From: Acrocarpospora phusangensis
Lineage (GTDB): Bacteria; Actinomycetota; Actinomycetes; Streptosporangiales; Streptosporangiaceae
Direction: 5' to 3'
Length of the DNA stretch: 64,000 bases
Assembly (NCBI RefSeq): GCF_016862995.1
Contig: NZ_BOOA01000001.1
Location: 186,001 to 250,000, forward strand
Both the position numbers and the translations under genes were made by a program. Under the pieces are notes generated by a model. It searched no databases and was not told where the DNA came from. It worked only from the letters and a program-made list of their open reading frames with translations. Below, piece by piece: positions 1 through 64,000 of this stretch. The stretch's first letter is position 1. Every line of letters starts with the position of its first letter.

Positions 1-209
1 TACCTGTTTATTGGCTTACGAATCAGTGCGCTTAGCACCAACGCGAGTGCTCCTGATAATGAATTCCAGGTAAACGAACGGGTTGCCCTCCGGCGAGCGG
101 GACGAAGAGGCCAACCGGACGTTAAGAGTGCGGGAATACCACCGCCACCCCTTTTCGCCCAGACGGCGATTCCTTAGCGTCCAGCCCGGAAGCGCGTTAT
201 TTGCGTTGT

Positions 210-215
210 TATAGG
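210..215 (+). promoter_or_regulatory. Candidate -10 element for the glycosyltransferase gene
   Basis: TATAGG lies only 8 bases before the ATG at 224, in a locally AT-richer stretch. No ribosome-binding site is visible before that ATG, so a transcript starting from this box would be leaderless or nearly so. No good -35 was found. The rest of 1-223 holds nothing I can name. Confidence 0.35.
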
Positions 216-223
216 GGCCGTCC

Positions 224-1381
224 ATGCGTGCCGTAAAGATTTCTACTTCAACGACCACCGCCGGGCGCCCGGGACGTGCGCTCCGCATCGCCATGATCGG
301 CCAGCGTGGCCTGCCCGCCACGTACGGCGGGATCGAGCACCACGTCGCCCAGCTCGGCCGGCGGCTCGCGGCCCGCGGCCACGACGTCACCGTGTACTGC
401 CGCGGCAACTACTCCGGCGAGCGCCGTGACCGCCTCGACGGCATCCGCCTGCGCCACCTGCCCACGATCGGCACCAAGCACATGGAGGCCCTGACCCACA
501 GCCTCACGTCCACCCTGGCCGCCGCCGGACGCCACGACATCGTGCACTACCACGCCCTCGGACCCGGCCTGTTCGCGCCGGTTCCGCGCTACCTGACCGG
601 CTCCAGGGTGGTGCAGACGATCCACGGCTGGGACGACCTGCGGGCCAAATGGGGCGGTCTCGCGCAGCGCGTCCTGCGCGCCGGGCGGTGGATGAGCCGG
701 CGGGTCCCGAACGCCGTGATCGGCGTGTCCCGGGAGATCACCGACGAGTACGGCGAAGCGGCCACCTACATCTCCAACGGTGTCGAACGCCCGCCCGACG
801 ACATCAGCCCGGAACCCGTGCTGGCCCGCGGCCTGCGGCCCGGTGGCTACATCCTGTTCGTCGGCCGGCTGGTCCCGGAGAAGGCCGTCGACCTGCTGCT
901 CCGGACGTTCAGCCGGCTGCCGGGCGATGTTCGGCTCGCCGTCGCCGGCGGCTCCGCCTACACCGACGCGTACGTCGCCGGCCTGCGCGAGCTGGCCGCC
1001 CGGGACCCGCGCATCCACCTGCTCGGCTACGTGTACGGCGACGACCTGGCCGCGCTGTACCACCACGCCGCCGTGTACGTGCAACCCTCACACCTGGAGG
1101 GTCTGCCGCTGGCCCTGCTGGAGGCCGCCTCGCACGGCCTCCCCCTGGTCGCCAGCGGCCTCGGCTGCCACCGCGAGATCATCGCCGCGGAGGGGCCCGG
1201 CGGCCGGATCTTCCGCCCCGGCGACCCGGCCGGGCTGCGGGAAGCCCTCGCGCACGTGCTCGCCGACCGGGAACGGGAGCGCGCGGGAGCGCTGACCCGC
1301 CGCGACGACGTCCTGCGGCGTTACTCCTGGGACCGCGCCACCGACCTGACCGAGGAGCTCTACCTACGGCTGGCCCGCTGA
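224..1381 (+). CDS. Glycosyltransferase family 4 (GT-B fold)
   Basis: A 385-residue retaining glycosyltransferase. The N-terminal part (residues 25-60) has the GQRGLPATYGGIEHHV segment and VTVYCR, as in DUF1972/rhamnosyltransferase-like GT4 enzymes. The C-terminal nucleotide-sugar domain starts near FVGRLVPEKAVDLL (about residue 210) and carries the EGLPLALLE E-x7-E motif (about 295). It probably adds a sugar to a surface glycan or lipid in the cytoplasm; donor and acceptor cannot be told. ATG 224 gives full family length, although a second ATG at 290 just before IGQRGLP would keep the catalytic core. The 3' end overlaps by 18 bases the convergent gene ending at 1364. Confidence 0.85.
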   Translation: MRAVKISTSTTTAGRPGRALRIAMIGQRGLPATYGGIEHHVAQLGRRLAARGHDVTVYCRGNYSGERRDRLDGIRLRHLPTIGTKHMEALTHSLTSTLAAAGRHDIVHYHALGPGLFAPVPRYLTGSRVVQTIHGWDDLRAKWGGLAQRVLRAGRWMSRRVPNAVIGVSREITDEYGEAATYISNGVERPPDDISPEPVLARGLRPGGYILFVGRLVPEKAVDLLLRTFSRLPGDVRLAVAGGSAYTDAYVAGLRELAARDPRIHLLGYVYGDDLAALYHHAAVYVQPSHLEGLPLALLEAASHGLPLVASGLGCHREIIAAEGPGGRIFRPGDPAGLREALAHVLADRERERAGALTRRDDVLRRYSWDRATDLTEELYLRLAR

Positions 1382-1540
1382 CGGTTCCACGGTCACCTCG
1401 TCGAGGCCGAAGAGCGAGTCGGCCAGCGGGAAGAGCACGTACCAGAGGAAGCCTCCGGCGGCCGCGAGCAGCAGGATCGCGCACACGGTCCTGGTGAGCC
1501 GGCCGCCGGGCAGCTTGTCCCAGATCCAGGGATAGATCAT
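1364..1540 (-). CDS. Small single-pass membrane protein next to sortase E
   Basis: A 58-residue protein starting MIYPWIWDKLPGG, with one hydrophobic segment (TVCAILLLAAAGGFLWYVLFPL) and a short acidic tail. Its ATG overlaps the stop of the upstream sortase (ATGA), so the two are translationally coupled. Small proteins of this shape sit downstream of class E sortases in other actinomycetes, as far as I recall; no function is known to me. It may be a sortase accessory or simply a conserved neighbour. Confidence 0.7.
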   Translation of the reverse strand: MIYPWIWDKLPGGRLTRTVCAILLLAAAGGFLWYVLFPLADSLFGLDEVTVEPSAGQP

Positions 1541-2238
1541 TTCTTCAGCTCCAGCTCGGGGGGCCGTCCGTCCGTCTTCGCCTGGGAGCGGGCGAGTTCC
1601 GCGAAGACCGCCAGGCGCTGCCAGTTCTGGAGCTTCGGGTTGCACGTGGTCAGGGTGAGCATCGCCCGTTCCGGGGGCACTCCCGGGCGGTTGGGCGTGG
1701 GGGCGACGACCTCGACCGAACTCGGCAGCACCTCCCGGTGCCCGGTGACGCGGTACACGAACCAGGCGTTCCGGGTCTCCGCGACGATCGTGTCCCCGGT
1801 GCGGAGCCGGTCGAGGTCCCAGAAGACCGAGGGAATGCGGTGCCCGGCCACGGCCATGTTGCCGATCTCCCCCGGGCGGGCCGTCTTCGGATAGTGGCCG
1901 GGGCCCTTGCGCAGGTCGGCCTGGGTCACGCCTTCGACGACGGCCCATCTCCTGTCCAGTTTCGGGATGTGCAGGCGGGCGAGCGGCAGGCCGGGCGCCG
2001 GGGCGGACGGCGCGTTCGCGGCCGTCCAGATCCGGTCGAGGCGCTCGTCCACGAGGCGCTGCTCGGCTTCGATCCGCCACGCCTTGCCGTACACGGCGTA
2101 GGCGGCGAAGAGCAGCGCGATGACGCCGAGCGTGACCATCAGCTCGCCCGCGCCCCTGGCGAGCCGCCTCGACGGCGGCTCCCAGAGGTCGTCGTCCTGC
2201 CGGTGCTGGTACGGCGGGGCCGTCTGACCGGTGACCAC
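1537..2238 (-). CDS. Class E sortase
   Basis: A 233-residue membrane-anchored transpeptidase that would cleave a sorting signal and attach the protein to the cell wall. One transmembrane helix lies near the N-terminus (LMVTLGVIALLFAAYAVYG). The catalytic His is in AGHRIPS, the Cys in TLTTCNP and the Arg in the following WQRLAVF. I chose GTG 2238, three bases past the upstream stop, because the longer open frame only overlaps the LPKTG gene out of frame. The directly upstream gene encodes an LPKTG protein, its likely substrate, so substrate, enzyme and small membrane protein form one operon. Confidence 0.85.
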   Translation of the reverse strand: MVTGQTAPPYQHRQDDDLWEPPSRRLARGAGELMVTLGVIALLFAAYAVYGKAWRIEAEQRLVDERLDRIWTAANAPSAPAPGLPLARLHIPKLDRRWAVVEGVTQADLRKGPGHYPKTARPGEIGNMAVAGHRIPSVFWDLDRLRTGDTIVAETRNAWFVYRVTGHREVLPSSVEVVAPTPNRPGVPPERAMLTLTTCNPKLQNWQRLAVFAELARSQAKTDGRPPELELKK

Positions 2239-2240
2239 CG

Positions 2241-3653
2241 TCAGAGCTCGCCCGTGACGTAACCGCCGCGCCTGGCCGCCCGGAGGGTGAACGCGCCGCC
2301 CACGACCAGGAACGCGCCCAGCATGGTCAGCGGGGCGACGAAACCGTCCCCGGTCTTGGGCAGTTCCTCGTCGTCGCCGGCCGGGACCGCGGTGACCGTC
2401 TCGTAGAAGGTGGACGTGGACCTGCTCGGGGTGTGGCTGAGCGAGGGGGACGGCGTGGTGCCGCCGCCGGAGCGGGAGGGCGAGGCGGAGGGCGAGCGCG
2501 ACGGGGACGGGGACACGCACGGGGAGGCGCTGGGGGACGGGCTCGCGCTCGCGCTGGCGGAGGCGCTCGCCGACGCGCTGGCACTGGCGGAGGCACTGGC
2601 GGAGGCGCTCGCGCTGGCGGACGCGCTCGCCGAGGCGCTCGCGGAGGCGCTGGCCGAGGCACTGGCGGACGCGCTGGCCGAGGCGCTCGCGGAGGCCGAC
2701 GCGCTCGCCGACGCCGAGGCGCTGGCGGACGCGCTCGCCGAAGGTGTGGGACAGGGGCGGGGGGACGGGGTCGACGACGCGCTCGCGCTCGGGCTCCCGG
2801 AGCCGCCGGCGGAGGTGCTGGGCGTGGGGCTCGGGGTGCTCGACTCGGTGAGCAGCAGGTGGGCGTCGGGTTGCACGACCTGGCTGAGGGTGAGCAGGAC
2901 CGAGACCGACGCGGGCACGTCCTGGGCGGACAGGCGCGCCGCCTGCGGGGTGCTCGCCGAAGGGCTACCGGTTGGGGTCGCGGTCGCGGTTTCGGACGGG
3001 GTGGAGCCGGGCGTCGCCGTCGGCCCGGGGGTCGATCCGGCGCTCGGTGACGGGGTCGCCGCCGTGGCCGTCCCGGTCCAGCTCACGGTCAGGCCGCTGA
3101 GGTGGGGGGCGCCGACGGCCAGCCGTACCAGGTCGGTGGTGGCGGGCGGGTCGGTGAGCAGGGACGGGGACGGGCTGAGGCTGGGCTCGGCGGACGGACT
3201 CGGCGTCGGGGTGGGTGTCGGGGTGGGTGTCGGGGAGGGCCTGGGGGTGGGGTCCGCGACCGTGGTCACCCGCTCGGCGCGTACCACGGCGTCGCGGCCG
3301 TCGATGTGCAGCCAGGGCCGGCTGACGACCACCGTCCGGGGGCCGTCGACGAGACGGACAGACCCTTCGTACTCCACTTCGGCGTCGCCCGTCGCCGGGT
3401 CGAACGCGCCGCCCGCCGCGTGGAAGCGGACCCCGCCCTCGGGCGTGAGTTCCGCGCCGCCGTCGACGGACACCCGCGTGTCCGCGTCCGCGAGGGCCGC
3501 CAGGCCGATCGTCAGCGTCCCCGCCGTCACGTCCCGGGCGGTCACCGCGTTCGGCGGGGTCGCGGCGACCGCGCCCACGGCCAGTGCCGCCCCGAGCCAG
3601 ATCTGCGCGATTCCCAGGGTCGCCAGCCGTCTGTGCCGCACCCTCATCATCAA
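2241..3653 (-). CDS. LPKTG-anchored surface protein with Ser-Ala stalk and HtaA-like domain
   Basis: A 470-residue sortase substrate. Order: signal peptide (LATLGIAQIWLGAALAVGAVAA); a domain at about 50-135 with the GGVRFHAAGG...EYEGSVRL...IDGR pattern of HtaA-type beta domains; a TPTP/SPSP linker; a second Thr/Ser/Pro-rich part; a run of about 33 Ser-Ala dipeptides; then LPKTG, a membrane helix and a basic RAARRGG tail. The pieces are those of a wall-anchored protein held away from the wall on a flexible, possibly glycosylated stalk. The sortase encoded 3 bases downstream is the probable anchor enzyme. Known HtaA proteins bind haem; that is not shown here. Confidence 0.8.
   Translation of the reverse strand: MMMRVRHRRLATLGIAQIWLGAALAVGAVAATPPNAVTARDVTAGTLTIGLAALADADTRVSVDGGAELTPEGGVRFHAAGGAFDPATGDAEVEYEGSVRLVDGPRTVVVSRPWLHIDGRDAVVRAERVTTVADPTPRPSPTPTPTPTPTPSPSAEPSLSPSPSLLTDPPATTDLVRLAVGAPHLSGLTVSWTGTATAATPSPSAGSTPGPTATPGSTPSETATATPTGSPSASTPQAARLSAQDVPASVSVLLTLSQVVQPDAHLLLTESSTPSPTPSTSAGGSGSPSASASSTPSPRPCPTPSASASASASASASASASASASASASASASASASASASASASASASASASASASASASASASASASASPSPSASPCVSPSPSRSPSASPSRSGGGTTPSPSLSHTPSRSTSTFYETVTAVPAGDDEELPKTGDGFVAPLTMLGAFLVVGGAFTLRAARRGGYVTGEL
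2540..2741 (-). repeat. Six-base codon-pair repeat encoding (Ser-Ala)n
   Basis: About 200 bases of alternating Ser and Ala codons inside the LPKTG gene. The synonymous codons vary (tcg/tcc/agc with gcg/gcc), so the repeat is purer in protein than in DNA, which suggests selection for the protein. The copy number may change by slippage. Confidence 0.85.
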
Positions 3654-3706
3654 TGACCACCCAAAACCGATTAACCGAAACCCTGATCAAAAAATAATTA
3701 GCAATG

Positions 3707-4528
3707 TTAATTAAATGTCACAGATGTGAGCGTGGCATAGACGATTAGATTGTCGGTGTAACTGTGCGTTTTTCTGTTGTACACGCCGCCGCAGGTGATG
3801 AGGCGTAGCGCGGGATGGGCGGTGTCGCCGTACACGCGCTCGGTCGGGAACATTGTTTTGGAGACCTGTTCGACGCCGTCCACGGTGAACGTCACGACCG
3901 AGCCGTCCGCCCGCCCGATCCTGACGAGGTGCCCGCGCGCGAGTTCGCGCAGCCGCTGGAAGACCGCGGGTCCGGTACGCGTGTTGACGTGGCCCACGAT
4001 GACGGCCGGCCCCGCCTCACCCGGGGTCGGACCGTACTTGAACCACCCGGCCAGATTGCGGGCCGACAGCGGCGGCACCTCGATCTCCCGCCGGGCCGTC
4101 ACCCCGACCGCCCGCAACGGGGCGTCCACCTTGATCCCGGGGATGACCAGCCTGGTCGGATTGGCCTCCCCGACGGGCGCGGCGGGCGGCCCCGCCGGTT
4201 CCGGCGGCGGGGCGTCGGCGACGGCCGCGGTCAGCACCGCCCCGGGCCCGCCCGGCCCCACCTCGTTCGGAAAGCTCAGCACTCCCGCGGGTCCGGGCGG
4301 ATTCACCACCCCGAGCGACTTCCGGACGGCCAGTTCGCTCGGTTCCGAGGCCGCCAGCACGACCCCCACCAGCGCGGTGACGACCGCCGCCACGGTCCCC
4401 AGCATCAGGACCAGGCGCACGGGCCCCAGCGGTCCCGAGGCCGGCGCGACGGCGCTCCGTCGGCGCCGGGCCGACCACCCGGCCGGCTGACGCTCGTGCC
4501 CCGGTGACTGCTTCCCGGACGTGTTCAT
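3707..4528 (-). CDS. Class F-type sortase
   Basis: A 273-residue sortase-domain protein: basic N-terminus, one membrane helix (LVLMLGTVAAVVTALVGVVLAA), a Pro/Ala linker, then the catalytic domain from about residue 135. Active-site candidates are His in VGHVNTRTGPAVF, Cys in LRLITCGG and Arg in YNRKTHSYTDN. ATG 4528 follows GGAGGCGGAC; the open frame upstream of it has no protein-like character. It overlaps the preceding small secreted-protein gene by 4 bases. Class F sortases are widespread in actinobacteria, often without an assigned substrate; no second sorting signal was seen in this window. Confidence 0.8.
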   Translation of the reverse strand: MNTSGKQSPGHERQPAGWSARRRRSAVAPASGPLGPVRLVLMLGTVAAVVTALVGVVLAASEPSELAVRKSLGVVNPPGPAGVLSFPNEVGPGGPGAVLTAAVADAPPPEPAGPPAAPVGEANPTRLVIPGIKVDAPLRAVGVTARREIEVPPLSARNLAGWFKYGPTPGEAGPAVIVGHVNTRTGPAVFQRLRELARGHLVRIGRADGSVVTFTVDGVEQVSKTMFPTERVYGDTAHPALRLITCGGVYNRKTHSYTDNLIVYATLTSVTFN

Positions 4529-4767
4529 GTCCGCCTCCAAATCCGGCGGCCGGGGAGGGCCGCACCAGCCGCCACAAACGCCGTCGTGGGCGCCTGCAAG
4601 GTGACGTCGAGTTCGGCGCCCTTTCCGCCACACGTGTAGGGCACGTCGGCTATCCGGGTGCCGGCCGCGGCGGCGTCCTGGACGCGGAGAACTCCGGCCA
4701 CCGTCAGCAGGAGGACGACGACGCCGGACCAGGCCGACAGCTTGGGCACGGTTGCACGGCCTTTCAC
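4525..4767 (-). CDS. Small secreted protein, possibly a shortened beta-sandwich protein
   Basis: An 80-residue protein with a clear signal peptide (LSAWSGVVVLLLTVAGVLRVQDAAAA) followed by about 45 residues beginning TRIADVPYTCGG. That opening resembles the first strand of larger secreted actinobacterial beta-sandwich proteins (DUF6801-like), but the frame ends after AALPGRRIWRRT, so the protein may be a decayed or frameshifted remnant. The start is GTG 4767 behind GAGGGG; it is coupled to the sortase F gene by a 4-base overlap. Confidence 0.5.
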   Translation of the reverse strand: MKGRATVPKLSAWSGVVVLLLTVAGVLRVQDAAAAGTRIADVPYTCGGKGAELDVTLQAPTTAFVAAGAALPGRRIWRRT

Positions 4768-5093
4768 GAGGGCCCCTCGCCGGAGGGCGGGCGAGGCAGC
4801 AGCGAAAGGCTGACGACCTCGGGTTACGCCCTAGCGGGTTCCCGGCGAAATATTGGTGTGACGCGTGTGAAAGGGAGTCCGGGGCGGTGAACCCGTCCAT
4901 GCCGCGAGATGGACTGCGTGTGTCGCGCAGCTAGCATCTACGGAATATCCATACATAACGGACATGTCGTGGGGTGTTCTCGGCTCCCGGCGGGTCTCAC
5001 GTGATCATGCCGCGCCGTGCCCGGCCACGGCTCGCGCCCGCCTCGCGGCGGCGGCAGACTGTACCGGATGGACACCGTCTCGGAGGCCGCCGG
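4768..5093. other. Divergent intergenic region, no gene recognised
   Basis: 326 bases between two divergent genes. It must hold promoters for both, but I see no convincing -35/-10 pair. An AT-rich ACGGAATATCCATAC segment near 4940 resembles sequence around the MarR start codon at 29317. No RNA structure was recognised. Confidence 0.5.
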
Positions 5094-5745
5094 ATGAACC
5101 ACTGGCCGACCACGGTCGCCGAAGCGGAGGCCGTGCAGGAACGCCTGCGGCCGCTCGTCGACCTCACCGACCCCGGGCCGCCCGTCGTCGGCCTCGTCGC
5201 CGGGCTCGACGTCGGGTACGCCCCTGACCGGGACGAGGTGACCGGCGCCGTCGTCGTCCTCGACGAGACCCTGCGGATCGTGGACCAAGCAACATCCCGC
5301 GAAAAAACGAAATTTCCGTACATCCCGGGGCTGTTCGCGTTCCGGGAGCTTCCGCCGCTGCTGACCGCCCTCGACCGGCTCAGCGTCACCCCCGACCTGC
5401 TCATCTGCGACGGGTACGGCCTGGCCCACCCCCGCCGTTTCGGCCTCGCCTGCCACCTGGGCGTGCTCACCGGCCTCCCCACGATCGGCGTCGCCAAGAC
5501 CGCCTTCGTCGGCGCCTGCGACGACCCCGCCCCCGCCCGGGGCAGCTGGACCCCGATCACCCTCGGCCAGGACACGGTCGGCCGCGCCCTCCGGACCCGC
5601 GACCACGTCAAACCGGTCTACGTCTCCCAGGGCCACCGCGTCAGCCTCGACAACGCCTGCGCCCACGTGCTCCGTACGACCCCGGCCTTCCGCCTCCCGG
5701 AACCGATCCGCCTGGCCGACCGCCTCTCCCGGAGCCGTAGCCAGA

Positions 5746-5753
<8 letters not shown>
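5094..5753 (+). CDS. nfi: Endonuclease V (deoxyinosine 3' endonuclease)
   Basis: A 219-residue repair nuclease that nicks DNA one base 3' of deoxyinosine, and may act on inosine RNA. The family motifs are all present: GLDVGY (Asp39), FPYIPGLFAFRELP (Glu85) and CDGYGLAHPRRFGLACHLG (Asp106), giving the three metal-binding acidic residues, and PTIGVAK further on. ATG 5094 is set by GGAGG 7 bases upstream; the longer open frame adds only a basic non-homologous extension. It overlaps the convergent beta-helix gene by 8 bases. It appears to be a single-gene unit. Confidence 0.92.
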
Positions 5754-6837
<1,084 letters not shown>

Positions 6838-6905
6838 GCGCCGGATGCTATCGCGACCGGAATATCCGGATTACGACTTTCACCAACCCCGTCGGCGCTC
6901 GCGGA

Positions 6906-7184
6906 TCAGACGACGGTGCCGCCGCTGCGCCAGTAGACGCCGTCCTCGCGGGAGAGGAACTCGCCGTCGATCAGGTAGCGGCGGAGCGCGGCGTAGTCGT
7001 CGTGGAAGGCGCGCAGGATCTCGTTGACCTGGGCTTCCGGGTAGCGGACGCCCGGTTCGAAGGAGCCGGCGATGTGGTCCAGGACGATGCGGCGTCTGGC
7101 GTGCTTGGCGGGCATGCTCACCAGGCGGCCGTTGACGAGGAAACGGCCGAGGACGTCGGAGACCTGGAGGTCCTTGGTGCTCAT
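6906..7184 (-). CDS. DUF2087 domain protein
   Basis: A 92-residue protein whose middle (residues 10-82, FLVNGRLVSMPAKHARRRIVLDHIA...YPEAQVNEILRAFHDDYAALRRYLIDGEFLSREDGVYWRS) matches the DUF2087 pattern seen at the C-terminus of some regulators and as stand-alone proteins. The fold is predicted to be winged-helix-like, so a nucleic-acid role is possible but unproven. It stands alone between the beta-helix gene and the divergent GerMN gene. Confidence 0.75.
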   Translation of the reverse strand: MSTKDLQVSDVLGRFLVNGRLVSMPAKHARRRIVLDHIAGSFEPGVRYPEAQVNEILRAFHDDYAALRRYLIDGEFLSREDGVYWRSGGTVV

Positions 7185-7292
7185 CCTCGCAGCCTATCCA
7201 GGCGGGGCAAGCGGGCTCATCCGGATTTTCCGGGGCTGTTGACTTCGCGTGGCGGCCCGTCACCATGGGAGACGAAGGATCGGACGTGTCGC

Positions 7293-8189
7293 ATGGTCTC
7301 TTTACGTGTGGTCTCCTTACGTGCTTTCGCCGCCGTACTCACGGCGGGTGTCCTCGTGGCGGCCGGGTTCAGTGTTCCGGCGAACGCCCAGGCAGTGGTT
7401 CCGACGCTGGTCGCGATCAGGGCCGCCCATCATCCGGGGCTGGACCGGCTCGTGTTCCAGTTCCGGGGCGGGCTCCCGGCGCAGCGCAGCGTGCGGTACG
7501 TGGCCGGTCTCGTGGGGGACGGATCGGGGCTGCCGATCGCGGTCGCCGGGAACGCGCGGCTGCTGGTGCGGTTCGGTGGCGCGACCGGGCACGCCGGCGG
7601 GAACACCACGTACGGCCCCACGCGCCGGACGTTGGCGTTGCCGGGGATCATCCAGGTCGTCAACACCGGGGACTTCGAGGCGGTGCTGTCGTTCGGGGTC
7701 GGGGTCGCGAAGAAGTCGGCCGTCCGGCTGTACACGCTGCGGAATCCGAGCCGGGTGGTGGTGGACATCGCCACGCCGTACCGGACTGTGCGGGCGAAGG
7801 CGTACTTCCTGAACAGTTTGAACTTCAATGCGGGGCGCACGCCGTACGTGCGGGGTGTGGTGCGGCCTGTGGTGGTGCCGGGGACGGCGGCGGCGGTGTT
7901 GCAGCGGCTGTTCGCGGGGCCGACACAGGGTGAGGCCGCGGCGGGATTGCGTTTCGTGGGGTCGGGGGCGACGGGGTTCAGCAAGGTGACGATCAATAAC
8001 GGGGTCGCGCGGGTCTACCTCACCGGCGGGTGCTCCAGCGGTGGTTCCACCTTCACCGTCGCCAACGAGATCAACCCCACGCTGAAGCAGTTCGCGTCCG
8101 TGCGGTGGGTGAAGATCTACGATCCGGCCGGGCACACCCAGCGGCCCACCGGGCGTTCGGACTCCATCCCGGCCTGCCTCGAACCCTAG
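7293..8189 (+). CDS. Secreted AMIN-like / GerMN domain protein
   Basis: A 298-residue exported protein: signal peptide (AFAAVLTAGVLVAAGFSVPANAQA); an AMIN-like beta domain at about 30-180 (LDRLVFQFRGGLPAQRSVRYV ... PSRVVVDIA); and a GerMN-type domain at about 195-270 (VLQRLFAGPTQGEAAAGLRFV ... VARVYLTGGCSSGGSTFTVANEINPTLKQFASVRWVKI). GerMN domains occur in the spore germination protein GerM and in actinobacterial lipoproteins such as LpqB. ATG 7293 puts the signal peptide at the very N-terminus. A cell-wall or envelope role is likely; the ligand is unknown. Confidence 0.75.
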   Translation: MVSLRVVSLRAFAAVLTAGVLVAAGFSVPANAQAVVPTLVAIRAAHHPGLDRLVFQFRGGLPAQRSVRYVAGLVGDGSGLPIAVAGNARLLVRFGGATGHAGGNTTYGPTRRTLALPGIIQVVNTGDFEAVLSFGVGVAKKSAVRLYTLRNPSRVVVDIATPYRTVRAKAYFLNSLNFNAGRTPYVRGVVRPVVVPGTAAAVLQRLFAGPTQGEAAAGLRFVGSGATGFSKVTINNGVARVYLTGGCSSGGSTFTVANEINPTLKQFASVRWVKIYDPAGHTQRPTGRSDSIPACLEP

Positions 8190-8254
8190 ACATCAGGGCT
8201 TTCGAAATGGGCGGCAGGGCCCTCCGCGTTCTATCGACGAGGAGGTCAGGCCAG

Positions 8255-8947
8255 ATGAACTGCCCGCATGCCGCACGATCCGGACCGGTCGAGTTCGTGT
8301 ACGCCGTACGCCACGGCCAGAGCACGTCCAACGCCGCGTACCTCGCCGCCGAGAAGGACCCGGCGACGGTGATCCCCGGTGACGACATGGCGATCGGCCT
8401 GACCGAGCTGGGGCACCGCCAGGCGAACGCGGTCGGCGAATGGATCGCGGGCCTGGGTCCCCGCGAGGCGCCGGACATGGTGTGGTGCTCGCCGTATCTG
8501 CGGGCCGCGCAGACCTGGCAGCGGATCGAGAGCCGGCTCCCGGAGCGGCCCTGCCATCGGGTCGACCCCCGGCTCAAGGACCGGGATCGCGGACAGCTGA
8601 GTCACAAGACGCCGTGGATGGTGCGGGAACGGTTTCCGGCGGAGGCCCGGGCGGAGGAACGGGATCCGCTGGGGTACAGACCACCTGAGGGGGAATCGTT
8701 CCGGGACGTGGCGGCGCGGCTGCGGGAGGTGGTGGCCGAGATCGAAGGCGACGGGCACCGGCGGGTGCTGATCGTCGCGCACGACGCGGTGGTGCTGTTC
8801 CTCCGGCAGATCCTCGAAGGGCTGAGCGACGAGGAGGTGCTGGCGGTCGCGGCCGACGGGCTGGCGCACAACGGGTCGCTCACCAGCTGGCGAGGGGCCG
8901 GAGGCGGGTATCACCTGGTGTCGTACAACGTGACATTTCGGATGTGA
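8255..8947 (+). CDS. Histidine phosphatase family protein
   Basis: A 230-residue phosphoglycerate-mutase-like phosphatase. The phospho-accepting His sits in AVRHGQSTSN, the conserved Arg in VWCSPYLRAAQT, and the second catalytic His in VLIVAHDAVV. The C-terminal HNGSLTSWR is also typical of the family. ATG 8255 follows GGAGG. The substrate cannot be inferred; the nearest gene downstream is a small membrane protein 19 bases away, probably co-transcribed. Confidence 0.85.
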   Translation: MNCPHAARSGPVEFVYAVRHGQSTSNAAYLAAEKDPATVIPGDDMAIGLTELGHRQANAVGEWIAGLGPREAPDMVWCSPYLRAAQTWQRIESRLPERPCHRVDPRLKDRDRGQLSHKTPWMVRERFPAEARAEERDPLGYRPPEGESFRDVAARLREVVAEIEGDGHRRVLIVAHDAVVLFLRQILEGLSDEEVLAVAADGLAHNGSLTSWRGAGGGYHLVSYNVTFRM

Positions 8948-8966
8948 CTTTTGGAGGTGAGTCTGA

Positions 8967-9233
8967 ATGAACAAGACGCATCGCATCCGGGATCGTTTCT
9001 GGTCGGAGGTCTCGCCGACCATGGAGCGGCCGGAGTCGGCGCTCAACCTGCGCATCGCGCTGGCCACGTTCGGGCTGGTGGTCTGTATCGCGCTCGGGGC
9101 GCTGTCGTGGCTGGCCGGATGGTGGGTGGCGGCGGTCGCGCTCGGGGTCGTCGCGCTGATCTCCATCGTCAACCTGGTCGTGGTGGAACGGAAGAGAAGA
9201 GAGCGCGGGGACGGGCATTCGTTGTTCGAGTGA
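8967..9233 (+). CDS. Small two-helix membrane protein (DUF6343-like)
   Basis: An 88-residue protein with a polar N-terminus (SEVSPTMERPESALNLR), two hydrophobic helices (ALATFGLVVCIALGALSWLAG and WWVAAVALGVVALISIVNLVVV) and a basic tail. The layout resembles DUF6343 small membrane proteins of actinomycetes, from memory only. A GGAGGTGAG ribosome site precedes the ATG. Confidence 0.6.
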   Translation: MNKTHRIRDRFWSEVSPTMERPESALNLRIALATFGLVVCIALGALSWLAGWWVAAVALGVVALISIVNLVVVERKRRERGDGHSLFE

Positions 9234-9268
9234 GGGTCTCATGAGACCGATGTGACCCGGTTGAACCC

Positions 9269-9333
9269 TTGACATCCGATTCGGGCGGCTTCACGCTGTT
9301 GCGCATAGCGCATGATGTTCCGTTTCGCGAAAC
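9269..9333 (+). promoter_or_regulatory. Promoter and paired IclR-type operator of the Rieske gene
   Basis: TTGACA (9269-9274), a 17-base spacer and CACGCT (9292-9297) form a promoter with a good -35 and weak -10. It is followed by two 17-bp sites of the form GTTNC-N7-GNAAC: 9298-9314 (GTTGC/GCATG, imperfect) and 9317-9333 (GTTCC/GAAAC, with the perfect palindrome GTTTCGCGAAAC inside). The starts are 19 bp apart, the same spacing as before betA and the dimethylglycine dehydrogenase gene. Sites just downstream of the promoter would suit repression. Confidence 0.65.
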
Positions 9334-9346
9334 AGGGGTGCAAGCG

Positions 9347-10444
9347 GTGAGCAGCGTGATTCCCACCCTTCCCGGCCGCTACTACACCGATGCGGAGATC
9401 TTCGCGGCGGAGCAGCGGGAGATCTTCGAGGCGATGTGGTTCTGCGCGGCCAGGTCCTCGGATGTGGGGACGCCCGGGGCGTTCCGTACGGTGCAGGTGG
9501 GGACGGAGAGCATCCTGATCACGCGTAGCCGGGGTGGGGTGCGGGCGTTCTTCAACGTGTGCCGGCATCGGGGGGCGACGTTGTGCGTGGAGGAGTCGGG
9601 GTCGGTCAAGCGGGCGTTCTCGTGTGCGTACCACGCGTGGAGTTACGACCTGGACGGGACGCTGGTCGCGGCGCCGAACATGTCGGCCATGCCGGATCTG
9701 GATCGGGTGGCGTACGGGCTGGCCAGGGTGCACGTGCGGGAGTGGCTCGGGTACGTCTGGGTGTGTCTGGCCGAGGAGCCGCCGTCGTTCGAGGAGACGG
9801 TGATGGGGGCGGTGACCGAGCGGCTCGGGGCGCTGGAGTTGATCGACAACTACTCGCCGGACGCGCTGGGGCTCGGGCGCAGGATCGTCTACGACGTGAA
9901 GGCCAACTGGAAGCTGATCGTCGAGAACTTCATGGAGTGTTATCACTGCGCGACCATCCATCCGGAGCTGGTCGAGGTGCTGCCCGAGTTCGCGGACGGG
10001 TACGCGGCGCAGTACTACGTCGGGCATGGCGCGCTGTTCGGCGAGGACATCCAGGGGTTCACGGTCGACGGGTCGCCGGGTCTCGACCGGATTCCGTCAC
10101 TGGCCGAGGAGCAGGATCGGCGCTACTACGCGATCACCATCAAGCCGCAGGTGTTCATCAACCTCGTGCCCGACCATGTGATCCTGCACCGCATGTACCC
10201 GCTGGCCGCCGACCGCACGATCGTCGAGTGCGACTGGCTCTACACCGCCGACGTGGTCGCCTCTGGCAAGGACCTCGACAAGTCCGTCGAACTCTTCCAC
10301 CGGGTCAACGAACAGGACTTCGAAGCCTGCGAACGCTGCCAGCCCCGAATGAGCTCCCGCCTGTACGCCAAAGGAGGGGTTCTGGTGCCGAGCGAACATC
10401 ACATCGGAGCTTTCCACGAGTGGGTGCTCGAAAAGATCGGCTAG
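9347..10444 (+). CDS. Rieske-type ring-hydroxylating/N-demethylating oxygenase, likely glycine betaine monooxygenase
   Basis: A 365-residue alpha subunit of a two-component Rieske oxygenase. The [2Fe-2S] ligands are Cys72-x-His74 and Cys93-x2-His96; the mononuclear iron site includes the two His of ENFMECYHCATIHPEL. The CYHC-x-IHPEL form is that of GbcA-like betaine/stachydrine demethylases, and every neighbour fits glycine betaine use, so the likely reaction is glycine betaine to dimethylglycine plus formaldehyde. A reductase partner (GbcB-like) is not in the window. GTG 9347 was chosen because the earlier in-frame TTG is the -35 box and the operators lie between. Confidence 0.82.
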   Translation: MSSVIPTLPGRYYTDAEIFAAEQREIFEAMWFCAARSSDVGTPGAFRTVQVGTESILITRSRGGVRAFFNVCRHRGATLCVEESGSVKRAFSCAYHAWSYDLDGTLVAAPNMSAMPDLDRVAYGLARVHVREWLGYVWVCLAEEPPSFEETVMGAVTERLGALELIDNYSPDALGLGRRIVYDVKANWKLIVENFMECYHCATIHPELVEVLPEFADGYAAQYYVGHGALFGEDIQGFTVDGSPGLDRIPSLAEEQDRRYYAITIKPQVFINLVPDHVILHRMYPLAADRTIVECDWLYTADVVASGKDLDKSVELFHRVNEQDFEACERCQPRMSSRLYAKGGVLVPSEHHIGAFHEWVLEKIG

Positions 10445-10479
10445 GTGGTTCTCCCACCCACCCACCCTTTGTTTCCTCC

Positions 10480-10590
10480 CGGGGCTCCGCCCCGCCCCCG
10501 CGAATGCCCCTGGGACTCCGCCTCCGCAACAGCCTCCGAACTCCACATCGCTCCCGCGAAACGGCTTCGGGGCTCCGCCCGCTCCCGCGA
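10480..10590. repeat. Intergenic GGGGCTCCGCCC repeats between convergent genes
   Basis: The 202-base gap between two convergent stops holds CGGGGCTCCGCCCCG (10480-10494), a diverged copy (GGGACTCCGCCTCC, about 10510) and a third copy at 10568-10581, each followed by a CCCGCGAA-type segment. The self-complementary GGGGC/GCCCC arms make short hairpins that probably end transcription of both convergent genes. Confidence 0.55.
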
Positions 10591-10646
10591 AGCGACCGCG
10601 GACCTCACCCCCGCATGTCGAACAGGGCAGACCGCTGTCCGGCGGG

Positions 10647-11405
10647 CTAGGAGGAGCTGTGGCCGAGGCGGGTGCTGATTTCCGTGGCACCTCCTATCAA
10701 GGTGGGGGCCATATCGTGGACGCGCTGTTCCGTGAGGCGATATGCGGGGCCGGAGACGCTGACGGCGGCGATCACTTCGCCGTGGAAGGAGCGTACGGGG
10801 GCCGCGACCGCGTTCAGGCCCTCCTCCAGTTCTTCGAGGGTGGTGGCGTAGCCGCGGGTTCGGGCGGTGGTGAGTTCTTTTTCCAGGTCGGGGATCGTGG
10901 TGATGGTGCGCGAGGTGAAGCGTTCCAAGGTGATCTGGGAGAGCAGGGCGGGGTCGGCGTGGGCGAGGAGGATCTTGCCGCTGGAGGTGGCGTGGAGCGG
11001 GGTGAGCTGGCCCACCCAGTTGTGGGCGGTGACCGCGGAGGGGCCTCTGACCTGGTCCAGGTTGACCGCGTAGACCGAGCGGAGGACGGCGATGTTGACG
11101 GTTTCGCCGAGTTCCTCGGCCAGGCGCTGGCAGGTGGGGCGGGCGCGCTGGGCGATGTCGAGCTGGGTGTCGACGCCGGCGGCGAGGCGGATGAGGCCGA
11201 AGCCCAGGCGGTACTTGCCGCGGTCCTCGGCCTGTTCGACCAGGCCGCGCGCTTCGAGGGCGCCGAGCAGCCGGAAGGCGGTGGACTTGTGGACCTCGAT
11301 CTCGGCCGCGATCTCGCTGACGCCGGCTTCGCCCTTGCGGGCGAGGATCTCCATCACGGAGATGGCGCGGTCCACGGACTGCACGCCCCCGCTTTCGTTG
11401 CCCAT
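10647..11405 (-). CDS. IclR family transcriptional regulator of betaine catabolism
   Basis: A 252-residue one-component regulator: winged HTH at about 8-65 (VQSVDRAISVMEILARKGEAGVSEIAAEIEVHKSTAFRLLGALEARGLVEQ) and an IclR effector domain at about 75-245 (TPLHATSSGKILLA, YATTLEELEEGLNAVAAPV). It is divergent from betA and convergent with the Rieske gene. ATG 11405 matches the usual family start shortly before the HTH; GTG 11429 is possible. Paired inverted-repeat sites in front of betA, the Rieske gene and the dimethylglycine dehydrogenase gene are its probable targets, including its own promoter region. Confidence 0.85.
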   Translation of the reverse strand: MGNESGGVQSVDRAISVMEILARKGEAGVSEIAAEIEVHKSTAFRLLGALEARGLVEQAEDRGKYRLGFGLIRLAAGVDTQLDIAQRARPTCQRLAEELGETVNIAVLRSVYAVNLDQVRGPSAVTAHNWVGQLTPLHATSSGKILLAHADPALLSQITLERFTSRTITTIPDLEKELTTARTRGYATTLEELEEGLNAVAAPVRSFHGEVIAAVSVSGPAYRLTEQRVHDMAPTLIGGATEISTRLGHSSS

Positions 11406-11445
11406 GGCGCAACTGTAGCCGTCGATCACGATCGATTAAATCTCT

Positions 11446-11481
11446 GTTGCTACTAGTGAAACGTGGTGCGTATGACGCTAC
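11446..11481. promoter_or_regulatory. Paired IclR-type operator between the regulator and betA
   Basis: Two 17-bp sites of the GTTNC-N7-GNAAC form lie in the 99-base divergent region: 11446-11462 (GTTGC/GAAAC) and 11465-11481 (GGTGC/GCTAC). The starts are 19 bp apart, as at the other two promoters of the locus. They sit where binding would affect both divergent transcripts. Confidence 0.6.
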
Positions 11482-11504
11482 GATTCGGCAAAAGTGGAGG
11501 GGTC

Positions 11505-13130
11505 ATGACATATGACTTCATCATCGTTGGCGGCGGCTCGGCCGGGTGTGCGCTGGCGAACCGGCTGTCGGCCGATCCCGGGACGAGGGTGCTCGTGCTG
11601 GAGGCGGGCAGGCCCGACTACCCGTGGGACGTGTTCATCCACATGCCCGCCGCATTGACCTTCCCGATCGGCAGCCGCTTCTACGACTGGAAGTACGAGT
11701 CCGAGCCCGAGCCCCACATGCGGAACCGCCGGATCTACCACGCGCGCGGCAAGGTGCTCGGCGGATCCAGCAGCATCAACGGGATGATCTTCCAGCGGGG
11801 CAACCCGCTCGACTACGAGCGCTGGGGCGCCGATCCGGGCATGGAGACCTGGGACTACGCGCACTGCCTGCCGTACTTCAGGAGGATGGAGAACTGCCTG
11901 GGGGATCCGGGGACGGAGTTCCGGGGGCACGACGGGCCGCTGGTGCTGGAGCGCGGGCCGGTGTCGAGCCCGCTGTTCCCGGCGTTCTTCGAGGCCGTGC
12001 AGGAGGCCGGATATCCGCTGACGGACGACGTGAACGGGTTCCGGCAGGAGGGGTTCGCGGCGTTCGACCGGAACATCCGGAACGGGCGGCGGTGGTCGGC
12101 CCGGCGGGCGTACCTGGACCCGGCGCGGAAGCGGAAGAACCTGACGGTACGGACCCGGGCGCTCGTCACGAAGGTGCTGTTCGAGGGCACCCGGGCGGTC
12201 GGCGTGGAATGCGACGGGGAGAGCGTTCGCGGCAGGGAGATCATCCTCTGCGGGGGCGCGATCAACTCGCCGCAGCTGCTCCAGCTCTCCGGCGTGGGCA
12301 ACGCGGACGAACTGCGCGAGGCGGGCGTGACGCCGGTGCACCATCTGCCCGGGGTGGGCGAGAACCTCCAGGACCACCTGGAGGTGTACATCCAGCACGG
12401 GTGCGGCCAGCCGGTGTCGATGCAGCCGTACCTGAAATATCGGCATCGGCCGTGGATCGGGGCGCAGTGGCTGTTCCTGCGGAGCGGGCCCGGCGCGACC
12501 AACCACTTCGAGGCGGGCGGGTTCGTCCGGAGCAACGACGAGGTCGCCTACCCGAACCTGATGTTCCACTTCCTGCCCCTCGCCGTACGGTACGACGGCT
12601 CCGCGCCGGCGGGCGGCCACGGCTACCAGGTCCACGTGGGGCCGATGTACTCCGACGCCCGCGGATCGGTGAAGATCCGCTCCAACGATCCCCGGCGGCA
12701 CCCGGCGCTGCGCTTCAACTACCTCTCGACCGAGCAGGACCGCCGCGAATGGGTGGAGGCCGTACGGGTCGCCCGGTCGATCCTGGAGCAGCCGGCGCTC
12801 AAGCCGTTCAGCACCGGGGAGATCTCGCCAGGCCCGGACGTACGGACCGACGAGGAGATCCTGGACTGGGTGGCCAGGGACGGGGAGACCGCGCTCCACC
12901 CGTCGTGCACGAACCGCATGGGCCTGGATGAGATGTCCGTGCTTGACCCGGCCACCATGCGGGTGCACGGTTTGGATGGAATTCGTGTGGTGGATGCGAG
13001 CGCGATGCCGTACGTCACGAACGGCAACATCTACGCCCCGGTCATGATGCTGGCCGAGAAGGCGGCCGACCTCATTCTCGGCAACACCCCCCTAGCCCCT
13101 CAGCACACCCCCTTCTATCGCAAACCCTAG
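11505..13130 (+). CDS. betA: GMC-family choline dehydrogenase
   Basis: A 541-residue FAD oxidoreductase that would oxidise choline to betaine aldehyde, and in many bacteria on to glycine betaine. Motifs: N-terminal FAD site [14 protein letters not shown] and LEAG; the GMC signature [18 protein letters not shown] at about 85-100; [15 protein letters not shown]; and the C-terminal catalytic region HPSCTNRMG ... [14 protein letters not shown] with the active-site His and Asn. ATG 11505 has GGAGGGG directly upstream. No betaine aldehyde dehydrogenase gene lies nearby, so either this enzyme does both steps or the aldehyde dehydrogenase is elsewhere. It is the first gene of a run into the ABC transporter. 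Confidence 0.87.
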
Positions 13131-14147
13131 GTGCCCATGAGAGATCAGCCCGTCCTCGACGTACGCGGCCTGTGGAAGGTTTTCGGGCCCCGGCCGGAAC
13201 GTGCCGTCGGCACCACGCTGTCGCGGCAGGAGTTGAAGGAGACGACGGGCTGCGTGGCCGCCGTCCGCGACGTGTCCTTCACGGTCCGGCCCGGCGAGGT
13301 CTTCGTCGTCATGGGACTGTCGGGGTCGGGCAAATCGACGCTGGTCCGATGCCTGACCCGGCTGGTCGAGCCGACCTCGGGCGAGATCCTCTTCGACGGC
13401 GACGACATCCGGAGGGCCGACGAGCGGCGGCTGCGGGAGCTGCGGCGGCACCGGCTGGCGATGGTGTTCCAGCATTTCGGGCTGCTGCCGCACCGCTGCG
13501 TGCTGGACAACGTCGCGTTCGGGCTGGAGATCCGGGGCAGCGCGCGGGCGGAGCGGTACAAGCGGGCCCGCGAGGTGCTGGAGCTGGTCGGTCTGACCGG
13601 ATTCGAGAACTCCTACCCGGACCAGCTCTCCGGCGGCATGCAGCAGCGGGTGGGGCTGGCGCGGGCCCTGGCCGTCGATCCCGACCTGCTCCTGTTCGAC
13701 GAGCCGTTCTCGGCGCTGGACCCGCTGATCCGGCGGGAGATGCAGAACGAGGTCATCCGGCTGCACCGCGAGGTCGGCAAGACCATGGTCTTCATCACCC
13801 ACGACCTGAGCGAGGCGCTCAAGCTGGGCGACCGCATCCTGATCATGCGGGACGGCGAGCTGGTGCAGATGGGCACCGCCGACGAGGTGGTGGGCGCGCC
13901 CGCCGACGACTACGTGCGCGACTTCGTCAGCGACGTCCCCCGCTCGCACGTGCTGACCCTGCGCTGGATCATGCGGGACGCGATGGAGGGCGAGCCGCTC
14001 GACGGCCCGGAACTCGATCCCGACCTGGTCATCCGCGACGCCGTGCGCGTGGTGCTCTCCGCCGACCGGCCGGTCCGGGTCGTCCGCGACGGCGCGTTAC
14101 TCGGGGTGGTCACCAGCGCCGAGATCCTGGAAATGATCGCGCGATGA
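13131..14147 (+). CDS. Glycine betaine/choline ABC transporter ATP-binding protein (ProV/OpuAA type)
   Basis: A 338-residue ATPase with the QAT-family N-terminal extension, Walker [11 protein letters not shown]-loop [10 protein letters not shown], signature [15 protein letters not shown], Walker [13 protein letters not shown] and switch His in FITHDLSEA. The C-terminal 90 residues look like a shortened CBS-type regulatory region ([26 protein letters not shown]). It powers uptake of the substrate bound by the lipoprotein encoded two genes downstream. Its GTG touches the betA stop codon, and an ATG two codons later is equally possible. Confidence 0.88.
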
Positions 14148-16123
14148 CCGCCCTCACCGTGACCGCGCGCCTGCCCGCCCGGCGCTACCTGATCGGCGCG
14201 GTCCTGGCCGCCTGGGTGCTCGGGCACGCCCTGCTGTCCGGCCGGGACACCCTCCCGCTGGGCGGGGCCGAGCTGACGCCCCTGCACGAAGGCGCCAACG
14301 AGGCGTGGGACACCGTCGACGACAACCGCAACAGCAATCCGTTCTTCTTGTACTTCGTCAACTACATCCGGCTCGTCCTGGACGAGTCGGTGCGTTTCGT
14401 GCAGGCGCTGATCAGCCAGCCGTCGTTCGGGCGGCCGGTGCCGCTGCTCGGCTGGCTGGGCGTGGTGGCGCTCGCGGCGGCGATCACGTACCTGTTCGGG
14501 AACATCCGGGTGGCGCTGCTGACGGTGGCCGGGTTCGTGTCGTTCGGGCTGCTGGGGCTCTGGGCGGAGAGCATGGACACGCTGGCGCTGACGCTCACGG
14601 CGGTGGCGTACTCGCTGGCCGTGGGCATCCCGCTGGGGGTCTGGGCCGGGCTGAGCGACCGGTTCAACCGGTTCGTCACGCCGGTGCTGGACTTCATGCA
14701 GACCATGCCCACGTTCGTCTACCTCGCGCCGCTGACCCTGTTCTTCCTGATCGGCCCGGCCAGCGCGACCATCGCGACGATGATCTACGCGATCCCGCCC
14801 GCCATCCGCATCACCGCGCACGCCATCCGCGAGGTCTCCCCCGTCACACTGGAGGCCGGCGCCTCCCTGGGCGCCACGGCCGCGCAGTCGCTCCGGCACG
14901 TACGGCTTCCGCTGGCCAGGCGCACCATCGTGGTCGGCGTCAACCAGACGATCATGGCGGCGCTCTCCATGGCCACCATCGCGGCGCTGATCGACGCGCC
15001 GGGGCTGGGCAAGACCGTACTGAAGGCGCTCCAGACCCTGGACATCGGCGCGGCCTTCAACGCCGGGCTGGCGATCGTGATCATGGCGGTGGTGCTCGAC
15101 CGGGCGACCACGGCGGCCAGCCGGCGGGTGGAGGCGCAGCGCCGTACAGGACGTGAAATATCGGCCTTCTTCCGGCGGGTAGAGGTGACGGTCGCGCTGG
15201 GGATCGCGGCGGTGCTGAGCTACCTGTCCTATACATACGTGTGGGCGGCGGTGTTCCCGGCCGAGGCGAACATCGGGTCCTACGTCCGGCGGGCGGCGGA
15301 CGCGGCCAGCGCCTGGGTGCAGGACAGCCTGGCCGGGTTCACCGACGCGCTCAAGAACCTGGTCACGTACGGCCTGCTCAACCCGTTCGAGTCGCTGCTG
15401 GCCGGGTCGCCGTGGTGGCTGGTGTTCGCGGCGGGGGTGGCCATCGCCGCGCTGGTCGGCGGCGTACGCGCGGCGATCACGGCCGCGGTGGGCCTGGCCG
15501 CCCTGATCGGGCTGGGGCTCTGGCAGGACAGCATGGTCACGCTGGCCGCCACGCTGGTGGCCACCCTGCTGGTGATGGCGCTGGGCGTGGCCGCCGGCGT
15601 GTGGATCGGCAGGAGCGACCGCGCCGACGCGGTGCTGCGGCCGGTCCTGGACGCCGGGCAGACCATGCCCGCCTTCGTCTACCTGGTGCCGATCCTGGGC
15701 CTGTTCGGGCCGACCAGGTTCACCGCCATCATCGCGGCCGTCGTCTTCGCCGCCCCCGTCGCGATCAAGCTGGTCGCCGAGGGCATCCGCGGCGTGCCCG
15801 CCACCACGGTCGAGGCGGCCCGCTCGGCGGGATCCAGCCCCTGGCAGGTCATCACCAAAGTCCAGCTGCCGATGGCGCGCGGCGCGGTCGCGCTGGCCGC
15901 CAACCAGGGGCTGATCTACGTGCTCTCGATGGTCGTGGTCGGCGGCCTGGTGGGCGCGGGGGCGCTGGGCTACGACGTGGTCGCCGGGTTCTCCCAGCAC
16001 CAGTTGCGCGGCAAGGGCCTGGCGGCGGGGCTGGCCATCGTCGTGCTCGGAATCGTCCTGGACCGTGTGACACGGGCGGCCCAGGCCAGAACGGATCGAC
16101 TCGGGGTGATCAAGGAGGACTAA
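14144..16123 (+). CDS. Glycine betaine/choline ABC transporter permease, two fused permease domains
   Basis: A 659-residue inner-membrane protein containing two complete binding-protein-dependent permease modules in tandem. Each has its own set of helices and EAA loop ([22 protein letters not shown] near 245 and [22 protein letters not shown] near 560), and each has the ProW-type [22 protein letters not shown] segment. Most ProW homologues have one module and work as homodimers; here one chain could supply both halves of the channel. The start overlaps the ATPase gene by ATGA. Confidence 0.85.
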
Positions 16124-17097
16124 TGGCAATTCGACGAATAGCTCTGGTGGCCGGGGCCGCGCTGATCCTGACCGGATGCGGCGGGGCCAAGGTCGGCGAG
16201 GCGCCCAGCGCCGCGCCCGGCACCGGAGCGGCCGGGTCCGGCGCGGCCTGCGGGACCCTCAACCTGGCCATCAACCCCTGGGTCGGGTACGAGGCGAACG
16301 CGGCCGTGATCGCGCACGTGGCCGAGAAGAACCTCGGCTGCACGGTCGTCAAGAAGGACCTGAAGGAGGAGGTCGCCTGGCAGGGCTTCGGGACCGGCGA
16401 AGTCGACGCGGTGGTGGAGAACTGGGGTCACGACGACCTCAAGAAGAAGTACATCGAGGAGCAGAAGACCGCCGTGGACGCGGGCCTGACCGGCAACAAG
16501 GGCGTGATCGGCTGGTACGTCGCGCCCTGGATGGCGGCCAAGTACCCCGACATCACCGACTGGCAGAACCTGAACAAGTACGCGGAGCTGTTCAAGACCT
16601 CCGAGTCCGGCGACAAGGGCCAGCTGCTCGACGGCGACCCGTCCTTCGTCACCAACGACGAGGCGCTGGTGAAGAACCTCAAGCTCGACTACAAGGTGGT
16701 CTACGCCGGCAGCGAGGCGGCGCTGATCACCGCGTTCCGGCAGTCGGAGAAGGAGCAGAAGCCGGTCATCGGCTACTTCTACGAGCCGCAGTGGTTCCTG
16801 TCCGAGCTGAAACTGGTGAAGATCAACCTGCCCGCGTACACGGACGGCTGTGACGCGGACGCGGCGAAGGTGGCGTGCGACTACCCGCTGTACGAGCTGG
16901 ACAAGATCGTGAGCAAGAGGTTCGCGGACTCCGGCAGCCCGGCGTACACGCTGATCAAGAACTTCACCTGGACGAACGACGACCAGAACCTGGTGGCGAA
17001 GTACATCTCCGAGGACAAGATGGCCCCGGCCGAGGCCGCCGCGAAGTGGGCGGCCGACAACGAGGCCAAGATCAAGGCTTGGCTGCCGACCAGCTGA
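16123..17097 (+). CDS. Glycine betaine/choline-binding lipoprotein (ProX/OpuAC type)
   Basis: A 324-residue substrate-binding lipoprotein: signal peptide with lipobox LTGC (Cys19), then an OpuAC-like fold from about 45 (LNLAINPWVGYEANAAVIAHVAE ... GTGEVDAVVENWGHDD ... GWYVAPWMAAKYPD ... IGYFYEPQWFL). Several conserved Trp/Tyr could build the aromatic cage for the quaternary ammonium group. The start codon overlaps the permease stop (TAATG) behind AAGGAGG. It ends the transport operon; a hairpin begins at its stop codon. Confidence 0.88.
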   Translation: MAIRRIALVAGAALILTGCGGAKVGEAPSAAPGTGAAGSGAACGTLNLAINPWVGYEANAAVIAHVAEKNLGCTVVKKDLKEEVAWQGFGTGEVDAVVENWGHDDLKKKYIEEQKTAVDAGLTGNKGVIGWYVAPWMAAKYPDITDWQNLNKYAELFKTSESGDKGQLLDGDPSFVTNDEALVKNLKLDYKVVYAGSEAALITAFRQSEKEQKPVIGYFYEPQWFLSELKLVKINLPAYTDGCDADAAKVACDYPLYELDKIVSKRFADSGSPAYTLIKNFTWTNDDQNLVAKYISEDKMAPAEAAAKWAADNEAKIKAWLPTS

Positions 17098-17143
17098 GCA
17101 CGGGCTGTCCCGTGCTGCTTGACACCATTTGAGCAGCACGGGA
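17097..17143 (+). terminator. Three-arm terminator/attenuator-like structure
   Basis: Arm 1 (17097-17104, AGCACGGG), arm 2 (17107-17118, GTCCCGTGCTGC) and arm 3 (17132-17143, GCAGCACGGGAC). Arm 2 can pair perfectly with arm 1 (8 bp, loop of 4) or with arm 3 (12 bp, loop of 13), but not both. The structure begins at the stop codon of the binding-protein gene, and the -35 of the next promoter lies in the large loop. Confidence 0.6.
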
Positions 17144-17184
17144 CGCTTGTTGCGGCAAACGCGGTCAGTTGCGCATATTGCAAC
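17119..17184 (+). promoter_or_regulatory. Promoter and paired IclR-type operator of the dimethylglycine dehydrogenase operon
   Basis: TTGACA (17119-17124), a 17-base spacer and GACGCT (17142-17147), followed by GTTGC-N7-GCGGT (17149-17165, half-site quality) and GTTGC-N7-GCAAC (17168-17184, perfect inverted arms). The arrangement copies the Rieske promoter nearly base for base: the same -35, spacer length and -10-like hexamer, GTTGC next, and a second site 19 bp on. Confidence 0.65.
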
Positions 17185-17197
17185 AGCGGAGGTGGCT

Positions 17198-19579
17198 ATG
17201 GCGAGCGTTGTCATCATCGGCGCCGGTGTGGTGGGCGCGGCGCTCGCCGACGAGCTGTCCCTGCGCGGCTGGACCGACGTGACCGTGGTCGACCAGGGCG
17301 ACGTGCCCGCGACCGGCGGTTCCTCCTCGCACGCTCCCGGGCTGGTCTTCCAGACCAACGGCTCGAAGGCGATGGCCGAGATGGCCCGCTACACGGTCGA
17401 GAAGTTCGTCGAGCTGGGGACGTTCCTCCAGGTCGGCGGCCTGGAGGTGGCCACCACGCCGGAGCGGCTGCGGGAGCTGCGCCGGCGGCACGGGTGGGCC
17501 ACCGCGTGGGGCCTGGAGGCGGAGCTGCTGAGCCCGGCCGAGTGCGCGGCCCGGCATCCGCTGCTGGACCCCGAGCGGGTGCTCGGCGGGCTGTTCCTGC
17601 GCACCGACGGGCTGGCGCTGGCCGTGCCGGCGGTGGCGGCGCAGCTGGACAGAGCGCAGGCCCGGGGTGTGCGGGTGCTCCCCCGGCACGAGGTCCTGGA
17701 CGTGCTCTCCGCGGACGGGCGGGTCACCGGCGTCCTCACCGACCAGGGCGAAATATCAGCGGATATCGTGGTCTGCTGTGCGGGGATCTGGGGTCCCCGG
17801 GTGGCGCGCATGGCCGGCATGGAGCTGCCGCTGACGCCGCTGGCCCACCAGCTCGCGTGGACCGGCAGGCTGCCGGAACTGGACGCGGACGCGACCGCGA
17901 GCCTGCCGATCCTGCGGCACCAGGACGCAGACCTCTACTACCGCGACCGGAACGGCACGCTCGGGGTCGGCTACTACGGCCACCGGCCGATGCCCGTCTC
18001 CGCCGACGACATCCTGTCCGTGGACGCCGCCGAGGTGATGCCCTCGCTGCTGGCCTTCACCCCGGACGACTTCGCCGACGCCTGGACCGAGACGCAGTCC
18101 CTGCTGCCCGCCACCCGGAACGCGAAGGTGGAGGAAGGGGTCAACGGGCTCTTCTCCTTCACCACCGACAACATGCCGCTGATGGGCGAGTCCCGGGACG
18201 TCCGGGGCTTCTGGGTGGCCGAGGCGGTGTGGGTGACGCACTCGGCGGGCGTCGGGCGCGCGATGGCCGAATGGCTCGTGGACGGGCACTCCACCGTGGA
18301 CCTGCACGAATGCGACGTCAACCGGTTCGAGCCCCACCAGCTCGCCCCCGCGTACGTGGTGGCCCGCGGGTGCCAGAACTACGTCGAGGTCTACGACATC
18401 ATCCATCCGCTCCAGCCCATGGAGGACCCCCGCCCGCTCCGCACCAGCCCCTTCCACGTACGGCAGCGCGAACTCGGCGCGTACTTCCTGGAGGCCTCCG
18501 GCTGGGAACGCCCCCACTGGTACGCCGCCAACGAGACGCTCCCCGCCCCCGCCGTCACCCCCGACGCGTGGGCCTCCCGGTACTGGTCCCCCATCGTCGG
18601 CGCGGAGGCCAGGGCCACCCGGGAGGGGGTCGCCCTCTACGACATGACCGCGCTGAAGCGGCTGGAGGTGAGCGGCCCCGGCGCGACGGCGTTCCTGGGG
18701 CGGCTGACCACCGGCGACGTGGCCAAGTCGGTCGGGTCCGTGACGTACTGCCTGCTGCTGGACGTGGACGGCGGGATCCGCAGCGACGTCACGGTGGCCA
18801 GGCTGGGCGCGGACCGCTACCAGGTCGGCGCGAACGGGGAGCTGGACCTGGACTGGTTCGAGCGGCATCGCCCGGCCGACGTGTTCGTCCGCGACGTCAC
18901 GGCGGGCACCTGCTGCCTGGGCGTGTGGGGGCCACGCGCGCGGGAGCTGGTGCAGCCGCTCACGGACGTGGACCTGACCGCGCTCCGCTACTTCCGGGCC
19001 GCCCGGGGATACATCGGGAATGTCCCGGCGACCCTGCTGCGGCTGTCGTACGTCGGGGAACTCGGCTGGGAGGTCTACACCAGCGCCGACATGGGGCTCA
19101 AGCTGTGGGACACGCTCCTGCGGGAGGGCGCGGTGGCGGCGGGCCGGGGCGCGTTCGCGAGCCTGCGGCTGGAGAAGGGCTACCGCTCCTTCGGGACGGA
19201 CATGACCTTCGAGCACGATCCGTACGAGGCGGGCCTGGGGTTCGCGGTCAAGCTGGGCAAGGGCGACTTCATCGGCAGGGACGCGCTCCTGGAACGCAAG
19301 GAGTCGGTGCGCAGGAAGCTGACCTGCCTGCTGCTGGACGAGGGGCACACCACGGTCATGGGCAAGGAGCCCGTCTACCACGACGGCCGACCGGCCGGTT
19401 ACGTCACCAGCGCCGCCTACGGCTACACGATCGGCCGGGGCATCGCGTACGCCTGGCTGCCCGCCGAGCTGTCCGTGCCGGGCACGGCGGTGCGGATCGG
19501 CTACTTCGACCAGCTGGTGGACGCGGTCGTCGCGGCGGAGCCCCTGTTCGATCCGGCCATGGAACGCCTGCGCGGATAG
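17198..19579 (+). CDS. Dimethylglycine dehydrogenase with fused aminomethyltransferase domain
   Basis: A 793-residue flavoprotein: N-terminal DAO/FAD domain ([17 protein letters not shown]; about 1-370), a linker FAO-like region, and a tetrahydrofolate-binding GcvT module (about 420-690, [23 protein letters not shown]) plus GcvT C-terminal barrel. His45 in GGSSSHAPG is the expected covalent FAD attachment site. It should oxidise dimethylglycine to sarcosine and pass the one-carbon unit to tetrahydrofolate. ATG 17198 has GGAGGTGG upstream. soxB follows after 7 bases, so the methyl-stripping steps are co-transcribed. Confidence 0.85.
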
Positions 19580-19586
19580 AGAGGCA

Positions 19587-20789
19587 ATGATGCATCCGGA
19601 TCGTTTGTGGCGGTCGGCGGAGCCGCGGAAGTCCTACGAGGTGGTCATCGTGGGCGCGGGCGGCCACGGCCTGGCCACCGCCTACTATCTCGCGAAAAAT
19701 CATGGCATCACGGATGTGGCGGTGCTGGAGCGCGGCTGGCTGGCCGGCGGGAACATGGCCAGGAACACCACCATCATCCGGTCCAACTACCTGTGGGACG
19801 AGAGCGCGGGCATCTACGAGCACGCGCTCAAGCTCTGGGAGGGCCTGGAGGAGGACCTCGGCTATCCGCTGCTGTTCAGCCAGCGCGGCGTGCTCAACCT
19901 GGCGCACAGCCTCCAGGACGTGCGCGACGGCGTACGGCGGGTGGAGGCCAACCGGGTCAACGGCGTGGACGCGGAGTGGCTGGACCCGGCCGGGGTCAAG
20001 GAGGTCTGCCCGATCGTGGAGGTCAGCCCCGAGGTGCGGTACCCCGTGCTCGGCGCCACCTACCAGCCGCGCGCGGGCATCGCCAAGCACGACAACGTGG
20101 CCTGGGCGCTCGCCACGGCCGCCTCCGCCCTGGGCGTGGACTTCATCGAGCACTGCGAGGTGACCGGGATCGAGGTGAGCGGCGGCCGGGCGGTCGCGGT
20201 CGACACCGTACGCGGACGGATCGCCGCGAACCGGATCGCGCTGTCCGCCGCCGGGCACACCTCGGTGGTCGCCGCGACGGCCGGCATCGACCTGCCGCTG
20301 CAGACGCACCCGCTCCAGGCGCTGGTCTCCGAGCTCCTCGAACCCGTGCACCCGACGGTCGTCATGTCGAACGCGGTGCACGTCTACGTGAGCCAGGCGC
20401 ACAAGGGCGAACTGGTCATGGGGGCGGGCATCGACGCCGCCAACTCGTACCGCCGCCGGGGGGCGTTCCACATCATCGAACGCCAGATGGCCGCCGCGCT
20501 CGAACTGTTCCCGGTGTTCGCGCGGGCGCACGTGCTCAGGACGTGGGGCGGGATCGTGGACGTCTCCCCCGACGCGTCGCCCGTCATCGGGCTGAGTCCG
20601 GTGGAGAACCTCTACCTCAACTGCGGCTGGGGCACGGGCGGCTTCAAGGCCACCCCCGGCGTCGGCTGGTGCTACGCCCACACGATCGCCCACGACGAAC
20701 CCCACCCGCTGGTGGCGCCCTTCACCCTCGACCGGTTCACCACCGGGGCCCTGGTGGACGAGCACGGCGCCGCCGCCGTGGCCCACTGA
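19587..20789 (+). CDS. soxB: Sarcosine oxidase beta subunit
   Basis: A 400-residue DAO-fold flavoprotein, the catalytic subunit of heterotetrameric sarcosine oxidase. FAD site [17 protein letters not shown]; family segment [12 protein letters not shown]; His168 in [16 protein letters not shown] is at the place of the His that carries covalent FMN in SoxB; the C-terminal [14 protein letters not shown] binds flavin. Length is normal. It would convert sarcosine to glycine with alpha, gamma and delta partners. A second ATG lies one codon in. It is separated from soxD by 166 bases, longer than other gaps in the operon and containing short CCCCCGAGAT repeats. Confidence 0.9.
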
Positions 20790-20955
20790 GAGCCCCCCCA
20801 GAGAAACCTCCTGAGATGCCCCCGAGATACCCCCGAGATTCCCACGGAGAAACCACGCCGATGACGCCGCCGATGGCCGCCGACGGTGACGCTCAGGTGA
20901 ACGACACCGGCGAATCCGTTCTCCCGGCAAAACCCTGTTCTTTCCGCGGAGGCAC

Positions 20956-21237
20956 GTGTTGCTCCTGATTCCCTGCCCCTGGTGTGGGGCGCGTGACGAA
21001 GTCGAGTTTCATTACGGGGGGCAGGCTCACGTGGCTTATCCGGAGGACCCCTCGGCGCTTTCCGACGAGCAGTGGGGGCGGTATCTGTTCTTCCGGGAGA
21101 ATCCGGAGGGGGATTTCGCCGAACGGTGGAGTCATTCGGCGGGATGCCGCCGCTGGTTCAATGTCGTACGGGACACCCGGAGTAATCGCATTAAGCACGT
21201 CTATCTCCCCGGCGAGCCCCGGCCGGTGACCCCATGA
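20956..21237 (+). CDS. soxD: Sarcosine oxidase delta subunit
   Basis: A 93-residue zinc protein. Cys7 and Cys10 (IPCPWCG), His60 and Cys64 (WSHSAGCRRWF) match the Cys-Cys-His-Cys zinc site of SoxD. The segment FHYGGQAHVAYP and the C-terminal NVVRDTRSNRI are family features. It helps assemble the alpha-beta interface. GTG start behind GGAGG; the stop overlaps the soxA ATG by ATGA. Confidence 0.9.
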   Translation: MLLLIPCPWCGARDEVEFHYGGQAHVAYPEDPSALSDEQWGRYLFFRENPEGDFAERWSHSAGCRRWFNVVRDTRSNRIKHVYLPGEPRPVTP

Positions 21238-24200
21238 GCCGCCACCCGGAGCTGGGGAACATCGACCGGTCGCGGACGCTCCGGTTCGTCTTCGACGGCC
21301 GGGAGTACCACGGGCATCCCGGCGACACGCTCGCGTCGGCGCTGCTGGCCAACGGCGTGCGCCGGGTCGGCACGAGCACCCTGCTGGGCCGCCCCCGGGG
21401 GATCTTCTCCGCGGGGGCCGAGGAGCCCAACGCGGTGGTGCAGATCGAGGAACCCTTCCCCGAGCCGATGGTGCTCGCCACCACGACGGAGCTTTACGAC
21501 GGGCTGGTGGCACGGAGCCTGTCCGGGCGCGGACGCCTCGCCGACCGGCCCGATCCGTGCCGCTACGACGCGGTCCACGCGCACTGCGACGTCCTGGTGG
21601 TCGGCGCGGGTCCCGCCGGCGCGGCGGCGGCCCGAGCGGCCGAAAGCACCGGAGCCCGCGTGATCATCGCCGACTCGGGACCTCCGGCGGCCGACCGGAC
21701 GAGGGCGTACTCCGCGCCCGACCCCCACGGGCTGGGCACAGGTCCGCAGACCCGGGTGCTGGCGCGCACCACCGTGGTCGGCTACTACGACGACAACTAC
21801 CTGGTCGCGGTGGAGCGCAGGACCGCGCACCTCGGCCTCGACGCGCCCCCGGACCTGGCCAGGGAGCGCGTGTGGCGGATCCGCGCCAAGCGTGTGGTCC
21901 TCGCCACGGGCGCGCACGAGCGGCCGATCGCCTTCGCCGGGAACGACCTGCCTGGCGTCATGCTCGCCGGCTCCGCCCGCACCTACCTCCACCGGTACGG
22001 CGTGCTCCCCGGCCACCGCGCGGTCGTCTTCACCACCAACGACAGCGCGTACGCCACCGCCCTCGACCTGGCGGCGGCCGGCCTGACGATCGCCGCGATC
22101 GCCGACTCCCGCCCGGAACCCGCACAGGACTGGGCGGACCGGGCCAGGGCCGCCGGCATCGAGGTCCTCGCCGGGCAACTGGTGACCGAGGCGCGCGGCG
22201 ACGGCGAGGTCGCCTCCGTACTGGTCGGCACGCGCGAACTGCCCGCCGACCTGCTGCTGGTGTCGGGCGGCTGGAACCCGGTCGTGCACCTGTTCAGCCA
22301 GTCCGGCGGCACCCTGCGCTACGACGAGCGCCTCGGCGCGCTCGTGCCCGGCGAGTCGCCGCAGGCCGTCGAGGTCGTCGGCGCGGCCGGCGGTGACCTC
22401 GGCCACGGCAGTGGGGAGCCGCTCTGGTTCGTGCCCGCCGGCGACTACTCCCGCCACTTCGTGGACCTCCAGCGGGACGTGACCGTGGCCGACGTGTGGC
22501 GTGCCACCGGCGCGGGCCTCACCTCGGTCGAGCACGTCAAGCGCTACACGACCGCCGGCACCGCGCACGACCAGGGCAAGACCTCGGGCGCGCTGACCTC
22601 GGCCCTGGTCGCCCACGCCACCGGCGTCGCGCCGGGCGGGGCGGGCGTCACCACGTTCCGGGCGCCGTACCTGCCGGTGTCGTTCGCGGCGCTGGCCGGG
22701 CGGGACCGGGGAGCCCTGCACGACCCGGTGCGGATCACCGCGCTGCACGACTGGCATGCCGCCCGCGGCGCGCTCTTCGAGAACGTCGGCCAGTGGAGAC
22801 GCCCCTGGTACTACCCGCGGGCGGGCGAGGACATGGCGGCGGCCGTGCTCCGCGAGTGCCGGGCCGCGCGGGAGCACGTCGCCGCGATGGACGCCTCCAC
22901 GCTGGGCAAGATCGACGTCATCGGCCCCGACGCGGCCGAGTTCCTGGACCGCCTCTACACGAACCTGATGAGCTCCCTCGCGGTCGGCTCCATCAGGTAC
23001 GGCGTGATGTGCCGCCCCGACGGCATGGTCTTCGACGACGGCACCGCCATCCGCCTCGCCGAGGACCACTACCTGATCACCACCACGACCGGCAACGCGG
23101 CGGCCGTGCTCGACTGGATGGAGGAGTGGCTCCAGACCGAATGGCCGGACCTGCGCGTCACCTGCACCTCCGTCACCGAGCAGTGGGCGACGGTGGCCCT
23201 GGTCGGCCCCGGCTCCCGCGCGGTCCTCGGCGACCTGGCCCCCGGCCTCGCGGTGGACAGGGCCGGCTTCCCGTTCATGACGTGGCGCGAGACCGAGGTC
23301 GCGGGCATCCCCGCCCGGGTCTGCCGCATCAGCTTCTCCGGCGAACTCGCCTACGAGATCAACGTCTCCTCCTGGTACGGCCTGAGCCTCTGGGAAGCCG
23401 TCATGTCCCGGGACGTCACCCCGTACGGCACGGAGACCATGCACGTGCTGCGGGCCGAGAAGGGCTACCCGATCGTCGGCCAGGACACCGACGGCACCAC
23501 CACGCCCCAGGACCTGGGCATGGAGTGGATCGTCTCCAAGAAGAAGCCCGACTTCCTCGGCAAACGCTCCTTCACCCGCCGGGACACGGCCCGGCCCGAC
23601 CGCCGCCGCCTGGTCGGCCTGCTCCCCCGCGATCCCGAGGCCCTGCTGCCGGAGGGGGCCGCCCTGCTGGCCGGGGACCGGATGGCCGGCCACGTCACGT
23701 CCAGCTACCCCAGCGCCGCCCTCGGCAGGACCTTCGCCCTCGCCCTGGTGTCCGGCACGCACACCACGCTGACCACCCGCTCCGGCGTGGCGGCCGACGT
23801 GACCTCGTCCGTCCTCTACGACCCGGGCAACACCCGCCGCGACGGCGCGGAGACGGAGACCGCGGCTCCCCCGGCCGGCGGTTTCGAGGCGCCCGTGCGC
23901 CGCAGCCCGCTGGCGGGCTTCGAAGCCGAGTTCGACGGGCTGCGCCTGGCCGAGGCACCGTTCCTGACCCAGGTCAACGTCCGGACCGGGACCCCGCTCA
24001 CCCCGCCCGGCACGGCGGTCACGGACGGCGAGACGACCACCGTGTGGCTCGGCCCGGACGAGTGGCTGACCGTGGGCCCGGGCGCGGCGCGCGGGGTCGA
24101 CGTCTCGGCGCAGCGGACCGCGATCAGGATCACCGGGCCCCGGGCGCGGGACCTGCTGGCGCACGGCTGCGCGCTCGATCTGCACCCGGACGTTTTCCCG

Positions 24201-24341
24201 CCCGGCAGGTGCGCGCAGACGCTGCTGGCCCGTACGCAGATCATTCTGATTGCCGAATCCGATGGCTTTCTGGTGCTTGTCCGGGCGTCGTTCGCCGCGT
24301 ACCTCGGCGCCTGGCTATTGGACGCGGCCACCGAATTCTGA
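21234..24341 (+). CDS. soxA: Sarcosine oxidase alpha subunit fused to gamma subunit
   Basis: A 1035-residue protein. Order: N-terminal ferredoxin-like fold (RFVFDGREYHGHPGDTLASALLANGV ... EEPNAVV; 15-95); NAD-binding disulfide-reductase fold (VVGAGPAGAAAARAAE; about 115-420); a GcvT-like folate domain and C-terminal barrel (about 560-860). The last about 147 residues (from 889, RRSPLAGFEAEFDGLRL ... WLGPDEWLTV ... VDVSAQRTAIRITGPRARDLL ... FPPGRCAQTLLA ... LVRASFAAYLGAWLLDA) have the pattern of the separate SoxG subunit. No soxG gene occurs nearby, so the gamma subunit appears fused here. The canonical RSFKYHRPRG segment reads GTSTLLGRPRG. Confidence 0.85.
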   Translation: MSRHPELGNIDRSRTLRFVFDGREYHGHPGDTLASALLANGVRRVGTSTLLGRPRGIFSAGAEEPNAVVQIEEPFPEPMVLATTTELYDGLVARSLSGRGRLADRPDPCRYDAVHAHCDVLVVGAGPAGAAAARAAESTGARVIIADSGPPAADRTRAYSAPDPHGLGTGPQTRVLARTTVVGYYDDNYLVAVERRTAHLGLDAPPDLARERVWRIRAKRVVLATGAHERPIAFAGNDLPGVMLAGSARTYLHRYGVLPGHRAVVFTTNDSAYATALDLAAAGLTIAAIADSRPEPAQDWADRARAAGIEVLAGQLVTEARGDGEVASVLVGTRELPADLLLVSGGWNPVVHLFSQSGGTLRYDERLGALVPGESPQAVEVVGAAGGDLGHGSGEPLWFVPAGDYSRHFVDLQRDVTVADVWRATGAGLTSVEHVKRYTTAGTAHDQGKTSGALTSALVAHATGVAPGGAGVTTFRAPYLPVSFAALAGRDRGALHDPVRITALHDWHAARGALFENVGQWRRPWYYPRAGEDMAAAVLRECRAAREHVAAMDASTLGKIDVIGPDAAEFLDRLYTNLMSSLAVGSIRYGVMCRPDGMVFDDGTAIRLAEDHYLITTTTGNAAAVLDWMEEWLQTEWPDLRVTCTSVTEQWATVALVGPGSRAVLGDLAPGLAVDRAGFPFMTWRETEVAGIPARVCRISFSGELAYEINVSSWYGLSLWEAVMSRDVTPYGTETMHVLRAEKGYPIVGQDTDGTTTPQDLGMEWIVSKKKPDFLGKRSFTRRDTARPDRRRLVGLLPRDPEALLPEGAALLAGDRMAGHVTSSYPSAALGRTFALALVSGTHTTLTTRSGVAADVTSSVLYDPGNTRRDGAETETAAPPAGGFEAPVRRSPLAGFEAEFDGLRLAEAPFLTQVNVRTGTPLTPPGTAVTDGETTTVWLGPDEWLTVGPGAARGVDVSAQRTAIRITGPRARDLLAHGCALDLHPDVFPPGRCAQTLLARTQIILIAESDGFLVLVRASFAAYLGAWLLDAATEF

Positions 24342-24608
24342 GGATGTACGTGGCTTGTGCCCCGTACGCAGCATGTTCGGCATCGAATGGAGACCTTCTT
24401 GGCCGATATTGACCACTATCAAGCGGTATCCAGCAGTAAAGCAGACCATGTCACGGTCGCTACGGCCGGGACCTGAGCCGATGGGCGGCCGGATGGTACG
24501 AGCGGTTTCCAGATCGCCCGCCCCCGTTCACGCGCGCGTCACTGAGCGAAGAGACGCAATCCCTAGTTTGTCCGGTGAAGCACTACTCGTTCCATCTGGA
24601 GATCTGCT

Positions 24609-25775
24609 GTGACCTCTGCACGACTGCCCCTCGCCGGCCTCTCGGCCGTTCTCATTTTCGGCGCCGTCGCGTGCGGCGCCGCGCCCGGCGCCACCGGCGC
24701 CTCCGGCTCTGCCGCGCCGAGCGGCGGCGGGGTGGACGCCAGGACCGCCACCTCGGCGGCCGACTTCGGCGGCCTGGACAAGCTGGTCGAGGCCGCCAAC
24801 GCGGAGGGCCAGCTCCACGTGATCGCGCTCCCGCACAACTGGGCCAACTACGGCGAGATCATCGCCGCCTTCAAGGCCAAGTACCCCAAGATCACGATTG
24901 AGGAGGAGACCCCCGACGCCTCCTCCTCCGACGAGATCAACGCGGTGAAGACCCGCAAGGGCCAGGACCGCGCCCCCGACGTGCTCGACATCGGCCAGGC
25001 GTTCGCGGTGAGCGGCGCCGCCGAAGGGCTGTTCGCGCCGTACAAGGTGGCGAACTGGGACAAGATCCCCGAGGGTCAGAAGGAGCCGAGCGGGCTCTGG
25101 TTCAACGACTACGGCGGCTACGTCTCCATCGGCTGCGACGCCAAGAAGGTGGACCCCTGCCCGCAGACCTTCGCCGACCTGCTCAAGCCCGAGTACAAGG
25201 GCAAGGTCGCGATGAACGGCAACCCGACCAAGGCCGGCTCGGCCTTCGCCGGCGTGTACGCGGCCGCGCTGGCCAACGGCGGCTCCTTCGACGACATCAC
25301 CCCCGGCATCGAGTTCTTCAAGAAGCTCAAGGACGCCGGCAACTTCAACCCCGTCGAGACCACCCCGGCCACGATCGAGAAGGGCGAGACCCAGATCAGC
25401 ATCGACTGGGACTACAACAACGCCGCCTACGCGCCGATCATGGCCCCCAAGGGCCTGGACTGGAAGACCGTCATCCCCACCGACGGCAAGTACTTCCAGC
25501 TGTACGCGCAGGCGATCAACAAGGACGCCCCGCACCCGGCGGCGGCCCGCCTCTGGCAGGAGTTCCTCTACAGCCCCGAGGGCCAGAACCTGTACCTGAA
25601 GGGCTTCGCCCGCCCGGTGCTGCTGCCCGCGATGATCGCTGACGGCTCGGTGGACCAGGCCGCGTCGGCCGCGCTGCCCCCGGTCGACGGCACGCCCACG
25701 TTCCCGAGCGAGGAGCAGACCAAGAAGGCCCAGGAGGCGCTGGCGGCCGGCTGGGGCGCCGCGGTCGCGGGATGA
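24609..25775 (+). CDS. ABC transporter substrate-binding lipoprotein (polyamine/iron type)
   Basis: A 388-residue extracellular solute-binding protein (family 1 layout) with signal peptide and lipobox GAVAC (Cys22). The mature part reads LPHNWANYGEIIAAFKAKYPKI ... APDVLDIGQAFAVSG ... WFNDYGGYVSIGC ... TFADLLKPEYKGKVAMNGNPTKAGSAFAG, as in spermidine/putrescine- or Fe(III)-type binding proteins. The substrate is uncertain; the position right after the sox genes could mean a methylated amine or polyamine. GTG start. The 267 bases before it show no operator pair of the betaine type, so it may be separately controlled. Confidence 0.82.
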   Translation: MTSARLPLAGLSAVLIFGAVACGAAPGATGASGSAAPSGGGVDARTATSAADFGGLDKLVEAANAEGQLHVIALPHNWANYGEIIAAFKAKYPKITIEEETPDASSSDEINAVKTRKGQDRAPDVLDIGQAFAVSGAAEGLFAPYKVANWDKIPEGQKEPSGLWFNDYGGYVSIGCDAKKVDPCPQTFADLLKPEYKGKVAMNGNPTKAGSAFAGVYAAALANGGSFDDITPGIEFFKKLKDAGNFNPVETTPATIEKGETQISIDWDYNNAAYAPIMAPKGLDWKTVIPTDGKYFQLYAQAINKDAPHPAAARLWQEFLYSPEGQNLYLKGFARPVLLPAMIADGSVDQAASAALPPVDGTPTFPSEEQTKKAQEALAAGWGAAVAG

Positions 25776-26629
25776 CCGTCGTGAAAGCCCGCCGTACCTG
25801 GGGGAAGGGGTGGGCGCCCGCCGTGCCCCTTCTCCTGGTGGTGGCCATCGCGTTCGGCATCCCCGCGGTGATGCTCGCCGTCGGCGCGTTCACCGTGAAG
25901 GGCGCGCCCGGCGAGCCCGGCTCGTACGGTTTCGACAACCTGGCGGCGAGCCTGCGGGAGCCGTACCTGGGGACGCTGCTGACGAGTGTGCGCCTGTCCG
26001 CGGTGGTCGCCGTGGCGGGCGCGCTGACCGGGACGTTCCTGGCGCACGCCGTGCTCACCTCGAAGAGTTCGGCGCTGCGTGAGGCCGTGCTGAGCGTGTC
26101 GGGGGTGCTGGCCAACTTCGGCGGCGTGCCGCTGGCCTTCATCTGGATCGCCACGCTCGGCAACTCCGGCGTGATCACCACCAGCCTGGGCCTCGGCTCG
26201 GGGCTGCTCTACAACTTCTGGGGCCTGGCCCTGGTCTACCTCTACTTCTCCATCCCGCTGATGGTGCTGGTGATCGCGCCGGCGCTGGAGGGCCTGCGCC
26301 CGCAGTGGCGGGAGGCCGCGCTGAACAACGGCGCGACCACCTGGCAGTTCTGGCGGCTGGTCGGCATCCCGGTGCTGGCCCCCGCGCTGCTGGGCGGCGT
26401 GGTCCTGCTGTTCGGCGGGGCGTTCGCCGCGTACGCGACGGCCGCCGCCATGGTGGGCGCCTCGGTGCCGCTGGTGACGCTGCAGATCGCGGACGCGCTG
26501 ACCGGCAACGTGCTGGTCGGCTTCGAGAACGTGGCGCTGGCGCTGAGCCTGGACATGGTCGTCGTCGCCCTGCTGGTGATGGCCGTCTACCTGCCGCTGC
26601 AACGAAGGAGCTCACGATGGCTGCGGTGA
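25772..26629 (+). CDS. ABC transporter permease (PotB-like)
   Basis: A 285-residue permease with about six helices and an EAA loop near 180-200 (WREAALNNGATTWQFWRLVGIPVLAPALLGG). It overlaps the binding-protein gene by ATGA and the next permease gene by 13 bases. It forms half of the membrane channel. Confidence 0.82.
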   Translation: MTVVKARRTWGKGWAPAVPLLLVVAIAFGIPAVMLAVGAFTVKGAPGEPGSYGFDNLAASLREPYLGTLLTSVRLSAVVAVAGALTGTFLAHAVLTSKSSALREAVLSVSGVLANFGGVPLAFIWIATLGNSGVITTSLGLGSGLLYNFWGLALVYLYFSIPLMVLVIAPALEGLRPQWREAALNNGATTWQFWRLVGIPVLAPALLGGVVLLFGGAFAAYATAAAMVGASVPLVTLQIADALTGNVLVGFENVALALSLDMVVVALLVMAVYLPLQRRSSRWLR

Positions 26630-27473
26630 CGCCTGCCGCCACGCCGGCCCCCGCGGCGACCCCCGCAGGTCCACTGCCGGTGTCGGGCGGCGGCTGGGGC
26701 CGTCGCGTGGTGCTGCTGGTGGCGGCGGCGTACTTCCTGGTGCCGATGGTGATCGCGGTGACGTTCACCGTGTACAACGAGGCCCAGGGCTTCTCGCTCG
26801 GCGCGTACGGCAGGATCCTGACGGCGCCCGGCTTCGTGTCGAGCTTCCTGCAGTCGCTGGCGCTGGCGGCGGCCACCATCGTGCTCGTTCTCGTGCTCGT
26901 GCTGCCCGCCATGCTGGCGGTGCGGCTGGGTGCGCCCGGCCTGCGGCCGGTGCTGGAGACGATCACGACGCTGCCGCTGATCGTGCCGCCCATCACCTAC
27001 GTGGTGGGCATCAGCACCTCGCTGCGGGAGGGCGCGGACGCGCTGGCGGCCACGCCGTTCTGGCAGACGCTCATCTCCCTGCAGGACGAGAACTTCCCGT
27101 TCGTGCTGGTCCTGGCGTACGTGGTGCTGGCCCTGCCGTTCGCCTACCGGTCGCTGGACGCGGGCCTGCGCGCGATGGACGTGGTCACCCTGGTCGAGGC
27201 GGCCAGGAACCTGGGCGCGTCCTGGCCGCAGGTGATGCTCCGGGTGATCATGCCCAACCTGCGGTCGGCGCTCGCCGGCGCCGCGTTCCTCACCCTGGCG
27301 CTGGTGCTCGGCGAGTACACCATCGCCGCGCTGCTCGGCTACCAGACGTTCCCGGTCTGGATCGTCACGATCTCCGGCAACGACGGGCAGCTGTCGGTGG
27401 CGCTCTCCATTCTCAGCCTGACCCTCATCTGGCTGCTCCTGCTCACGCTCTCCCGGGCCGGAAGGAAGAAATC

Positions 27474-27477
<4 letters not shown>
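26617..27477 (+). CDS. ABC transporter permease (PotC-like)
   Basis: A 286-residue permease: an Ala/Pro-rich cytoplasmic start, six helices, and EAA loop LVEAARNLGASWPQVMLRVIMPNLRSALAG (about 190-220). ATG 26617 follows AAGGAG and lies inside the end of the preceding permease gene; its stop overlaps the ATPase start (ATGA). Confidence 0.82.
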
Positions 27478-28535
<1,058 letters not shown>

Positions 28536-28545
28536 GTCATCACCA

Positions 28546-28577
28546 GGTGCCGGCCGCCGACAACGGCGGCCGGCACC
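28546..28577 (+). terminator. Hairpin terminator after the ABC transporter operon
   Basis: A perfect 14-bp inverted repeat (GGTGCCGGCCGCCG and CGGCGGCCGGCACC) with a 4-base loop, starting 10 bases after the PotA-like stop. There is no T-run, which is common in actinomycetes. The right arm also begins the 119-bp tandem repeat. Confidence 0.75.
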
Positions 28578-28810
28578 GCCATCCCCGGACACGAATCGCC
28601 TGACCAAACCCTCGCTCAGATCATGCGTCCCGAGAAAGACCGCTCCCGACGCCAGCGCGGCGAGAAGCGTCACCCCCGCTGACGGCGGCCGGCACCGCCA
28701 TTCCCGGACGCCAATCACGTGACCAGAATCTCGATCAGGACATGCGTCCCGGGAAGCGCCGTTCTTGGCGCCGGTGCGGCGAGCAGCGTCGCCTGCGTCA
28801 ACGGCGCCGG
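28563..28810. repeat. 119-bp tandem repeat, two copies plus the start of a third
   Basis: Copies start at 28563, 28682 and 28801, each with ACGGCG-CCGG at the same phase. Copies one and two share long blocks (ACGGCGGCCGGCACCGCCAT, ATGCGTCCCG, GCGGCGAG-AGCGTC) but differ at scattered sites, so the duplication is not recent. No protein-like frame runs through both. It fills the gap between the transporter operon and the convergent MarR gene. Confidence 0.75.
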
Positions 28811-28832
28811 ATAACGGCGAGAAACCAGACTT

Positions 28833-29327
28833 TCAGTCGTCTTCGGCGAGGGTGTCGGTGGCTTCGCGGCCGGCGTCGGTGGTGCGGCGGAGGAAGCCGG
28901 CGAGGAGTTCGAGTTCCGTGTCGTCGTAGCCGGTGCAGATGCGCGCCATGGCGGCGTTCAGGCCCTGGTAGAGGTGGGCCAGTTCGCCGTCCCGGTCGGG
29001 CAGTGCCCGGACGGCGACCGCGCGGCGGTCGGAGGCCTCGGGGGCGCGCTCGCGGACCACCCAGCCGTCGCGCTGGAGTCGGTCGATGATGCCGGTCACC
29101 GTGGCCGGGTGGAGACCGGCCCGGCGCGCGAGGGCGCTCGGGCTGAGCGGGCCGTGCCGGGTGATCAGGTCGAGGCAGTCGAGGTCCACGTCCTTGAGCC
29201 CGGCGTGCAGGCCGACGTGGTGGCTGAGCAGCGACAACTGGTTGCCGAGCTCGCGGAGCGACTCCTGGATCTCCCCAGTCAGCCGCCGCCGATGGCGAAC
29301 CGCGACCTCAGATGATACGGAATCCAT
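28833..29327 (-). CDS. MarR family transcriptional regulator
   Basis: A 164-residue winged-helix regulator: the DNA-binding part reads LDCLDLITRHGPLSPSALARRAGLHPATVTGIIDRLQRDGWVVRERAPEASDRRAVAV (about 50-105), flanked by dimerisation helices. No dedicated target gene is divergent within 450 bases; the gene stands alone. A GTATG-A-CATAC palindrome 20 bases upstream of its start could be an autoregulatory operator. The inducer is unknown. Confidence 0.85.
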   Translation of the reverse strand: MDSVSSEVAVRHRRRLTGEIQESLRELGNQLSLLSHHVGLHAGLKDVDLDCLDLITRHGPLSPSALARRAGLHPATVTGIIDRLQRDGWVVRERAPEASDRRAVAVRALPDRDGELAHLYQGLNAAMARICTGYDDTELELLAGFLRRTTDAGREATDTLAEDD

Positions 29328-29786
29328 ATGTTACGGCCCTCGTGTCGTATGACATACAGCGAAAAGGGTATCGCTCCACGGAGGGCACCGGCCAGACTCA
29401 TGATCCACGGCGCCTACCGGCGGGAACCCCGGACGATCACGCGGAATCCGAGATCGGGAAACGCCCCTCAAGACCCCCGAGACGCCGCCACACAAAACCT
29501 TTATGTCGGCATTTGTCGGATATTTCGGACGCCAAGAACATTGCTGCCGCCTGTTGGAAAGGACCACTCTGAATATTTTTTCGGTGGTAAGTGGCCTCTT
29601 GACCTCACTCAGAGGCGACGCCAAGGTATTAGCGTTACCCGTCGCGCGCCCTCCGGCGCCTCGTTGATCTTCCCGCTGGTCGACGTCCGGGGAATTCACT
29701 GATCACCTTGGTGCGTGTCCCAGCTGCCCATTTGATGGCAACGCCCACACGCATGCCGGATATGTCGTGCTATGAAAGGGCCCTCC
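29328..29786. other. 459-base gap, no gene recognised; palindromes near the MarR start
   Basis: This stretch is less GC-rich than its surroundings. It contains the 11-bp palindrome GTATGACATAC at 29347-29357 (candidate MarR site) and a near-palindrome at 29515-29530 (GTCGGATATTTCGGAC) related to the CCGAAATATTTCGG palindrome at 34048. I see no convincing coding frame; overlapping short frames here lack protein-like composition. Confidence 0.5.
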
Positions 29787-30569
29787 GTGAACCCGCAAAA
29801 CCCTCAGTACCCACAAAACCCGCAGTACCCGCAGAATCCCCAGTACCCCCAGAATCCGCAGTACCCGCAGCAGCAGTACCCGTCCGAACAGCCCACCGTC
29901 CGCTACCAGCCGGGCCAGCCCACCCAGCCCGGCCAGCAGCAGGGCCAGTACCCCGGCCAGCAACAACCCCAGTACGGCCAGCAGCCCCAGTACGGCCAGC
30001 AAGGCCAGCACCCGGGCCAGCAGGGCCAGTACCCGGGCCAGCAGCCCGGCTACCCTCCGCAGCAGGGCTACCAGCAGAACCCCGGCCACGCGGGCATGCC
30101 CCAGGCCCCGCAGAAGACCCCGGTGACGCTCACGATCACCCTCATCGGCGCCCTGGTCGTGGCCCTGGCCAACCTGGTGAACGGCGTCATCTACCTGGTC
30201 TCCGGCGAGGACCTGCTGATCGAGCAGGCCAAGTCGCTGGGCCTCAGCGAGGAGCTGGTGCAGCTGGCGCTGGAGTCGGTGGACACCTCCATCGTGACGA
30301 CCCGCGGCGTCATCTTCCTCGTCACCGGCCTCATCGTCGGCCTGCTGGCACTGGCGCTGCGCTCCGCCGCGACATGGGCCCGCGTGGTGCTGACCCTGTT
30401 CGCCCTCGGCTCGCTGCTGACCATGCTGATCGCCCTGAACGACAACCTCAGCTCCCTCATCGTGCTCCTCGCCTTCGCGAGCGGCCTGGCCGCGCTGACC
30501 GTCCTCATCACGATCTGGCTGCCCCCGACCAACCGGTACGCGAAGTACCGCAAGATGTCGGGCGCCTGA
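29787..30569 (+). CDS. Gln/Pro/Tyr-rich membrane protein with four helices
   Basis: A 260-residue protein. The first about 105 residues are low-complexity NPQYPQ repeats followed by QYGQQ and GQQGQYPGQQ repeats, with almost no charge. Then come about four hydrophobic helices (TITLIGALVVALANLVNGVIYLV; GVIFLVTGLIVGLLALAL; VVLTLFALGSLLTMLIAL; IVLLAFASGLAALTVLITIWL). Disordered Q/P/Y-rich leaders on small membrane proteins are common in actinomycetes and may aid clustering, but no function is known. GTG 29787 has AAAGGG in front; an ATG 15 bases earlier lacks a ribosome site. Confidence 0.7.
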   Translation: MNPQNPQYPQNPQYPQNPQYPQNPQYPQQQYPSEQPTVRYQPGQPTQPGQQQGQYPGQQQPQYGQQPQYGQQGQHPGQQGQYPGQQPGYPPQQGYQQNPGHAGMPQAPQKTPVTLTITLIGALVVALANLVNGVIYLVSGEDLLIEQAKSLGLSEELVQLALESVDTSIVTTRGVIFLVTGLIVGLLALALRSAATWARVVLTLFALGSLLTMLIALNDNLSSLIVLLAFASGLAALTVLITIWLPPTNRYAKYRKMSGA

Positions 30570-30621
30570 GCCTGGCGCCCTGACCGGCCGCCGCGGCATG
30601 CCCGCCATGCCGCGGCGACAG

Positions 30622-30740
30622 GACCGCGATCCAACGCGACCGCGATGCAACTGACCGCGATCCAACGCGACCGCGATCCAATGGGACCGCGATGCAAGTG
30701 ACCGCGATGCAAGTGACCGCGAGGAATGGGATCGCGGCGC
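30622..30740. repeat. Tandem 15-16-bp repeat array (GACCGCGAT-CAA units)
   Basis: GACCGCGA(T) recurs at 30622, 30638, 30653, 30669, 30685, 30700 and 30715, each followed by CCAA or GCAA plus a variable 2-4 base link; a weaker unit follows at 30729. Spacing is 15 or 16 bases. The array lies between the membrane protein and the GH9 gene and is not inside a credible gene. It could be a protein-binding array or slippage product. Confidence 0.8.
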
Positions 30741-30897
30741 AAGGTCGGCGGTGAAATGTTCATCCACGATCGCGAGCCGACGCCGCGACCCGGCCGGACC
30801 ACCCGCCCGACCTGCGGCTGAAGACCGGCGGCCACCCCGGGCCAGGACAGGACCGGGGGATGTCTTCTCGGCGGTCACGAGTTCCCCTAGCCTCGCG

Positions 30898-30911
30898 CGG
30901 GAGCGCTCCCA
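30898..30911 (+). promoter_or_regulatory. CebR-like operator upstream of the GH9 cellulase
   Basis: GGGAGCGCTCCC is a perfect 12-bp palindrome at 30899-30910, followed by A. Known CebR (LacI family) sites in Streptomyces and Thermobifida read TGGGAGCGCTCCCA; this site matches 13 of 14 positions. It lies 33 bases before the GTG of the cellulase gene, a fitting place for cellobiose-relieved repression. Confidence 0.75.
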
Positions 30912-30943
30912 CATTCCTCCCACGCGATCCTGGAAGGACCGTC

Positions 30944-33900
30944 GTGACCCGATCGCCTGGTCGGCGCCTGCACGCGTTCGTCGCGGGCTGTGCGGCCGCC
31001 GTACTCACCTTCACCGGCCTGACGGCCTCCTCGGCGCACGCCGAGATCATCGAGCACATCGACAACGGCACGTTCGACAGCGGCACCACCCCGTGGTGGT
31101 CCACCGGGAACACCCCGATCTCGGCCGTGGACGGCGAACTGTGCGCGCAGGTGCCCGGGGGCACCGCCAACCCCTGGGACGCCAGTCTCGGCCACAACGA
31201 CATCACGCTGGCCGACGGCGACCCGTACACACTGACCTTCACGGCCTCCGCCAGCGCGCCGGTGACGGTGCGGGCGAACGTGCAGCTGAACGAGGCGCCG
31301 TTCAGCACCGCGATCTCCCGCGAGGTGGCCCTCACCACCACGCCGCAGACCTTCAGCTACGAGTTCGACAGCGCCCTGGACTCGGCCAACGGCACCTTCA
31401 CCTTCCAGCTGGGCGGCGGCGCCTCGGCGTTCACGTTCTGCCTGGACGACGTCTCACTGACCAGCGACACCGACGCGGAGCCGCCCGCCGGCGGCCCGGA
31501 GCAGCTGGAGAACGGCGGCTTCGACGACGGTCTGGCCGGCTGGTTCACCTACGGCACCAACGCCACCAGCACCGCGGACGGGCGGCTGTGCACCACCGTC
31601 CCGGCCGGTCTGGCCAATCCGTGGGACGCCGGCATCGGGCAGAACGACGTGCCCCTCGTCAACGGCGCCAGCTACACCTTCTCGTTCGAGGCGTCCGCCT
31701 CGCCCGGCTCCTCGGTCAACGCCAACGTGCAGCTCGGCGACGCGCCGTTCACCTCCTTCTTCGGGCGTACGGTGCCGCTGACCGAGCAGACCCAGACCTT
31801 CGAGTACACCTTCACCGCGAGCGCGGACACCGAGCGGGCCCAGGTGGTCTTCCACGTGGGCGCCAACGCGGCCGAGTACCGGCTGTGCGTGGACGAGGTG
31901 TCGCTGCGCGGTGGCGAGGAGGAACCGCCGTACGTGCCGGACACCGGGCCGCGGGTCCGGGTGAACCAGGTCGGCTACCTGCCGCACGGCCCGAAGAACG
32001 CCACCGTGGTGACGGACGCCGTCGCGGCCCTGCCGTGGCAGCTCAAGAACGGCAGCGGCACCGTACTGGCCAGCGGGAACAGCACGCCGCGCGGCGTCGA
32101 CCAGGCGTCGGGCCAGAACGTGCACACGATCGACTTCAGCTCCTACACGGGCACGGGGACCGGCCTCACGCTGGTCGCCGACGACCAGACCAGCTATCCG
32201 TTCGACATCTCCGCCGACGTCTACGACCAGCTGCGCTCCGACTCGCTCCAGTTCTTCGCGATCCAGCGCAGCGGCATCGCCATCGACGGCGCGCTGTTCG
32301 GCGCGCAGTACGCGCGACCGGCCGGCCACCTGGGCGTCGCGCCCAACCAGGGCGACACCGACGTGCCCTGCCAGCCGGGCGTCTGCGACTATCGCCTGGA
32401 CGTGCGCGGCGGCTGGTACGACGCGGGCGACCACGGCAAGTACGTCGTCAACGGCGGCATCGCGGCCTACCAGCTGCTCAACACCTTCGAGCGGACCAAG
32501 ACCGCGATCACCGGCTTCGGCGGCGCGGAGCTGGGCGACAGCACGCTGCGGGTGCCCGAGCGCGGCAACGGCGTGCCGGACGTCCTGGACGAGGCCCGCT
32601 GGGAGCTGGAGTTCCTGATGCGGATGCAGGTGCCGGTCGGCAAGCCGCTGGCGGGCATGGCGCACCACAAGATGCACGACCAGAACTGGACCGGCCTGCC
32701 CCTGCAGCCGGAGGACGACCCGCAGCTGCGCGAGCTGCACCCGCCGTCCACGGCGGCCACCCTCAACCTGGCGGCCACGGCCGCGCAGTGCGCCCGCCTG
32801 TTCGCCCGTTACGACGCCGCGTTCGCGGCCAAGTGCCTGACCTCGGCCAAGCGCGCCTGGACGGCCGCCAAGGCCAACCCGGCCAGGTACGCCGACCCGA
32901 ACGACGGCAACGGCGGCGGCTCCTACAGCGACGGCGACGTGAGCGACGAGTTCTACTGGGCGGCGGCCGAGCTGTACCTGACCACCGGGGAGGCGGCCTA
33001 CCTGACGGAGTTGCGGGCCTCGCCGCACCACACCGGCAACGTGTTCACCCAGACCGGCTTCGGCTGGCCGGCCACGGCGGCGCTGGGCCGGATGGACCTG
33101 GCCACCGTCCCGAGCGAGCTGCCCGCCGCGGAGCGCCAGCAGATCCGCCAGTCGGTGGCGACGGCCGCGGACGCGTACCTGGCCACGCTGGCCACCCAGG
33201 CGTACGGGCTGCCGCTGCCGGGCGGCGCGAACAACTACTTCTGGGGCTCCAACAGCAACATCATCAACAACGTGATCGTGCTGGCCACCGCGTACGACCT
33301 GACCAGGGACCGCAAGTACCAGGCCGGGGCCCTCCAGGGGATGGACTACATCTTCGGCAGGAACGCGCTCAACCACTCCTACGTCACCGGCTGGGGGGAG
33401 AAGAACCCGCAGAACCAGCACAGCCGGATCTTCGGCCACCAGCTCGACGAGACCCTGCCCAATCCCCCGGCGGGTTCGATCGCGGGCGGCGCCAACGCCA
33501 GCCTGGACGATCCGTACGCGTCGGGTCTGCTGTCGGGGTGCCGGCCGCAGTTTTGCTACGTGGACCACATCGAGTCGTACGCGACCAACGAGGTGGCCAT
33601 CAACTGGAACTCGGCGCTCGGCTGGATCGCGTCGGCGCTGGCCGACCAGGGTGACGGCCGGGCTCCGGCGGCCGGGTCCTGCCGGGTGGACTACGTCCGG
33701 CACGGGCAGTGGGCCGGCGGGTTCACCTCGCAGGCCACGATCACCAACACCGGGACGACGCCGATCGACGGCTGGACGCTGCGGTGGGCGTGGATCGGCG
33801 ACCAGAAGGTCACCGACCACTGGCTGACCTCGATCACGCAGACCGGGGCGTCGGTGGCGGCTGCCAACCTCAGCCACAACAAGAAGATCATGCCGGGCAG

Positions 33901-33991
33901 CACGGTCACGTTCGGCTTCCTCGGCGACAGCGCCGGCGGGGCGAACCCGACTCCCGGCCTGTTCACGCTGAACGGGAAGGCCTGCGCCTAG
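30944..33991 (+). CDS. Secreted multidomain GH9 cellulase (CBM4-CBM4-Ig-GH9-CBM2)
   Basis: A 1015-residue exported cellulase. Order: signal peptide ([23 protein letters not shown]); two related CBM4/9-type beta domains (about 35-175 and 185-330, each with N-G-F-D, ANPWDA and Q-L-x-APF blocks); a CelD N-terminal Ig-like domain ([20 protein letters not shown], about 340-430); the GH9 (alpha/alpha)6 barrel (about 440-890) with [11 protein letters not shown] (catalytic Asp pair) and [13 protein letters not shown] (proton-donor Glu); and a C-terminal CBM2 ([25 protein letters not shown], about 910-1015). It should hydrolyse cellulose as an endo- or processive enzyme. GTG 30944 has GGAAGGA upstream. 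Confidence 0.9.
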
Positions 33992-34003
33992 CGCTCGCCG
34001 TCA

Positions 34004-34037
34004 CACGGCCGCGTCGTCTCAGGACGGCGCGGCCGTG
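34004..34037 (+). terminator. Terminator of the cellulase gene
   Basis: CACGGCCGCG (34004-34013) pairs with CGCGGCCGTG (34028-34037). The stem extends inward through a T-G wobble and CGTC/GACG to a TCAG loop, about 15 bp in all. It starts 13 bases after the stop codon. Confidence 0.8.
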
Positions 34038-34047
34038 CCCATTCGTC

Positions 34048-34082
34048 CCGAAATATTTCGGTCACAATCCGAGATATATCGG
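34048..34082. promoter_or_regulatory. Twin AT-rich palindromes two helical turns apart
   Basis: CCGAAATATTTCGG (34048-34061) is a perfect 14-bp palindrome and CCGAGATATATCGG (34069-34082) an imperfect one. Their centres are 21 bp apart, on the same face of DNA. They lie about 190 bases before the condensation-domain gene, outside the cellulase terminator, and look like a two-dimer operator for an unknown regulator. Confidence 0.5.
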
Positions 34083-34270
34083 GCACTTGCTTGTCTGCGT
34101 TCTTGTGCGTGACTAGTCTCACAAAGAGCAAATAGCACGGCGAAAGACGCCCCGGATGTAGCGAGGTTTACGAAAGTTTTCGAACGAATCCCGCATCCTC
34201 CGGTGGTCGGCGGCGCCCTTCCTGCCCCTGGTCGGCGGAGGCAGGCGGGCGCTGCGGCGAAGGAGCGGCC

Positions 34271-36019
34271 GTGCACAGCAAGATCCCGGTGGAACTGGCC
34301 GGGTTCCCGGCCCGCGAGGTCACGTTCGAGGCGAAGACCGAGGTCGCCCAGGGCCCCTTGACCTGGGCCCAGCAGCACATGTCCGCGCTGATGGAGCAGC
34401 TCGGCCCGGACACCAGCAGCGTCAACCTCCGCTTCACCTGGGCGCTGCGGCGCGGGATCGGCGAGCGGGAGGTGCTGGAGGCGCTCGGCGCGCTCCTGAC
34501 CGGCTTCGACGCGCTGCGCACCGTGTACGTGCCGCCGCCGTGCGGGCCCGCCCAGCGGGTGCTGCGCGAGGGCGTGCTGACGGTGCCGGTCGTGGCGGCC
34601 GGGAAGGCGGCCACGGCGGCGGCGGAGGCGGCCGCGGCGATGTGGGCGCTGCCGTTCGACGTGAGCGGCGAGTGGCCGATCCGGTTCGCGCTGGTCACCT
34701 CGGACGGCGAGCCGAAGCAGCTGGTGGTGGTCGCGTCCCACCTGGTGCTGGACCAGACCGGCGGGCACTGGGTGCGCCATCACCTGCGGGGGCTGCTGGC
34801 GCACCCGCCCGCCCTGGCCCAGCCGCTGACGTCGTCCCAGGTGCCGGACAGCGCGCACCGCCCGCTGGACGAGGCCGAGTGGGAGAAGTCGGACGCGGGA
34901 CGGCGGCACGGCGAGCGGGCGGTGCGGTTCCACGCGGAGACGTACCGGATGATGCCGCAGACGATGCTGCCGCGCCGGGAGACTCCCGGCGAGGGGCCGC
35001 GCTGGCGGTATCTCCAGTTCGACTCGCCCGCGCTGTCGGCGGCGGTGGCGGCGCTGTCCGCCCGGCTGGACGTGAGCCCGGCCGGCGTGCTGTTCGCGGG
35101 GATCAGCGCGGTGGCCGGGCACGTCAGCGCCCTGGACCGGTCCTTCCTGCAGCTGACCGTGGGCAACAGGATCGCCCCGAGGACCCGCTTCGCGGTCGGC
35201 ATGCACACGCAGGACGTACCGGTCTGCGTGGAGTTATCGGATATATCGGTGGCTGATCTGATCCGGCGGTCGGGGACGGCGCTCACGCGGGCGGCGCGGT
35301 TCGGGCCGCATCCGCCCGGCGAGCTGGCCGAGCGGCGGCGCGAGATCGAGCACCGGCGCGGCGTCTCGTTCGACCTGTCCTGCTGGCTCAACTACCGCCA
35401 GCTGGGGCCGCCCCGGGCCGCCGGCCTGGGCAGGATCGGACCGGCCGCGCTGGAGCGCACCGTCTGGCGATGGCTGGAGGGCCTGGACAGCAGCACGAGC
35501 AGTTACTTCGTCTTCGCCGACGACGCGGGCGACCTGCTCAGGCTCACGCTGCTGCTGGACTCGGCCCTCCTGCCCCCGGAGGAGGCGCTGGCCTGGCTGC
35601 GCGGGGTGGAACGCCTGCTCTGCGCAGCCACCACGACCGAGATGGGGACCGGCGAGGTCGGCGAGCACACCGGTCTCGAACCGGCCCGCAGGGACGCCGA
35701 TTGGCGCCTCACCGAGGCGGGCTGGGCCCACCTGCCCAGCGTCGCCGACCTGGTCAGAGACGCGACCGGAGCCCGAACCGCCGACGTCGCCGTGCACGAC
35801 GGGGAACTCGTCGCGACCCTGACAGGCTCCCGCTGGACCGACCCGCGGAAAGTCCACGCCGCCTGCGTGGACGCGCTGCCCGGCGTACGGGTCGCCGTCG
35901 CCCCCCACCGGTACGTCATACGCGCCGATGCCCCCGGTCCAGGCGCGAACGTCCTGGCCGAGGGCACCGGGCGGCTCGAAGAGGATCACTTCGGCCGGGA
36001 CTTCAGCGGAGTCAGCTGA
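34271..36019 (+). CDS. Stand-alone condensation-domain-like protein
   Basis: A 582-residue protein related to NRPS condensation domains/acyltransferases (ALMEQLGPDTSSVNLRFTW near 38; DALRTVYV near 83; the core motif at about 155). The HHxxxDG active-site motif reads SHLVLDQTG: the catalytic second His and the Asp remain, the first His is Ser and the Gly is Gln. The C-terminal 110 residues (from about 475) are not condensation-like and are unassigned. There is no NRPS, carrier protein or other synthase gene nearby, so the acyl donor is unknown; an ester- or amide-forming transferase is one option. GTG start behind AAGGAG. It overlaps the next, convergent gene by 8 bases. Confidence 0.65.
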   Translation: MHSKIPVELAGFPAREVTFEAKTEVAQGPLTWAQQHMSALMEQLGPDTSSVNLRFTWALRRGIGEREVLEALGALLTGFDALRTVYVPPPCGPAQRVLREGVLTVPVVAAGKAATAAAEAAAAMWALPFDVSGEWPIRFALVTSDGEPKQLVVVASHLVLDQTGGHWVRHHLRGLLAHPPALAQPLTSSQVPDSAHRPLDEAEWEKSDAGRRHGERAVRFHAETYRMMPQTMLPRRETPGEGPRWRYLQFDSPALSAAVAALSARLDVSPAGVLFAGISAVAGHVSALDRSFLQLTVGNRIAPRTRFAVGMHTQDVPVCVELSDISVADLIRRSGTALTRAARFGPHPPGELAERRREIEHRRGVSFDLSCWLNYRQLGPPRAAGLGRIGPAALERTVWRWLEGLDSSTSSYFVFADDAGDLLRLTLLLDSALLPPEEALAWLRGVERLLCAATTTEMGTGEVGEHTGLEPARRDADWRLTEAGWAHLPSVADLVRDATGARTADVAVHDGELVATLTGSRWTDPRKVHAACVDALPGVRVAVAPHRYVIRADAPGPGANVLAEGTGRLEEDHFGRDFSGVS

Positions 36020-36803
36020 ACTGCCCCGGCCGGCGACCGTCCCCGGCCGGGCCGCGGTACGCCTGCGCGATGTCCATCCAGCGGTCGGCCTCCGCGCCCT
36101 CGGCCGCCAGGTCCAGGTCGTCCCGGTGCCGCCGCCGGGTCACCAGCAGGCAGAAGTCCGCCGCCGACCCCGTGACCCGGTTCGCCGCGTCCTCGGGCCC
36201 GAACGTCCACAGCGCCCCGGAAGGCCCGCTGAGCTCGAACCGGAACTCCGTCTCCGGCGGGGTGAGCCCGCGCGCCAGGTAGCCGAACGTCCAGGTCCTG
36301 ATGGCGAACGCCACGATGAGCTGGATCCGGTCGGTACGCTCCGGCTTGATGCCCAGCGCGTCCGCGATGTCCTGACCGTGACCGAACAGCTCCATCATGC
36401 CCGCCATGCCGAGCACGGCCGGGGGCAGCGGGTTGACCAGCCAGGGCACCATCTGGTCCGGCGGCGCGGCGGCCAGCGCCCGGATGGCGCCGTCCCGCTC
36501 GGCCCGCCACCGGGTGAGCAGCACGGCGGGCGGCTCGGCCAGGTAGCCCGCCATGGCGTGCCGGACGTTGGCGTCGAAGTCGGGCGACAGCGTGGCCGCC
36601 AGCGCCGCGAACTTCTGCCCGTCGGAGGCGGCGAGGCCCGCCATCCGGAAGGTGGCCGACAGGTGCGCGATCTGGTGCGCGATCGTCCAGCCGGGCGAGG
36701 GCGTCTCCAGCGCCCACTTGGCGGCGGGCAGGTCGGCCACCATGCGGTCCACGTCCTCGCCGTCGGCGGTGAGCGCGGCGGTCACAAGTCTCAGGTCGGT
36801 CAT
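36012..36803 (-). CDS. DinB-fold TIGR03084 family metal-binding protein
   Basis: A 263-residue protein of the mycothiol-dependent/DinB four-helix superfamily. WTIAHQIAHLSATF (about 40-55) and FGHGQDIADALG (about 140) supply the His metal ligands typical of the group, and the C-terminal part (FCLLVTRRRHRDDLDL) is that of TIGR03084 proteins. Relatives include mycothiol-dependent maleylpyruvate isomerase; the substrate here is unknown. ATG 36803 has GAGGAC upstream. Confidence 0.8.
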   Translation of the reverse strand: MTDLRLVTAALTADGEDVDRMVADLPAAKWALETPSPGWTIAHQIAHLSATFRMAGLAASDGQKFAALAATLSPDFDANVRHAMAGYLAEPPAVLLTRWRAERDGAIRALAAAPPDQMVPWLVNPLPPAVLGMAGMMELFGHGQDIADALGIKPERTDRIQLIVAFAIRTWTFGYLARGLTPPETEFRFELSGPSGALWTFGPEDAANRVTGSAADFCLLVTRRRHRDDLDLAAEGAEADRWMDIAQAYRGPAGDGRRPGQFS

Positions 36804-36887
36804 TGCCGGTGTCCTCTCGCGTCGCAAGACCCGTCCGTCTCATGGTCACGAGAGGCCTGCCGCTGTCGCACCTTTTGTCTTGCGCAC

Positions 36888-37721
36888 CTACTCCGGCAGC
36901 CAGGCCACACGGTCGCTCGCACCCACGCTGACCGGCAGCTGGACCACTGCGAGGGGGCTGGACAGGTCAGCAATCCTGAAGACGTGCGCCGCGCCGCGCC
37001 GCCCGACCGGATGGTGGCCGAAGACCAGCAGCCACTCCCCCACCTGCACCGGCCGCCCGGCCACCCAGCCGGGGCCCAGAACCGGGCCGTTCTCCGGGGA
37101 ACCCGGCACGACCGCCTCCGGCAGCCAGGTCGGCTCCGCGTCGCCGGTGCGCGGCAGCAGGCCCACGCGCACCGCCCGCTCGGGGCGGGCGACGAACGGC
37201 GCCCGGTTGCCCACCAGGGCCGCCGCCCGGGAGTAGACCATCGGCGACTCGATCATCACCAGGTACCGCTCGGTCAGCTCCACCCCGCTGATGTACGGCA
37301 CCGGGTCGGCCAGCGCGAACGGCGCCGCCCGCACCACCGTGCCGTCGGGCCCGGCCGTGAGGTGCTCCCCGTAACCCAGCTCCGGGTACGTGGCGACGGT
37401 GTGCCAGCACCCGGTCCGCGGGTCGCGCACCGGCCGGGCCACGGTCATGTCGGGCAGGTCGGATCGGCCCAGCCAGAACGCGGGCGCGAGCGCGGGGATC
37501 GGGCCGAGCGGGGGCCTGCCGCAGAGGGGGGCCGCCGAGCGGTACCAGCGCGCGACGCCGTCGCGGAGCCGCACGCCCGTGTGCAGGAGGGGGCCGGCGA
37601 GCGGGTGCGGGGCGCGCGGATCGGCCAGGGCCTGGACCAGCGAGCCGGTCAGTTCACGGGGCAGCTCGCCCTCCACCACCAGCTGGTCTTCGACCAGAAG
37701 CTCGACGTCGTATGCGGTCAT
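36888..37721 (-). CDS. Short carotenoid-oxygenase-like protein lacking the iron ligands
   Basis: A 277-residue protein with the outline of carotenoid cleavage oxygenases: ELPRELTGSLVQ at the start, GVRLRDGVARWYRS, PVRDPRTGCWHT, ELTERYLVMIESPMVYS, VGLLPRTGDAEPTWL, and the final strand LAVVQLPVSVGASDRVAWLPE. Normal members have 450-500 residues and four iron-binding His. Here the His positions read TVARP (for TAHPK), PYISGVELTE (for MMHDFAITE) and VGASDRV (for VPxGFHGxW), and the stretch around the third His is deleted. It is probably not a dioxygenase. ATG 37721 follows GGGGAGG. It is divergent from a TetR gene across a shared operator. Confidence 0.65.
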   Translation of the reverse strand: MTAYDVELLVEDQLVVEGELPRELTGSLVQALADPRAPHPLAGPLLHTGVRLRDGVARWYRSAAPLCGRPPLGPIPALAPAFWLGRSDLPDMTVARPVRDPRTGCWHTVATYPELGYGEHLTAGPDGTVVRAAPFALADPVPYISGVELTERYLVMIESPMVYSRAAALVGNRAPFVARPERAVRVGLLPRTGDAEPTWLPEAVVPGSPENGPVLGPGWVAGRPVQVGEWLLVFGHHPVGRRGAAHVFRIADLSSPLAVVQLPVSVGASDRVAWLPE

Positions 37722-37754
37722 GACCGACGCCTCCCCGGAGAGGAAATCTGAAAA

Positions 37755-37791
37755 CATAACAGCGTTGTGGTTAATAGATATCGCTGTTATG
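37755..37791. promoter_or_regulatory. TetR-type operator between divergent genes
   Basis: CATAACAGCG (37755-37764) and CGCTGTTATG (37782-37791) form perfect 10-bp inverted arms with a 17-base AT-rich spacer in the 83-base gap. The position suits autoregulation by the TetR protein and co-control of the carotenoid-oxygenase-like gene. Confidence 0.75.
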
Positions 37792-37804
37792 CAACAATGT
37801 CAAG

Positions 37805-38461
37805 GTGAGCCCTCGACGTTCGGACCCCGCCACCAAGCCCGCCCTCGTGGACATCGCGGCCCGCCTGCTCGCCGAGAACGGCCCGCAGGCGCTCTCCACC
37901 CGCCGCATCGCCGCCGAGGCCGACAGTTCCACGATGACCGTCTACACCCACTTCGGGGGCATGAGCGGGCTGGTCCGCGAGATGGTCAGGGAGGGCTTCG
38001 CCCGCCTGCAGGAACGGCTGACCAGCGTGCGCTCCACCGACGACCCGGTGGCCGACATGGCCCTGCTCGGCCGGGCGTACCGGATCAACGCGCTGGCCAA
38101 CCCGCATCTGTACGCGGTGATGTTCGGCGGCTCGTCGCTGGCCGGTTTCTCCCTCTCCGAGGAGGACCGCCAGCACGGCCGGTACACGCTGGGCAACGTG
38201 GCCGAGTGCGCGGAGCGCTGCCTGACGAGCGGCCGGTTCCGGCCGGGGGACGCGATCCTGGTGGCGCACCAGATGTGGACGGCCATCCACGGCCTGGTCA
38301 CCCTGGAGCTGGGCGGCTACCTCATCCCGCCGTACGACGCGGACACCTGCGTGGAGGCGCAGCTGGTCGGGCTGATGGTGAGCGCGGGCGACGACTGGCA
38401 GGCCGCCAGCGAGTCGGTGGCGCGGTCGCTGACCAGGATCGGCGAGATCGAGACGGCGTGA
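37805..38461 (+). CDS. TetR family transcriptional regulator
   Basis: A 218-residue repressor: HTH at about 10-58 (ALVDIAARLLAENGPQALSTRRIAAEADSSTMTVYTHFGGMSGLVREMV), then a helical ligand domain with a WHG-type pattern (AHQMWTAIHGLVTLELGG). It starts with GTG 14 bases after the right operator arm. Likely target: the divergent carotenoid-oxygenase-like gene and itself. The ligand is unknown. Confidence 0.85.
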   Translation: MSPRRSDPATKPALVDIAARLLAENGPQALSTRRIAAEADSSTMTVYTHFGGMSGLVREMVREGFARLQERLTSVRSTDDPVADMALLGRAYRINALANPHLYAVMFGGSSLAGFSLSEEDRQHGRYTLGNVAECAERCLTSGRFRPGDAILVAHQMWTAIHGLVTLELGGYLIPPYDADTCVEAQLVGLMVSAGDDWQAASESVARSLTRIGEIETA

Positions 38462-38464
38462 CCG

Positions 38465-40162
38465 CTACAGCGGCACGTTGCCGTGTTTGCGCTGCACGGC
38501 CACGGCGCGTTTGGTGCGCAGCATCTCCAGGCCGCGGGCGATGGCCGCGCGGGTCTGCCCGGGGTCGATGACGTCGTCCACCAGGCCGCGCTCGGCCGCG
38601 TAGTACGGGTGCATGAGCTGCCCGGCGTACTCGGTGACGAGTTCGGCCCGCAGGCCCTCCTGGTCGGCGGCGGTGGCCAGCTCCTTGCGGAACAGCACGT
38701 TCACCGCGCCCTCCGCGCCCATCACCGCGATCTCGTTGGTCGGCCAGGCCAGCGCCAGGTCGCAGCCGATGGAACGCGAGTCCATCACGATGTACGCCCC
38801 GCCGTACGCCTTGCGCAGGATCACCGACACGCGGGGCACGGTGGCCTCGCAGTACGCGTAGAGCAGTTTGGCGCCGTGGCGGATGACGCCCGCCTGCTCC
38901 TGGTCGGTGCCGGGCAGGAAGCCGGGCACGTCCACCAGGGTCACCAGCGGGATGGAGAACGCATCGCAGAACCGTACGAAACGGGCGGCTTTCTGGGCGG
39001 CCTGCACGTCCAGCACGCCGGCCAGCGCCATCGGCTGGTTGCCGACCACGCCCACGGTCTGGCCGTCCACGCGGCCCAGCAGGCAGATGACGTTCGGCGC
39101 CCAGTCCTCGTGCAGCTCGATGAACTCGCCGTCGTCGACCAGTTCGGCGACGACGGCGCGCATGTCGTACGGCTTGTTGGGTTCGACCGGAACGATCCCG
39201 GCCAGGGCCGGGCGCACGTCCGCGGTCGCGCCGCGCGCCGGGCCTTCGGGGGGCGGCTCCAGGTTGTTGCCGGGCAGCAGCGAGACCAGGTAGCGCACGT
39301 CGGCGAAGCAGCTCTCCTCGTCGTCGTGGACGAAGGTGGCCACGCCCGTCCCGGCGTGCACGGCCGCGCCGCCGAGCTGCTCGTGGGTGACCCGCTGGCC
39401 GCTCACCGCCGCCACCACGTCGGGCCCGGTCAGGTACATCTTGGCGATGTCGCGGACCATGAAGGTGAAGTCCGACAGCGCCGGCGAGTAGGCGGCGCCG
39501 CCCGCGCACGGCCCGAGGATGACGCTGATCTGCGGGATCACCCCGGACGCCTGCACGTTGCGGCGGAAGATGCCGCCGTAGCCGTGCAGGGCCATCACGC
39601 CCTCCTGGATGCGCGCGCCGCCGCTGTCGTTGAGCGCGATCAGCGGCGCGCCGGTGGCGATGGCCAGATCCATCACCTTGTGGATCTTGGAGGCGTGCGC
39701 CTCGCCCAGCGAACCGCCGAAGACGGTGAAGTCCTGCGCGTAGACGAAGACCCGGCGGCCGAAGATGGTGCCGGACCCGGCCACGACGCCGTCGGTGTGC
39801 GGACGGTGCTCGCCGATCTTCAGGCCGTGCGCCTGGGTACGGCGGTAGCGGTCCAGCTCGTCGAAGGAGCCCTCGTCCAGCAGCGCCGCGAGGCGTTCCC
39901 TGGCGGTGCGCTTGCCGAGCGCGCGCTGCCGGGCGGCCGCGTCGGCGTCGCCCGCCGTGATGCGCTCGCGCAGCCCGCCGTGCTCGCGCCGGAGCCGCTC
40001 CATGGTGCGCGGCTCCGGCGGCGGCGGATCGGTGAAGACCTCCGGCACGGGCACGTCCACCACGGCACGGCCGTTGACCCTCCGCACCGAACTGCCCACG
40101 GCTCGCACTCCTCTTCCCGGAGGTTCTGGAAACGGTCTGAGGTCCTCCCGCGAGACCGTCAT
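38465..40162 (-). CDS. pccB: Propionyl/acetyl-CoA carboxylase carboxyltransferase subunit
   Basis: A 565-residue biotin-dependent carboxyltransferase beta subunit. Both crotonase-fold halves are present: LNDSGGARIQEGVMALHGYGGIF and GPCAGGAAYSPALSDF in the first, VDVPGFLPGTDQEQAGVIRHGAKLLYAY and LRKAYGGAYIVMDS in the second. It would transfer CO2 from carboxybiotin to acetyl- or propionyl-CoA. The biotin-carboxylase subunit is not in the window. The N-terminus to about residue 50 is an unusual extension; ATG 40162 overlaps the upstream SDR stop by ATGA, supporting this start, but a later start near METRLRREHG-like sequence cannot be excluded. Confidence 0.85.
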   Translation of the reverse strand: MTVSREDLRPFPEPPGRGVRAVGSSVRRVNGRAVVDVPVPEVFTDPPPPEPRTMERLRREHGGLRERITAGDADAAARQRALGKRTARERLAALLDEGSFDELDRYRRTQAHGLKIGEHRPHTDGVVAGSGTIFGRRVFVYAQDFTVFGGSLGEAHASKIHKVMDLAIATGAPLIALNDSGGARIQEGVMALHGYGGIFRRNVQASGVIPQISVILGPCAGGAAYSPALSDFTFMVRDIAKMYLTGPDVVAAVSGQRVTHEQLGGAAVHAGTGVATFVHDDEESCFADVRYLVSLLPGNNLEPPPEGPARGATADVRPALAGIVPVEPNKPYDMRAVVAELVDDGEFIELHEDWAPNVICLLGRVDGQTVGVVGNQPMALAGVLDVQAAQKAARFVRFCDAFSIPLVTLVDVPGFLPGTDQEQAGVIRHGAKLLYAYCEATVPRVSVILRKAYGGAYIVMDSRSIGCDLALAWPTNEIAVMGAEGAVNVLFRKELATAADQEGLRAELVTEYAGQLMHPYYAAERGLVDDVIDPGQTRAAIARGLEMLRTKRAVAVQRKHGNVPL

Positions 40163-41166
40163 CGGGCGGCCGCCCGTCCGGCGCCGGCCTGGCGGGCGGT
40201 GATCCGCCCGGTCTCGCGGAGCCAGCGCACCGTGTCCCGCATGGTGGCGGCGAGCGGTCTGGCCTCGACGCCGAGCGTGGAGGCGCTCGCGTCCACGGGG
40301 GTCGCGACCGCGCAGGTGTAGACGGCGCCGTACTGGGCGGGGATGTGCCAGGGCCACCAGCGCTGGGCCAGGTCGGCGAGGCGGGCGGCGGGCAGCATCG
40401 CGCGGGCGGGCAGGTACGCGGCCCGCAGCGGCCGCCCGGTCACCTCGCGCAGCGCGCCGAGGAACTCCCGCGTGGCCACGTAGCGTCCCGGCCCGAAGTG
40501 CCGCCCGCCGACGTCGGGCGCGGTGAGCGCGCGCAGGTGCAGCTCCGCCGTGTCGCGGACGTCGCCCAGCGGGAACCCGCCGGTCGGCCACATCGGCATG
40601 AGCCCCCGCAGCACGTCCCTGATCCTGGCGTTCTGGTCGCCCAGATGGGGATCGGCCGGCCCGGCCATCGCGGGCGGATAGGTGATCACCACCGGCACGC
40701 CGTCCAGCTGGTGGCCGCGCGCCACCTCCTCCGCCCCCGCCTTGCTGGCCAGGTACGTCTCCCGCGGCCGGCCCACCGGAGAGGTCGGGCCGATGACGCC
40801 GGGCGGCGCCGGATAGAGCGCGCCCACCGTGGAGACGTGCACGATCCGGCCGACCCCCGCCCGCCGGGCCGCGCCGAGCACGACCTCCGCGCCGCGCGTG
40901 TTCACCCGGCGCATCTCCGCGTGCCGCCTGCTGTCGAAGGAGTAGACGGCCGCCGCGTGCAGCACCGCGTCCACGCCCTTCACCGCCCGGGCGACGGCCG
41001 CCTCGTCGGTGACGTCTCCGGCGACCACGTCCGCGATCGTTTCGGCGTCCACGTCCACCAGGGAGGGATCGCGAGCGAGCAGCCGCACCCGATGCCCCGC
41101 CCGGGTGAGGGCCTGAACCGAATGGGAGCCGACGAATCCCGTGCCGCCGGTCACGCACACCAGCAT
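40159..41166 (-). CDS. NAD(P)-dependent epimerase/dehydratase family protein
   Basis: A 335-residue extended short-chain dehydrogenase: cofactor motif VTGGTGFVGSHSVQAL, DVTDEAAV, VLHAAA, and catalytic Tyr/Lys in TYLASKAGAEE, with upstream HVSTVG. The fold resembles dihydroflavonol-reductase/3-beta-HSD-type enzymes acting on hydrophobic carbonyls or nucleotide sugars; the substrate is unknown. Its stop overlaps the carboxyltransferase start, so the two are coupled. Confidence 0.8.
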   Translation of the reverse strand: MLVCVTGGTGFVGSHSVQALTRAGHRVRLLARDPSLVDVDAETIADVVAGDVTDEAAVARAVKGVDAVLHAAAVYSFDSRRHAEMRRVNTRGAEVVLGAARRAGVGRIVHVSTVGALYPAPPGVIGPTSPVGRPRETYLASKAGAEEVARGHQLDGVPVVITYPPAMAGPADPHLGDQNARIRDVLRGLMPMWPTGGFPLGDVRDTAELHLRALTAPDVGGRHFGPGRYVATREFLGALREVTGRPLRAAYLPARAMLPAARLADLAQRWWPWHIPAQYGAVYTCAVATPVDASASTLGVEARPLAATMRDTVRWLRETGRITARQAGAGRAAAR

Positions 41167-41314
41167 CTGTAACCCCCCTCGTCGGGGATTAGCGTGCCCC
41201 GGGCGTGATCCGGGTGTCTTCTCTCAACGTGCGCTAACGGAGCAATCTGGAAGAAGAATCGCGCTCGCCTGCACGAAACGATGGGGTGACACTCCTGAGA
41301 GTCGGAGGGCATCG

Positions 41315-41878
41315 ATGGCAACCCATGCCGCGGCGGGCTCGTTCCCGGTGCAGAACGGCGCGCTCAACACGCGCTACCACAAGCTCGGCCTCAACATCTT
41401 CCTGTTCATCGTGGTCGCCCACTGGGCCGAGCACATCGCGCAGGCCATCCAGATCTACGCGCTCGGCTGGCCGCTGCCCGAGGCGCGCGGGGTCCTGGGC
41501 GTGCCCTTCCCGTGGCTGGTCAAGTCGGAGTGGATGCACTACGGGTACGCGCTGTTCATGCTGGCCGGCCTCATCATCCTCCGCAAGGGATTCACAGGCC
41601 GGGCCAGGACCTGGTGGAACATCTCGCTCGGCGTCCAGGTCTGGCACCACTTCGAGCACCTGATCCTGCTGCTGCAGGCGCTGTTCGCCGCCAACCTGTT
41701 CGGCCGCCCGGCCCCCACCAGCATCCTGCAGCTGATCGTGCCGCGGGTGGAGCTGCACCTGTTCTACAACGCCGTCGTCTTCGCCCCGATGGTGGTGGCG
41801 ATGATCCTGCACCGCCGTCCCAACCGGACCGAGCGGGCCCAGATGAACTGCACCTGCGCCGTCCCCGTCCCGGTATGA
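41315..41878 (+). CDS. His-rich multi-pass membrane protein of unknown function
   Basis: A 187-residue protein with about four helices. The charged/aromatic positions inside them are striking: HWAEHIAQA in the first, WMHYGYALF, WHHFEHLILLLQ in the third and RVELHLFYNAVVF in the fourth. Repeated His-x2-Glu-His clusters at membrane level could bind a metal or haem, recalling membrane di-iron enzymes, but they do not match the desaturase motif set. It is coupled by ATGA to the next small membrane protein gene. ATG 41315 follows GGAGGG. I do not recognise a named family. Confidence 0.65.
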   Translation: MATHAAAGSFPVQNGALNTRYHKLGLNIFLFIVVAHWAEHIAQAIQIYALGWPLPEARGVLGVPFPWLVKSEWMHYGYALFMLAGLIILRKGFTGRARTWWNISLGVQVWHHFEHLILLLQALFAANLFGRPAPTSILQLIVPRVELHLFYNAVVFAPMVVAMILHRRPNRTERAQMNCTCAVPVPV

Positions 41879-42312
41879 GCCGTCGGCGGGGTCTGCCGTT
41901 CTCCTCGGTGGTGACGGCGCTCGCCGGGTTCATCCTGCTCTGGTTCACGGTCCCCGGAATCGGCCCCGCGGTACGCGCCGCGCGGGCCGACGGGGTCTCC
42001 GGCGTCTTCACCGCCAGAGAGCTGGTCTGCGTCCAGCATCCCGGGCACGAGAGCTGCACCTGGACGGGCGACTTCCTGGCCGCCTCGGGGACGGCCCGCG
42101 AACGCGTCTCCCTGTACGGCAGCGACCGGGAGACCATGCTGGCCGGCGCGACCACCCCGGCCGTGGACATCGGCAGGACGTACTGGGTCTACGGTCCCGG
42201 CGGGTCCAACGAGTGGGTGTTCACGGGGCTGCTGCTCCTGTTGGGGGCGGGACTGCTGGGGTACTCGGCGTTCGCGGCCCGGGGGGTGGTGCGGCCGAGC
42301 ACGCCGGCATGA
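41875..42312 (+). CDS. Two-helix membrane protein with extracytoplasmic loop
   Basis: A 145-residue protein: N-terminal helix (VVTALAGFILLWFTVPGIG), a loop of about 75 residues with two Cys (CVQHPGHESC) that could form a disulfide, and a C-terminal helix (WVFTGLLLLLGAGLLGYSAF). It overlaps the preceding His-rich protein gene by ATGA and the convergent MFS gene by 92 bases. Function unknown. Confidence 0.6.
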   Translation: MSRRRGLPFSSVVTALAGFILLWFTVPGIGPAVRAARADGVSGVFTARELVCVQHPGHESCTWTGDFLAASGTARERVSLYGSDRETMLAGATTPAVDIGRTYWVYGPGGSNEWVFTGLLLLLGAGLLGYSAFAARGVVRPSTPA

Positions 42313-43450
42313 ACAGGGCCAGCGCGGCCCCGGCGGCGATCAGCCCGGCCACCAGCCCGAGGGCGGGCCGCGCGGCGGCCAGGTAGTCGCCGTCCCCCAG
42401 TAGCGCGCCGATCACGAACGCCCCGGCCGCGCCGCCGAGCTGGCGCGCGGTGTTCAGCGTGCCCGACGCGACGCCCGCCAGCAGCGGCGGGATCGGGCGC
42501 AGCCCTTCGACGGTCGCCGGCGCGAAGGCCAGGCCCATGCCGACGCCGATGAGGGCCAGCGGGAGCAGGAACGTGGCCGCGGTCGAGGTGAGGAAGGCCA
42601 GGCCGAGCACGCCCAGCGCGTACAGGGTGAGGCCGGAGGCGAGGGGCAGCCGGCCGCCGACCTTGTCGGCCAGTTTGCCGGACAGGGGGGCCAGGGCGGT
42701 GAGCGCCAGCGTCATGGGCAGGGCGGTCACGCCGGACATCAGCGGGCTCATGCCGAGGACGGTCTGCGTCTGGATGACGTAGACGAGGAGCAGGCCGTAC
42801 AGCGAGAACGACGTGATGCCGGTGATCGCGACGGCCAGGGTGAAGGGGCGGTGCCGGAACAGGCCGGGCACGGCCGTGACGCGGTGCGGGCGCGGCGGGC
42901 GCAGGTCCGGGATGAGGCGCAGCGCGAGCGGCAGCGCGGCCAGGCCGACCGGCAGGTTGATCAGGAAGACCGACTGCCAGCCGAACCGGGTGACGAGCAG
43001 GCCGCCGAAGGTCGGGCCGCCGACGGAGGCGACCCCGGCCACGGCGGTGAAGATGCCGAGGGCGAGGCCGCGCCGGTCCGCCGGGAAGATCGCCGAGATG
43101 AGCGCGAGGGCCTGCGGCACCAGCGCCGCCGCGCCGACGCCCTGCGCGACCCTGGCCGCGACCAGCAGGCCGGGCTCGGCGGCGAGCGCGCAGAGCAGCG
43201 ACGCGCCGGTGAAGACGGCCAGGCCCGCCGCGAACACGTTGCGGGGGCCGAACAGGTCGCCCACCCGGCCGAAGACGATCAGCAGGGACGCGAACGCGAG
43301 CAGGTACCCGTTGAGGATCCAGACGATCTGGCCGACGCCCGCCCCCAGCGAGGTCATGATGGCCGGAGCGGCCGTGTTCACGATCGTGGTGTCGACCAGG
43401 ATCAGGAAGTTGGCCACGCAGAGCACCGCGAGAGCCCGCCAGGGGTTCAT
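42221..43450 (-). CDS. MFS exporter (DHA2-like, shortened to about 12 helices)
   Basis: A 409-residue drug:H+ antiporter-like protein. Helix 1 reads NFLILVDTTIVNTAAPAI and the A-motif is GRVGDLFGPRNVF, both as in the 14-helix DHA2 group. However, after helix 6 (VFLINLPVGLAALPLAL) the chain goes directly to GLFRHRPFTLA, the start of helix 9 in that group, so two central helices are missing. It may export the product of the neighbouring cluster or another toxic compound. ATG 43450 behind GGAGGG. It lies 45 bases after the AhpD-like gene, likely the same transcript. Confidence 0.78.
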   Translation of the reverse strand: MNPWRALAVLCVANFLILVDTTIVNTAAPAIMTSLGAGVGQIVWILNGYLLAFASLLIVFGRVGDLFGPRNVFAAGLAVFTGASLLCALAAEPGLLVAARVAQGVGAAALVPQALALISAIFPADRRGLALGIFTAVAGVASVGGPTFGGLLVTRFGWQSVFLINLPVGLAALPLALRLIPDLRPPRPHRVTAVPGLFRHRPFTLAVAITGITSFSLYGLLLVYVIQTQTVLGMSPLMSGVTALPMTLALTALAPLSGKLADKVGGRLPLASGLTLYALGVLGLAFLTSTAATFLLPLALIGVGMGLAFAPATVEGLRPIPPLLAGVASGTLNTARQLGGAAGAFVIGALLGDGDYLAAARPALGLVAGLIAAGAALALFMPACSAAPPPGPRTPSTPAVPPPTGAAAP

Positions 43451-43495
43451 GTCCCTCCAAAGCCAGCGCTTGTCACATCGGCAGCGGGGACCCGC

Positions 43496-44422
43496 TCAGG
43501 AGAGGCCGGCGCGAGCGCGGGCCGCCACCATGCTCGCCCAGGCGGTGAGCTCCAGCAACGCCCGGTCTCCCGGCTCGCGCTCCCGGAACTCGGCCACCGC
43601 CGATCCGGCCTGGTAGGAGGCCATCGCGGTGAGCAGGGCGAGCCGGCCGGCGGGCCGGTGCCCTGAATCGAGCACGGCCACCGCGTCGTCCGTCCAGTGC
43701 CGGCTCAGCCCGGGCGCGGCGCCGTCCCACTTGGCGACCTCGGCCGTGACCAGCTCCCGCACCGGCTCCGGCACCGAGCGTTCGCCCGCCTGGGAGACGG
43801 CCGCGGTCGCCCGGGCGACCGCGCCCGCCACGTGCGCGCTGTCCTCGGCCCAGCGCAGCTCGTCCGGGAGCGGCGCCGCCGGCAGCAGCCGGAGCGACTC
43901 GCCCGGCGGCCGCGGCCGGCGCGCCGACGCCCCCATCATGGTGCCGAGGACGCGCAGCGCGCCGCCGCGCACGGCCCCGGGCACCTCGGGCGGGAGTGGG
44001 GATTCGCCGAGGAACACGTTGACCATGCGATTGAGGTAGTGGAACGTCAGCCGCGTTCCCGTGACCTCGGGTCCCGGCTCCGGCATCCCCGGGACCGGCC
44101 CGCCGAGCCCGCGCAGGGTCGCGCCGTGCACGTCCACGCAGTACGGGCAGGCGTTGGCCCGGGACACCTCGGTGGCCACCAGCTCCTTGGCCGCGCGCGG
44201 CACGAGCCCCCGGGCGAGCAGGGACTCGCGCAGCAGCATCCACACCCCGGCCATCACCTCCGGCGCCGCCGAGTGCAGCGCCACCGGCGGGGCCAGCATC
44301 CCGAAGTCACGTTCCACCTGGGCGTACACGTCCGCCACCAGACCCCTCGCCGCCCCTGGCGGTACCGGCGTGACATGCCGGACCTGGGCGAGGGACCTGC
44401 GCAACGCCTTCCGGACGACCAC
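43496..44422 (-). CDS. AhpD-like / carboxymuconolactone decarboxylase family protein
   Basis: A 308-residue all-helical protein. The AhpD core motif is seen in VATEVSRANACPYCVDVHGATLRGLG (about 85-110) with the redox CPYC pair and the downstream His. A second, degenerate helical repeat follows in the C-terminal half (LVTAEVAKWDGAAPGLSRHW) without the CxxC. Members act as peroxidase reductants or isomerase-like enzymes. The GTG start lies 4 bases after the stop of the FAD oxidoreductase gene, so it belongs to that operon; a redox role in product maturation or self-protection is possible. Confidence 0.72.
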   Translation of the reverse strand: MVVRKALRRSLAQVRHVTPVPPGAARGLVADVYAQVERDFGMLAPPVALHSAAPEVMAGVWMLLRESLLARGLVPRAAKELVATEVSRANACPYCVDVHGATLRGLGGPVPGMPEPGPEVTGTRLTFHYLNRMVNVFLGESPLPPEVPGAVRGGALRVLGTMMGASARRPRPPGESLRLLPAAPLPDELRWAEDSAHVAGAVARATAAVSQAGERSVPEPVRELVTAEVAKWDGAAPGLSRHWTDDAVAVLDSGHRPAGRLALLTAMASYQAGSAVAEFREREPGDRALLELTAWASMVAARARAGLS

Positions 44423-44426
44423 CGGA

Positions 44427-45743
44427 CTAGGCGTTCCGGCCCGCGCCCGCGGCGACGCGTTCCATCATGTCCGGGGCGAACAGCGTCTCCACCGGCTCGA
44501 TGAGCCCGGCCACCATCATGAACGCGGCGGTGAGGGCGCCGTCGTTCCTGGCCGCCTCCCGCAACCGGTCCATGTACGCGTTGGCCATCTGCACCTGCTC
44601 GGTCCGCTCCCCCTCCACGCCGGGGTAGCTGAGGTCGCCGCCGGCCGCGACCCCCCAGGGCGCCTCGATGACCTTGGCCACGTCGGTGAAGAACGCCCTG
44701 GCGTCCGGCAGGCCGCCGTGCTTGAGGTGCTCGCGCAGGGTGAGGCCCTCCAGGGCGGCGACCGTCATGCCCTGGCCGTACACCGGGTTGAAGCTGCACA
44801 CGCCGTCGCCGACCACGAGCAGGCCCAGCGGGAAGCGGCTCAGCCGCTCGTAGTGCTTCCACACGCTGGCCGGGTAGCGGAAGGCCACCCGCTCGTCCAG
44901 CAGGGTCGCGTCGTGCACGGCCTCGTAGATGTCCGGCACCGGCAGCGACTTGACAAAGGCCAGGTGCCCCTCCGGGTCGGTGGGGGCCTGGTCGCCCAGC
45001 ATGCCGGTGAGCGAGAGCAGGTAGCGGTCGTTCAGCCGGGAGAAGAACGCGCCGCGCGGGTTGTCCGGCGTGGCCACGCAGAGGATGGCCATGTCCTCGC
45101 CGAGCACGTTCTCGCGCAGCCGGTAGTGGCAGGTGGTGTAGGACAGGCCGATCTTGAAGCGCTCCTCCTCGGGGCGCGGGTAGCCCATCTCGGCCAGCCA
45201 GGCGGGCGTACGGGAGCCGCGGCCGGTGGCGTCCACCACCAGGTCGGCGGTGATCTCCCGCTCCGCGCCCTCGCCCTCGGGCGCGATCTTGACGCCGGTG
45301 ATCCGGCTCCGGTCCGCCGTCACCGTGAGGGAGAGGATGACGTGGTGCTCCAGGAACGTGACATTGGGCAGCGCCCGCACCCGGTCCCGCACGGCGCTCT
45401 CCAGCTCCGGCCGGGTGGCCGAGATGACCTTCAACCCGGTCTCGGCCGGCTGGAGCCTGCGGCCGTTGAAGTACCAGCGCAGGTTGACGCCCATGTCGCC
45501 CATGGGGATGCCGGCGTCGGCCAGCTCCCGGGTGAGCCCGGGGAACATGCCCTCCAGGACCTCCTGGCCCTTGGCCAGCAGGCCGTGCGCGTGGCCGCCC
45601 TGCGGTACGCCCCGGCGCGGCTCGTCCACCCCGGCCAGCTGGTCACGGTCCACCAGCAGGACTTCCTCGAATTGCTCCGACAGCACTCTGGCGGCCACCA
45701 GTCCGGCCATCCCGCCGCCCAGCACCACCGCGCGGTTCCGCAT
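44427..45743 (-). CDS. FAD-dependent oxidoreductase/monooxygenase
   Basis: A 438-residue flavoprotein: FAD motif VVLGGGMAGLVAARVLSE and LLVDRDQL at the N-terminus, QGGHAHGLLAKGQEVLE, the DG-like VVDATGRGSRTPAWL, and the C-terminal FAD motif LLVVGDGVCSFNPVYGQGMTVAALEG. The architecture is that of aromatic hydroxylase/geranylgeranyl-reductase-type enzymes. Halogenase tryptophan motifs are absent. It lies between a flavin hydroxylase-type gene and the AhpD-like gene in one operon at the cluster margin and may oxidise a polyketide intermediate. Confidence 0.75.
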   Translation of the reverse strand: MRNRAVVLGGGMAGLVAARVLSEQFEEVLLVDRDQLAGVDEPRRGVPQGGHAHGLLAKGQEVLEGMFPGLTRELADAGIPMGDMGVNLRWYFNGRRLQPAETGLKVISATRPELESAVRDRVRALPNVTFLEHHVILSLTVTADRSRITGVKIAPEGEGAEREITADLVVDATGRGSRTPAWLAEMGYPRPEEERFKIGLSYTTCHYRLRENVLGEDMAILCVATPDNPRGAFFSRLNDRYLLSLTGMLGDQAPTDPEGHLAFVKSLPVPDIYEAVHDATLLDERVAFRYPASVWKHYERLSRFPLGLLVVGDGVCSFNPVYGQGMTVAALEGLTLREHLKHGGLPDARAFFTDVAKVIEAPWGVAAGGDLSYPGVEGERTEQVQMANAYMDRLREAARNDGALTAAFMMVAGLIEPVETLFAPDMMERVAAGAGRNA

Positions 45744-45754
45744 AGTCCGCTCCT

Positions 45755-46927
45755 CTAGAGGTAGAAGGTATTGGGCGGCATCCCGCAGAGGATGCGGCCG
45801 TAGAGCTCCCGGTTGGTGTCCGGATGCATGAGCGCGTGCAGGTTGACCGCCTGCATGTCCCGCTGGATGCGCTGCATCGGCACGTCGTTGTAGATGGACG
45901 AGCCGCCGCTCGCCGTGGTGAGCAGGTCCACCGCCCGCTTGGCCAGGTCGCAGACCGCGCCCATGTCGGCGCGGGCCCTGGCCCGCTCCTCGGGCGTCCA
46001 CTCCGTACCGGACTTCTCGTCCACCTGGCCGGCCAGCCGGAGCGCGTGGAACTCGGCCTCGTCGATCAGGAGCGACGCCTCGGCCACCTGGAAGTGGGTG
46101 AGCGGGGCCTCCCGCTGGCTGGTGTAGGCGGTGTAGGTGATGTGCCGGTCGGGCAGCCGCTCGAAGAACGCGTCCCAGGCGCCCTTGGCCATGCCGACCA
46201 CGGTGCCCACCGAGGAGGCCGAGGCCACCGGGAGCAGCGGGTTGCGGTAGACGGCGCTCTCCGCGTTGAGCTTGGAGGCGTACTGCTCGTGCAGGATGCC
46301 GCCCAGGGGCAGGATGCGCTCGGCCGGGATGAAGACGTCCTGGGCGATCGTGGTGATGCTGCCGGTGCCGCGCAGGCCCGAGGTGTGCCAGTCGTCCACG
46401 AGCTGCAGGTCCGACAGCGGCGCCAGGGCCATGATCGGCTGGTGGCCCTCCGGGGTGGGGGTGACCGCGACGATCACCTGCCAGGTGCTGTGCCGGGCGC
46501 CGCTCATGAAGCTCCACTTGCCGTTCAGCACCGAACCGCCATTGCCCGGTACGGCCATGCCGGTCGGGCTGAGCGTGCCGCACAGCCGGGTGTCCGGGGA
46601 GTCGAAGACCTCGTCCTGCACCGCGTCGGGGAACATCGAGGCCATCCACGACGTGATCCACCAGACCGAGGCGACCCACGAGGTGGAGCCGTCGCCGCGG
46701 CCGAGTTCGGACGCCACCCGGACCATCGTGCGGGCGTCGCTCTCGTAGCCGCCGTACCGGGCGGGGACGCGCATCCGGAAGATCCCGGCGTCGCGCAGCG
46801 CGTCGAGCGAGTCGGGGGCCAGCACTCTGCTGTCCTCGGTGGCGAGCGCGTGGGACCGCAGCAGCGGAACCAGGTCCGCGGCGCGCTGGACGAGCTCTTC
46901 CTGGGCTGGCGCTTGGGCGTGTTTCAC
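45755..46927 (-). CDS. Acyl-CoA dehydrogenase-fold flavin hydroxylase (two-component monooxygenase)
   Basis: A 390-residue protein of the group D flavin monooxygenase type (HpaB/HsaA-like), which uses reduced flavin supplied by a separate reductase. Features: MRVPARYGGYESDARTMV, WVASVWWITSWMASMF, SGLRGTGS and the C-terminal ASGGSSIYNDVPMQRIQRDMQAVNLHALMHPDTNRELYGR. It is a clear paralogue of the protein encoded at 53200-54384. A flavin reductase lies in the PKS operon at 62168. Its transcript starts after a hairpin that isolates it from the epoxide hydrolase gene. Confidence 0.8.
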   Translation of the reverse strand: MKHAQAPAQEELVQRAADLVPLLRSHALATEDSRVLAPDSLDALRDAGIFRMRVPARYGGYESDARTMVRVASELGRGDGSTSWVASVWWITSWMASMFPDAVQDEVFDSPDTRLCGTLSPTGMAVPGNGGSVLNGKWSFMSGARHSTWQVIVAVTPTPEGHQPIMALAPLSDLQLVDDWHTSGLRGTGSITTIAQDVFIPAERILPLGGILHEQYASKLNAESAVYRNPLLPVASASSVGTVVGMAKGAWDAFFERLPDRHITYTAYTSQREAPLTHFQVAEASLLIDEAEFHALRLAGQVDEKSGTEWTPEERARARADMGAVCDLAKRAVDLLTTASGGSSIYNDVPMQRIQRDMQAVNLHALMHPDTNRELYGRILCGMPPNTFYL

Positions 46928-46964
46928 CCGGGCCTCCTAATAATTCCGAATAACGGATGCATCG

Positions 46965-46990
46965 GCGTTTTCCGGGGCGCCGGAAAACGC
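46965..46990 (-). terminator. Hairpin between the epoxide hydrolase and hydroxylase genes
   Basis: GCGTTTTCCGG (46965-46975) and CCGGAAAACGC (46980-46990) form a perfect 11-bp stem with a 4-base loop. A second small hairpin, GCCGCG-TTAATT-CGCGGC, follows at 46993-47010. Both lie downstream of the epoxide hydrolase on its strand. Confidence 0.7.
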
Positions 46991-47085
46991 GCGCCGCGTT
47001 AATTCGCGGCGGCTGGAATTCGCGCGGTGAATTGCCGGCGTCGCCGGTGTCCGGCTGAGTGGATCACCGGGCGGGCATGAAACGT

Positions 47086-48249
47086 TCAGGCGCGCAGGGA
47101 CCGGCCGAAGGCGCGGACGTCGGAGACGTACAGGTCGGGCTCCTCCATGGCGGCGAAGTGGCCGCCGCGCGGGAGCTCGCTCCAGTGGCTGATGGTGGGG
47201 ACCAGGCGGTCCGCCCAGGACCTGATCGGCGCGGTGGCGTCGCCGGCGAACACGGCCACGCCGACGGGCGCGCTGACCGGCCAGGGGCCGCCCCACTTGG
47301 CCACCACGTTGGAGGCGGTGCGGTCGGTGGTCTCGTAGTAGAGGTGGCCGGAGGAGATGGCGGTGCGGGTGAACCAGTAGAGCGCGACGTTGGTGAGGAG
47401 CTGGTCCCGGTCCACGGCGTCCTCGGGGGCCTTCTCCGCGTCGGTCCAGTCCATGAATCTTTCAACGATCCAGGCGAGCTGGCCGACGGGCGAGTCCGTC
47501 AGGGCGTAACCGAGCGTGTTCGGCCGGGTGGCCTGGAGCTTGAAGTACGCCGACATCTCCTGGTCGAAGTTGAGCAGCTTGCCGAGGCCGGCCATCTCCT
47601 GCGGGGTGAGCGCGGCCATGTCCGCCGGGTCGCCGCTGGGGAAGGTGACCAGCATGTTCACGTGCACGCCGATGACGTTCTCCGGCGCCACCTGGGCCAG
47701 CTCGAAGGAGATCATCATGCCCCAGTCGCCGCCCTGGGCCACGTACCGCTGGTAGCCGAGGCGGCGCATCAGCTCGGCCCAGGCGCGGGCGACCCGCCAG
47801 GAGTCCCAGCCGGTCTCGGCGATCGGGCCGGACAGGCAGAAGCCGGGCAGCGACGGGATGACGACGTGGAAGGCCTGGGAGGGGTCGCCGCCGTGCGCGC
47901 GGGGGTTGGTGAGGGGGCCGATCACGTCCAGGAACTCGGCCACGGAGCCGGGCCAGCCGTGGGTGATGATGAGCGGGGTGGCGTCGGGCTCGGGCGAGCG
48001 CACGTGGATGAAGTGCACGTTGGCGCCGTCGATCTCGGTGACGAACTGGGGGTGCTCGTTGAGCCTGGCCTCGGCGGCCCGCCAGTCGAAGCCGGTCCGC
48101 CAGTACTCGGCCAGCTCCTGCAGGTAGTCGAGGGGGACGCCGCGGCTCCAGCCGGCGCCGGGCGGCTCGGCGGGCCATCGGGTCCTGGCCAGCCGGTCGT
48201 GCAGGTCGTCCAGATCGGCCTGCGGGATTTCAATGCGAAAAGGACGCAT
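47086..48249 (-). CDS. Epoxide hydrolase (EHN-type, SgcF/NcsF-like)
   Basis: A 387-residue alpha/beta-hydrolase: N-terminal EHN domain ([49 protein letters not shown]), oxyanion [10 protein letters not shown], nucleophile Asp in [15 protein letters not shown], and the C-terminal [14 protein letters not shown] with the catalytic His. Enzymes of this type open an epoxide on the enediyne core or its precursor in C-1027 and neocarzinostatin pathways, which suits the neighbourhood. ATG 48249 is the usual family start; an in-frame ATG at 48276 adds nine residues. Confidence 0.85.
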
Positions 48250-48343
48250 TTCCTGCCACCTTCCAGAATAGGCCATGACATTTCGGGCATCGCCTATTCA
48301 TCGTCGGCCCGGCAAGGCCGCGACGCATCTCCTGAAATGCCGT

Positions 48344-49330
48344 TCAGCCGACGGCGGCGTACTCCATCGGAAGTCCGAATGAACCGAACAGCTCAGGGGA
48401 GAAGAAAACCGACACACGGCGCACGAATCCGGCGCGCAGGCTGAGCACGTGCATGGCGTAGGCCCGGTGCGCGTTCGCGTCCTCGCGGAGGTAGAAGGCG
48501 AACGCGGGCTGCCCGTTGGCCCGGGTCGGGACCATGAGCGTGTCGCCGGGCCCGGCCGGGCAGTGGAGGGCGATCAGGCGCCCGATCGCGGCGCGCCCGG
48601 TGAACCAGGCCGCGAACGGCGGCATCTCCCAGACCGCGTCCTCGTCGAGCAGCCGCATCAGCGCGGCCACGTCGGCGCTCTCCATCGCGGCGGCCCACCG
48701 GTCCAGCAGCTCGCGCTGGTCCCTGCGGGCGGGCTCGGAGTAGTCGTCGTCCGCCGACACCTCGCCGAGCTGCGCGCGGGCCCGCTGCAGCATGCTGTTG
48801 ACCGCCGCCGTCGTGGTGTCCAGCAGTTCGGCCACCTCGCCCGCCCGCCACTCGAAGACGTCGCGCAGCAGCAGCACGGCGCGCTGCCGGGGCGGCAGGT
48901 GCTGGAGCGCGGCGGCCATCGCCAGCCGCACGGTCTCCCGGGAGCCGACGATGGCGGCCGGGTCCACGCACTCGGGGCGCATCAGCGCGTCCGGCAGCGG
49001 CTGGAGCCACGGGATCTCCGGCTGGGCCGGCGGCAGTTGCTCCGGGTCCTCGCAGGGGCCGCCGAGCCCGGTGGGCATCGGCCGCCGGTTCCGCTGCTCG
49101 ACCGCGGTCAGGCAGGCGTTGGTGGCGATCCGGTAGAGCCAGGTACGGATCGACGAGCGCCCTTCGAACTGCTCATAGGCCCGCCACGCCCGCAGGTACG
49201 TCTCCTGGACCAGGTCCTCCGCCTCGTCCACCGACCCCAGGATGCCGTAGCAGTGGGCCAGCAGCTCGCGCCGGTACGGATCGGCCAGACGGGTGAAGTC
49301 GCGCTCACGATCTACCACACGATCTGCCAT
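48344..49330 (-). CDS. ECF sigma factor with C-terminal SnoaL-like domain
   Basis: A 328-residue sigma-70 family protein of the TIGR02960 (SigG-like) type. Region 2 is at 10-75 (LLAHCYGILGSVDEAEDLVQETYLRAWRAYEQFEGRSSIRTWLYRIATNACL), region 4 at about 140-195 (LQHLPPRQRAVLLLRDVFEWRAGEVAELLDTTTAAVNSMLQRARAQL), and a SnoaL/NTF2-like domain at about 210-320 that in such factors modulates activity in place of an anti-sigma factor. No anti-sigma gene is adjacent. It is divergent from the ABC exporter genes, which might be a target. Confidence 0.85.
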   Translation of the reverse strand: MADRVVDRERDFTRLADPYRRELLAHCYGILGSVDEAEDLVQETYLRAWRAYEQFEGRSSIRTWLYRIATNACLTAVEQRNRRPMPTGLGGPCEDPEQLPPAQPEIPWLQPLPDALMRPECVDPAAIVGSRETVRLAMAAALQHLPPRQRAVLLLRDVFEWRAGEVAELLDTTTAAVNSMLQRARAQLGEVSADDDYSEPARRDQRELLDRWAAAMESADVAALMRLLDEDAVWEMPPFAAWFTGRAAIGRLIALHCPAGPGDTLMVPTRANGQPAFAFYLREDANAHRAYAMHVLSLRAGFVRRVSVFFSPELFGSFGLPMEYAAVG

Positions 49331-49487
49331 CCGACACCCCTTGCTCCGGGCGGCCAAGACTGTCAGGTCCCACCGTAATCATCCTTCCCCGGCTTGTCCC
49401 TACCTGATCTTCAGCCGGGCCGATGAGTTTTAGACGGTTGTCTGGTCTGTACATGTGGAGTCGGAACCGGCGGGAACGGGAGGTGGC

Positions 49488-51329
49488 ATGCGCGCCCTGG
49501 AACTGGTGACCGCCCGGTGGCTGATCGCCCGGCAGGTGCCGCGTGGCGGGCGCGGGCTGGTCCTGCTGCTGTGCCTGGTCAACCTGGCGCTCGGCGTGCT
49601 GCCGGTGGTGTTCGTGGTGGCCACCAGCGTGGTGCTGGGACGGGTGCCCGCCGCCGTCACGGACGGCCTGGACTCGGCCGCCTGGGACTCGCTGGTCGCC
49701 GTCTTCGTGGTGGCCGCCGCCGCGTTCGTGGGGCAGCAGGTCTTCGCGCCGCTCCAGTCCACGCTCGGCGAGCTGCTCGCCCGGCGCATCGACGGGCAGA
49801 TCTACGACGAGCTGATGGGCGCCGCGCTGCGCAGCCAGAGCGTCGCGCCGCTGGAGGACCAGGAGGCCGTGGACGCGCTCCGGACGGCCGCCCGCGAGCT
49901 GGAGTTCGGCGTGCAGAGCCCCGGCCAGGCGTGCGCGGGGCTGCTCGCGCTGCTGGCCCGCTACACCCAGCTCACCGGCTACGCCGTCGTGGTCGGGCTG
50001 ATGTTCTCCTGGCCGGCCTCCGCCGGCCTCGCCGTCGCCGTCCTCCTCTTCCGGTACGGCCAGCGCGGCGGCCTGCGCAAGTACGTGAAGGTGCGCTTCG
50101 CCCTAGGCCCGGCGGAACGCAAGGGCGACTACTTCCGCGACCTGGCCATCCAGCCGCCCGCGGGGAAGGAGATCCGCGTCTTCGGGCTGGCCGGGTGGCT
50201 GCGGGGCCGGTTGCGGGAGTCGTACCTGGCCTGGCTGAAACCCATGTGGGCCGAACGCAGGCGCGTCTACCTGTGGCCGTTCGTCGGGTTCGCGCTGTGG
50301 ACGCTCGCCGTGATGGCCGCCGTCTTCGGCGCGGCCGGGGCGGCGGGCACGCTCACCCTCACCCAGTTCGTGCTGGTCATGCAGGCCTGCCTGGGCGCGC
50401 TGCGGCTGTCGGAGTACTACCCGGAGGCCGACCTGCAGACCGCCGTGGGCATGGAGGCGTACGACCGGGTGCTGCGCTTCACCCGCCGCATCGAGACGCC
50501 GCCGGCACCGGCGTCCCGGCCGTGGCCGCCGTCGCGCATCCCCGACCCGGTCTGGACCATCCAGTTCGAGGACGTCACCTTCCGCTACCCGGGCCAGAGC
50601 CGCCCGATCTTCGAGAACCTCAACCTGACCTTCCCCGTCGGCCGCTGCACCGCCATCGTCGGCCTGAACGGCGCCGGCAAGACCACCCTGGTCAAACTCC
50701 TGGCCCGCCTGTACGAGCCGACCTCCGGCACCATCCGCGCCGACGGCGTGGACATCGCCAGCTACCCGGTGGAGGTCTGGCGCGCCAAGCTCGGCGTCAT
50801 CTTCCAGGAGTTCGCCCGGTACGAGGCCCCCGCCGCCGACAACATCGCCTTCGGCGCGGTCTCCGCGATGGACGACCGCGCCGGGATCAGGGAGGCCGCC
50901 GAGGCGGTCGGGCTGGCCGAGACCCTGGACGCGCTCCCGCTCGGCCTGGACACCCCGCTGGCCCGCCACCTGACCGGCGGCGCCGAGCTGTCCGGCGGCC
51001 AGTGGCAGCGGGTCGCCCTGGCGCGGGCCCTGTTCGCGCTCCGCCACGGCTCCCCCATCGTGGTCCTGGACGAACCCACCGCCAGCCTGGACGTCCGCGC
51101 CGAGGCCCAGTTCTTCGAGTCCTTCGCCGAGCTCACCCAGGGGGCGACGACCCTGCTCATCTCGCACCGCTTCTCCACCGTGCGGCAGGCCGACCTGATC
51201 GTGGTCCTGGAACACGGCCGCATCATCGAACAGGGCACCCACGAGCACCTGCTGGCGCGGGAGGGTCGTTACGCGACCCTGTTCCGGCTCCAGGCCGACC
51301 GCTTCACCGGCAGCGAGGTGCCCGCATGA
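49488..51329 (+). CDS. ABC exporter half-transporter 1 (TM-NBD fusion)
   Basis: A 613-residue protein with an N-terminal six-helix exporter domain (about 20-330) and a nucleotide-binding domain (about 360-600): Walker A GLNGAGKTTLVKLL, signature LSGGQWQRVALARALF, Walker B IVVLDEPTASLD, switch His in LLISHRFSTVRQ. With the next gene (ATGA overlap) it likely forms a heterodimeric exporter for the cluster product or another hydrophobic compound. ATG 49488 is preceded by GGGAGGTGG. Confidence 0.85.
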   Translation: MRALELVTARWLIARQVPRGGRGLVLLLCLVNLALGVLPVVFVVATSVVLGRVPAAVTDGLDSAAWDSLVAVFVVAAAAFVGQQVFAPLQSTLGELLARRIDGQIYDELMGAALRSQSVAPLEDQEAVDALRTAARELEFGVQSPGQACAGLLALLARYTQLTGYAVVVGLMFSWPASAGLAVAVLLFRYGQRGGLRKYVKVRFALGPAERKGDYFRDLAIQPPAGKEIRVFGLAGWLRGRLRESYLAWLKPMWAERRRVYLWPFVGFALWTLAVMAAVFGAAGAAGTLTLTQFVLVMQACLGALRLSEYYPEADLQTAVGMEAYDRVLRFTRRIETPPAPASRPWPPSRIPDPVWTIQFEDVTFRYPGQSRPIFENLNLTFPVGRCTAIVGLNGAGKTTLVKLLARLYEPTSGTIRADGVDIASYPVEVWRAKLGVIFQEFARYEAPAADNIAFGAVSAMDDRAGIREAAEAVGLAETLDALPLGLDTPLARHLTGGAELSGGQWQRVALARALFALRHGSPIVVLDEPTASLDVRAEAQFFESFAELTQGATTLLISHRFSTVRQADLIVVLEHGRIIEQGTHEHLLAREGRYATLFRLQADRFTGSEVPA

Positions 51330-53110
51330 GGGACCTGCTCACCGGCTCGGTCAAGATGATCACGACCGCCTGGCGCATGGACCGCCGCAAGACGGTCGTC
51401 TCGGTGGTCCTGATGGTGTCCGGCGCGGTGGCCGCCCCCGCGCTCGCGGCCGCCCTGGCCTGGATGACCGGCGCCGTGGTCGCGGGCGACACCGGGCAGG
51501 CGGCCTGGGCCGGGGTGGCCGTGGCCGGGCTCGCCGTGGCCGTCCTCACGTTCGGGCATTTCGCCCACCTGGCCTATTTCGAGCTCTCCGAGCTGGCCGA
51601 GCTGGACTTCGCCGAGCAGCTCATCACGCTCTCCAACGACTCGGCCGGGATCGAGCACCACGAGCGGCCGGAACACGCCGACACCCTCACCGTGCTCCAG
51701 CAGGAGGCCCGCCAGTTCCGGGTCGGCCTGGAGGCCCTGCTCAACAGCATCGGCCTGGTGCTGGCCGTCGCGCTCACCGCCGTGCTGCTGGCCCGGGTCA
51801 ACCCGTGGCTGCTGCTGCTGCCGCTCGCCGCCCTGCCGCCGCTGCTGACCGGCCGTTTCGCCGAGCGCATCAGCGACCGCGCCAGGACCGCCACCGCCGA
51901 GCCCACCCGGGTCGCGCTCAACCTGTTCCACCTGACCACCTCGGCCAGGCTGGCGGGTGAGCTGCGCGTGTTCCGGCTGGCCGACGAGCTGCGCGGGCGG
52001 CACCGCCGGGTGTGGGCGACCGCCACGCGCGGCCTGGTCCGCGCGCACCTGGCCGCGACCTGGGTGCGCGCGGCCGGGCAGATCATCTTCGCGCTGGCGT
52101 ACGTCGGCGCGGTCCTCCTGGTGGTCCGGGACGCGATCACCGGGCGGCGGGGGGTCGGCGACGTGGTGCTGGTCATCGCGCTCGCGGCCCAGGTGAACCA
52201 GCAGGTCACCACCGCCGTCACGCTGCTGCAGGACCTGCAGCGCATGGCCGCCGCGTACCGCAGGCTGGCCGGGCTCACCGAGGTCGTCACCGCGACCGGA
52301 CCGAGCCGGCCCGATCAGTCGCCGCCCGATCGGCTGCGCGACGGGATCGCCCTGCGGGACGTGTCGTTCACCTACCCCGGCACCGCGACCCCGGTGCTGG
52401 GTGAGGTGAACCTGCGGCTGCCCGCCGGAAGCACGGTCGCCATCGTCGGCGAGAACGGCGCCGGCAAGACCACCCTGGTCAAACTGCTGTGCGGGTTCTA
52501 CCGGCCGACCCGCGGCCAGGTCCTGGCCGACGGCGTCGACCTGGCCGAGGTCCCGATGGCGGACTGGCGGGAGCGCATCGCGGCCGGCTTCCAGGACTTC
52601 GTCCGGTACGAGTTCCCCGCCGGCGAGACCGTCGGCGTCGGCGACCTCCCCCGGCTCTCCGACGAGGACGGCATCCGCGACGCGCTCACCCGGGCCCAGG
52701 CCGGCGACGTGCTGGACCAGCTGGACGACGGACTGCGCACCCAGCTCGGCAAGACCTACGCCGACGGCGCGGAACTCTCCGGCGGCCAGTGGCAGAAGCT
52801 CGCGCTCGGCCGCGCGCTGATGCGCTCCGCGCCGCTGCTGCTGGTGCTCGACGAACCCACCTCGGCCCTCGACCCGCAGGCCGAGCACGCCCTCTTCGAG
52901 CGGTACGCCGAGCAGGCCCGCCGGGTCAGCGCCGCCACCGGCGCGATCACCCTGTTCGTGTCCCACCGCTTCTCCACCGTCCGGATGGCCGATCTGATCA
53001 TCGTCGTCCAGGACGGCCGGATCGCCGAATCCGGGTCCCACGCCGAGCTCGCCGAATCCGGCGGGCTCTACTCCGAATTGTTCGCCCTGCAGGCCAGGGC
53101 GTACAGCTGA
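51326..53110 (+). CDS. ABC exporter half-transporter 2 (TM-NBD fusion)
   Basis: A 594-residue partner of the preceding protein: helices over about 20-310, NBD from about 350, Walker A GENGAGKTTLVKLL, signature LSGGQWQKLALGRALM, Walker B LLVLDEPTSALD, switch His in LFVSHRFSTVRM. Both half-transporters keep Walker B Asp-Glu pairs, so neither ATP site looks dead. It ends the operon before a strong bidirectional hairpin. Confidence 0.85.
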   Translation: MRDLLTGSVKMITTAWRMDRRKTVVSVVLMVSGAVAAPALAAALAWMTGAVVAGDTGQAAWAGVAVAGLAVAVLTFGHFAHLAYFELSELAELDFAEQLITLSNDSAGIEHHERPEHADTLTVLQQEARQFRVGLEALLNSIGLVLAVALTAVLLARVNPWLLLLPLAALPPLLTGRFAERISDRARTATAEPTRVALNLFHLTTSARLAGELRVFRLADELRGRHRRVWATATRGLVRAHLAATWVRAAGQIIFALAYVGAVLLVVRDAITGRRGVGDVVLVIALAAQVNQQVTTAVTLLQDLQRMAAAYRRLAGLTEVVTATGPSRPDQSPPDRLRDGIALRDVSFTYPGTATPVLGEVNLRLPAGSTVAIVGENGAGKTTLVKLLCGFYRPTRGQVLADGVDLAEVPMADWRERIAAGFQDFVRYEFPAGETVGVGDLPRLSDEDGIRDALTRAQAGDVLDQLDDGLRTQLGKTYADGAELSGGQWQKLALGRALMRSAPLLLVLDEPTSALDPQAEHALFERYAEQARRVSAATGAITLFVSHRFSTVRMADLIIVVQDGRIAESGSHAELAESGGLYSELFALQARAYS

Positions 53111-53136
53111 AGCCACGCCTGGTAATCCCCGAACGG

Positions 53137-53174
53137 CGAGAGTCCAGACCCGCACCCGCGGGCCTGGACTCTCG
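53137..53174. terminator. Bidirectional terminator between convergent operons
   Basis: A 17-bp stem with one mismatch: CGAGAGTCCAGACCCGC (53137-53153) and GCGGGCCTGGACTCTCG (53158-53174), loop ACCC, followed on the + strand by TCGTTTTC. It sits between the ABC exporter stop and the hydroxylase stop. Confidence 0.88.
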
Positions 53175-53199
53175 TCGTTTTCGCTGGAGTTCTCGCGTC

Positions 53200-54384
53200 C
53201 TACAGGTAGGGGCTGTCCGGCTCCAGGCCGCAGAGCACCCGGCCGTACAGCTCCATGTTGGTGTTCGGGTGGTTGAGGGCGTGCAGGTTGATCGCCTCCA
53301 TGTCCCGCGTGATCCGCTGGATCGGGACCGCGTCGTAGATGGAGGAGCCGCCGCTCGCCGTGTTGTAGACGCCGATCGCGTCGTGCGCCAGCTGGCAGAC
53401 CCGGCCCATCGCGACCCGGGCCAGCGCCCGCTCGGTGACCGACCAGGTTCCGCCGTCCGCGCACTTGGCGTCGACCAGGTCGGCCAGCCGGTACGCGTGG
53501 AACTCGGCCTCGTCGATCTTCATCGCGGCCTCGGCCACCTGGTGGTGGGTGAGCGGGGCCGCGCGCTGGTCGGTGTAGCCGGAGTACGTGATGCCCCGGC
53601 CGGGCAGCCGCTCGAAGAACGCCTCCCTGGCGTTCATCATCAGGCCGACCACCTTGCCGATCGTGGACGCGGACGCGGACGGGATCATCGGGCACCGGTA
53701 GATCGGCCGGTCCGCGTTGAGCTTGGACGCGTACTGCTGCATCATCAGCGGCGCGATGGCGATGACCCGGTCCTGCGGGATGAACAGGTTGTCGGCCACC
53801 ATCGAGACGCTGCCGGTGGCCCGCAGCCCGGACACGTGCCAGTCGTCCACGACCTGGATGTCCTTGATCGGCACCAGCGCCATGACCGGCTCGCCGCCTC
53901 CGTCGGGTCCGGCCAGCACCGCCGAGAGCATCTTCCACTGGCTGTGCGCGGCGCCGCTGTTGAACGCCCACCGGCCGTTCACCAGGATGCCGCCGTCCAC
54001 GGCGGTGGCCATGCCCGTCGGGGCGAGGGTCCCGCAGACCCGGGCGTCGGGGTCGCTGCCCCAGACCTCGTCCTGCACCGGGTCGGGGAAGAGCCCGACG
54101 ATCCAGGAGGTGATCCACCACAGGGCCACGGTGAACCCGACCGCGCCGTCGCCCCGGCCGAGCTGGATGCCGACGTCGACCAGGCTGCGGGTGTCGGACT
54201 CGAAGCCGCCGTACCGGACCGGGACCCGCATCTTGAGGATGCCGGTCTCGGTCAGGGCGTCGACCACGTCGTCGTCCATGCGCCGCGACTGCTCGGCCCC
54301 CGGGGCGCGTTCCCTGATCAGGGGGACCAGGTCGGTGGCCCGGCGGAGCATCTCCGCACGCTGGGGTATCTCCGTTGTGTGCAC
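53200..54384 (-). CDS. Acyl-CoA dehydrogenase-fold flavin hydroxylase, paralogue
   Basis: A 394-residue group D flavin monooxygenase-type protein, aligned end to end with the one at 45755-46927 (shared blocks MRVPxRYGGxESD, WWITSWxxxxFPDxVQDEV, PTGMA, VDDWHxSGLRxTGS, EQYASKLNAxxxxYR-like, and the C-terminal LHALxHPxTNxELYGRxLCG). Having two copies suggests two different hydroxylation steps or substrates. It is the last gene of an operon running from the DUF5987-like gene and lies 19 bases after the P450 stop. Confidence 0.8.
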   Translation of the reverse strand: MHTTEIPQRAEMLRRATDLVPLIRERAPGAEQSRRMDDDVVDALTETGILKMRVPVRYGGFESDTRSLVDVGIQLGRGDGAVGFTVALWWITSWIVGLFPDPVQDEVWGSDPDARVCGTLAPTGMATAVDGGILVNGRWAFNSGAAHSQWKMLSAVLAGPDGGGEPVMALVPIKDIQVVDDWHVSGLRATGSVSMVADNLFIPQDRVIAIAPLMMQQYASKLNADRPIYRCPMIPSASASTIGKVVGLMMNAREAFFERLPGRGITYSGYTDQRAAPLTHHQVAEAAMKIDEAEFHAYRLADLVDAKCADGGTWSVTERALARVAMGRVCQLAHDAIGVYNTASGGSSIYDAVPIQRITRDMEAINLHALNHPNTNMELYGRVLCGLEPDSPYL

Positions 54385-54403
54385 GTTTGCCTCCCTAGAC
54401 CGT

Positions 54404-55648
54404 CTAGACCGTGGCCGGCACGCGGGTCAGCCGGACCGGCAGCGACCGGTGGCCGTTCATGATGAACGTGGGCAGCGGCTCCAGCTCGTCCTGCTCGACC
54501 GCGAGGGTCATGTCCGGGAACCGCTCCCACAGGCGGGTCAGGCCGATGGTCGCCAGCAGCCGGGCCAGCGAGGCGCCGAGGCAGTAGTGCACGCCGTACC
54601 CGAACGAGAGGTGTTCCTTGTTCTCGCGGGTGAGGTCGAACGTCTCGGCCGAGTCGCCGTGCAGGGCCGGGTCGCGGCCGGCCCCGCTGTAGTTGATCAG
54701 GATCGGGTCGCCCTGCGGGATGACCACGCCCTCGCCCAGGTCGATGTCCTCGACCGCGTACCGGAGGGGCAGGTGGCCGAGGGGCGACTCGACCCGGAGC
54801 ACCTCCTCGATCACGTCGTTCCAGGTGACCTTGCCCGACATGAGCAGCTCGCGCTGGTCGGGGTGGGTCAGCAGGAGGGTGACCGAGTTGTCCATGAAGT
54901 TGATCGTGGTCTCCGAGCCCGCGCCGAGGATGGCGAAGATGGTGTCGGCCAGCTCGCCGTCGTTGAGGCGGGAGCCGTCCTCCTCCTGGGCGGCGATCAG
55001 GTCGGAGGTCATGTCCTCGCCGGGGGTGGCGCGCTTGGCGGCGATCAGGTCCTCCATCGCCATCCGCCAGCCCATCAGGGTGGCCTGCGCCTCCTCCGGC
55101 GTGACGGTGGTGTTCACCATCATGTCGATGACCTCGTTGGCCTTGCGCCTGGCCGCCTCGGGCAGGCCGATCAGGTCGGCCACCAGCCGGGCCGGGAGCG
55201 GGTAGGCGAACCGCTCGCGCAGGTCCACGACCTCGCCGGGGGCGGCGGTGGCCAGGCCGTCGAGCAGTTCGTCGACCAGTTCCTCGATCCTCGGCCGGAT
55301 GGCCTCGGACCGGCGCGGGGTGAACGCCTTGGAGACCAGCTTCCGCAGGCGCTGGTGGTTCTTGCCGTACGCGGTGACCATGTTGTCCATCGCCACCCAG
55401 CTGATCAGCTCCCAGTCCTGGGGGATCTGCCCGGTGTAGAACGCCGGCCAGTGGTTGCGGGCGCTCTTGGTCACCCGCGGGTCCGCCAGCAGCTTCTTGG
55501 CCACCGCGTAGCTGTTGACGTCCCACACCACGACGCCGCCGGGCAGCTCGACCTGGGTGGCCGGCCCCTGGGCCCGCAGCCGCGCGGCCTCGCCGTGGAA
55601 GTCACGACCGGTCGGGTCGAGCGCCACGGGGCACTTGTTCTCCTGCAT
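54404..55648 (-). CDS. Cytochrome P450 (actinobacterial class I)
   Basis: A 414-residue P450: I-helix ILGAGSETTINF, ExxR in EEVLRVESP, heme loop LSFGYGVHYCLGASLARL with the axial Cys. It starts MQENKCPVALDPTGRDFHGEAARLR, a layout common in polyketide-tailoring P450s. It needs external ferredoxin and reductase, none of which is in the window. It lies 19 bases downstream of the SgcJ-like gene in the same operon. Confidence 0.9.
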   Translation of the reverse strand: MQENKCPVALDPTGRDFHGEAARLRAQGPATQVELPGGVVVWDVNSYAVAKKLLADPRVTKSARNHWPAFYTGQIPQDWELISWVAMDNMVTAYGKNHQRLRKLVSKAFTPRRSEAIRPRIEELVDELLDGLATAAPGEVVDLRERFAYPLPARLVADLIGLPEAARRKANEVIDMMVNTTVTPEEAQATLMGWRMAMEDLIAAKRATPGEDMTSDLIAAQEEDGSRLNDGELADTIFAILGAGSETTINFMDNSVTLLLTHPDQRELLMSGKVTWNDVIEEVLRVESPLGHLPLRYAVEDIDLGEGVVIPQGDPILINYSGAGRDPALHGDSAETFDLTRENKEHLSFGYGVHYCLGASLARLLATIGLTRLWERFPDMTLAVEQDELEPLPTFIMNGHRSLPVRLTRVPATV

Positions 55649-55667
55649 AGTGATCTCCAGAACTCGG

Positions 55668-56060
55668 TCAGGCCGCGGTCGGGGTGTTCTGGTAGGCGGC
55701 GATCAGCCAGCCCTCGTCCTTCTTGGTCAGCACCCAGGTCGCCCGGATCTCCCGTTCGGGGGTGACCTTCTCGTCGCCCGGGTGCAGCACGCCGCCCTGG
55801 GTGACGATCACGGCCACGTCGTCGCTGAGGTAGCGCAGGCTGAGCGGGTCGCCGTGCACCCGGGTGCCCTTGAACGGGCCCGCGTACGCGGCGGTCATGA
55901 AGTCGCGGATCTCGGCCCGGCTCTTCAGGTAGACGCCGGGGAGGATCAGGCTCGCGTCCTCGGTGCAGGCGGCCGCGAAGGCGTCGCCGTCGTTCTTGGC
56001 CCAGGCGGCGACGATCCGGCCGGGAGCCTGTTCCGCACCTCGGGATGGGGCAGTGGTCAT
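55668..56060 (-). CDS. SgcJ/EcaC-type NTF2-like protein
   Basis: A 130-residue SnoaL/NTF2-fold protein (IVAAWAKNDGDAFAAACTEDASLILPGVYLKSRAEIRDFMTAAYAGPFKGTRVHGDP ... REIRATWVLTKKDEGWLIAAYQNTP). The match is to the SgcJ/EcaC group; SgcJ belongs to the C-1027 enediyne cluster and homologues recur in enediyne clusters, where they affect polyene/enediyne core formation. ATG 56060 follows AAAGGC. A GC hairpin separates it from the upstream GMC gene. Confidence 0.8.
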   Translation of the reverse strand: MTTAPSRGAEQAPGRIVAAWAKNDGDAFAAACTEDASLILPGVYLKSRAEIRDFMTAAYAGPFKGTRVHGDPLSLRYLSDDVAVIVTQGGVLHPGDEKVTPEREIRATWVLTKKDEGWLIAAYQNTPTAA

Positions 56061-56108
56061 TGCTCTTGCCTTTCGGTGGGGTTGTGTATTCGACGTTGCC
56101 ATCCGTGA

Positions 56109-56142
56109 CCGGGGGCTGCATCTCTGTGGTTGCTGCCCCCGG
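56109..56142 (-). terminator. GC hairpin within the oxidoreductase operon
   Basis: CCGGGGGC (56109-56116) pairs with GCCCCCGG (56135-56142) across an 18-base loop, in the 103-base gap between the GMC stop and the SgcJ-like start. It could partly end transcription or stabilise the mRNA. Confidence 0.45.
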
Positions 56143-56163
56143 CCACGGCGTACCGGGATCGGT

Positions 56164-57819
56164 TCAGTCCCGCACGAGGAGCGGGAGCACCGCGTTGCGC
56201 GCCGAGGTGGCGCCGTCGGGGGCGGGCGCGCCGTACACCACGTTCACGCCGCGGGCCCGGGCCGCCGCGACGATGCCGGGCATCGCCCGCTCGGCCAGCG
56301 CGGCGATGGTGAGCGCCGGGTTGACGGTCAGCGCGCCGGGCACGGCCGATCCGTCGGTGACGAAGATGCCCGGGTGGCCGCGCAGCTCGTGCCGGTCGTC
56401 CAGGGCCGAGGTGGCCGGGTCGTCGCCGATCCGGCAGGACGCCAGCGGATGCACGGTGTACGCGCCGACCACGTCGTTGGTCCACGGCATCACCCGGGAC
56501 AGGCCGTCGCGCTCCATGATGTCCTTCACGTCGGCGTCGGCCATGGCCCAGCCGCGCAGCGTGTTGGGGGTCGGGTCGTAGCGGATCGGGCCCCGGCCCA
56601 GCATCTGCTGGGAGATGCGCATCGCGTTCCCGGTGGCCGGCGGCGGGCCGAAGACGCCCTCGTTGTCGTCTTCGGTCATCGCGAAGATGGTCAGCCAGGA
56701 CTGCCAGCGCCGGACGATCTCCTTCTTCTCCGCGCCGAACCAGGTCGGCCCGGTCGCGCCGGGCACCTGCGCCAGGATGGTGCCGAACCCGGGCGGGAAG
56801 TAGAGCTGCTCCAGCGAGTAGCGGGTGTACTCGGGCCGGGAGCCGTCGAGACGGTCCCAGCTGGCCACGCACGGGCCCTTCCCGATCTGGGACGCCGCGT
56901 ACGGCACCCCGTCGGACTTGGCCAGCCCGAGCAGGTCGCGCACCCGGTCCTCGTCGAGAATCGCCGTGTTCAGGCGCTCCCCGTTGCCGGAGAAGTACCG
57001 CCCGACCGCGTGCGGCATCTTCCCGAGCTCGGGCTCGGACCGCTGGAGGATCACCGGCGTGGCGCCGGCCCCCGCCGCCAGGATGACGATCTTGGCGTCG
57101 ATGGTGCCGCCGCCCACGGTGATCCGGTAGTCGGAGTCGTCGATGACGTTGTAGTGCACCCGGTAGCCGCCGTCGGCGTTGCGGGTCAGCTTCTGCACCT
57201 CGTGCATGGGCCGGATCCGGGCGCCGTGCGCGATCGCGGCGGGCAGGTAGTTGAAGAGCAGCGAGCGTTTGGCGTCGAACTTGCAGCCGGCCATCATCCA
57301 GTTGCAGTTGGTGCACTTGCTCCCGTCGATGGCCACCGGCACCGGGTTGGCGGTGCGCCCGGCGTGCGCGCAGGCCGCCGCGAACAGGCCGCCCGAGTAG
57401 GTGACGTCGTTCCAGTCCTGGCGGGTGACCGGGAGGGACTCGGTGACCCGGTCGTACCAGGGGTCGAGCGTGTCCCTGGTCACCGAGGCCGGCCACATCC
57501 GGCGGCCGATCGAGCCCTGCCGGTCGAAGACGAACCGGGGGGCGCGCGGCATGGCGGCGAAGTACACCACGCTGCCGCCGCCGACGCAGTTGCCGCCGAG
57601 CAGGCTCATCCCGTCGCCGACCACGAAGTCGAAGATCCGCGTGTAGGAGGCGCCGAGCTTGAAGTCGTGGTCGAAGTCCTCGCCCTCCAGCCAGGGGCCG
57701 CGTTCGAGGACCAGCACGCTCGCCCCGCCCGCCGCCAGGTGGTAGGCGGCGATGGCGCCGCCGAACCCGCTCCCGACGACCAGGACGTCGACGCGCTCCG
57801 TGCCGTTGCTGTTGGTCAT
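56164..57819 (-). CDS. GMC-family FAD oxidoreductase (cholesterol-oxidase-like)
   Basis: A 551-residue flavoprotein: FAD motif VLVVGSGFGGAIAAYHLAAGG, GGNCVGGGSVVYFAAMPR in place of the GMC signature, a Cys cluster (KCTNCNWMMAGCKFD, about 190) and the C-terminal VHPLASCRIGDDP ... VTDGSAVPGALTVNPALTIAALAER with active-site His and Asn. It overlaps by ATGA the upstream gene for a small gluconate-dehydrogenase-subunit-3-like protein, so the two likely form a complex. It would oxidise an alcohol of the natural product. Confidence 0.85.
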   Translation of the reverse strand: MTNSNGTERVDVLVVGSGFGGAIAAYHLAAGGASVLVLERGPWLEGEDFDHDFKLGASYTRIFDFVVGDGMSLLGGNCVGGGSVVYFAAMPRAPRFVFDRQGSIGRRMWPASVTRDTLDPWYDRVTESLPVTRQDWNDVTYSGGLFAAACAHAGRTANPVPVAIDGSKCTNCNWMMAGCKFDAKRSLLFNYLPAAIAHGARIRPMHEVQKLTRNADGGYRVHYNVIDDSDYRITVGGGTIDAKIVILAAGAGATPVILQRSEPELGKMPHAVGRYFSGNGERLNTAILDEDRVRDLLGLAKSDGVPYAASQIGKGPCVASWDRLDGSRPEYTRYSLEQLYFPPGFGTILAQVPGATGPTWFGAEKKEIVRRWQSWLTIFAMTEDDNEGVFGPPPATGNAMRISQQMLGRGPIRYDPTPNTLRGWAMADADVKDIMERDGLSRVMPWTNDVVGAYTVHPLASCRIGDDPATSALDDRHELRGHPGIFVTDGSAVPGALTVNPALTIAALAERAMPGIVAAARARGVNVVYGAPAPDGATSARNAVLPLLVRD

Positions 57820-58382
57820 GCGGGGCTCCCCGATGAGGTCGTGCCCGGATGGAGGTCGGCCAGCGGTCGGCCGTAGGAGTACTCCGGGAACCGCCACAGC
57901 CCGTCGGCGTCCGGACGGGAGAAGCCCATCGCGGCCAGGCCGGGATGGCCGGCCGCCATCGCGTCGACGGTGTGCAGGTGGGCCCCGGTGTCGAAGGCCA
58001 TGTTGCTGAACAGGGCGACCAGGATCCAGATCTCCCGCTCCGGGTGGCTCGGCGAGGTCAGGTTCGCGATCAGCTCGGTCCGGTCCGCGAAGGACAGCCC
58101 GACCAGCGGCGGCAGCTCCGGGTCGGGGGTCAGGCCGCGCTCGGCGGCGTACGCGCGAGCGTGCTCGTTGAGCAGGTCCGCGAACGCGCCGAGTTCGGTG
58201 GCGATGCCGGTGGCCGGATCGCCCAGGAGTTCGAGCGCGCCGGCCGCGACGGCGCCGCCGCCGGAGGAGGCTCCGGCCACGGCGACGTCGTCCGGAAACC
58301 GCTTCTCACCGGGGACGATAGTGTCGGCGAACGCCTCTAACGTCAGTGTTTGGTGGGTTTGATGAGGTAAGTCGGGTCGCAT
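57816..58382 (-). CDS. DUF5987-like small subunit partner of the GMC oxidoreductase
   Basis: A 188-residue protein starting TLEAFADTIVPGEKRFPDDVAVAGAS, the form of gluconate 2-dehydrogenase subunit 3 and DUF5987 proteins, with a later helical part (LPPLVGLSFADRTELIANLTSP ... ILVALFSNMAFDTG). It has no Tat or Sec signal, so it acts in the cytoplasm. First gene of the operon; ATG 58382 behind GGGAGGAA; coupled to the GMC gene by ATGA. Confidence 0.72.
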   Translation of the reverse strand: MRPDLPHQTHQTLTLEAFADTIVPGEKRFPDDVAVAGASSGGGAVAAGALELLGDPATGIATELGAFADLLNEHARAYAAERGLTPDPELPPLVGLSFADRTELIANLTSPSHPEREIWILVALFSNMAFDTGAHLHTVDAMAAGHPGLAAMGFSRPDADGLWRFPEYSYGRPLADLHPGTTSSGSPA

Positions 58383-58639
58383 CAGCGTTCCTCCCGTTTG
58401 TACCGTGGAGTCGGCATGTGGACGCGCGCGATCGAACTCCCACATCGTCGTTTCAGCACCGATTGCGGTGCATCTTCCGAAATGCCGTCCTCGGTGGGCG
58501 TTCACGCCACGGCGGCTCGCGGGGTTCCGGTCCGCGCGAGCCCGGGGTATTTTGCAAAGATCAGCCCCCCGTGGGGAGGGGCCGGGGACCCGTCCTACTC
58601 GGAACCGTCACGTGTGCCGCGTGCCGGTGGAGGTGGCCG

Positions 58640-59578
58640 ATGATACGTGCGCCTGATTCTCCGGCAGGCGGGCGCGATGCACCCTGCCTGATTCAACTGG
58701 CGTCGCTGCGGCCCGCGGACTCGCCCCGGCTCTCGGGGGAGGACGCGGACCATCTCATCCGGCTCGCGGGCCTGGAGACCGCGTTGCCGCCGATCCTCGT
58801 GCACCGCCAGACGATGCGCGTGATCGACGGCATGCACCGGGTGCGGGCCGCCGCCATGCGCGGCCAGGACACCATCGAGGTGCGGTTCTTCGACGGCAGC
58901 GAGGCGGACGCGTTCCTCCGGGCCGTCCAGGAGAACGTGGCCCACGGGCTGCCGCTCTCGCTGGCCGACCGGAAGGCCGCCGCCGAGCGCATCATCGCCT
59001 CGCATCCCATGCTCTCCGATCGCGCCATCGCGGCGTGCGCCGGGCTGGCCGCCAAGACGGTCGGCGCGGTACGCCGGCGTTCGACCGCGGAATCGCCGCA
59101 GTCGAACGAGCGGCTGGGCGTGGACGGGCGGCTGCGGCCGCTCGACGGCGGGGAGGGCAGGCGGCGGGCCTCGGAGGTGATCGCGGCCAACCCGGACGCG
59201 TCCATCCGCGAGATCGCCCGAGCGGCGGGGGTCTCCCTGGGCACCGCCCACGACGTGCGCCATCGGCTGCTCCGGGGCGCCGACCCGGAACGGCCGCGAC
59301 CGCCGCGAGCGGCGCCGGCGCCTCCCAGGCCGGAGCCGAAGGACTCCCCCAGCATCCTGCAGACCCTGCGGAAGGACCCCTCGCTACGGCTGACCGACCC
59401 CGGGCGTGAGCTGCTCAGGCTGCTGCACTCCCGGTCGATCGCCGTCGGCGACTGGCAGGACCTGGTGGACGCGGTGCCGGCGCACTGCGCGGACTCCGTG
59501 GCACAGCTGGCCCGCGACTGCGCCGAGGCGTGGGGGCAGTTCGCCACCGAACTCCAGCGCCGGGAGAATTCGGGCTGA
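58640..59578 (+). CDS. StrR/ParB-like pathway-specific activator
   Basis: A 312-residue StrR-family regulator: N-terminal ParB/sulfiredoxin-like domain (PPILVHRQTMRVIDGMHRVRAAAMRGQDTIEVRFFDG, about 50-90), NVAHGLPLSLADRKAAAERIIASHPMLSDRAIAACAGLAAKTVGAVRRRS with the HTH (about 105-155), then LGVDGRLRPLDGGEGRR and a second helical region. StrR-type proteins switch on antibiotic clusters (streptomycin, novobiocin, glycopeptides; SgcR1 in C-1027). ATG 58640 has GGAGGTGG upstream. It is divergent from the oxidoreductase operon, a plausible target. A StrR-type site lies inside its own coding region. Confidence 0.88.
   Translation: MIRAPDSPAGGRDAPCLIQLASLRPADSPRLSGEDADHLIRLAGLETALPPILVHRQTMRVIDGMHRVRAAAMRGQDTIEVRFFDGSEADAFLRAVQENVAHGLPLSLADRKAAAERIIASHPMLSDRAIAACAGLAAKTVGAVRRRSTAESPQSNERLGVDGRLRPLDGGEGRRRASEVIAANPDASIREIARAAGVSLGTAHDVRHRLLRGADPERPRPPRAAPAPPRPEPKDSPSILQTLRKDPSLRLTDPGRELLRLLHSRSIAVGDWQDLVDAVPAHCADSVAQLARDCAEAWGQFATELQRRENSG
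59079..59107. promoter_or_regulatory. StrR-type binding site inside the regulator gene
   Basis: GTTCGACCG (59079-59087), 11 bases, CAGTCGAAC (59099-59107). The published StrR consensus is GTTCGActG-N11-CaGTcGAAC; 17 of the 18 arm positions match and the spacer length is exact. Caution: the arms encode R-S-T and Q-S-N, and similar residues may be conserved in StrR proteins, so part of the match may follow from the protein. Confidence 0.55.
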
Positions 59579-59622
59579 TCAACGGCCCTGGGCGGTTTCA
59601 AACGCCGACGGTAAAACGCCCA

Positions 59623-59655
59623 CGGCCTGGTGCGATTACGTCTCGCACCGGGCCG
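59623..59655 (+). terminator. Terminator of the StrR-like gene
   Basis: CGGCCTGGTGCGA (59623-59635) pairs with TCGCACCGGGCCG (59643-59655) through 13 bp including one T-G wobble, with a 7-base loop, 45 bases after the stop codon. Confidence 0.8.
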
Positions 59656-59902
59656 GGCACCCCCCGCGAATGTTCACGGCAAGTGACACGGGAAACTTTC
59701 ATGTTCAGAAACTGAAAGGTTGACAGGATGGGGCAACCCATTGTCTCTTAACGCTGTGGCGTGATTCTCCGAGACGCCGCCAAACCTTTCGACATCGACG
59801 CGTGAATGGAGGCTGCCCGGAAGAAGGAAACCTAATTAACCAGAGGACGCGCGCGAATTCGAGCTCTATTCATGTGGGGAATAATTGGACCTGTGACATC
59901 TT

Positions 59903-59940
59903 CAAACGTCCGACTACATGTAGTCGCGAATGACGTTTTG
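59903..59940. promoter_or_regulatory. Nested palindromic operator upstream of the AraC-like gene
   Basis: CGACTACATGTAGTCG (59911-59926) is a perfect 16-bp palindrome, flanked by CAAACGTC (59903-59910) and GACGTTTTG (59932-59940), themselves inverted. It ends 17 bases before the ATG at 59958. AraC proteins more often use direct repeats, so this may be a site for another dimeric regulator. Confidence 0.6.
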
Positions 59941-59957
59941 GCCAAGGGGAAGCAGCA

Positions 59958-60728
59958 ATGGAAGAGGCCATCGAAAGAGCCGTCGGACGAGTTATTCAAA
60001 CCATGCATGAGAATCTCAGCGAGCAGTTGACAGTCGATGACATGGCTCGCACCGCGATGTTCAGCAAGTTCCACTTCTCCCGCGTCTTCCGTCAGGCCAC
60101 CGGGATCTCTCCCGGTCGGTTCCTGTCCGCGCTCCGGTTGCAGGAGGCCAAGCGGCTCCTCATCTCCACCTCGCTCAGCGTGGCCGACATCAGCAACCGG
60201 GTCGGGTACACGAGCGTGGGAACCTTCAGCTCGCGCTTCAAGAGCAGCGTGGGCATCGCCCCCACCACCTACCGGCAGTACGGCGGCTTCGCCACCCGCA
60301 TCGTGCCCGACAGCCGTTCGATCGGCGCGGAGATCCGGTCCTCCACCATCCAGGGCGAGGTCTGGGCGCCCTCGACGGCCAGGCTCGGCCTGATCTTCGT
60401 CGGGCTCTTCCCCACCTGCGTGCCCCAGGGCAGGCCGCTGCGGTGCACGGTGCTGCACAGCCCCGGCCCGTACCTGCTGGAGGATGTTCCTCCGGGCTCC
60501 TGGCATCTGCTCTCGCACGCGGTCTCCCCCGGGGAAGAGGAGATCATCGGTGACCCCTTCAGCCGAGCGCACGCGCCGTCGGTCGCCGGGGTCGGTCCGA
60601 TCACCATCGGTCCCGACGCCCGGATCACGACCGCCGACCTGCACCTCAGGCCGGCGCATCCTCTTGACCCACCTGTCCTGATGGCGCTGCTCGACGTACG
60701 GAAGGTCGCGCTCAGATCAGCCGGGTGA
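59958..60728 (+). CDS. AraC family regulator with N-terminal HTH
   Basis: A 256-residue regulator. Both AraC HTH motifs are at the N-terminus (LSEQLTVDDMARTAMFSKFHFSRVFRQATGISPGRFLSALRLQEAKRLL and VADISNRVGYTSVGTFSSRFKSSVGIAPTTYRQ, about 20-113), the reverse of the usual order. The C-terminal 140 residues (LGLIFVGLFPTCVPQGRPLRCTVL ... PGSWHLLSHAVSPGEE) are an unassigned beta-rich domain that may sense an effector. Next to a StrR-type gene it recalls the SgcR1/SgcR2 pair of C-1027. AAGGGG ribosome site. Confidence 0.82.
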   Translation: MEEAIERAVGRVIQTMHENLSEQLTVDDMARTAMFSKFHFSRVFRQATGISPGRFLSALRLQEAKRLLISTSLSVADISNRVGYTSVGTFSSRFKSSVGIAPTTYRQYGGFATRIVPDSRSIGAEIRSSTIQGEVWAPSTARLGLIFVGLFPTCVPQGRPLRCTVLHSPGPYLLEDVPPGSWHLLSHAVSPGEEEIIGDPFSRAHAPSVAGVGPITIGPDARITTADLHLRPAHPLDPPVLMALLDVRKVALRSAG

Positions 60729-60745
60729 CATGGGGGACGCACGAC

Positions 60746-60777
60746 GAGGCCACGGTCAAGGACGACCGTGGCCCCTC
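60746..60777. terminator. Bidirectional terminator between the AraC-like gene and the PKS operon
   Basis: GGCCACGGTC (60748-60757) and GACCGTGGCC (60764-60773) form a perfect 10-bp stem with a 6-base loop, extended by GAGG/CCTC with one bulged base. It lies between two convergent stops at 60728 and 60798. Confidence 0.85.
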
Positions 60778-60797
60778 CTATTTCAGCGCCTCATATG

Positions 60798-62171
60798 TCA
60801 GCTCCGCGGGGATACCGTCATGGGCAGGCCGTCCTTCATGCGCAGCGAGAGCATCGGCTCCGGCACGGCCTCGTAGCCGGGCACACGGCTCAGCCGCAGG
60901 TCCCTGGCCACCAGGGCGGTCACGAAGGCCGCCTCCATCATCCCGAGGTTGTTGCCCACGCAGAAGCGCGGCCCGGCCCCGAACGGGATGTAGGCGTAGC
61001 GCGGCCGTCCGGACTGCACGTCGGGATTGAACCGTTCCGGATCGAACCGCTCGGGCTCGCTCCAGAACTCCGGATGCCGGTGCAGCGTGTACGGGCACAC
61101 CAGCACGTCCGATCCCGCTGGAACGTGGTAGCCGCCGACCTCGTCGTCCGCGAGCGCCTGCCGGGTGAGGATCCACACCGGCGGGTACAGCCGCATGGCC
61201 TCCTCGATCACCATGGAGGTGTACCGCAGGCGGTGCAGGTCCTCGTAGACCGGCGCGCGGTCGCCCAGCACCTCCACCGCCTCCGCGTGCAGCCGCTCGG
61301 CCACCTCGGGGTTGCGGTCCAGCAGGTAGAACGTCCAGCCGAGGGTGCTGGCCGTGGTCTCGTGCCCGGCCAGCAGGAGCGTGATCAGCTCGTCGGTCAT
61401 GCGCTGCCGCCCGACCGCCGGGTCGTCCTCCGCCTCGGTGGACAGGATCAGCTTGGACAGCACGTCGTCGCCCCAGTCGCCGGCGCGCGTACGGCGCTCG
61501 GCCACCAGGCGGTCCACCACGTGCTGCAGCTCCTTGCGGGACTGCCGGAACCGCAGCTGCTTGGGCAGCGGCACCCACATCGGGACCGCGCCGAGCGTCA
61601 CCATCTCGAACATGGCCTGGTCCTGGACCGCCTCGAAGGCGTGCCCGACCCCGCCGTAGGCGCCCAGATCGGCGTCCAGCAGCGTACGGCCGAGCACGCC
61701 CAGGGTGAGCGCGGTCAGCTCCTCCACCACGTCGAAGGGGCCGGTCCTGGCGCGCAGCCGGCCGACCAGCGCGGCGGCCTCCTCGGCCACCACGCCGGCC
61801 TGGGCGGCGATGCGCTTGGCCTGGAAGGCCGGCTGGATCATCTTGCGCTGCTTGCGCCACAGGTCGCCCTCGCTGGTCAGCAGGCCGTCCCCGAGGGCGC
61901 GTTTGGCCTGCACCAGGCCGATGCCCTTGTGGTAGTTGGCGGCGTTGTCGGCGAGCACGTGCTTGGCGTGCTCGGGGTGGTTGAAGAAGTAGAGGGTCTT
62001 GGGGCCCATGGAGATCTTGACGGCGTCGCCGTACTGGTCGGCGGCGGCCCGCATCAGGGCGAGCCGGTCGGTGGCCAGTTTGACGAACAGCCCGGGCGCG
62101 GCCCGCCGGGGCGGCCCGGGCGGGACCGCCCGGGACCGCTGTCCGGACTGGCCGCCGGTCGTGGCGGTCAT
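60798..62171 (-). CDS. Cytochrome P450 in the enediyne PKS operon
   Basis: A 457-residue P450 of the longer CYP4/CYP102-like bacterial type: FVKLATDRLALMRAAADQYGDAVKI, I-helix LLLAGHETTAST, ExxR EEAMRLYPPVWILTRQA, PERF region, heme loop IPFGAGPRFCVGNNLGMMEA. It is the last gene of the PKS-thioesterase-flavin reductase operon, with an ATGA overlap to the reductase gene, so it probably oxidises an early core intermediate. ATG 62171 was chosen for that overlap. Confidence 0.9.
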   Translation of the reverse strand: MTATTGGQSGQRSRAVPPGPPRRAAPGLFVKLATDRLALMRAAADQYGDAVKISMGPKTLYFFNHPEHAKHVLADNAANYHKGIGLVQAKRALGDGLLTSEGDLWRKQRKMIQPAFQAKRIAAQAGVVAEEAAALVGRLRARTGPFDVVEELTALTLGVLGRTLLDADLGAYGGVGHAFEAVQDQAMFEMVTLGAVPMWVPLPKQLRFRQSRKELQHVVDRLVAERRTRAGDWGDDVLSKLILSTEAEDDPAVGRQRMTDELITLLLAGHETTASTLGWTFYLLDRNPEVAERLHAEAVEVLGDRAPVYEDLHRLRYTSMVIEEAMRLYPPVWILTRQALADDEVGGYHVPAGSDVLVCPYTLHRHPEFWSEPERFDPERFNPDVQSGRPRYAYIPFGAGPRFCVGNNLGMMEAAFVTALVARDLRLSRVPGYEAVPEPMLSLRMKDGLPMTVSPRS

Positions 62172-62686
62172 GTCCTCACCTCGCTCAGATCGCTCAGGTC
62201 TTCGCTCAGGTCGATGTGCCGGAACCTGCCGTTGAAGAACAGCAGCGCCTCCTCGGCCTCCTCGTCGTGGGAGAGCACCTTGCCGAGGAAGATGGTGTGG
62301 TCCCCGCCGTCGTACGAGCGCCAGATCTCGCACTCGAAGCGGGCGATGCTGGCGTTGAGCATCGGCGCGCCGGTGAGCGTGCCGGGGAACCAGTCCACGT
62401 CCTCGAACTGCTCCTGGCCGGGCACCCGCCAGCGGTTGGCGAAGTGCCTGGCCAGCCCCTCCTGGTCGGCCGCGAGCACGTTCACCCCGAAGGAGCCGGC
62501 GGCGGGCAGCATGCCGTGCATGATGGCGCCGCGGTCCACGCAGATCAGCACGAGCGGCGGATCCAGCGAGACGGAGGTGAAGGAGTTCGCGGTCATGCCG
62601 TGCGGGGCGGTCCCGCCGACGGTCACCACGGTGACGCCGGTGGCGAACCTCCCGAAGGCGCGGCGAAGGATCTTCTGTTCTGCCAT
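62168..62686 (-). CDS. Flavin reductase (short-chain FMN/FAD:NAD(P)H type)
   Basis: A 172-residue flavin reductase domain protein: RRAFGRFATGVTVVTVGGTAPHGMTANSFTSVSLDPPLVLICVDRG, SFGVNVLAADQEGLARHFA, CEIWRSYDGGDHTIFLGKVL. It would deliver reduced flavin to the two acyl-CoA dehydrogenase-fold hydroxylases encoded at 45755 and 53200. Its position inside the PKS operon ties reductase supply to core synthesis. 16 bases separate it from the thioesterase stop. Confidence 0.88.
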   Translation of the reverse strand: MAEQKILRRAFGRFATGVTVVTVGGTAPHGMTANSFTSVSLDPPLVLICVDRGAIMHGMLPAAGSFGVNVLAADQEGLARHFANRWRVPGQEQFEDVDWFPGTLTGAPMLNASIARFECEIWRSYDGGDHTIFLGKVLSHDEEAEEALLFFNGRFRHIDLSEDLSDLSEVRT

Positions 62687-62702
62687 GTCATTCCCCCGAG
62701 GG

Positions 62703-63140
62703 CTACGGCACGTAGGGTTGGAGCGCTCGAACCAGCGACTCGGGCACGCGGGCGGGCACGGTGCGGGTGTTGGGCCCCCGCATGCACGCCACCCGCTGCC
62801 GTCCCCGGGCGATCAGCGTCTCGCCGACGCCCAGGCCGCGGGCGTCGAGCTTGACGTAGTCGAAGCTGAATTCGAGCTGGGTCTGGGCCAGGTCGACCAG
62901 CCGCATCCGGATGGAGAGCTCGTCGAAGGCGGTGATCTCGGCGTAGAACTCGCAGTCCACCTTGAGCGTGAACAGCTTGAGGTCGTCCTGGAGCTCGCCG
63001 AGCACGTCCGGCGCGTTGGTCTTGAGGAACATCTCCCGGCAACGCCCCTGCCAGCGCAGGTAGTTGACGTAGTAGACGTTGCCGACGATGTTGGTCTCCT
63101 CGAAGCCGACCGTGTGCAGGTACTCGAAGTAGTTGCCCAC
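62703..63140 (-). CDS. Enediyne thioesterase (SgcE10/CalE7/DynE7 type)
   Basis: A 145-residue hot-dog-fold thioesterase. The N-terminus YFEYLHTVGFEETNIVGNVYYVNYLRWQGRCREMFL is the hallmark of enediyne thioesterases, which release the linear polyene from the PKS acyl carrier protein. GTG 63140 lies 2 bases after the PKS stop and gives the family length; the longer open frame only overlaps the PKS gene. Its presence right after the PKS gene is the standard order in enediyne clusters. Confidence 0.93.
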   Translation of the reverse strand: MGNYFEYLHTVGFEETNIVGNVYYVNYLRWQGRCREMFLKTNAPDVLGELQDDLKLFTLKVDCEFYAEITAFDELSIRMRLVDLAQTQLEFSFDYVKLDARGLGVGETLIARGRQRVACMRGPNTRTVPARVPESLVRALQPYVP

Positions 63141-63142
63141 GG

Positions 63143-64000
63143 TCAGCGCCCCTCGGCGAGCACGGCCAGGACCACGGGGTCCGCGTGGCCGCGCACACCG
63201 GTGACGAGGGTGGCGATCCTGAGCGGCCCGGACGCGAACACGACCCAGGGGTCGCGGCCGGCCCTGGCCAGGGTGAGCGGCGCGGCGGGGGTGAGCCCGG
63301 CCTTCTGCAGGCACTCGATCGCGGACCAGACGCGGGTGGCGGCCGTGTCGGGGCCGTCCCCGGTCTCGGCGGCGACCAGTTCGGCCAGCGCGGCGTGCCC
63401 GCCGAGCAGCCCGGCCCAGGTCTCGGCCGTGCGTTCGGCGACGGGTTCCAGGTCGCAGCCGAGCTGTCCCGCCGCGACGACGGCGAGCGTGAGCCCGGCG
63501 CCGTGCGCGGCCGACACCGTGCCGCCGTCGATCTCCGGCCGCCCGTCGGGGCGGTACCTGACCTCGACGGGGTGGCCGGCCGCGCGACCGGCGGCCAGCG
63601 CCGTCGTCGCCCGCCGGTCGCCGGCGTGCTCGGGGCCCGGCTCCACCGCCACGGCGACGTCCGCGCCGATCAGGTCGTCCAGCATGCGCTCCACGTACGG
63701 CCCGAGCAGCGCGGGCGCCCACGGGCCGCGCCCGTCGCCCTTGCGCACGGCCCGCAGCCGGAGCCCGTCCCAGCGCTCGACCGGCCTGCCGGTCCCGTCG
63801 CGTACGACGATGTCGTATATATACGTGTCGCCGTCGCGTTCCCGCTCCACCGCGCAGTACCGCATCGGCCCGGTGGCCGGGGTGGCGTGCACCCGTTCGA
63901 CGCCCTGTGGCAGCAGGGTGGCGTGCGGGACGCAGACCTGGTTGCCGTGCATCAGCGCGTCGCGCATGCCCGGGTCGCCGAGCAGCAGGTCGCCGGAGAG
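63143..64000 (-). CDS. Enediyne polyketide synthase (PKSE), C-terminal part only
   Basis: The frame is open to the window edge; only the last 285 residues are seen and the start lies beyond 64000. The visible part holds the end of the dehydratase domain (GDLLLGDPGMRDALMHGNQVCVPHATLLPQGVERV ... VERWDGLRLRAV) and the integral phosphopantetheinyl transferase domain (RPEIDGGTVSAAHGAGLTLAVVAAGQLGCDLEPV ... WSAIECLQKAG), with GCDLEPV supplying a metal-binding acid. PKSEs iteratively build the polyene that becomes the enediyne core and modify their own ACP with this transferase. The hallmark order PKSE then thioesterase is kept. Confidence 0.93.
   Translation of the reverse strand, partial: LSGDLLLGDPGMRDALMHGNQVCVPHATLLPQGVERVHATPATGPMRYCAVERERDGDTYIYDIVVRDGTGRPVERWDGLRLRAVRKGDGRGPWAPALLGPYVERMLDDLIGADVAVAVEPGPEHAGDRRATTALAAGRAAGHPVEVRYRPDGRPEIDGGTVSAAHGAGLTLAVVAAGQLGCDLEPVAERTAETWAGLLGGHAALAELVAAETGDGPDTAATRVWSAIECLQKAGLTPAAPLTLARAGRDPWVVFASGPLRIATLVTGVRGHADPVVLAVLAEGR

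Follow-up and report, generated by a model that had tools for sequence, protein, structure and literature searches.

The window analysed here, a 64,000-nt stretch of the Acrocarpospora phusangensis genome, carries most of the gene set of what is very probably a complete biosynthetic gene cluster of the nine-membered enediyne type. As judged from its genes, this Acrocarpospora cluster is ∼47 kb long (∼36.0–83.2 kb in window coordinates) and runs ∼19 kb past the right end of the window. An earlier note on this DNA had placed an enediyne cluster at 42221..64000. The cluster is borne out by a complete PKSE gene and genes for E5, E4 and two DUF1702 proteins beyond 64000 on the same contig; the left edge had been set too far in and lies near 36.0 kb, ∼6 kb farther out.

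Yan 2016 (PMC5181780) recognizes enediyne clusters by a five-gene cassette of E3, E4, E5, E and E10, and all five genes are intact in the Acrocarpospora cluster. In other respects it is an unremarkable enediyne cluster. The type is frequent in the Streptosporangiaceae: a thioesterase of the E10 type was detected in 56 of 200 genomes sampled from this family. A literature search, with most subscription journals outside its scope, found no paper on an enediyne cluster of Acrocarpospora.

PKSE, thioesterase and their conservation

The 3′ end of the PKSE gene (the end of the DH domain and the PPT domain) occupies 63143..64000 on the minus strand; the whole gene reaches window coordinate 68878, so that its start lies beyond the window. 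The full product has 1911 aa in an open frame, with domains KS-AT-ACP-KR-DH-PPT present and catalytic motifs intact. The KS Cys/His, AT Ser, ACP Ser and the KR and DH motifs match those of C-1027 (lidamycin; reference plasmid SGLP1 of Streptomyces globisporus C-1027, NZ_CP013739.1) and of our calicheamicin and dynemicin anchors (genomes G425 and G422, identified solely by the identity of their thioesterases to PDB chains). The PPT part, which has no Pfam call, was assigned by alignment to the anchors. The earlier note had named the absence of PKSE domains to the right of 64000 as an argument against its reading; KS, AT, ACP and KR are all found there.

The thioesterase gene E10 (62703..63140, minus strand) starts 2 bases downstream of the PKSE gene, as the earlier note had described. 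Its product matches PDB chain 4i4j with 240 bits (E-value 9e-71), which excludes chance as the source of the match. Next come CalE7 (210 bits, 9e-62), two DynE7 chains (122 bits, 2e-34) and two chains labelled simply ‘Thioesterase’ (121 and 118 bits), after which the scores drop to 35 and 24 bits (an uncharacterized protein and a hypothetical protein). A grouping with non-enediyne hot-dog enzymes, which the earlier note had named as a second argument against its reading, is not borne out by these matches. Chain 4i4j, which we take to be SgcE10, is 100% identical to the thioesterase of S. globisporus JCM 4378 and 99% identical to that of CB02366. The latter strain is described in PMC5181780 as a proven C-1027 producer.

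Downstream of the thioesterase gene, again as described before, lie genes for an SgcE6-like flavin reductase (62168..62686, minus strand; PF01613, 58% to C-1027 SgcE6) and cytochrome P450 (b) (60798..62171, minus strand; PF00067, 66% to C-1027), which overlap by 4 bases; the P450 has a homologue in 73 of 80 named PKSE loci. Beyond the window, E5 was identified by position and homology to the C-1027 gene, with a sub-threshold Pfam match only.

One might instead take the PKSE for an iterative type I PKS whose product is a polyene or a PUFA-like lipid and no enediyne, since PfaA and further type I PKS models do match it, each below its cut-off. This reading is extremely improbable given that E3, E4, E5, E10 and E2 are all adjacent, that the PDB matches of the PKSE include DynE8 chains and that the neighbours are the same as in the C-1027 cluster.

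The enediyne cluster is conserved within the genus and beyond it. The thioesterase is present in all five Acrocarpospora genomes examined, and in the other four the gene order is kept within the stretches compared, NACHT excepted. Three of the five genomes carry the genes of the right-hand side (ABH, GT2, ABC) in one unbroken stretch with the cassette; in the remaining two the contig stops just past E2 and GT2a is on another contig. Largely the same gene set, rearranged, exists in one other genus, in a genome of the family Streptosporangiaceae (G616, contig C47, 7.8–42.2 kb), where 24 genes at 51–85% identity lie within 34 kb. Among these 24 are GT2a, GT2b, an ABC pair, ABH, the sigma factor, P450 (a) and both HsaA-type genes; the G616 cluster differs in gene order and in having one ABC pair versus two in Acrocarpospora, and StrR and MFS have no match in its cluster. 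These comparisons bear on whether the cluster is decayed or silent, without a product. Its size of ∼47 kb is compact against the 80–120 kb called frequent by Yan et al. (PMC5181780), yet the PKSE frame is open with intact motifs, the PKSE is 85–90% identical to that of the four other Acrocarpospora species and the compact set is retained in a second genus; decay or silence is therefore highly unlikely.

Accessory genes and the left edge

The accessory genes named in the earlier note (SgcJ, epoxide hydrolase, second P450, two flavin hydroxylases, GMC and FAD oxidoreductases, ABC exporter and AraC regulator) are present by Pfam or NCBIfam matches. Two regulator genes on the plus strand encode an AraC-family protein (59958..60728; PF12833, 51% to C-1027) and a StrR-like protein (58640..59578); the StrR call, also made before, is supported by 48% identity to a C-1027 StrR-type gene annotated ‘streptomycin biosynthesis operon regulator’, the Pfam HTH match being marginal only. 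On the minus strand follow genes for a DUF5987 protein (57816..58382; PF19449 with 294 bits, 66% to C-1027), a GMC oxidoreductase (56164..57819; PF00732/PF05199, 79% to C-1027), an SgcJ-like protein of the SgcJ/EcaC family (55668..56102; TIGR02246 above cut-off, PDB 4ovm and 4i4k, each named SgcJ) and cytochrome P450 (a) (54404..55648; PF00067), which is 70% identical to a Haloechinothrix protein and 76% to one of G616, its nearest C-1027 P450 being at 32%. Two HsaA-type flavin monooxygenases, number 2 at 53200..54384 and number 1 at 45755..46927 (both minus strand; the latter 63% to C-1027), have the acyl-CoA-dehydrogenase fold, with PF08028 and an NF045629 score of 237 bits, below cut-off, in each.

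Between them lie the two halves of an ABC exporter pair (49455..51329 and 51326..53110, plus strand; PF00005 in both) and, on the minus strand, a sigma-70 family factor with an SnoaL-like domain (48344..49330; TIGR02960 with 391 bits) and an SgcF-like epoxide hydrolase with an EHN domain (47086..48276; 62% to C-1027). The hydrolase matches PDB 5f4z with 571 bits and 4i19, presumably SgcF, with 501 bits. Farther left, also on the minus strand, are a FAD epoxidase-like oxidoreductase (44427..45743; best PDB matches Lsd18/LasC and MonCI, 63% to C-1027), a carboxymuconolactone decarboxylase/AhpD-like protein (CMD, 43496..44422; PF02627, 48% to C-1027, found in 54 of the 80 named loci) and an MFS exporter (42221..43450; PF07690).

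The cluster extends left to ∼36.0 kb, which the earlier note had missed. The outermost gene of this extension encodes a TIGR03084 (MDMPI-like) metal-binding protein (36012..36803, minus strand; 302 bits, 54% to its C-1027 homologue), which was matched in 43 of the 85 loci searched (the 80 named PKSE loci and five short loci from Acrocarpospora itself). The membership of two neighbours is uncertain: a short carotenoid-oxygenase-like (RPE65) gene (36888..37757, minus strand; PF03055, G616 homologue 38%) and a TetR-type regulator gene (37805..38461, plus strand; PF00440/PF13305, G616 78%), both kept in genomes G002–G004. Likely members are the genes for an acyl-CoA carboxylase carboxyltransferase (38465..40162, minus strand; PF01039 with 602 bits, scanned from 40126), whose relatives at 74–78% adjoin PKSE clusters in G578, G659 and G616, and for an SDR of the NAD-dependent epimerase/dehydratase family (40159..41166, minus strand; PF01370), with relatives at 55–65% in 10 of the named PKSE loci; one more of these loci has a match over 110 aa.

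A further gene (41315..41878, plus strand) encodes a 187-aa four-helix membrane protein, M, 68% identical to WQO_RS34010 of C-1027. M is a little-studied protein that recurs near many enediyne clusters; it is linked to cassettes of both ring types, neither universally nor exclusively. Its invariant His/Glu residues sit in four predicted transmembrane helices. It is conceivable, if doubtful, that M is a recurrent but unrecognized part of enediyne pathways with either ring type, these residues hinting at a membrane metalloenzyme that acts on the nascent polyene/polyyne or shields the membrane from it, and that the cluster of Acrocarpospora and G616 is close to a natural minimal gene set for the nine-membered core. 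M would add to the candidates for an enediyne step that is as yet unassigned.

Ring class

The earlier note held that ring size could not be told from the flank alone; with the whole cluster it can now be assigned. By a published rule E2 marks nine-membered and R3 ten-membered enediyne clusters, and our call combines this rule with the anchors, the DUF1702 tree containing no labelled R3 sequences. In this tree, made by a quick method, the second DUF1702 protein joins C-1027 in the E2 clade (SH-aLRT 100), and the first belongs to the E3 clade. The cluster is probably nine-membered, because it has both the E2-type DUF1702 and the accessory set of nine-membered clusters. The thioesterase alone does not decide the class, since it is also 66% identical to CalE7.

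A ten-membered cluster of the calicheamicin or dynemicin type would fit CalE7 as the second-best PDB match of the thioesterase and the 58% identity of the PKSE to the calicheamicin anchor. The calicheamicin and dynemicin clusters do share with Acrocarpospora the cassette E3/E4/E5/E/E10 and an M homologue, found within the 100 kb examined around each anchor. However, a single DUF1702 is present in each genome with a thioesterase close to CalE7 (98% in G425, 91% in G432) or DynE7 (100% in G422, 76% in G562), whereas Acrocarpospora has two, one of them of the E2 clade. Searches of 100 kb around each of the two anchors gave, at the thresholds applied, no match to nine accessory genes (CMD, FAD epoxidase, HsaA, epoxide hydrolase, J, GMC, DUF5987, E6 and TIGR03084); all nine are present in both C-1027 and Acrocarpospora. 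The PKSE tree (fasttree) also sets both anchors outside a large group holding the Acrocarpospora clade and C-1027. Thus, there is only a slim chance of a ten-membered ring, and we retain the nine-membered class.

Proposed pathway and comparison with C-1027

By analogy with known enediynes, the PKSE would charge its own ACP via the PPT domain and build a polyene iteratively, to be released by E10; E3–E5 and E2 may help to turn it into an enediyne precursor. The SgcE6-like reductase would supply the flavin oxygenases, and the P450s, GMC/DUF5987, FAD epoxidase and epoxide hydrolase could close and oxygenate the core. Export may proceed via the MFS protein and ABC pairs, under control of the StrR, AraC and sigma-type regulators. 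The predicted product is a small core bearing oxygen functions, which the two GT2 glycosyltransferases may glycosylate, because neither an apoprotein nor a known peripheral pathway was found. To our knowledge, closure and oxidation of the nine-membered core are still under study. A compact cluster in two genera, lacking the chromoprotein and the C-1027 side-chain pathways, leaves fewer candidate core genes and is a smaller unit for transfer to a host.

At an E-value of 1e-8, no Acrocarpospora counterpart was found for the C-1027 chromoprotein, aminomutase, AMP-binding, condensation, SgcD/SgcG, methyltransferase and halogenase genes; the region 34.0–84.3 kb has no counterpart of the deoxysugar, beta-tyrosine and benzoxazolinate genes, apart from a 31% SDR match to rfbB. 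The apoprotein gene (PF00960) was found in none of the five Acrocarpospora genomes, three of which were searched a second time with the same outcome (controls: 3/3 added Streptomyces genomes positive, none of 14 built-in controls), and the cluster is outside the chromoprotein type of C-1027 and neocarzinostatin. Compared with C-1027, Acrocarpospora has a second HsaA-type gene and P450 (a), with its 32% relative only; its ABC pairs, GT2 pair and sigma factor have no match in the C-1027 producer contig. The two clusters share the genes for PKSE (64%), E10 (77%), E2, E3, E4, E5, E6, P450 (66%), GMC (79%), DUF5987, AraC, StrR, J, epoxide hydrolase, FAD enzyme (63%), HsaA (63%), CMD, TIGR03084 and M (68%).

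Composition and limits of the locus

The locus is very probably a complete enediyne gene cluster of the nine-membered type. The earlier note had recognized the left flank of an enediyne cluster here; that finding was right and can now be sharpened to a complete, compact cluster of the nine-membered type. The gene positions are correct, with the core genes on the minus strand: the gene for enediyne polyketide synthase (PKSE) has its 3′ end at 63143, 2 bases ahead of the thioesterase (E10) gene, and the flavin reductase (E6) and a P450 (P450b, 60798–62171) follow in overlapping frames. The remaining annotations are backed by Pfam and NCBIfam; the call of a StrR-like regulator has a C-1027 homologue as its basis.

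The contig, one of 219 in a host genome of 9.1 Mb, extends 27,017 bases rightward beyond the window. Past 64000, where the earlier note had proposed to look, the KS, AT, ACP and KR of the PKSE are all present, as are E4, E5 and the DUF1702 genes. The PKSE (63143–68878, minus strand, 1911 aa) is adjoined by E5 (68875–69882), E4 (69888–71831, UnbV/FG-GAP) and two DUF1702 genes (71835–72809 and 72847–73842). Further right are genes for a NACHT protein (73956–76160; 11956–14160 of stretch L009), an alpha/beta hydrolase (76205–77152), the GT2 glycosyltransferase GT2a (77240–78466), two ABC exporter halves (78515–80293 and 80290–82218) and a second GT2 glycosyltransferase, GT2b (82218–83243). The second ABC half was named, without a Pfam scan, from a 72–73% homologue in G616 (a family genome of another genus) that also matches another exporter half, ABC1. 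Motifs of the KS, AT, ACP, KR and DH domains line up with those of C-1027 and of the calicheamicin- and dynemicin-type anchors; the phosphopantetheinyl transferase part was read from the alignment to the anchors, Pfam giving no match.

The NACHT NTPase gene separates E2 from the hydrolase gene inside the enediyne operon of this genome and of A. corrugata; A. macrocephala lacks it at that place. In Acrocarpospora the core stands between two paralogous ABC exporter pairs (49455–53110 and 78515–82218); a single pair is present in G616.

Four other Acrocarpospora genomes keep the gene order as far as their stretches reach. Leftward of 36.0 kb the order continues in G002 and stops in G003 (∼5 kb seen there); the comparison stretch covers <2 kb in G004 and none in G001. 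Since the TIGR03084 protein, carboxyltransferase, SDR and membrane protein M genes also adjoin PKSE clusters elsewhere, we place the left edge near 36.0 kb. Just left of the cluster is a free-standing condensation-domain protein (34271–36019, plus strand), with a 73–75% homologue only in G002 among the stretches compared, and then a GH9 cellulase with CBM2 and CBM4_9 domains (30860–33991, plus strand). To the right, at ∼84–90 kb, are purA, vWA and NUDIX genes (read by eye) and an amidohydrolase gene (Pfam); in A. macrocephala another block separates GT2b from these genes.

Ring class

According to Yan et al. (2016, PMC5181780), the E3/E4/E5/E/E10 cassette is common to enediyne clusters, E2 predicts a nine-membered and R3 a ten-membered ring, and CB02366 is a proven C-1027 producer. 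Anchor genomes were picked by thioesterase identity to PDB chains: 98% to CalE7 in G425 (calicheamicin type), 100% to DynE7 in G422 (dynemicin type), and 100% and 99% to 4i4j in S. globisporus JCM 4378 and CB02366, respectively. A DUF1702 search in 11 genomes found two copies each in two Acrocarpospora genomes, CB02366, CB02261 and Salinispora pacifica CNR114, three in Haloechinothrix, and one each in G425, G422, G562, G432 and Micromonospora haikouensis. The DUF1702 tree places the cluster's first copy beside C-1027 E3 and its second copy in the E2 clade (SH-aLRT 100, by a quick method and with no labelled R3 sequence in the tree). Nine accessory genes common to the cluster and C-1027 had no match within 100 kb around either the calicheamicin- or the dynemicin-type anchor at the thresholds used. 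The E2-clade DUF1702 and the C-1027-type accessory genes thus predict a nine-membered ring.

In Haloechinothrix halophila (L090, L175–L179) the cassette is split, with PKSE/E10/E6 ∼50 kb from E2–E5; its PKSE is adjoined by homologues of P450a (70%), an HsaA-type flavin monooxygenase (65%) and the SgcJ-like protein (55%).

Membrane protein M

M is a 187-aa four-helix membrane protein (41315–41878, plus strand), 68% identical to a 'hypothetical protein' near E2 in the annotated C-1027 record; homologues also lie near the calicheamicin- and dynemicin-type anchors. Of 200 genomes of the family, 56 carry E10, 63 carry M and 49 carry both (Fisher p 3e-26, for related genomes that are not independent events). 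Where both occur, they share a contig ≤80 kb apart in 32 genomes, lie ∼2 Mb apart on one contig in 2 and are on separate contigs in 15. DUF1702 was found in 10 of the 14 genomes with M only; M is ∼1.6 kb from E10 in one (G672) and ∼4.3 kb from E3 in another (G674). M shows linkage to cassettes of the nine- as well as the ten-membered type, without being universal. Its absence from many PKSE plasmid records, together with copies away from cassettes, disfavours a core role.

Invariant in 36 aligned sequences are H22, H36, E39, H40, E72, H75, H111, H112, E114, H115 and H148. The AlphaFold2 model has four long helices (mean pLDDT 82.8), from which no fold relative was established; there was no Pfam match above cut-off and no NCBIfam or PDB sequence match. 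A second copy in the host genome (C31:13498–14010) has no match to other cluster genes in the surrounding 40 kb.

Spread among relatives and comparison with known clusters

A PKSE scan of GTDB genomes gave 203 relatives. Within flanks of ≤10 kb of the best 80 of these we found E10 in 77, E6 in 76, P450b in 73, AraC in 67, GMC in 60, DUF5987 in 59 and a carboxymuconolactone decarboxylase-like gene in 54. At E ≤ 1e-40, E10 is present in 56/200 family genomes (26 of 68 genera). A GT2a homologue (E ≤ 1e-60) is present in 10/200, on the same contig as E10 in G000 (the host), G002, G003 and G616; the other six have it on a different contig or lack E10. G616, from another genus, holds 24 of the cluster's genes within 34 kb in rearranged order. 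Five more clusters from the family, those of G578, G596, G704, G701 and G659 (60 kb each), had no match to GT2a, GT2b, the ABC pairs, the sigma factor or the epoxide hydrolase; in G596, linked genes extend across ∼90 kb.

For the C-1027 comparison, 51 proteins out of the 70 rows of the annotated record were searched against 34.0–84.3 kb at E 1e-8. The 29 unmatched include the chromoprotein, aminomutase, AMP-binding, condensation, SgcD/SgcG, glycosyltransferase, methyltransferases and halogenase. A search for the apoprotein family PF00960 found it in none of the five Acrocarpospora genomes and in all three added Streptomyces controls; the cluster is compact, with no chromoprotein detected. The other 22 proteins matched, two of them weakly (rfbB, 31% to the SDR at 40159–41166; the second P450, 32% to P450a, 54404–55648) and one, an MFS protein, at 40% coverage.

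PKSE identity is 85–90% inside Acrocarpospora, and the closest PKSE outside the genus among the best 80 of 203 relatives is that of Streptosporangium carneum (74%). Yan et al. (2016, PMC5181780) delimit clades by a 90% threshold applied to a 1-kb fragment. On this yardstick the cluster stands apart from the known clusters directly compared with it, a set without neocarzinostatin, kedarcidin, maduropeptin, sporolide and cyanosporaside.
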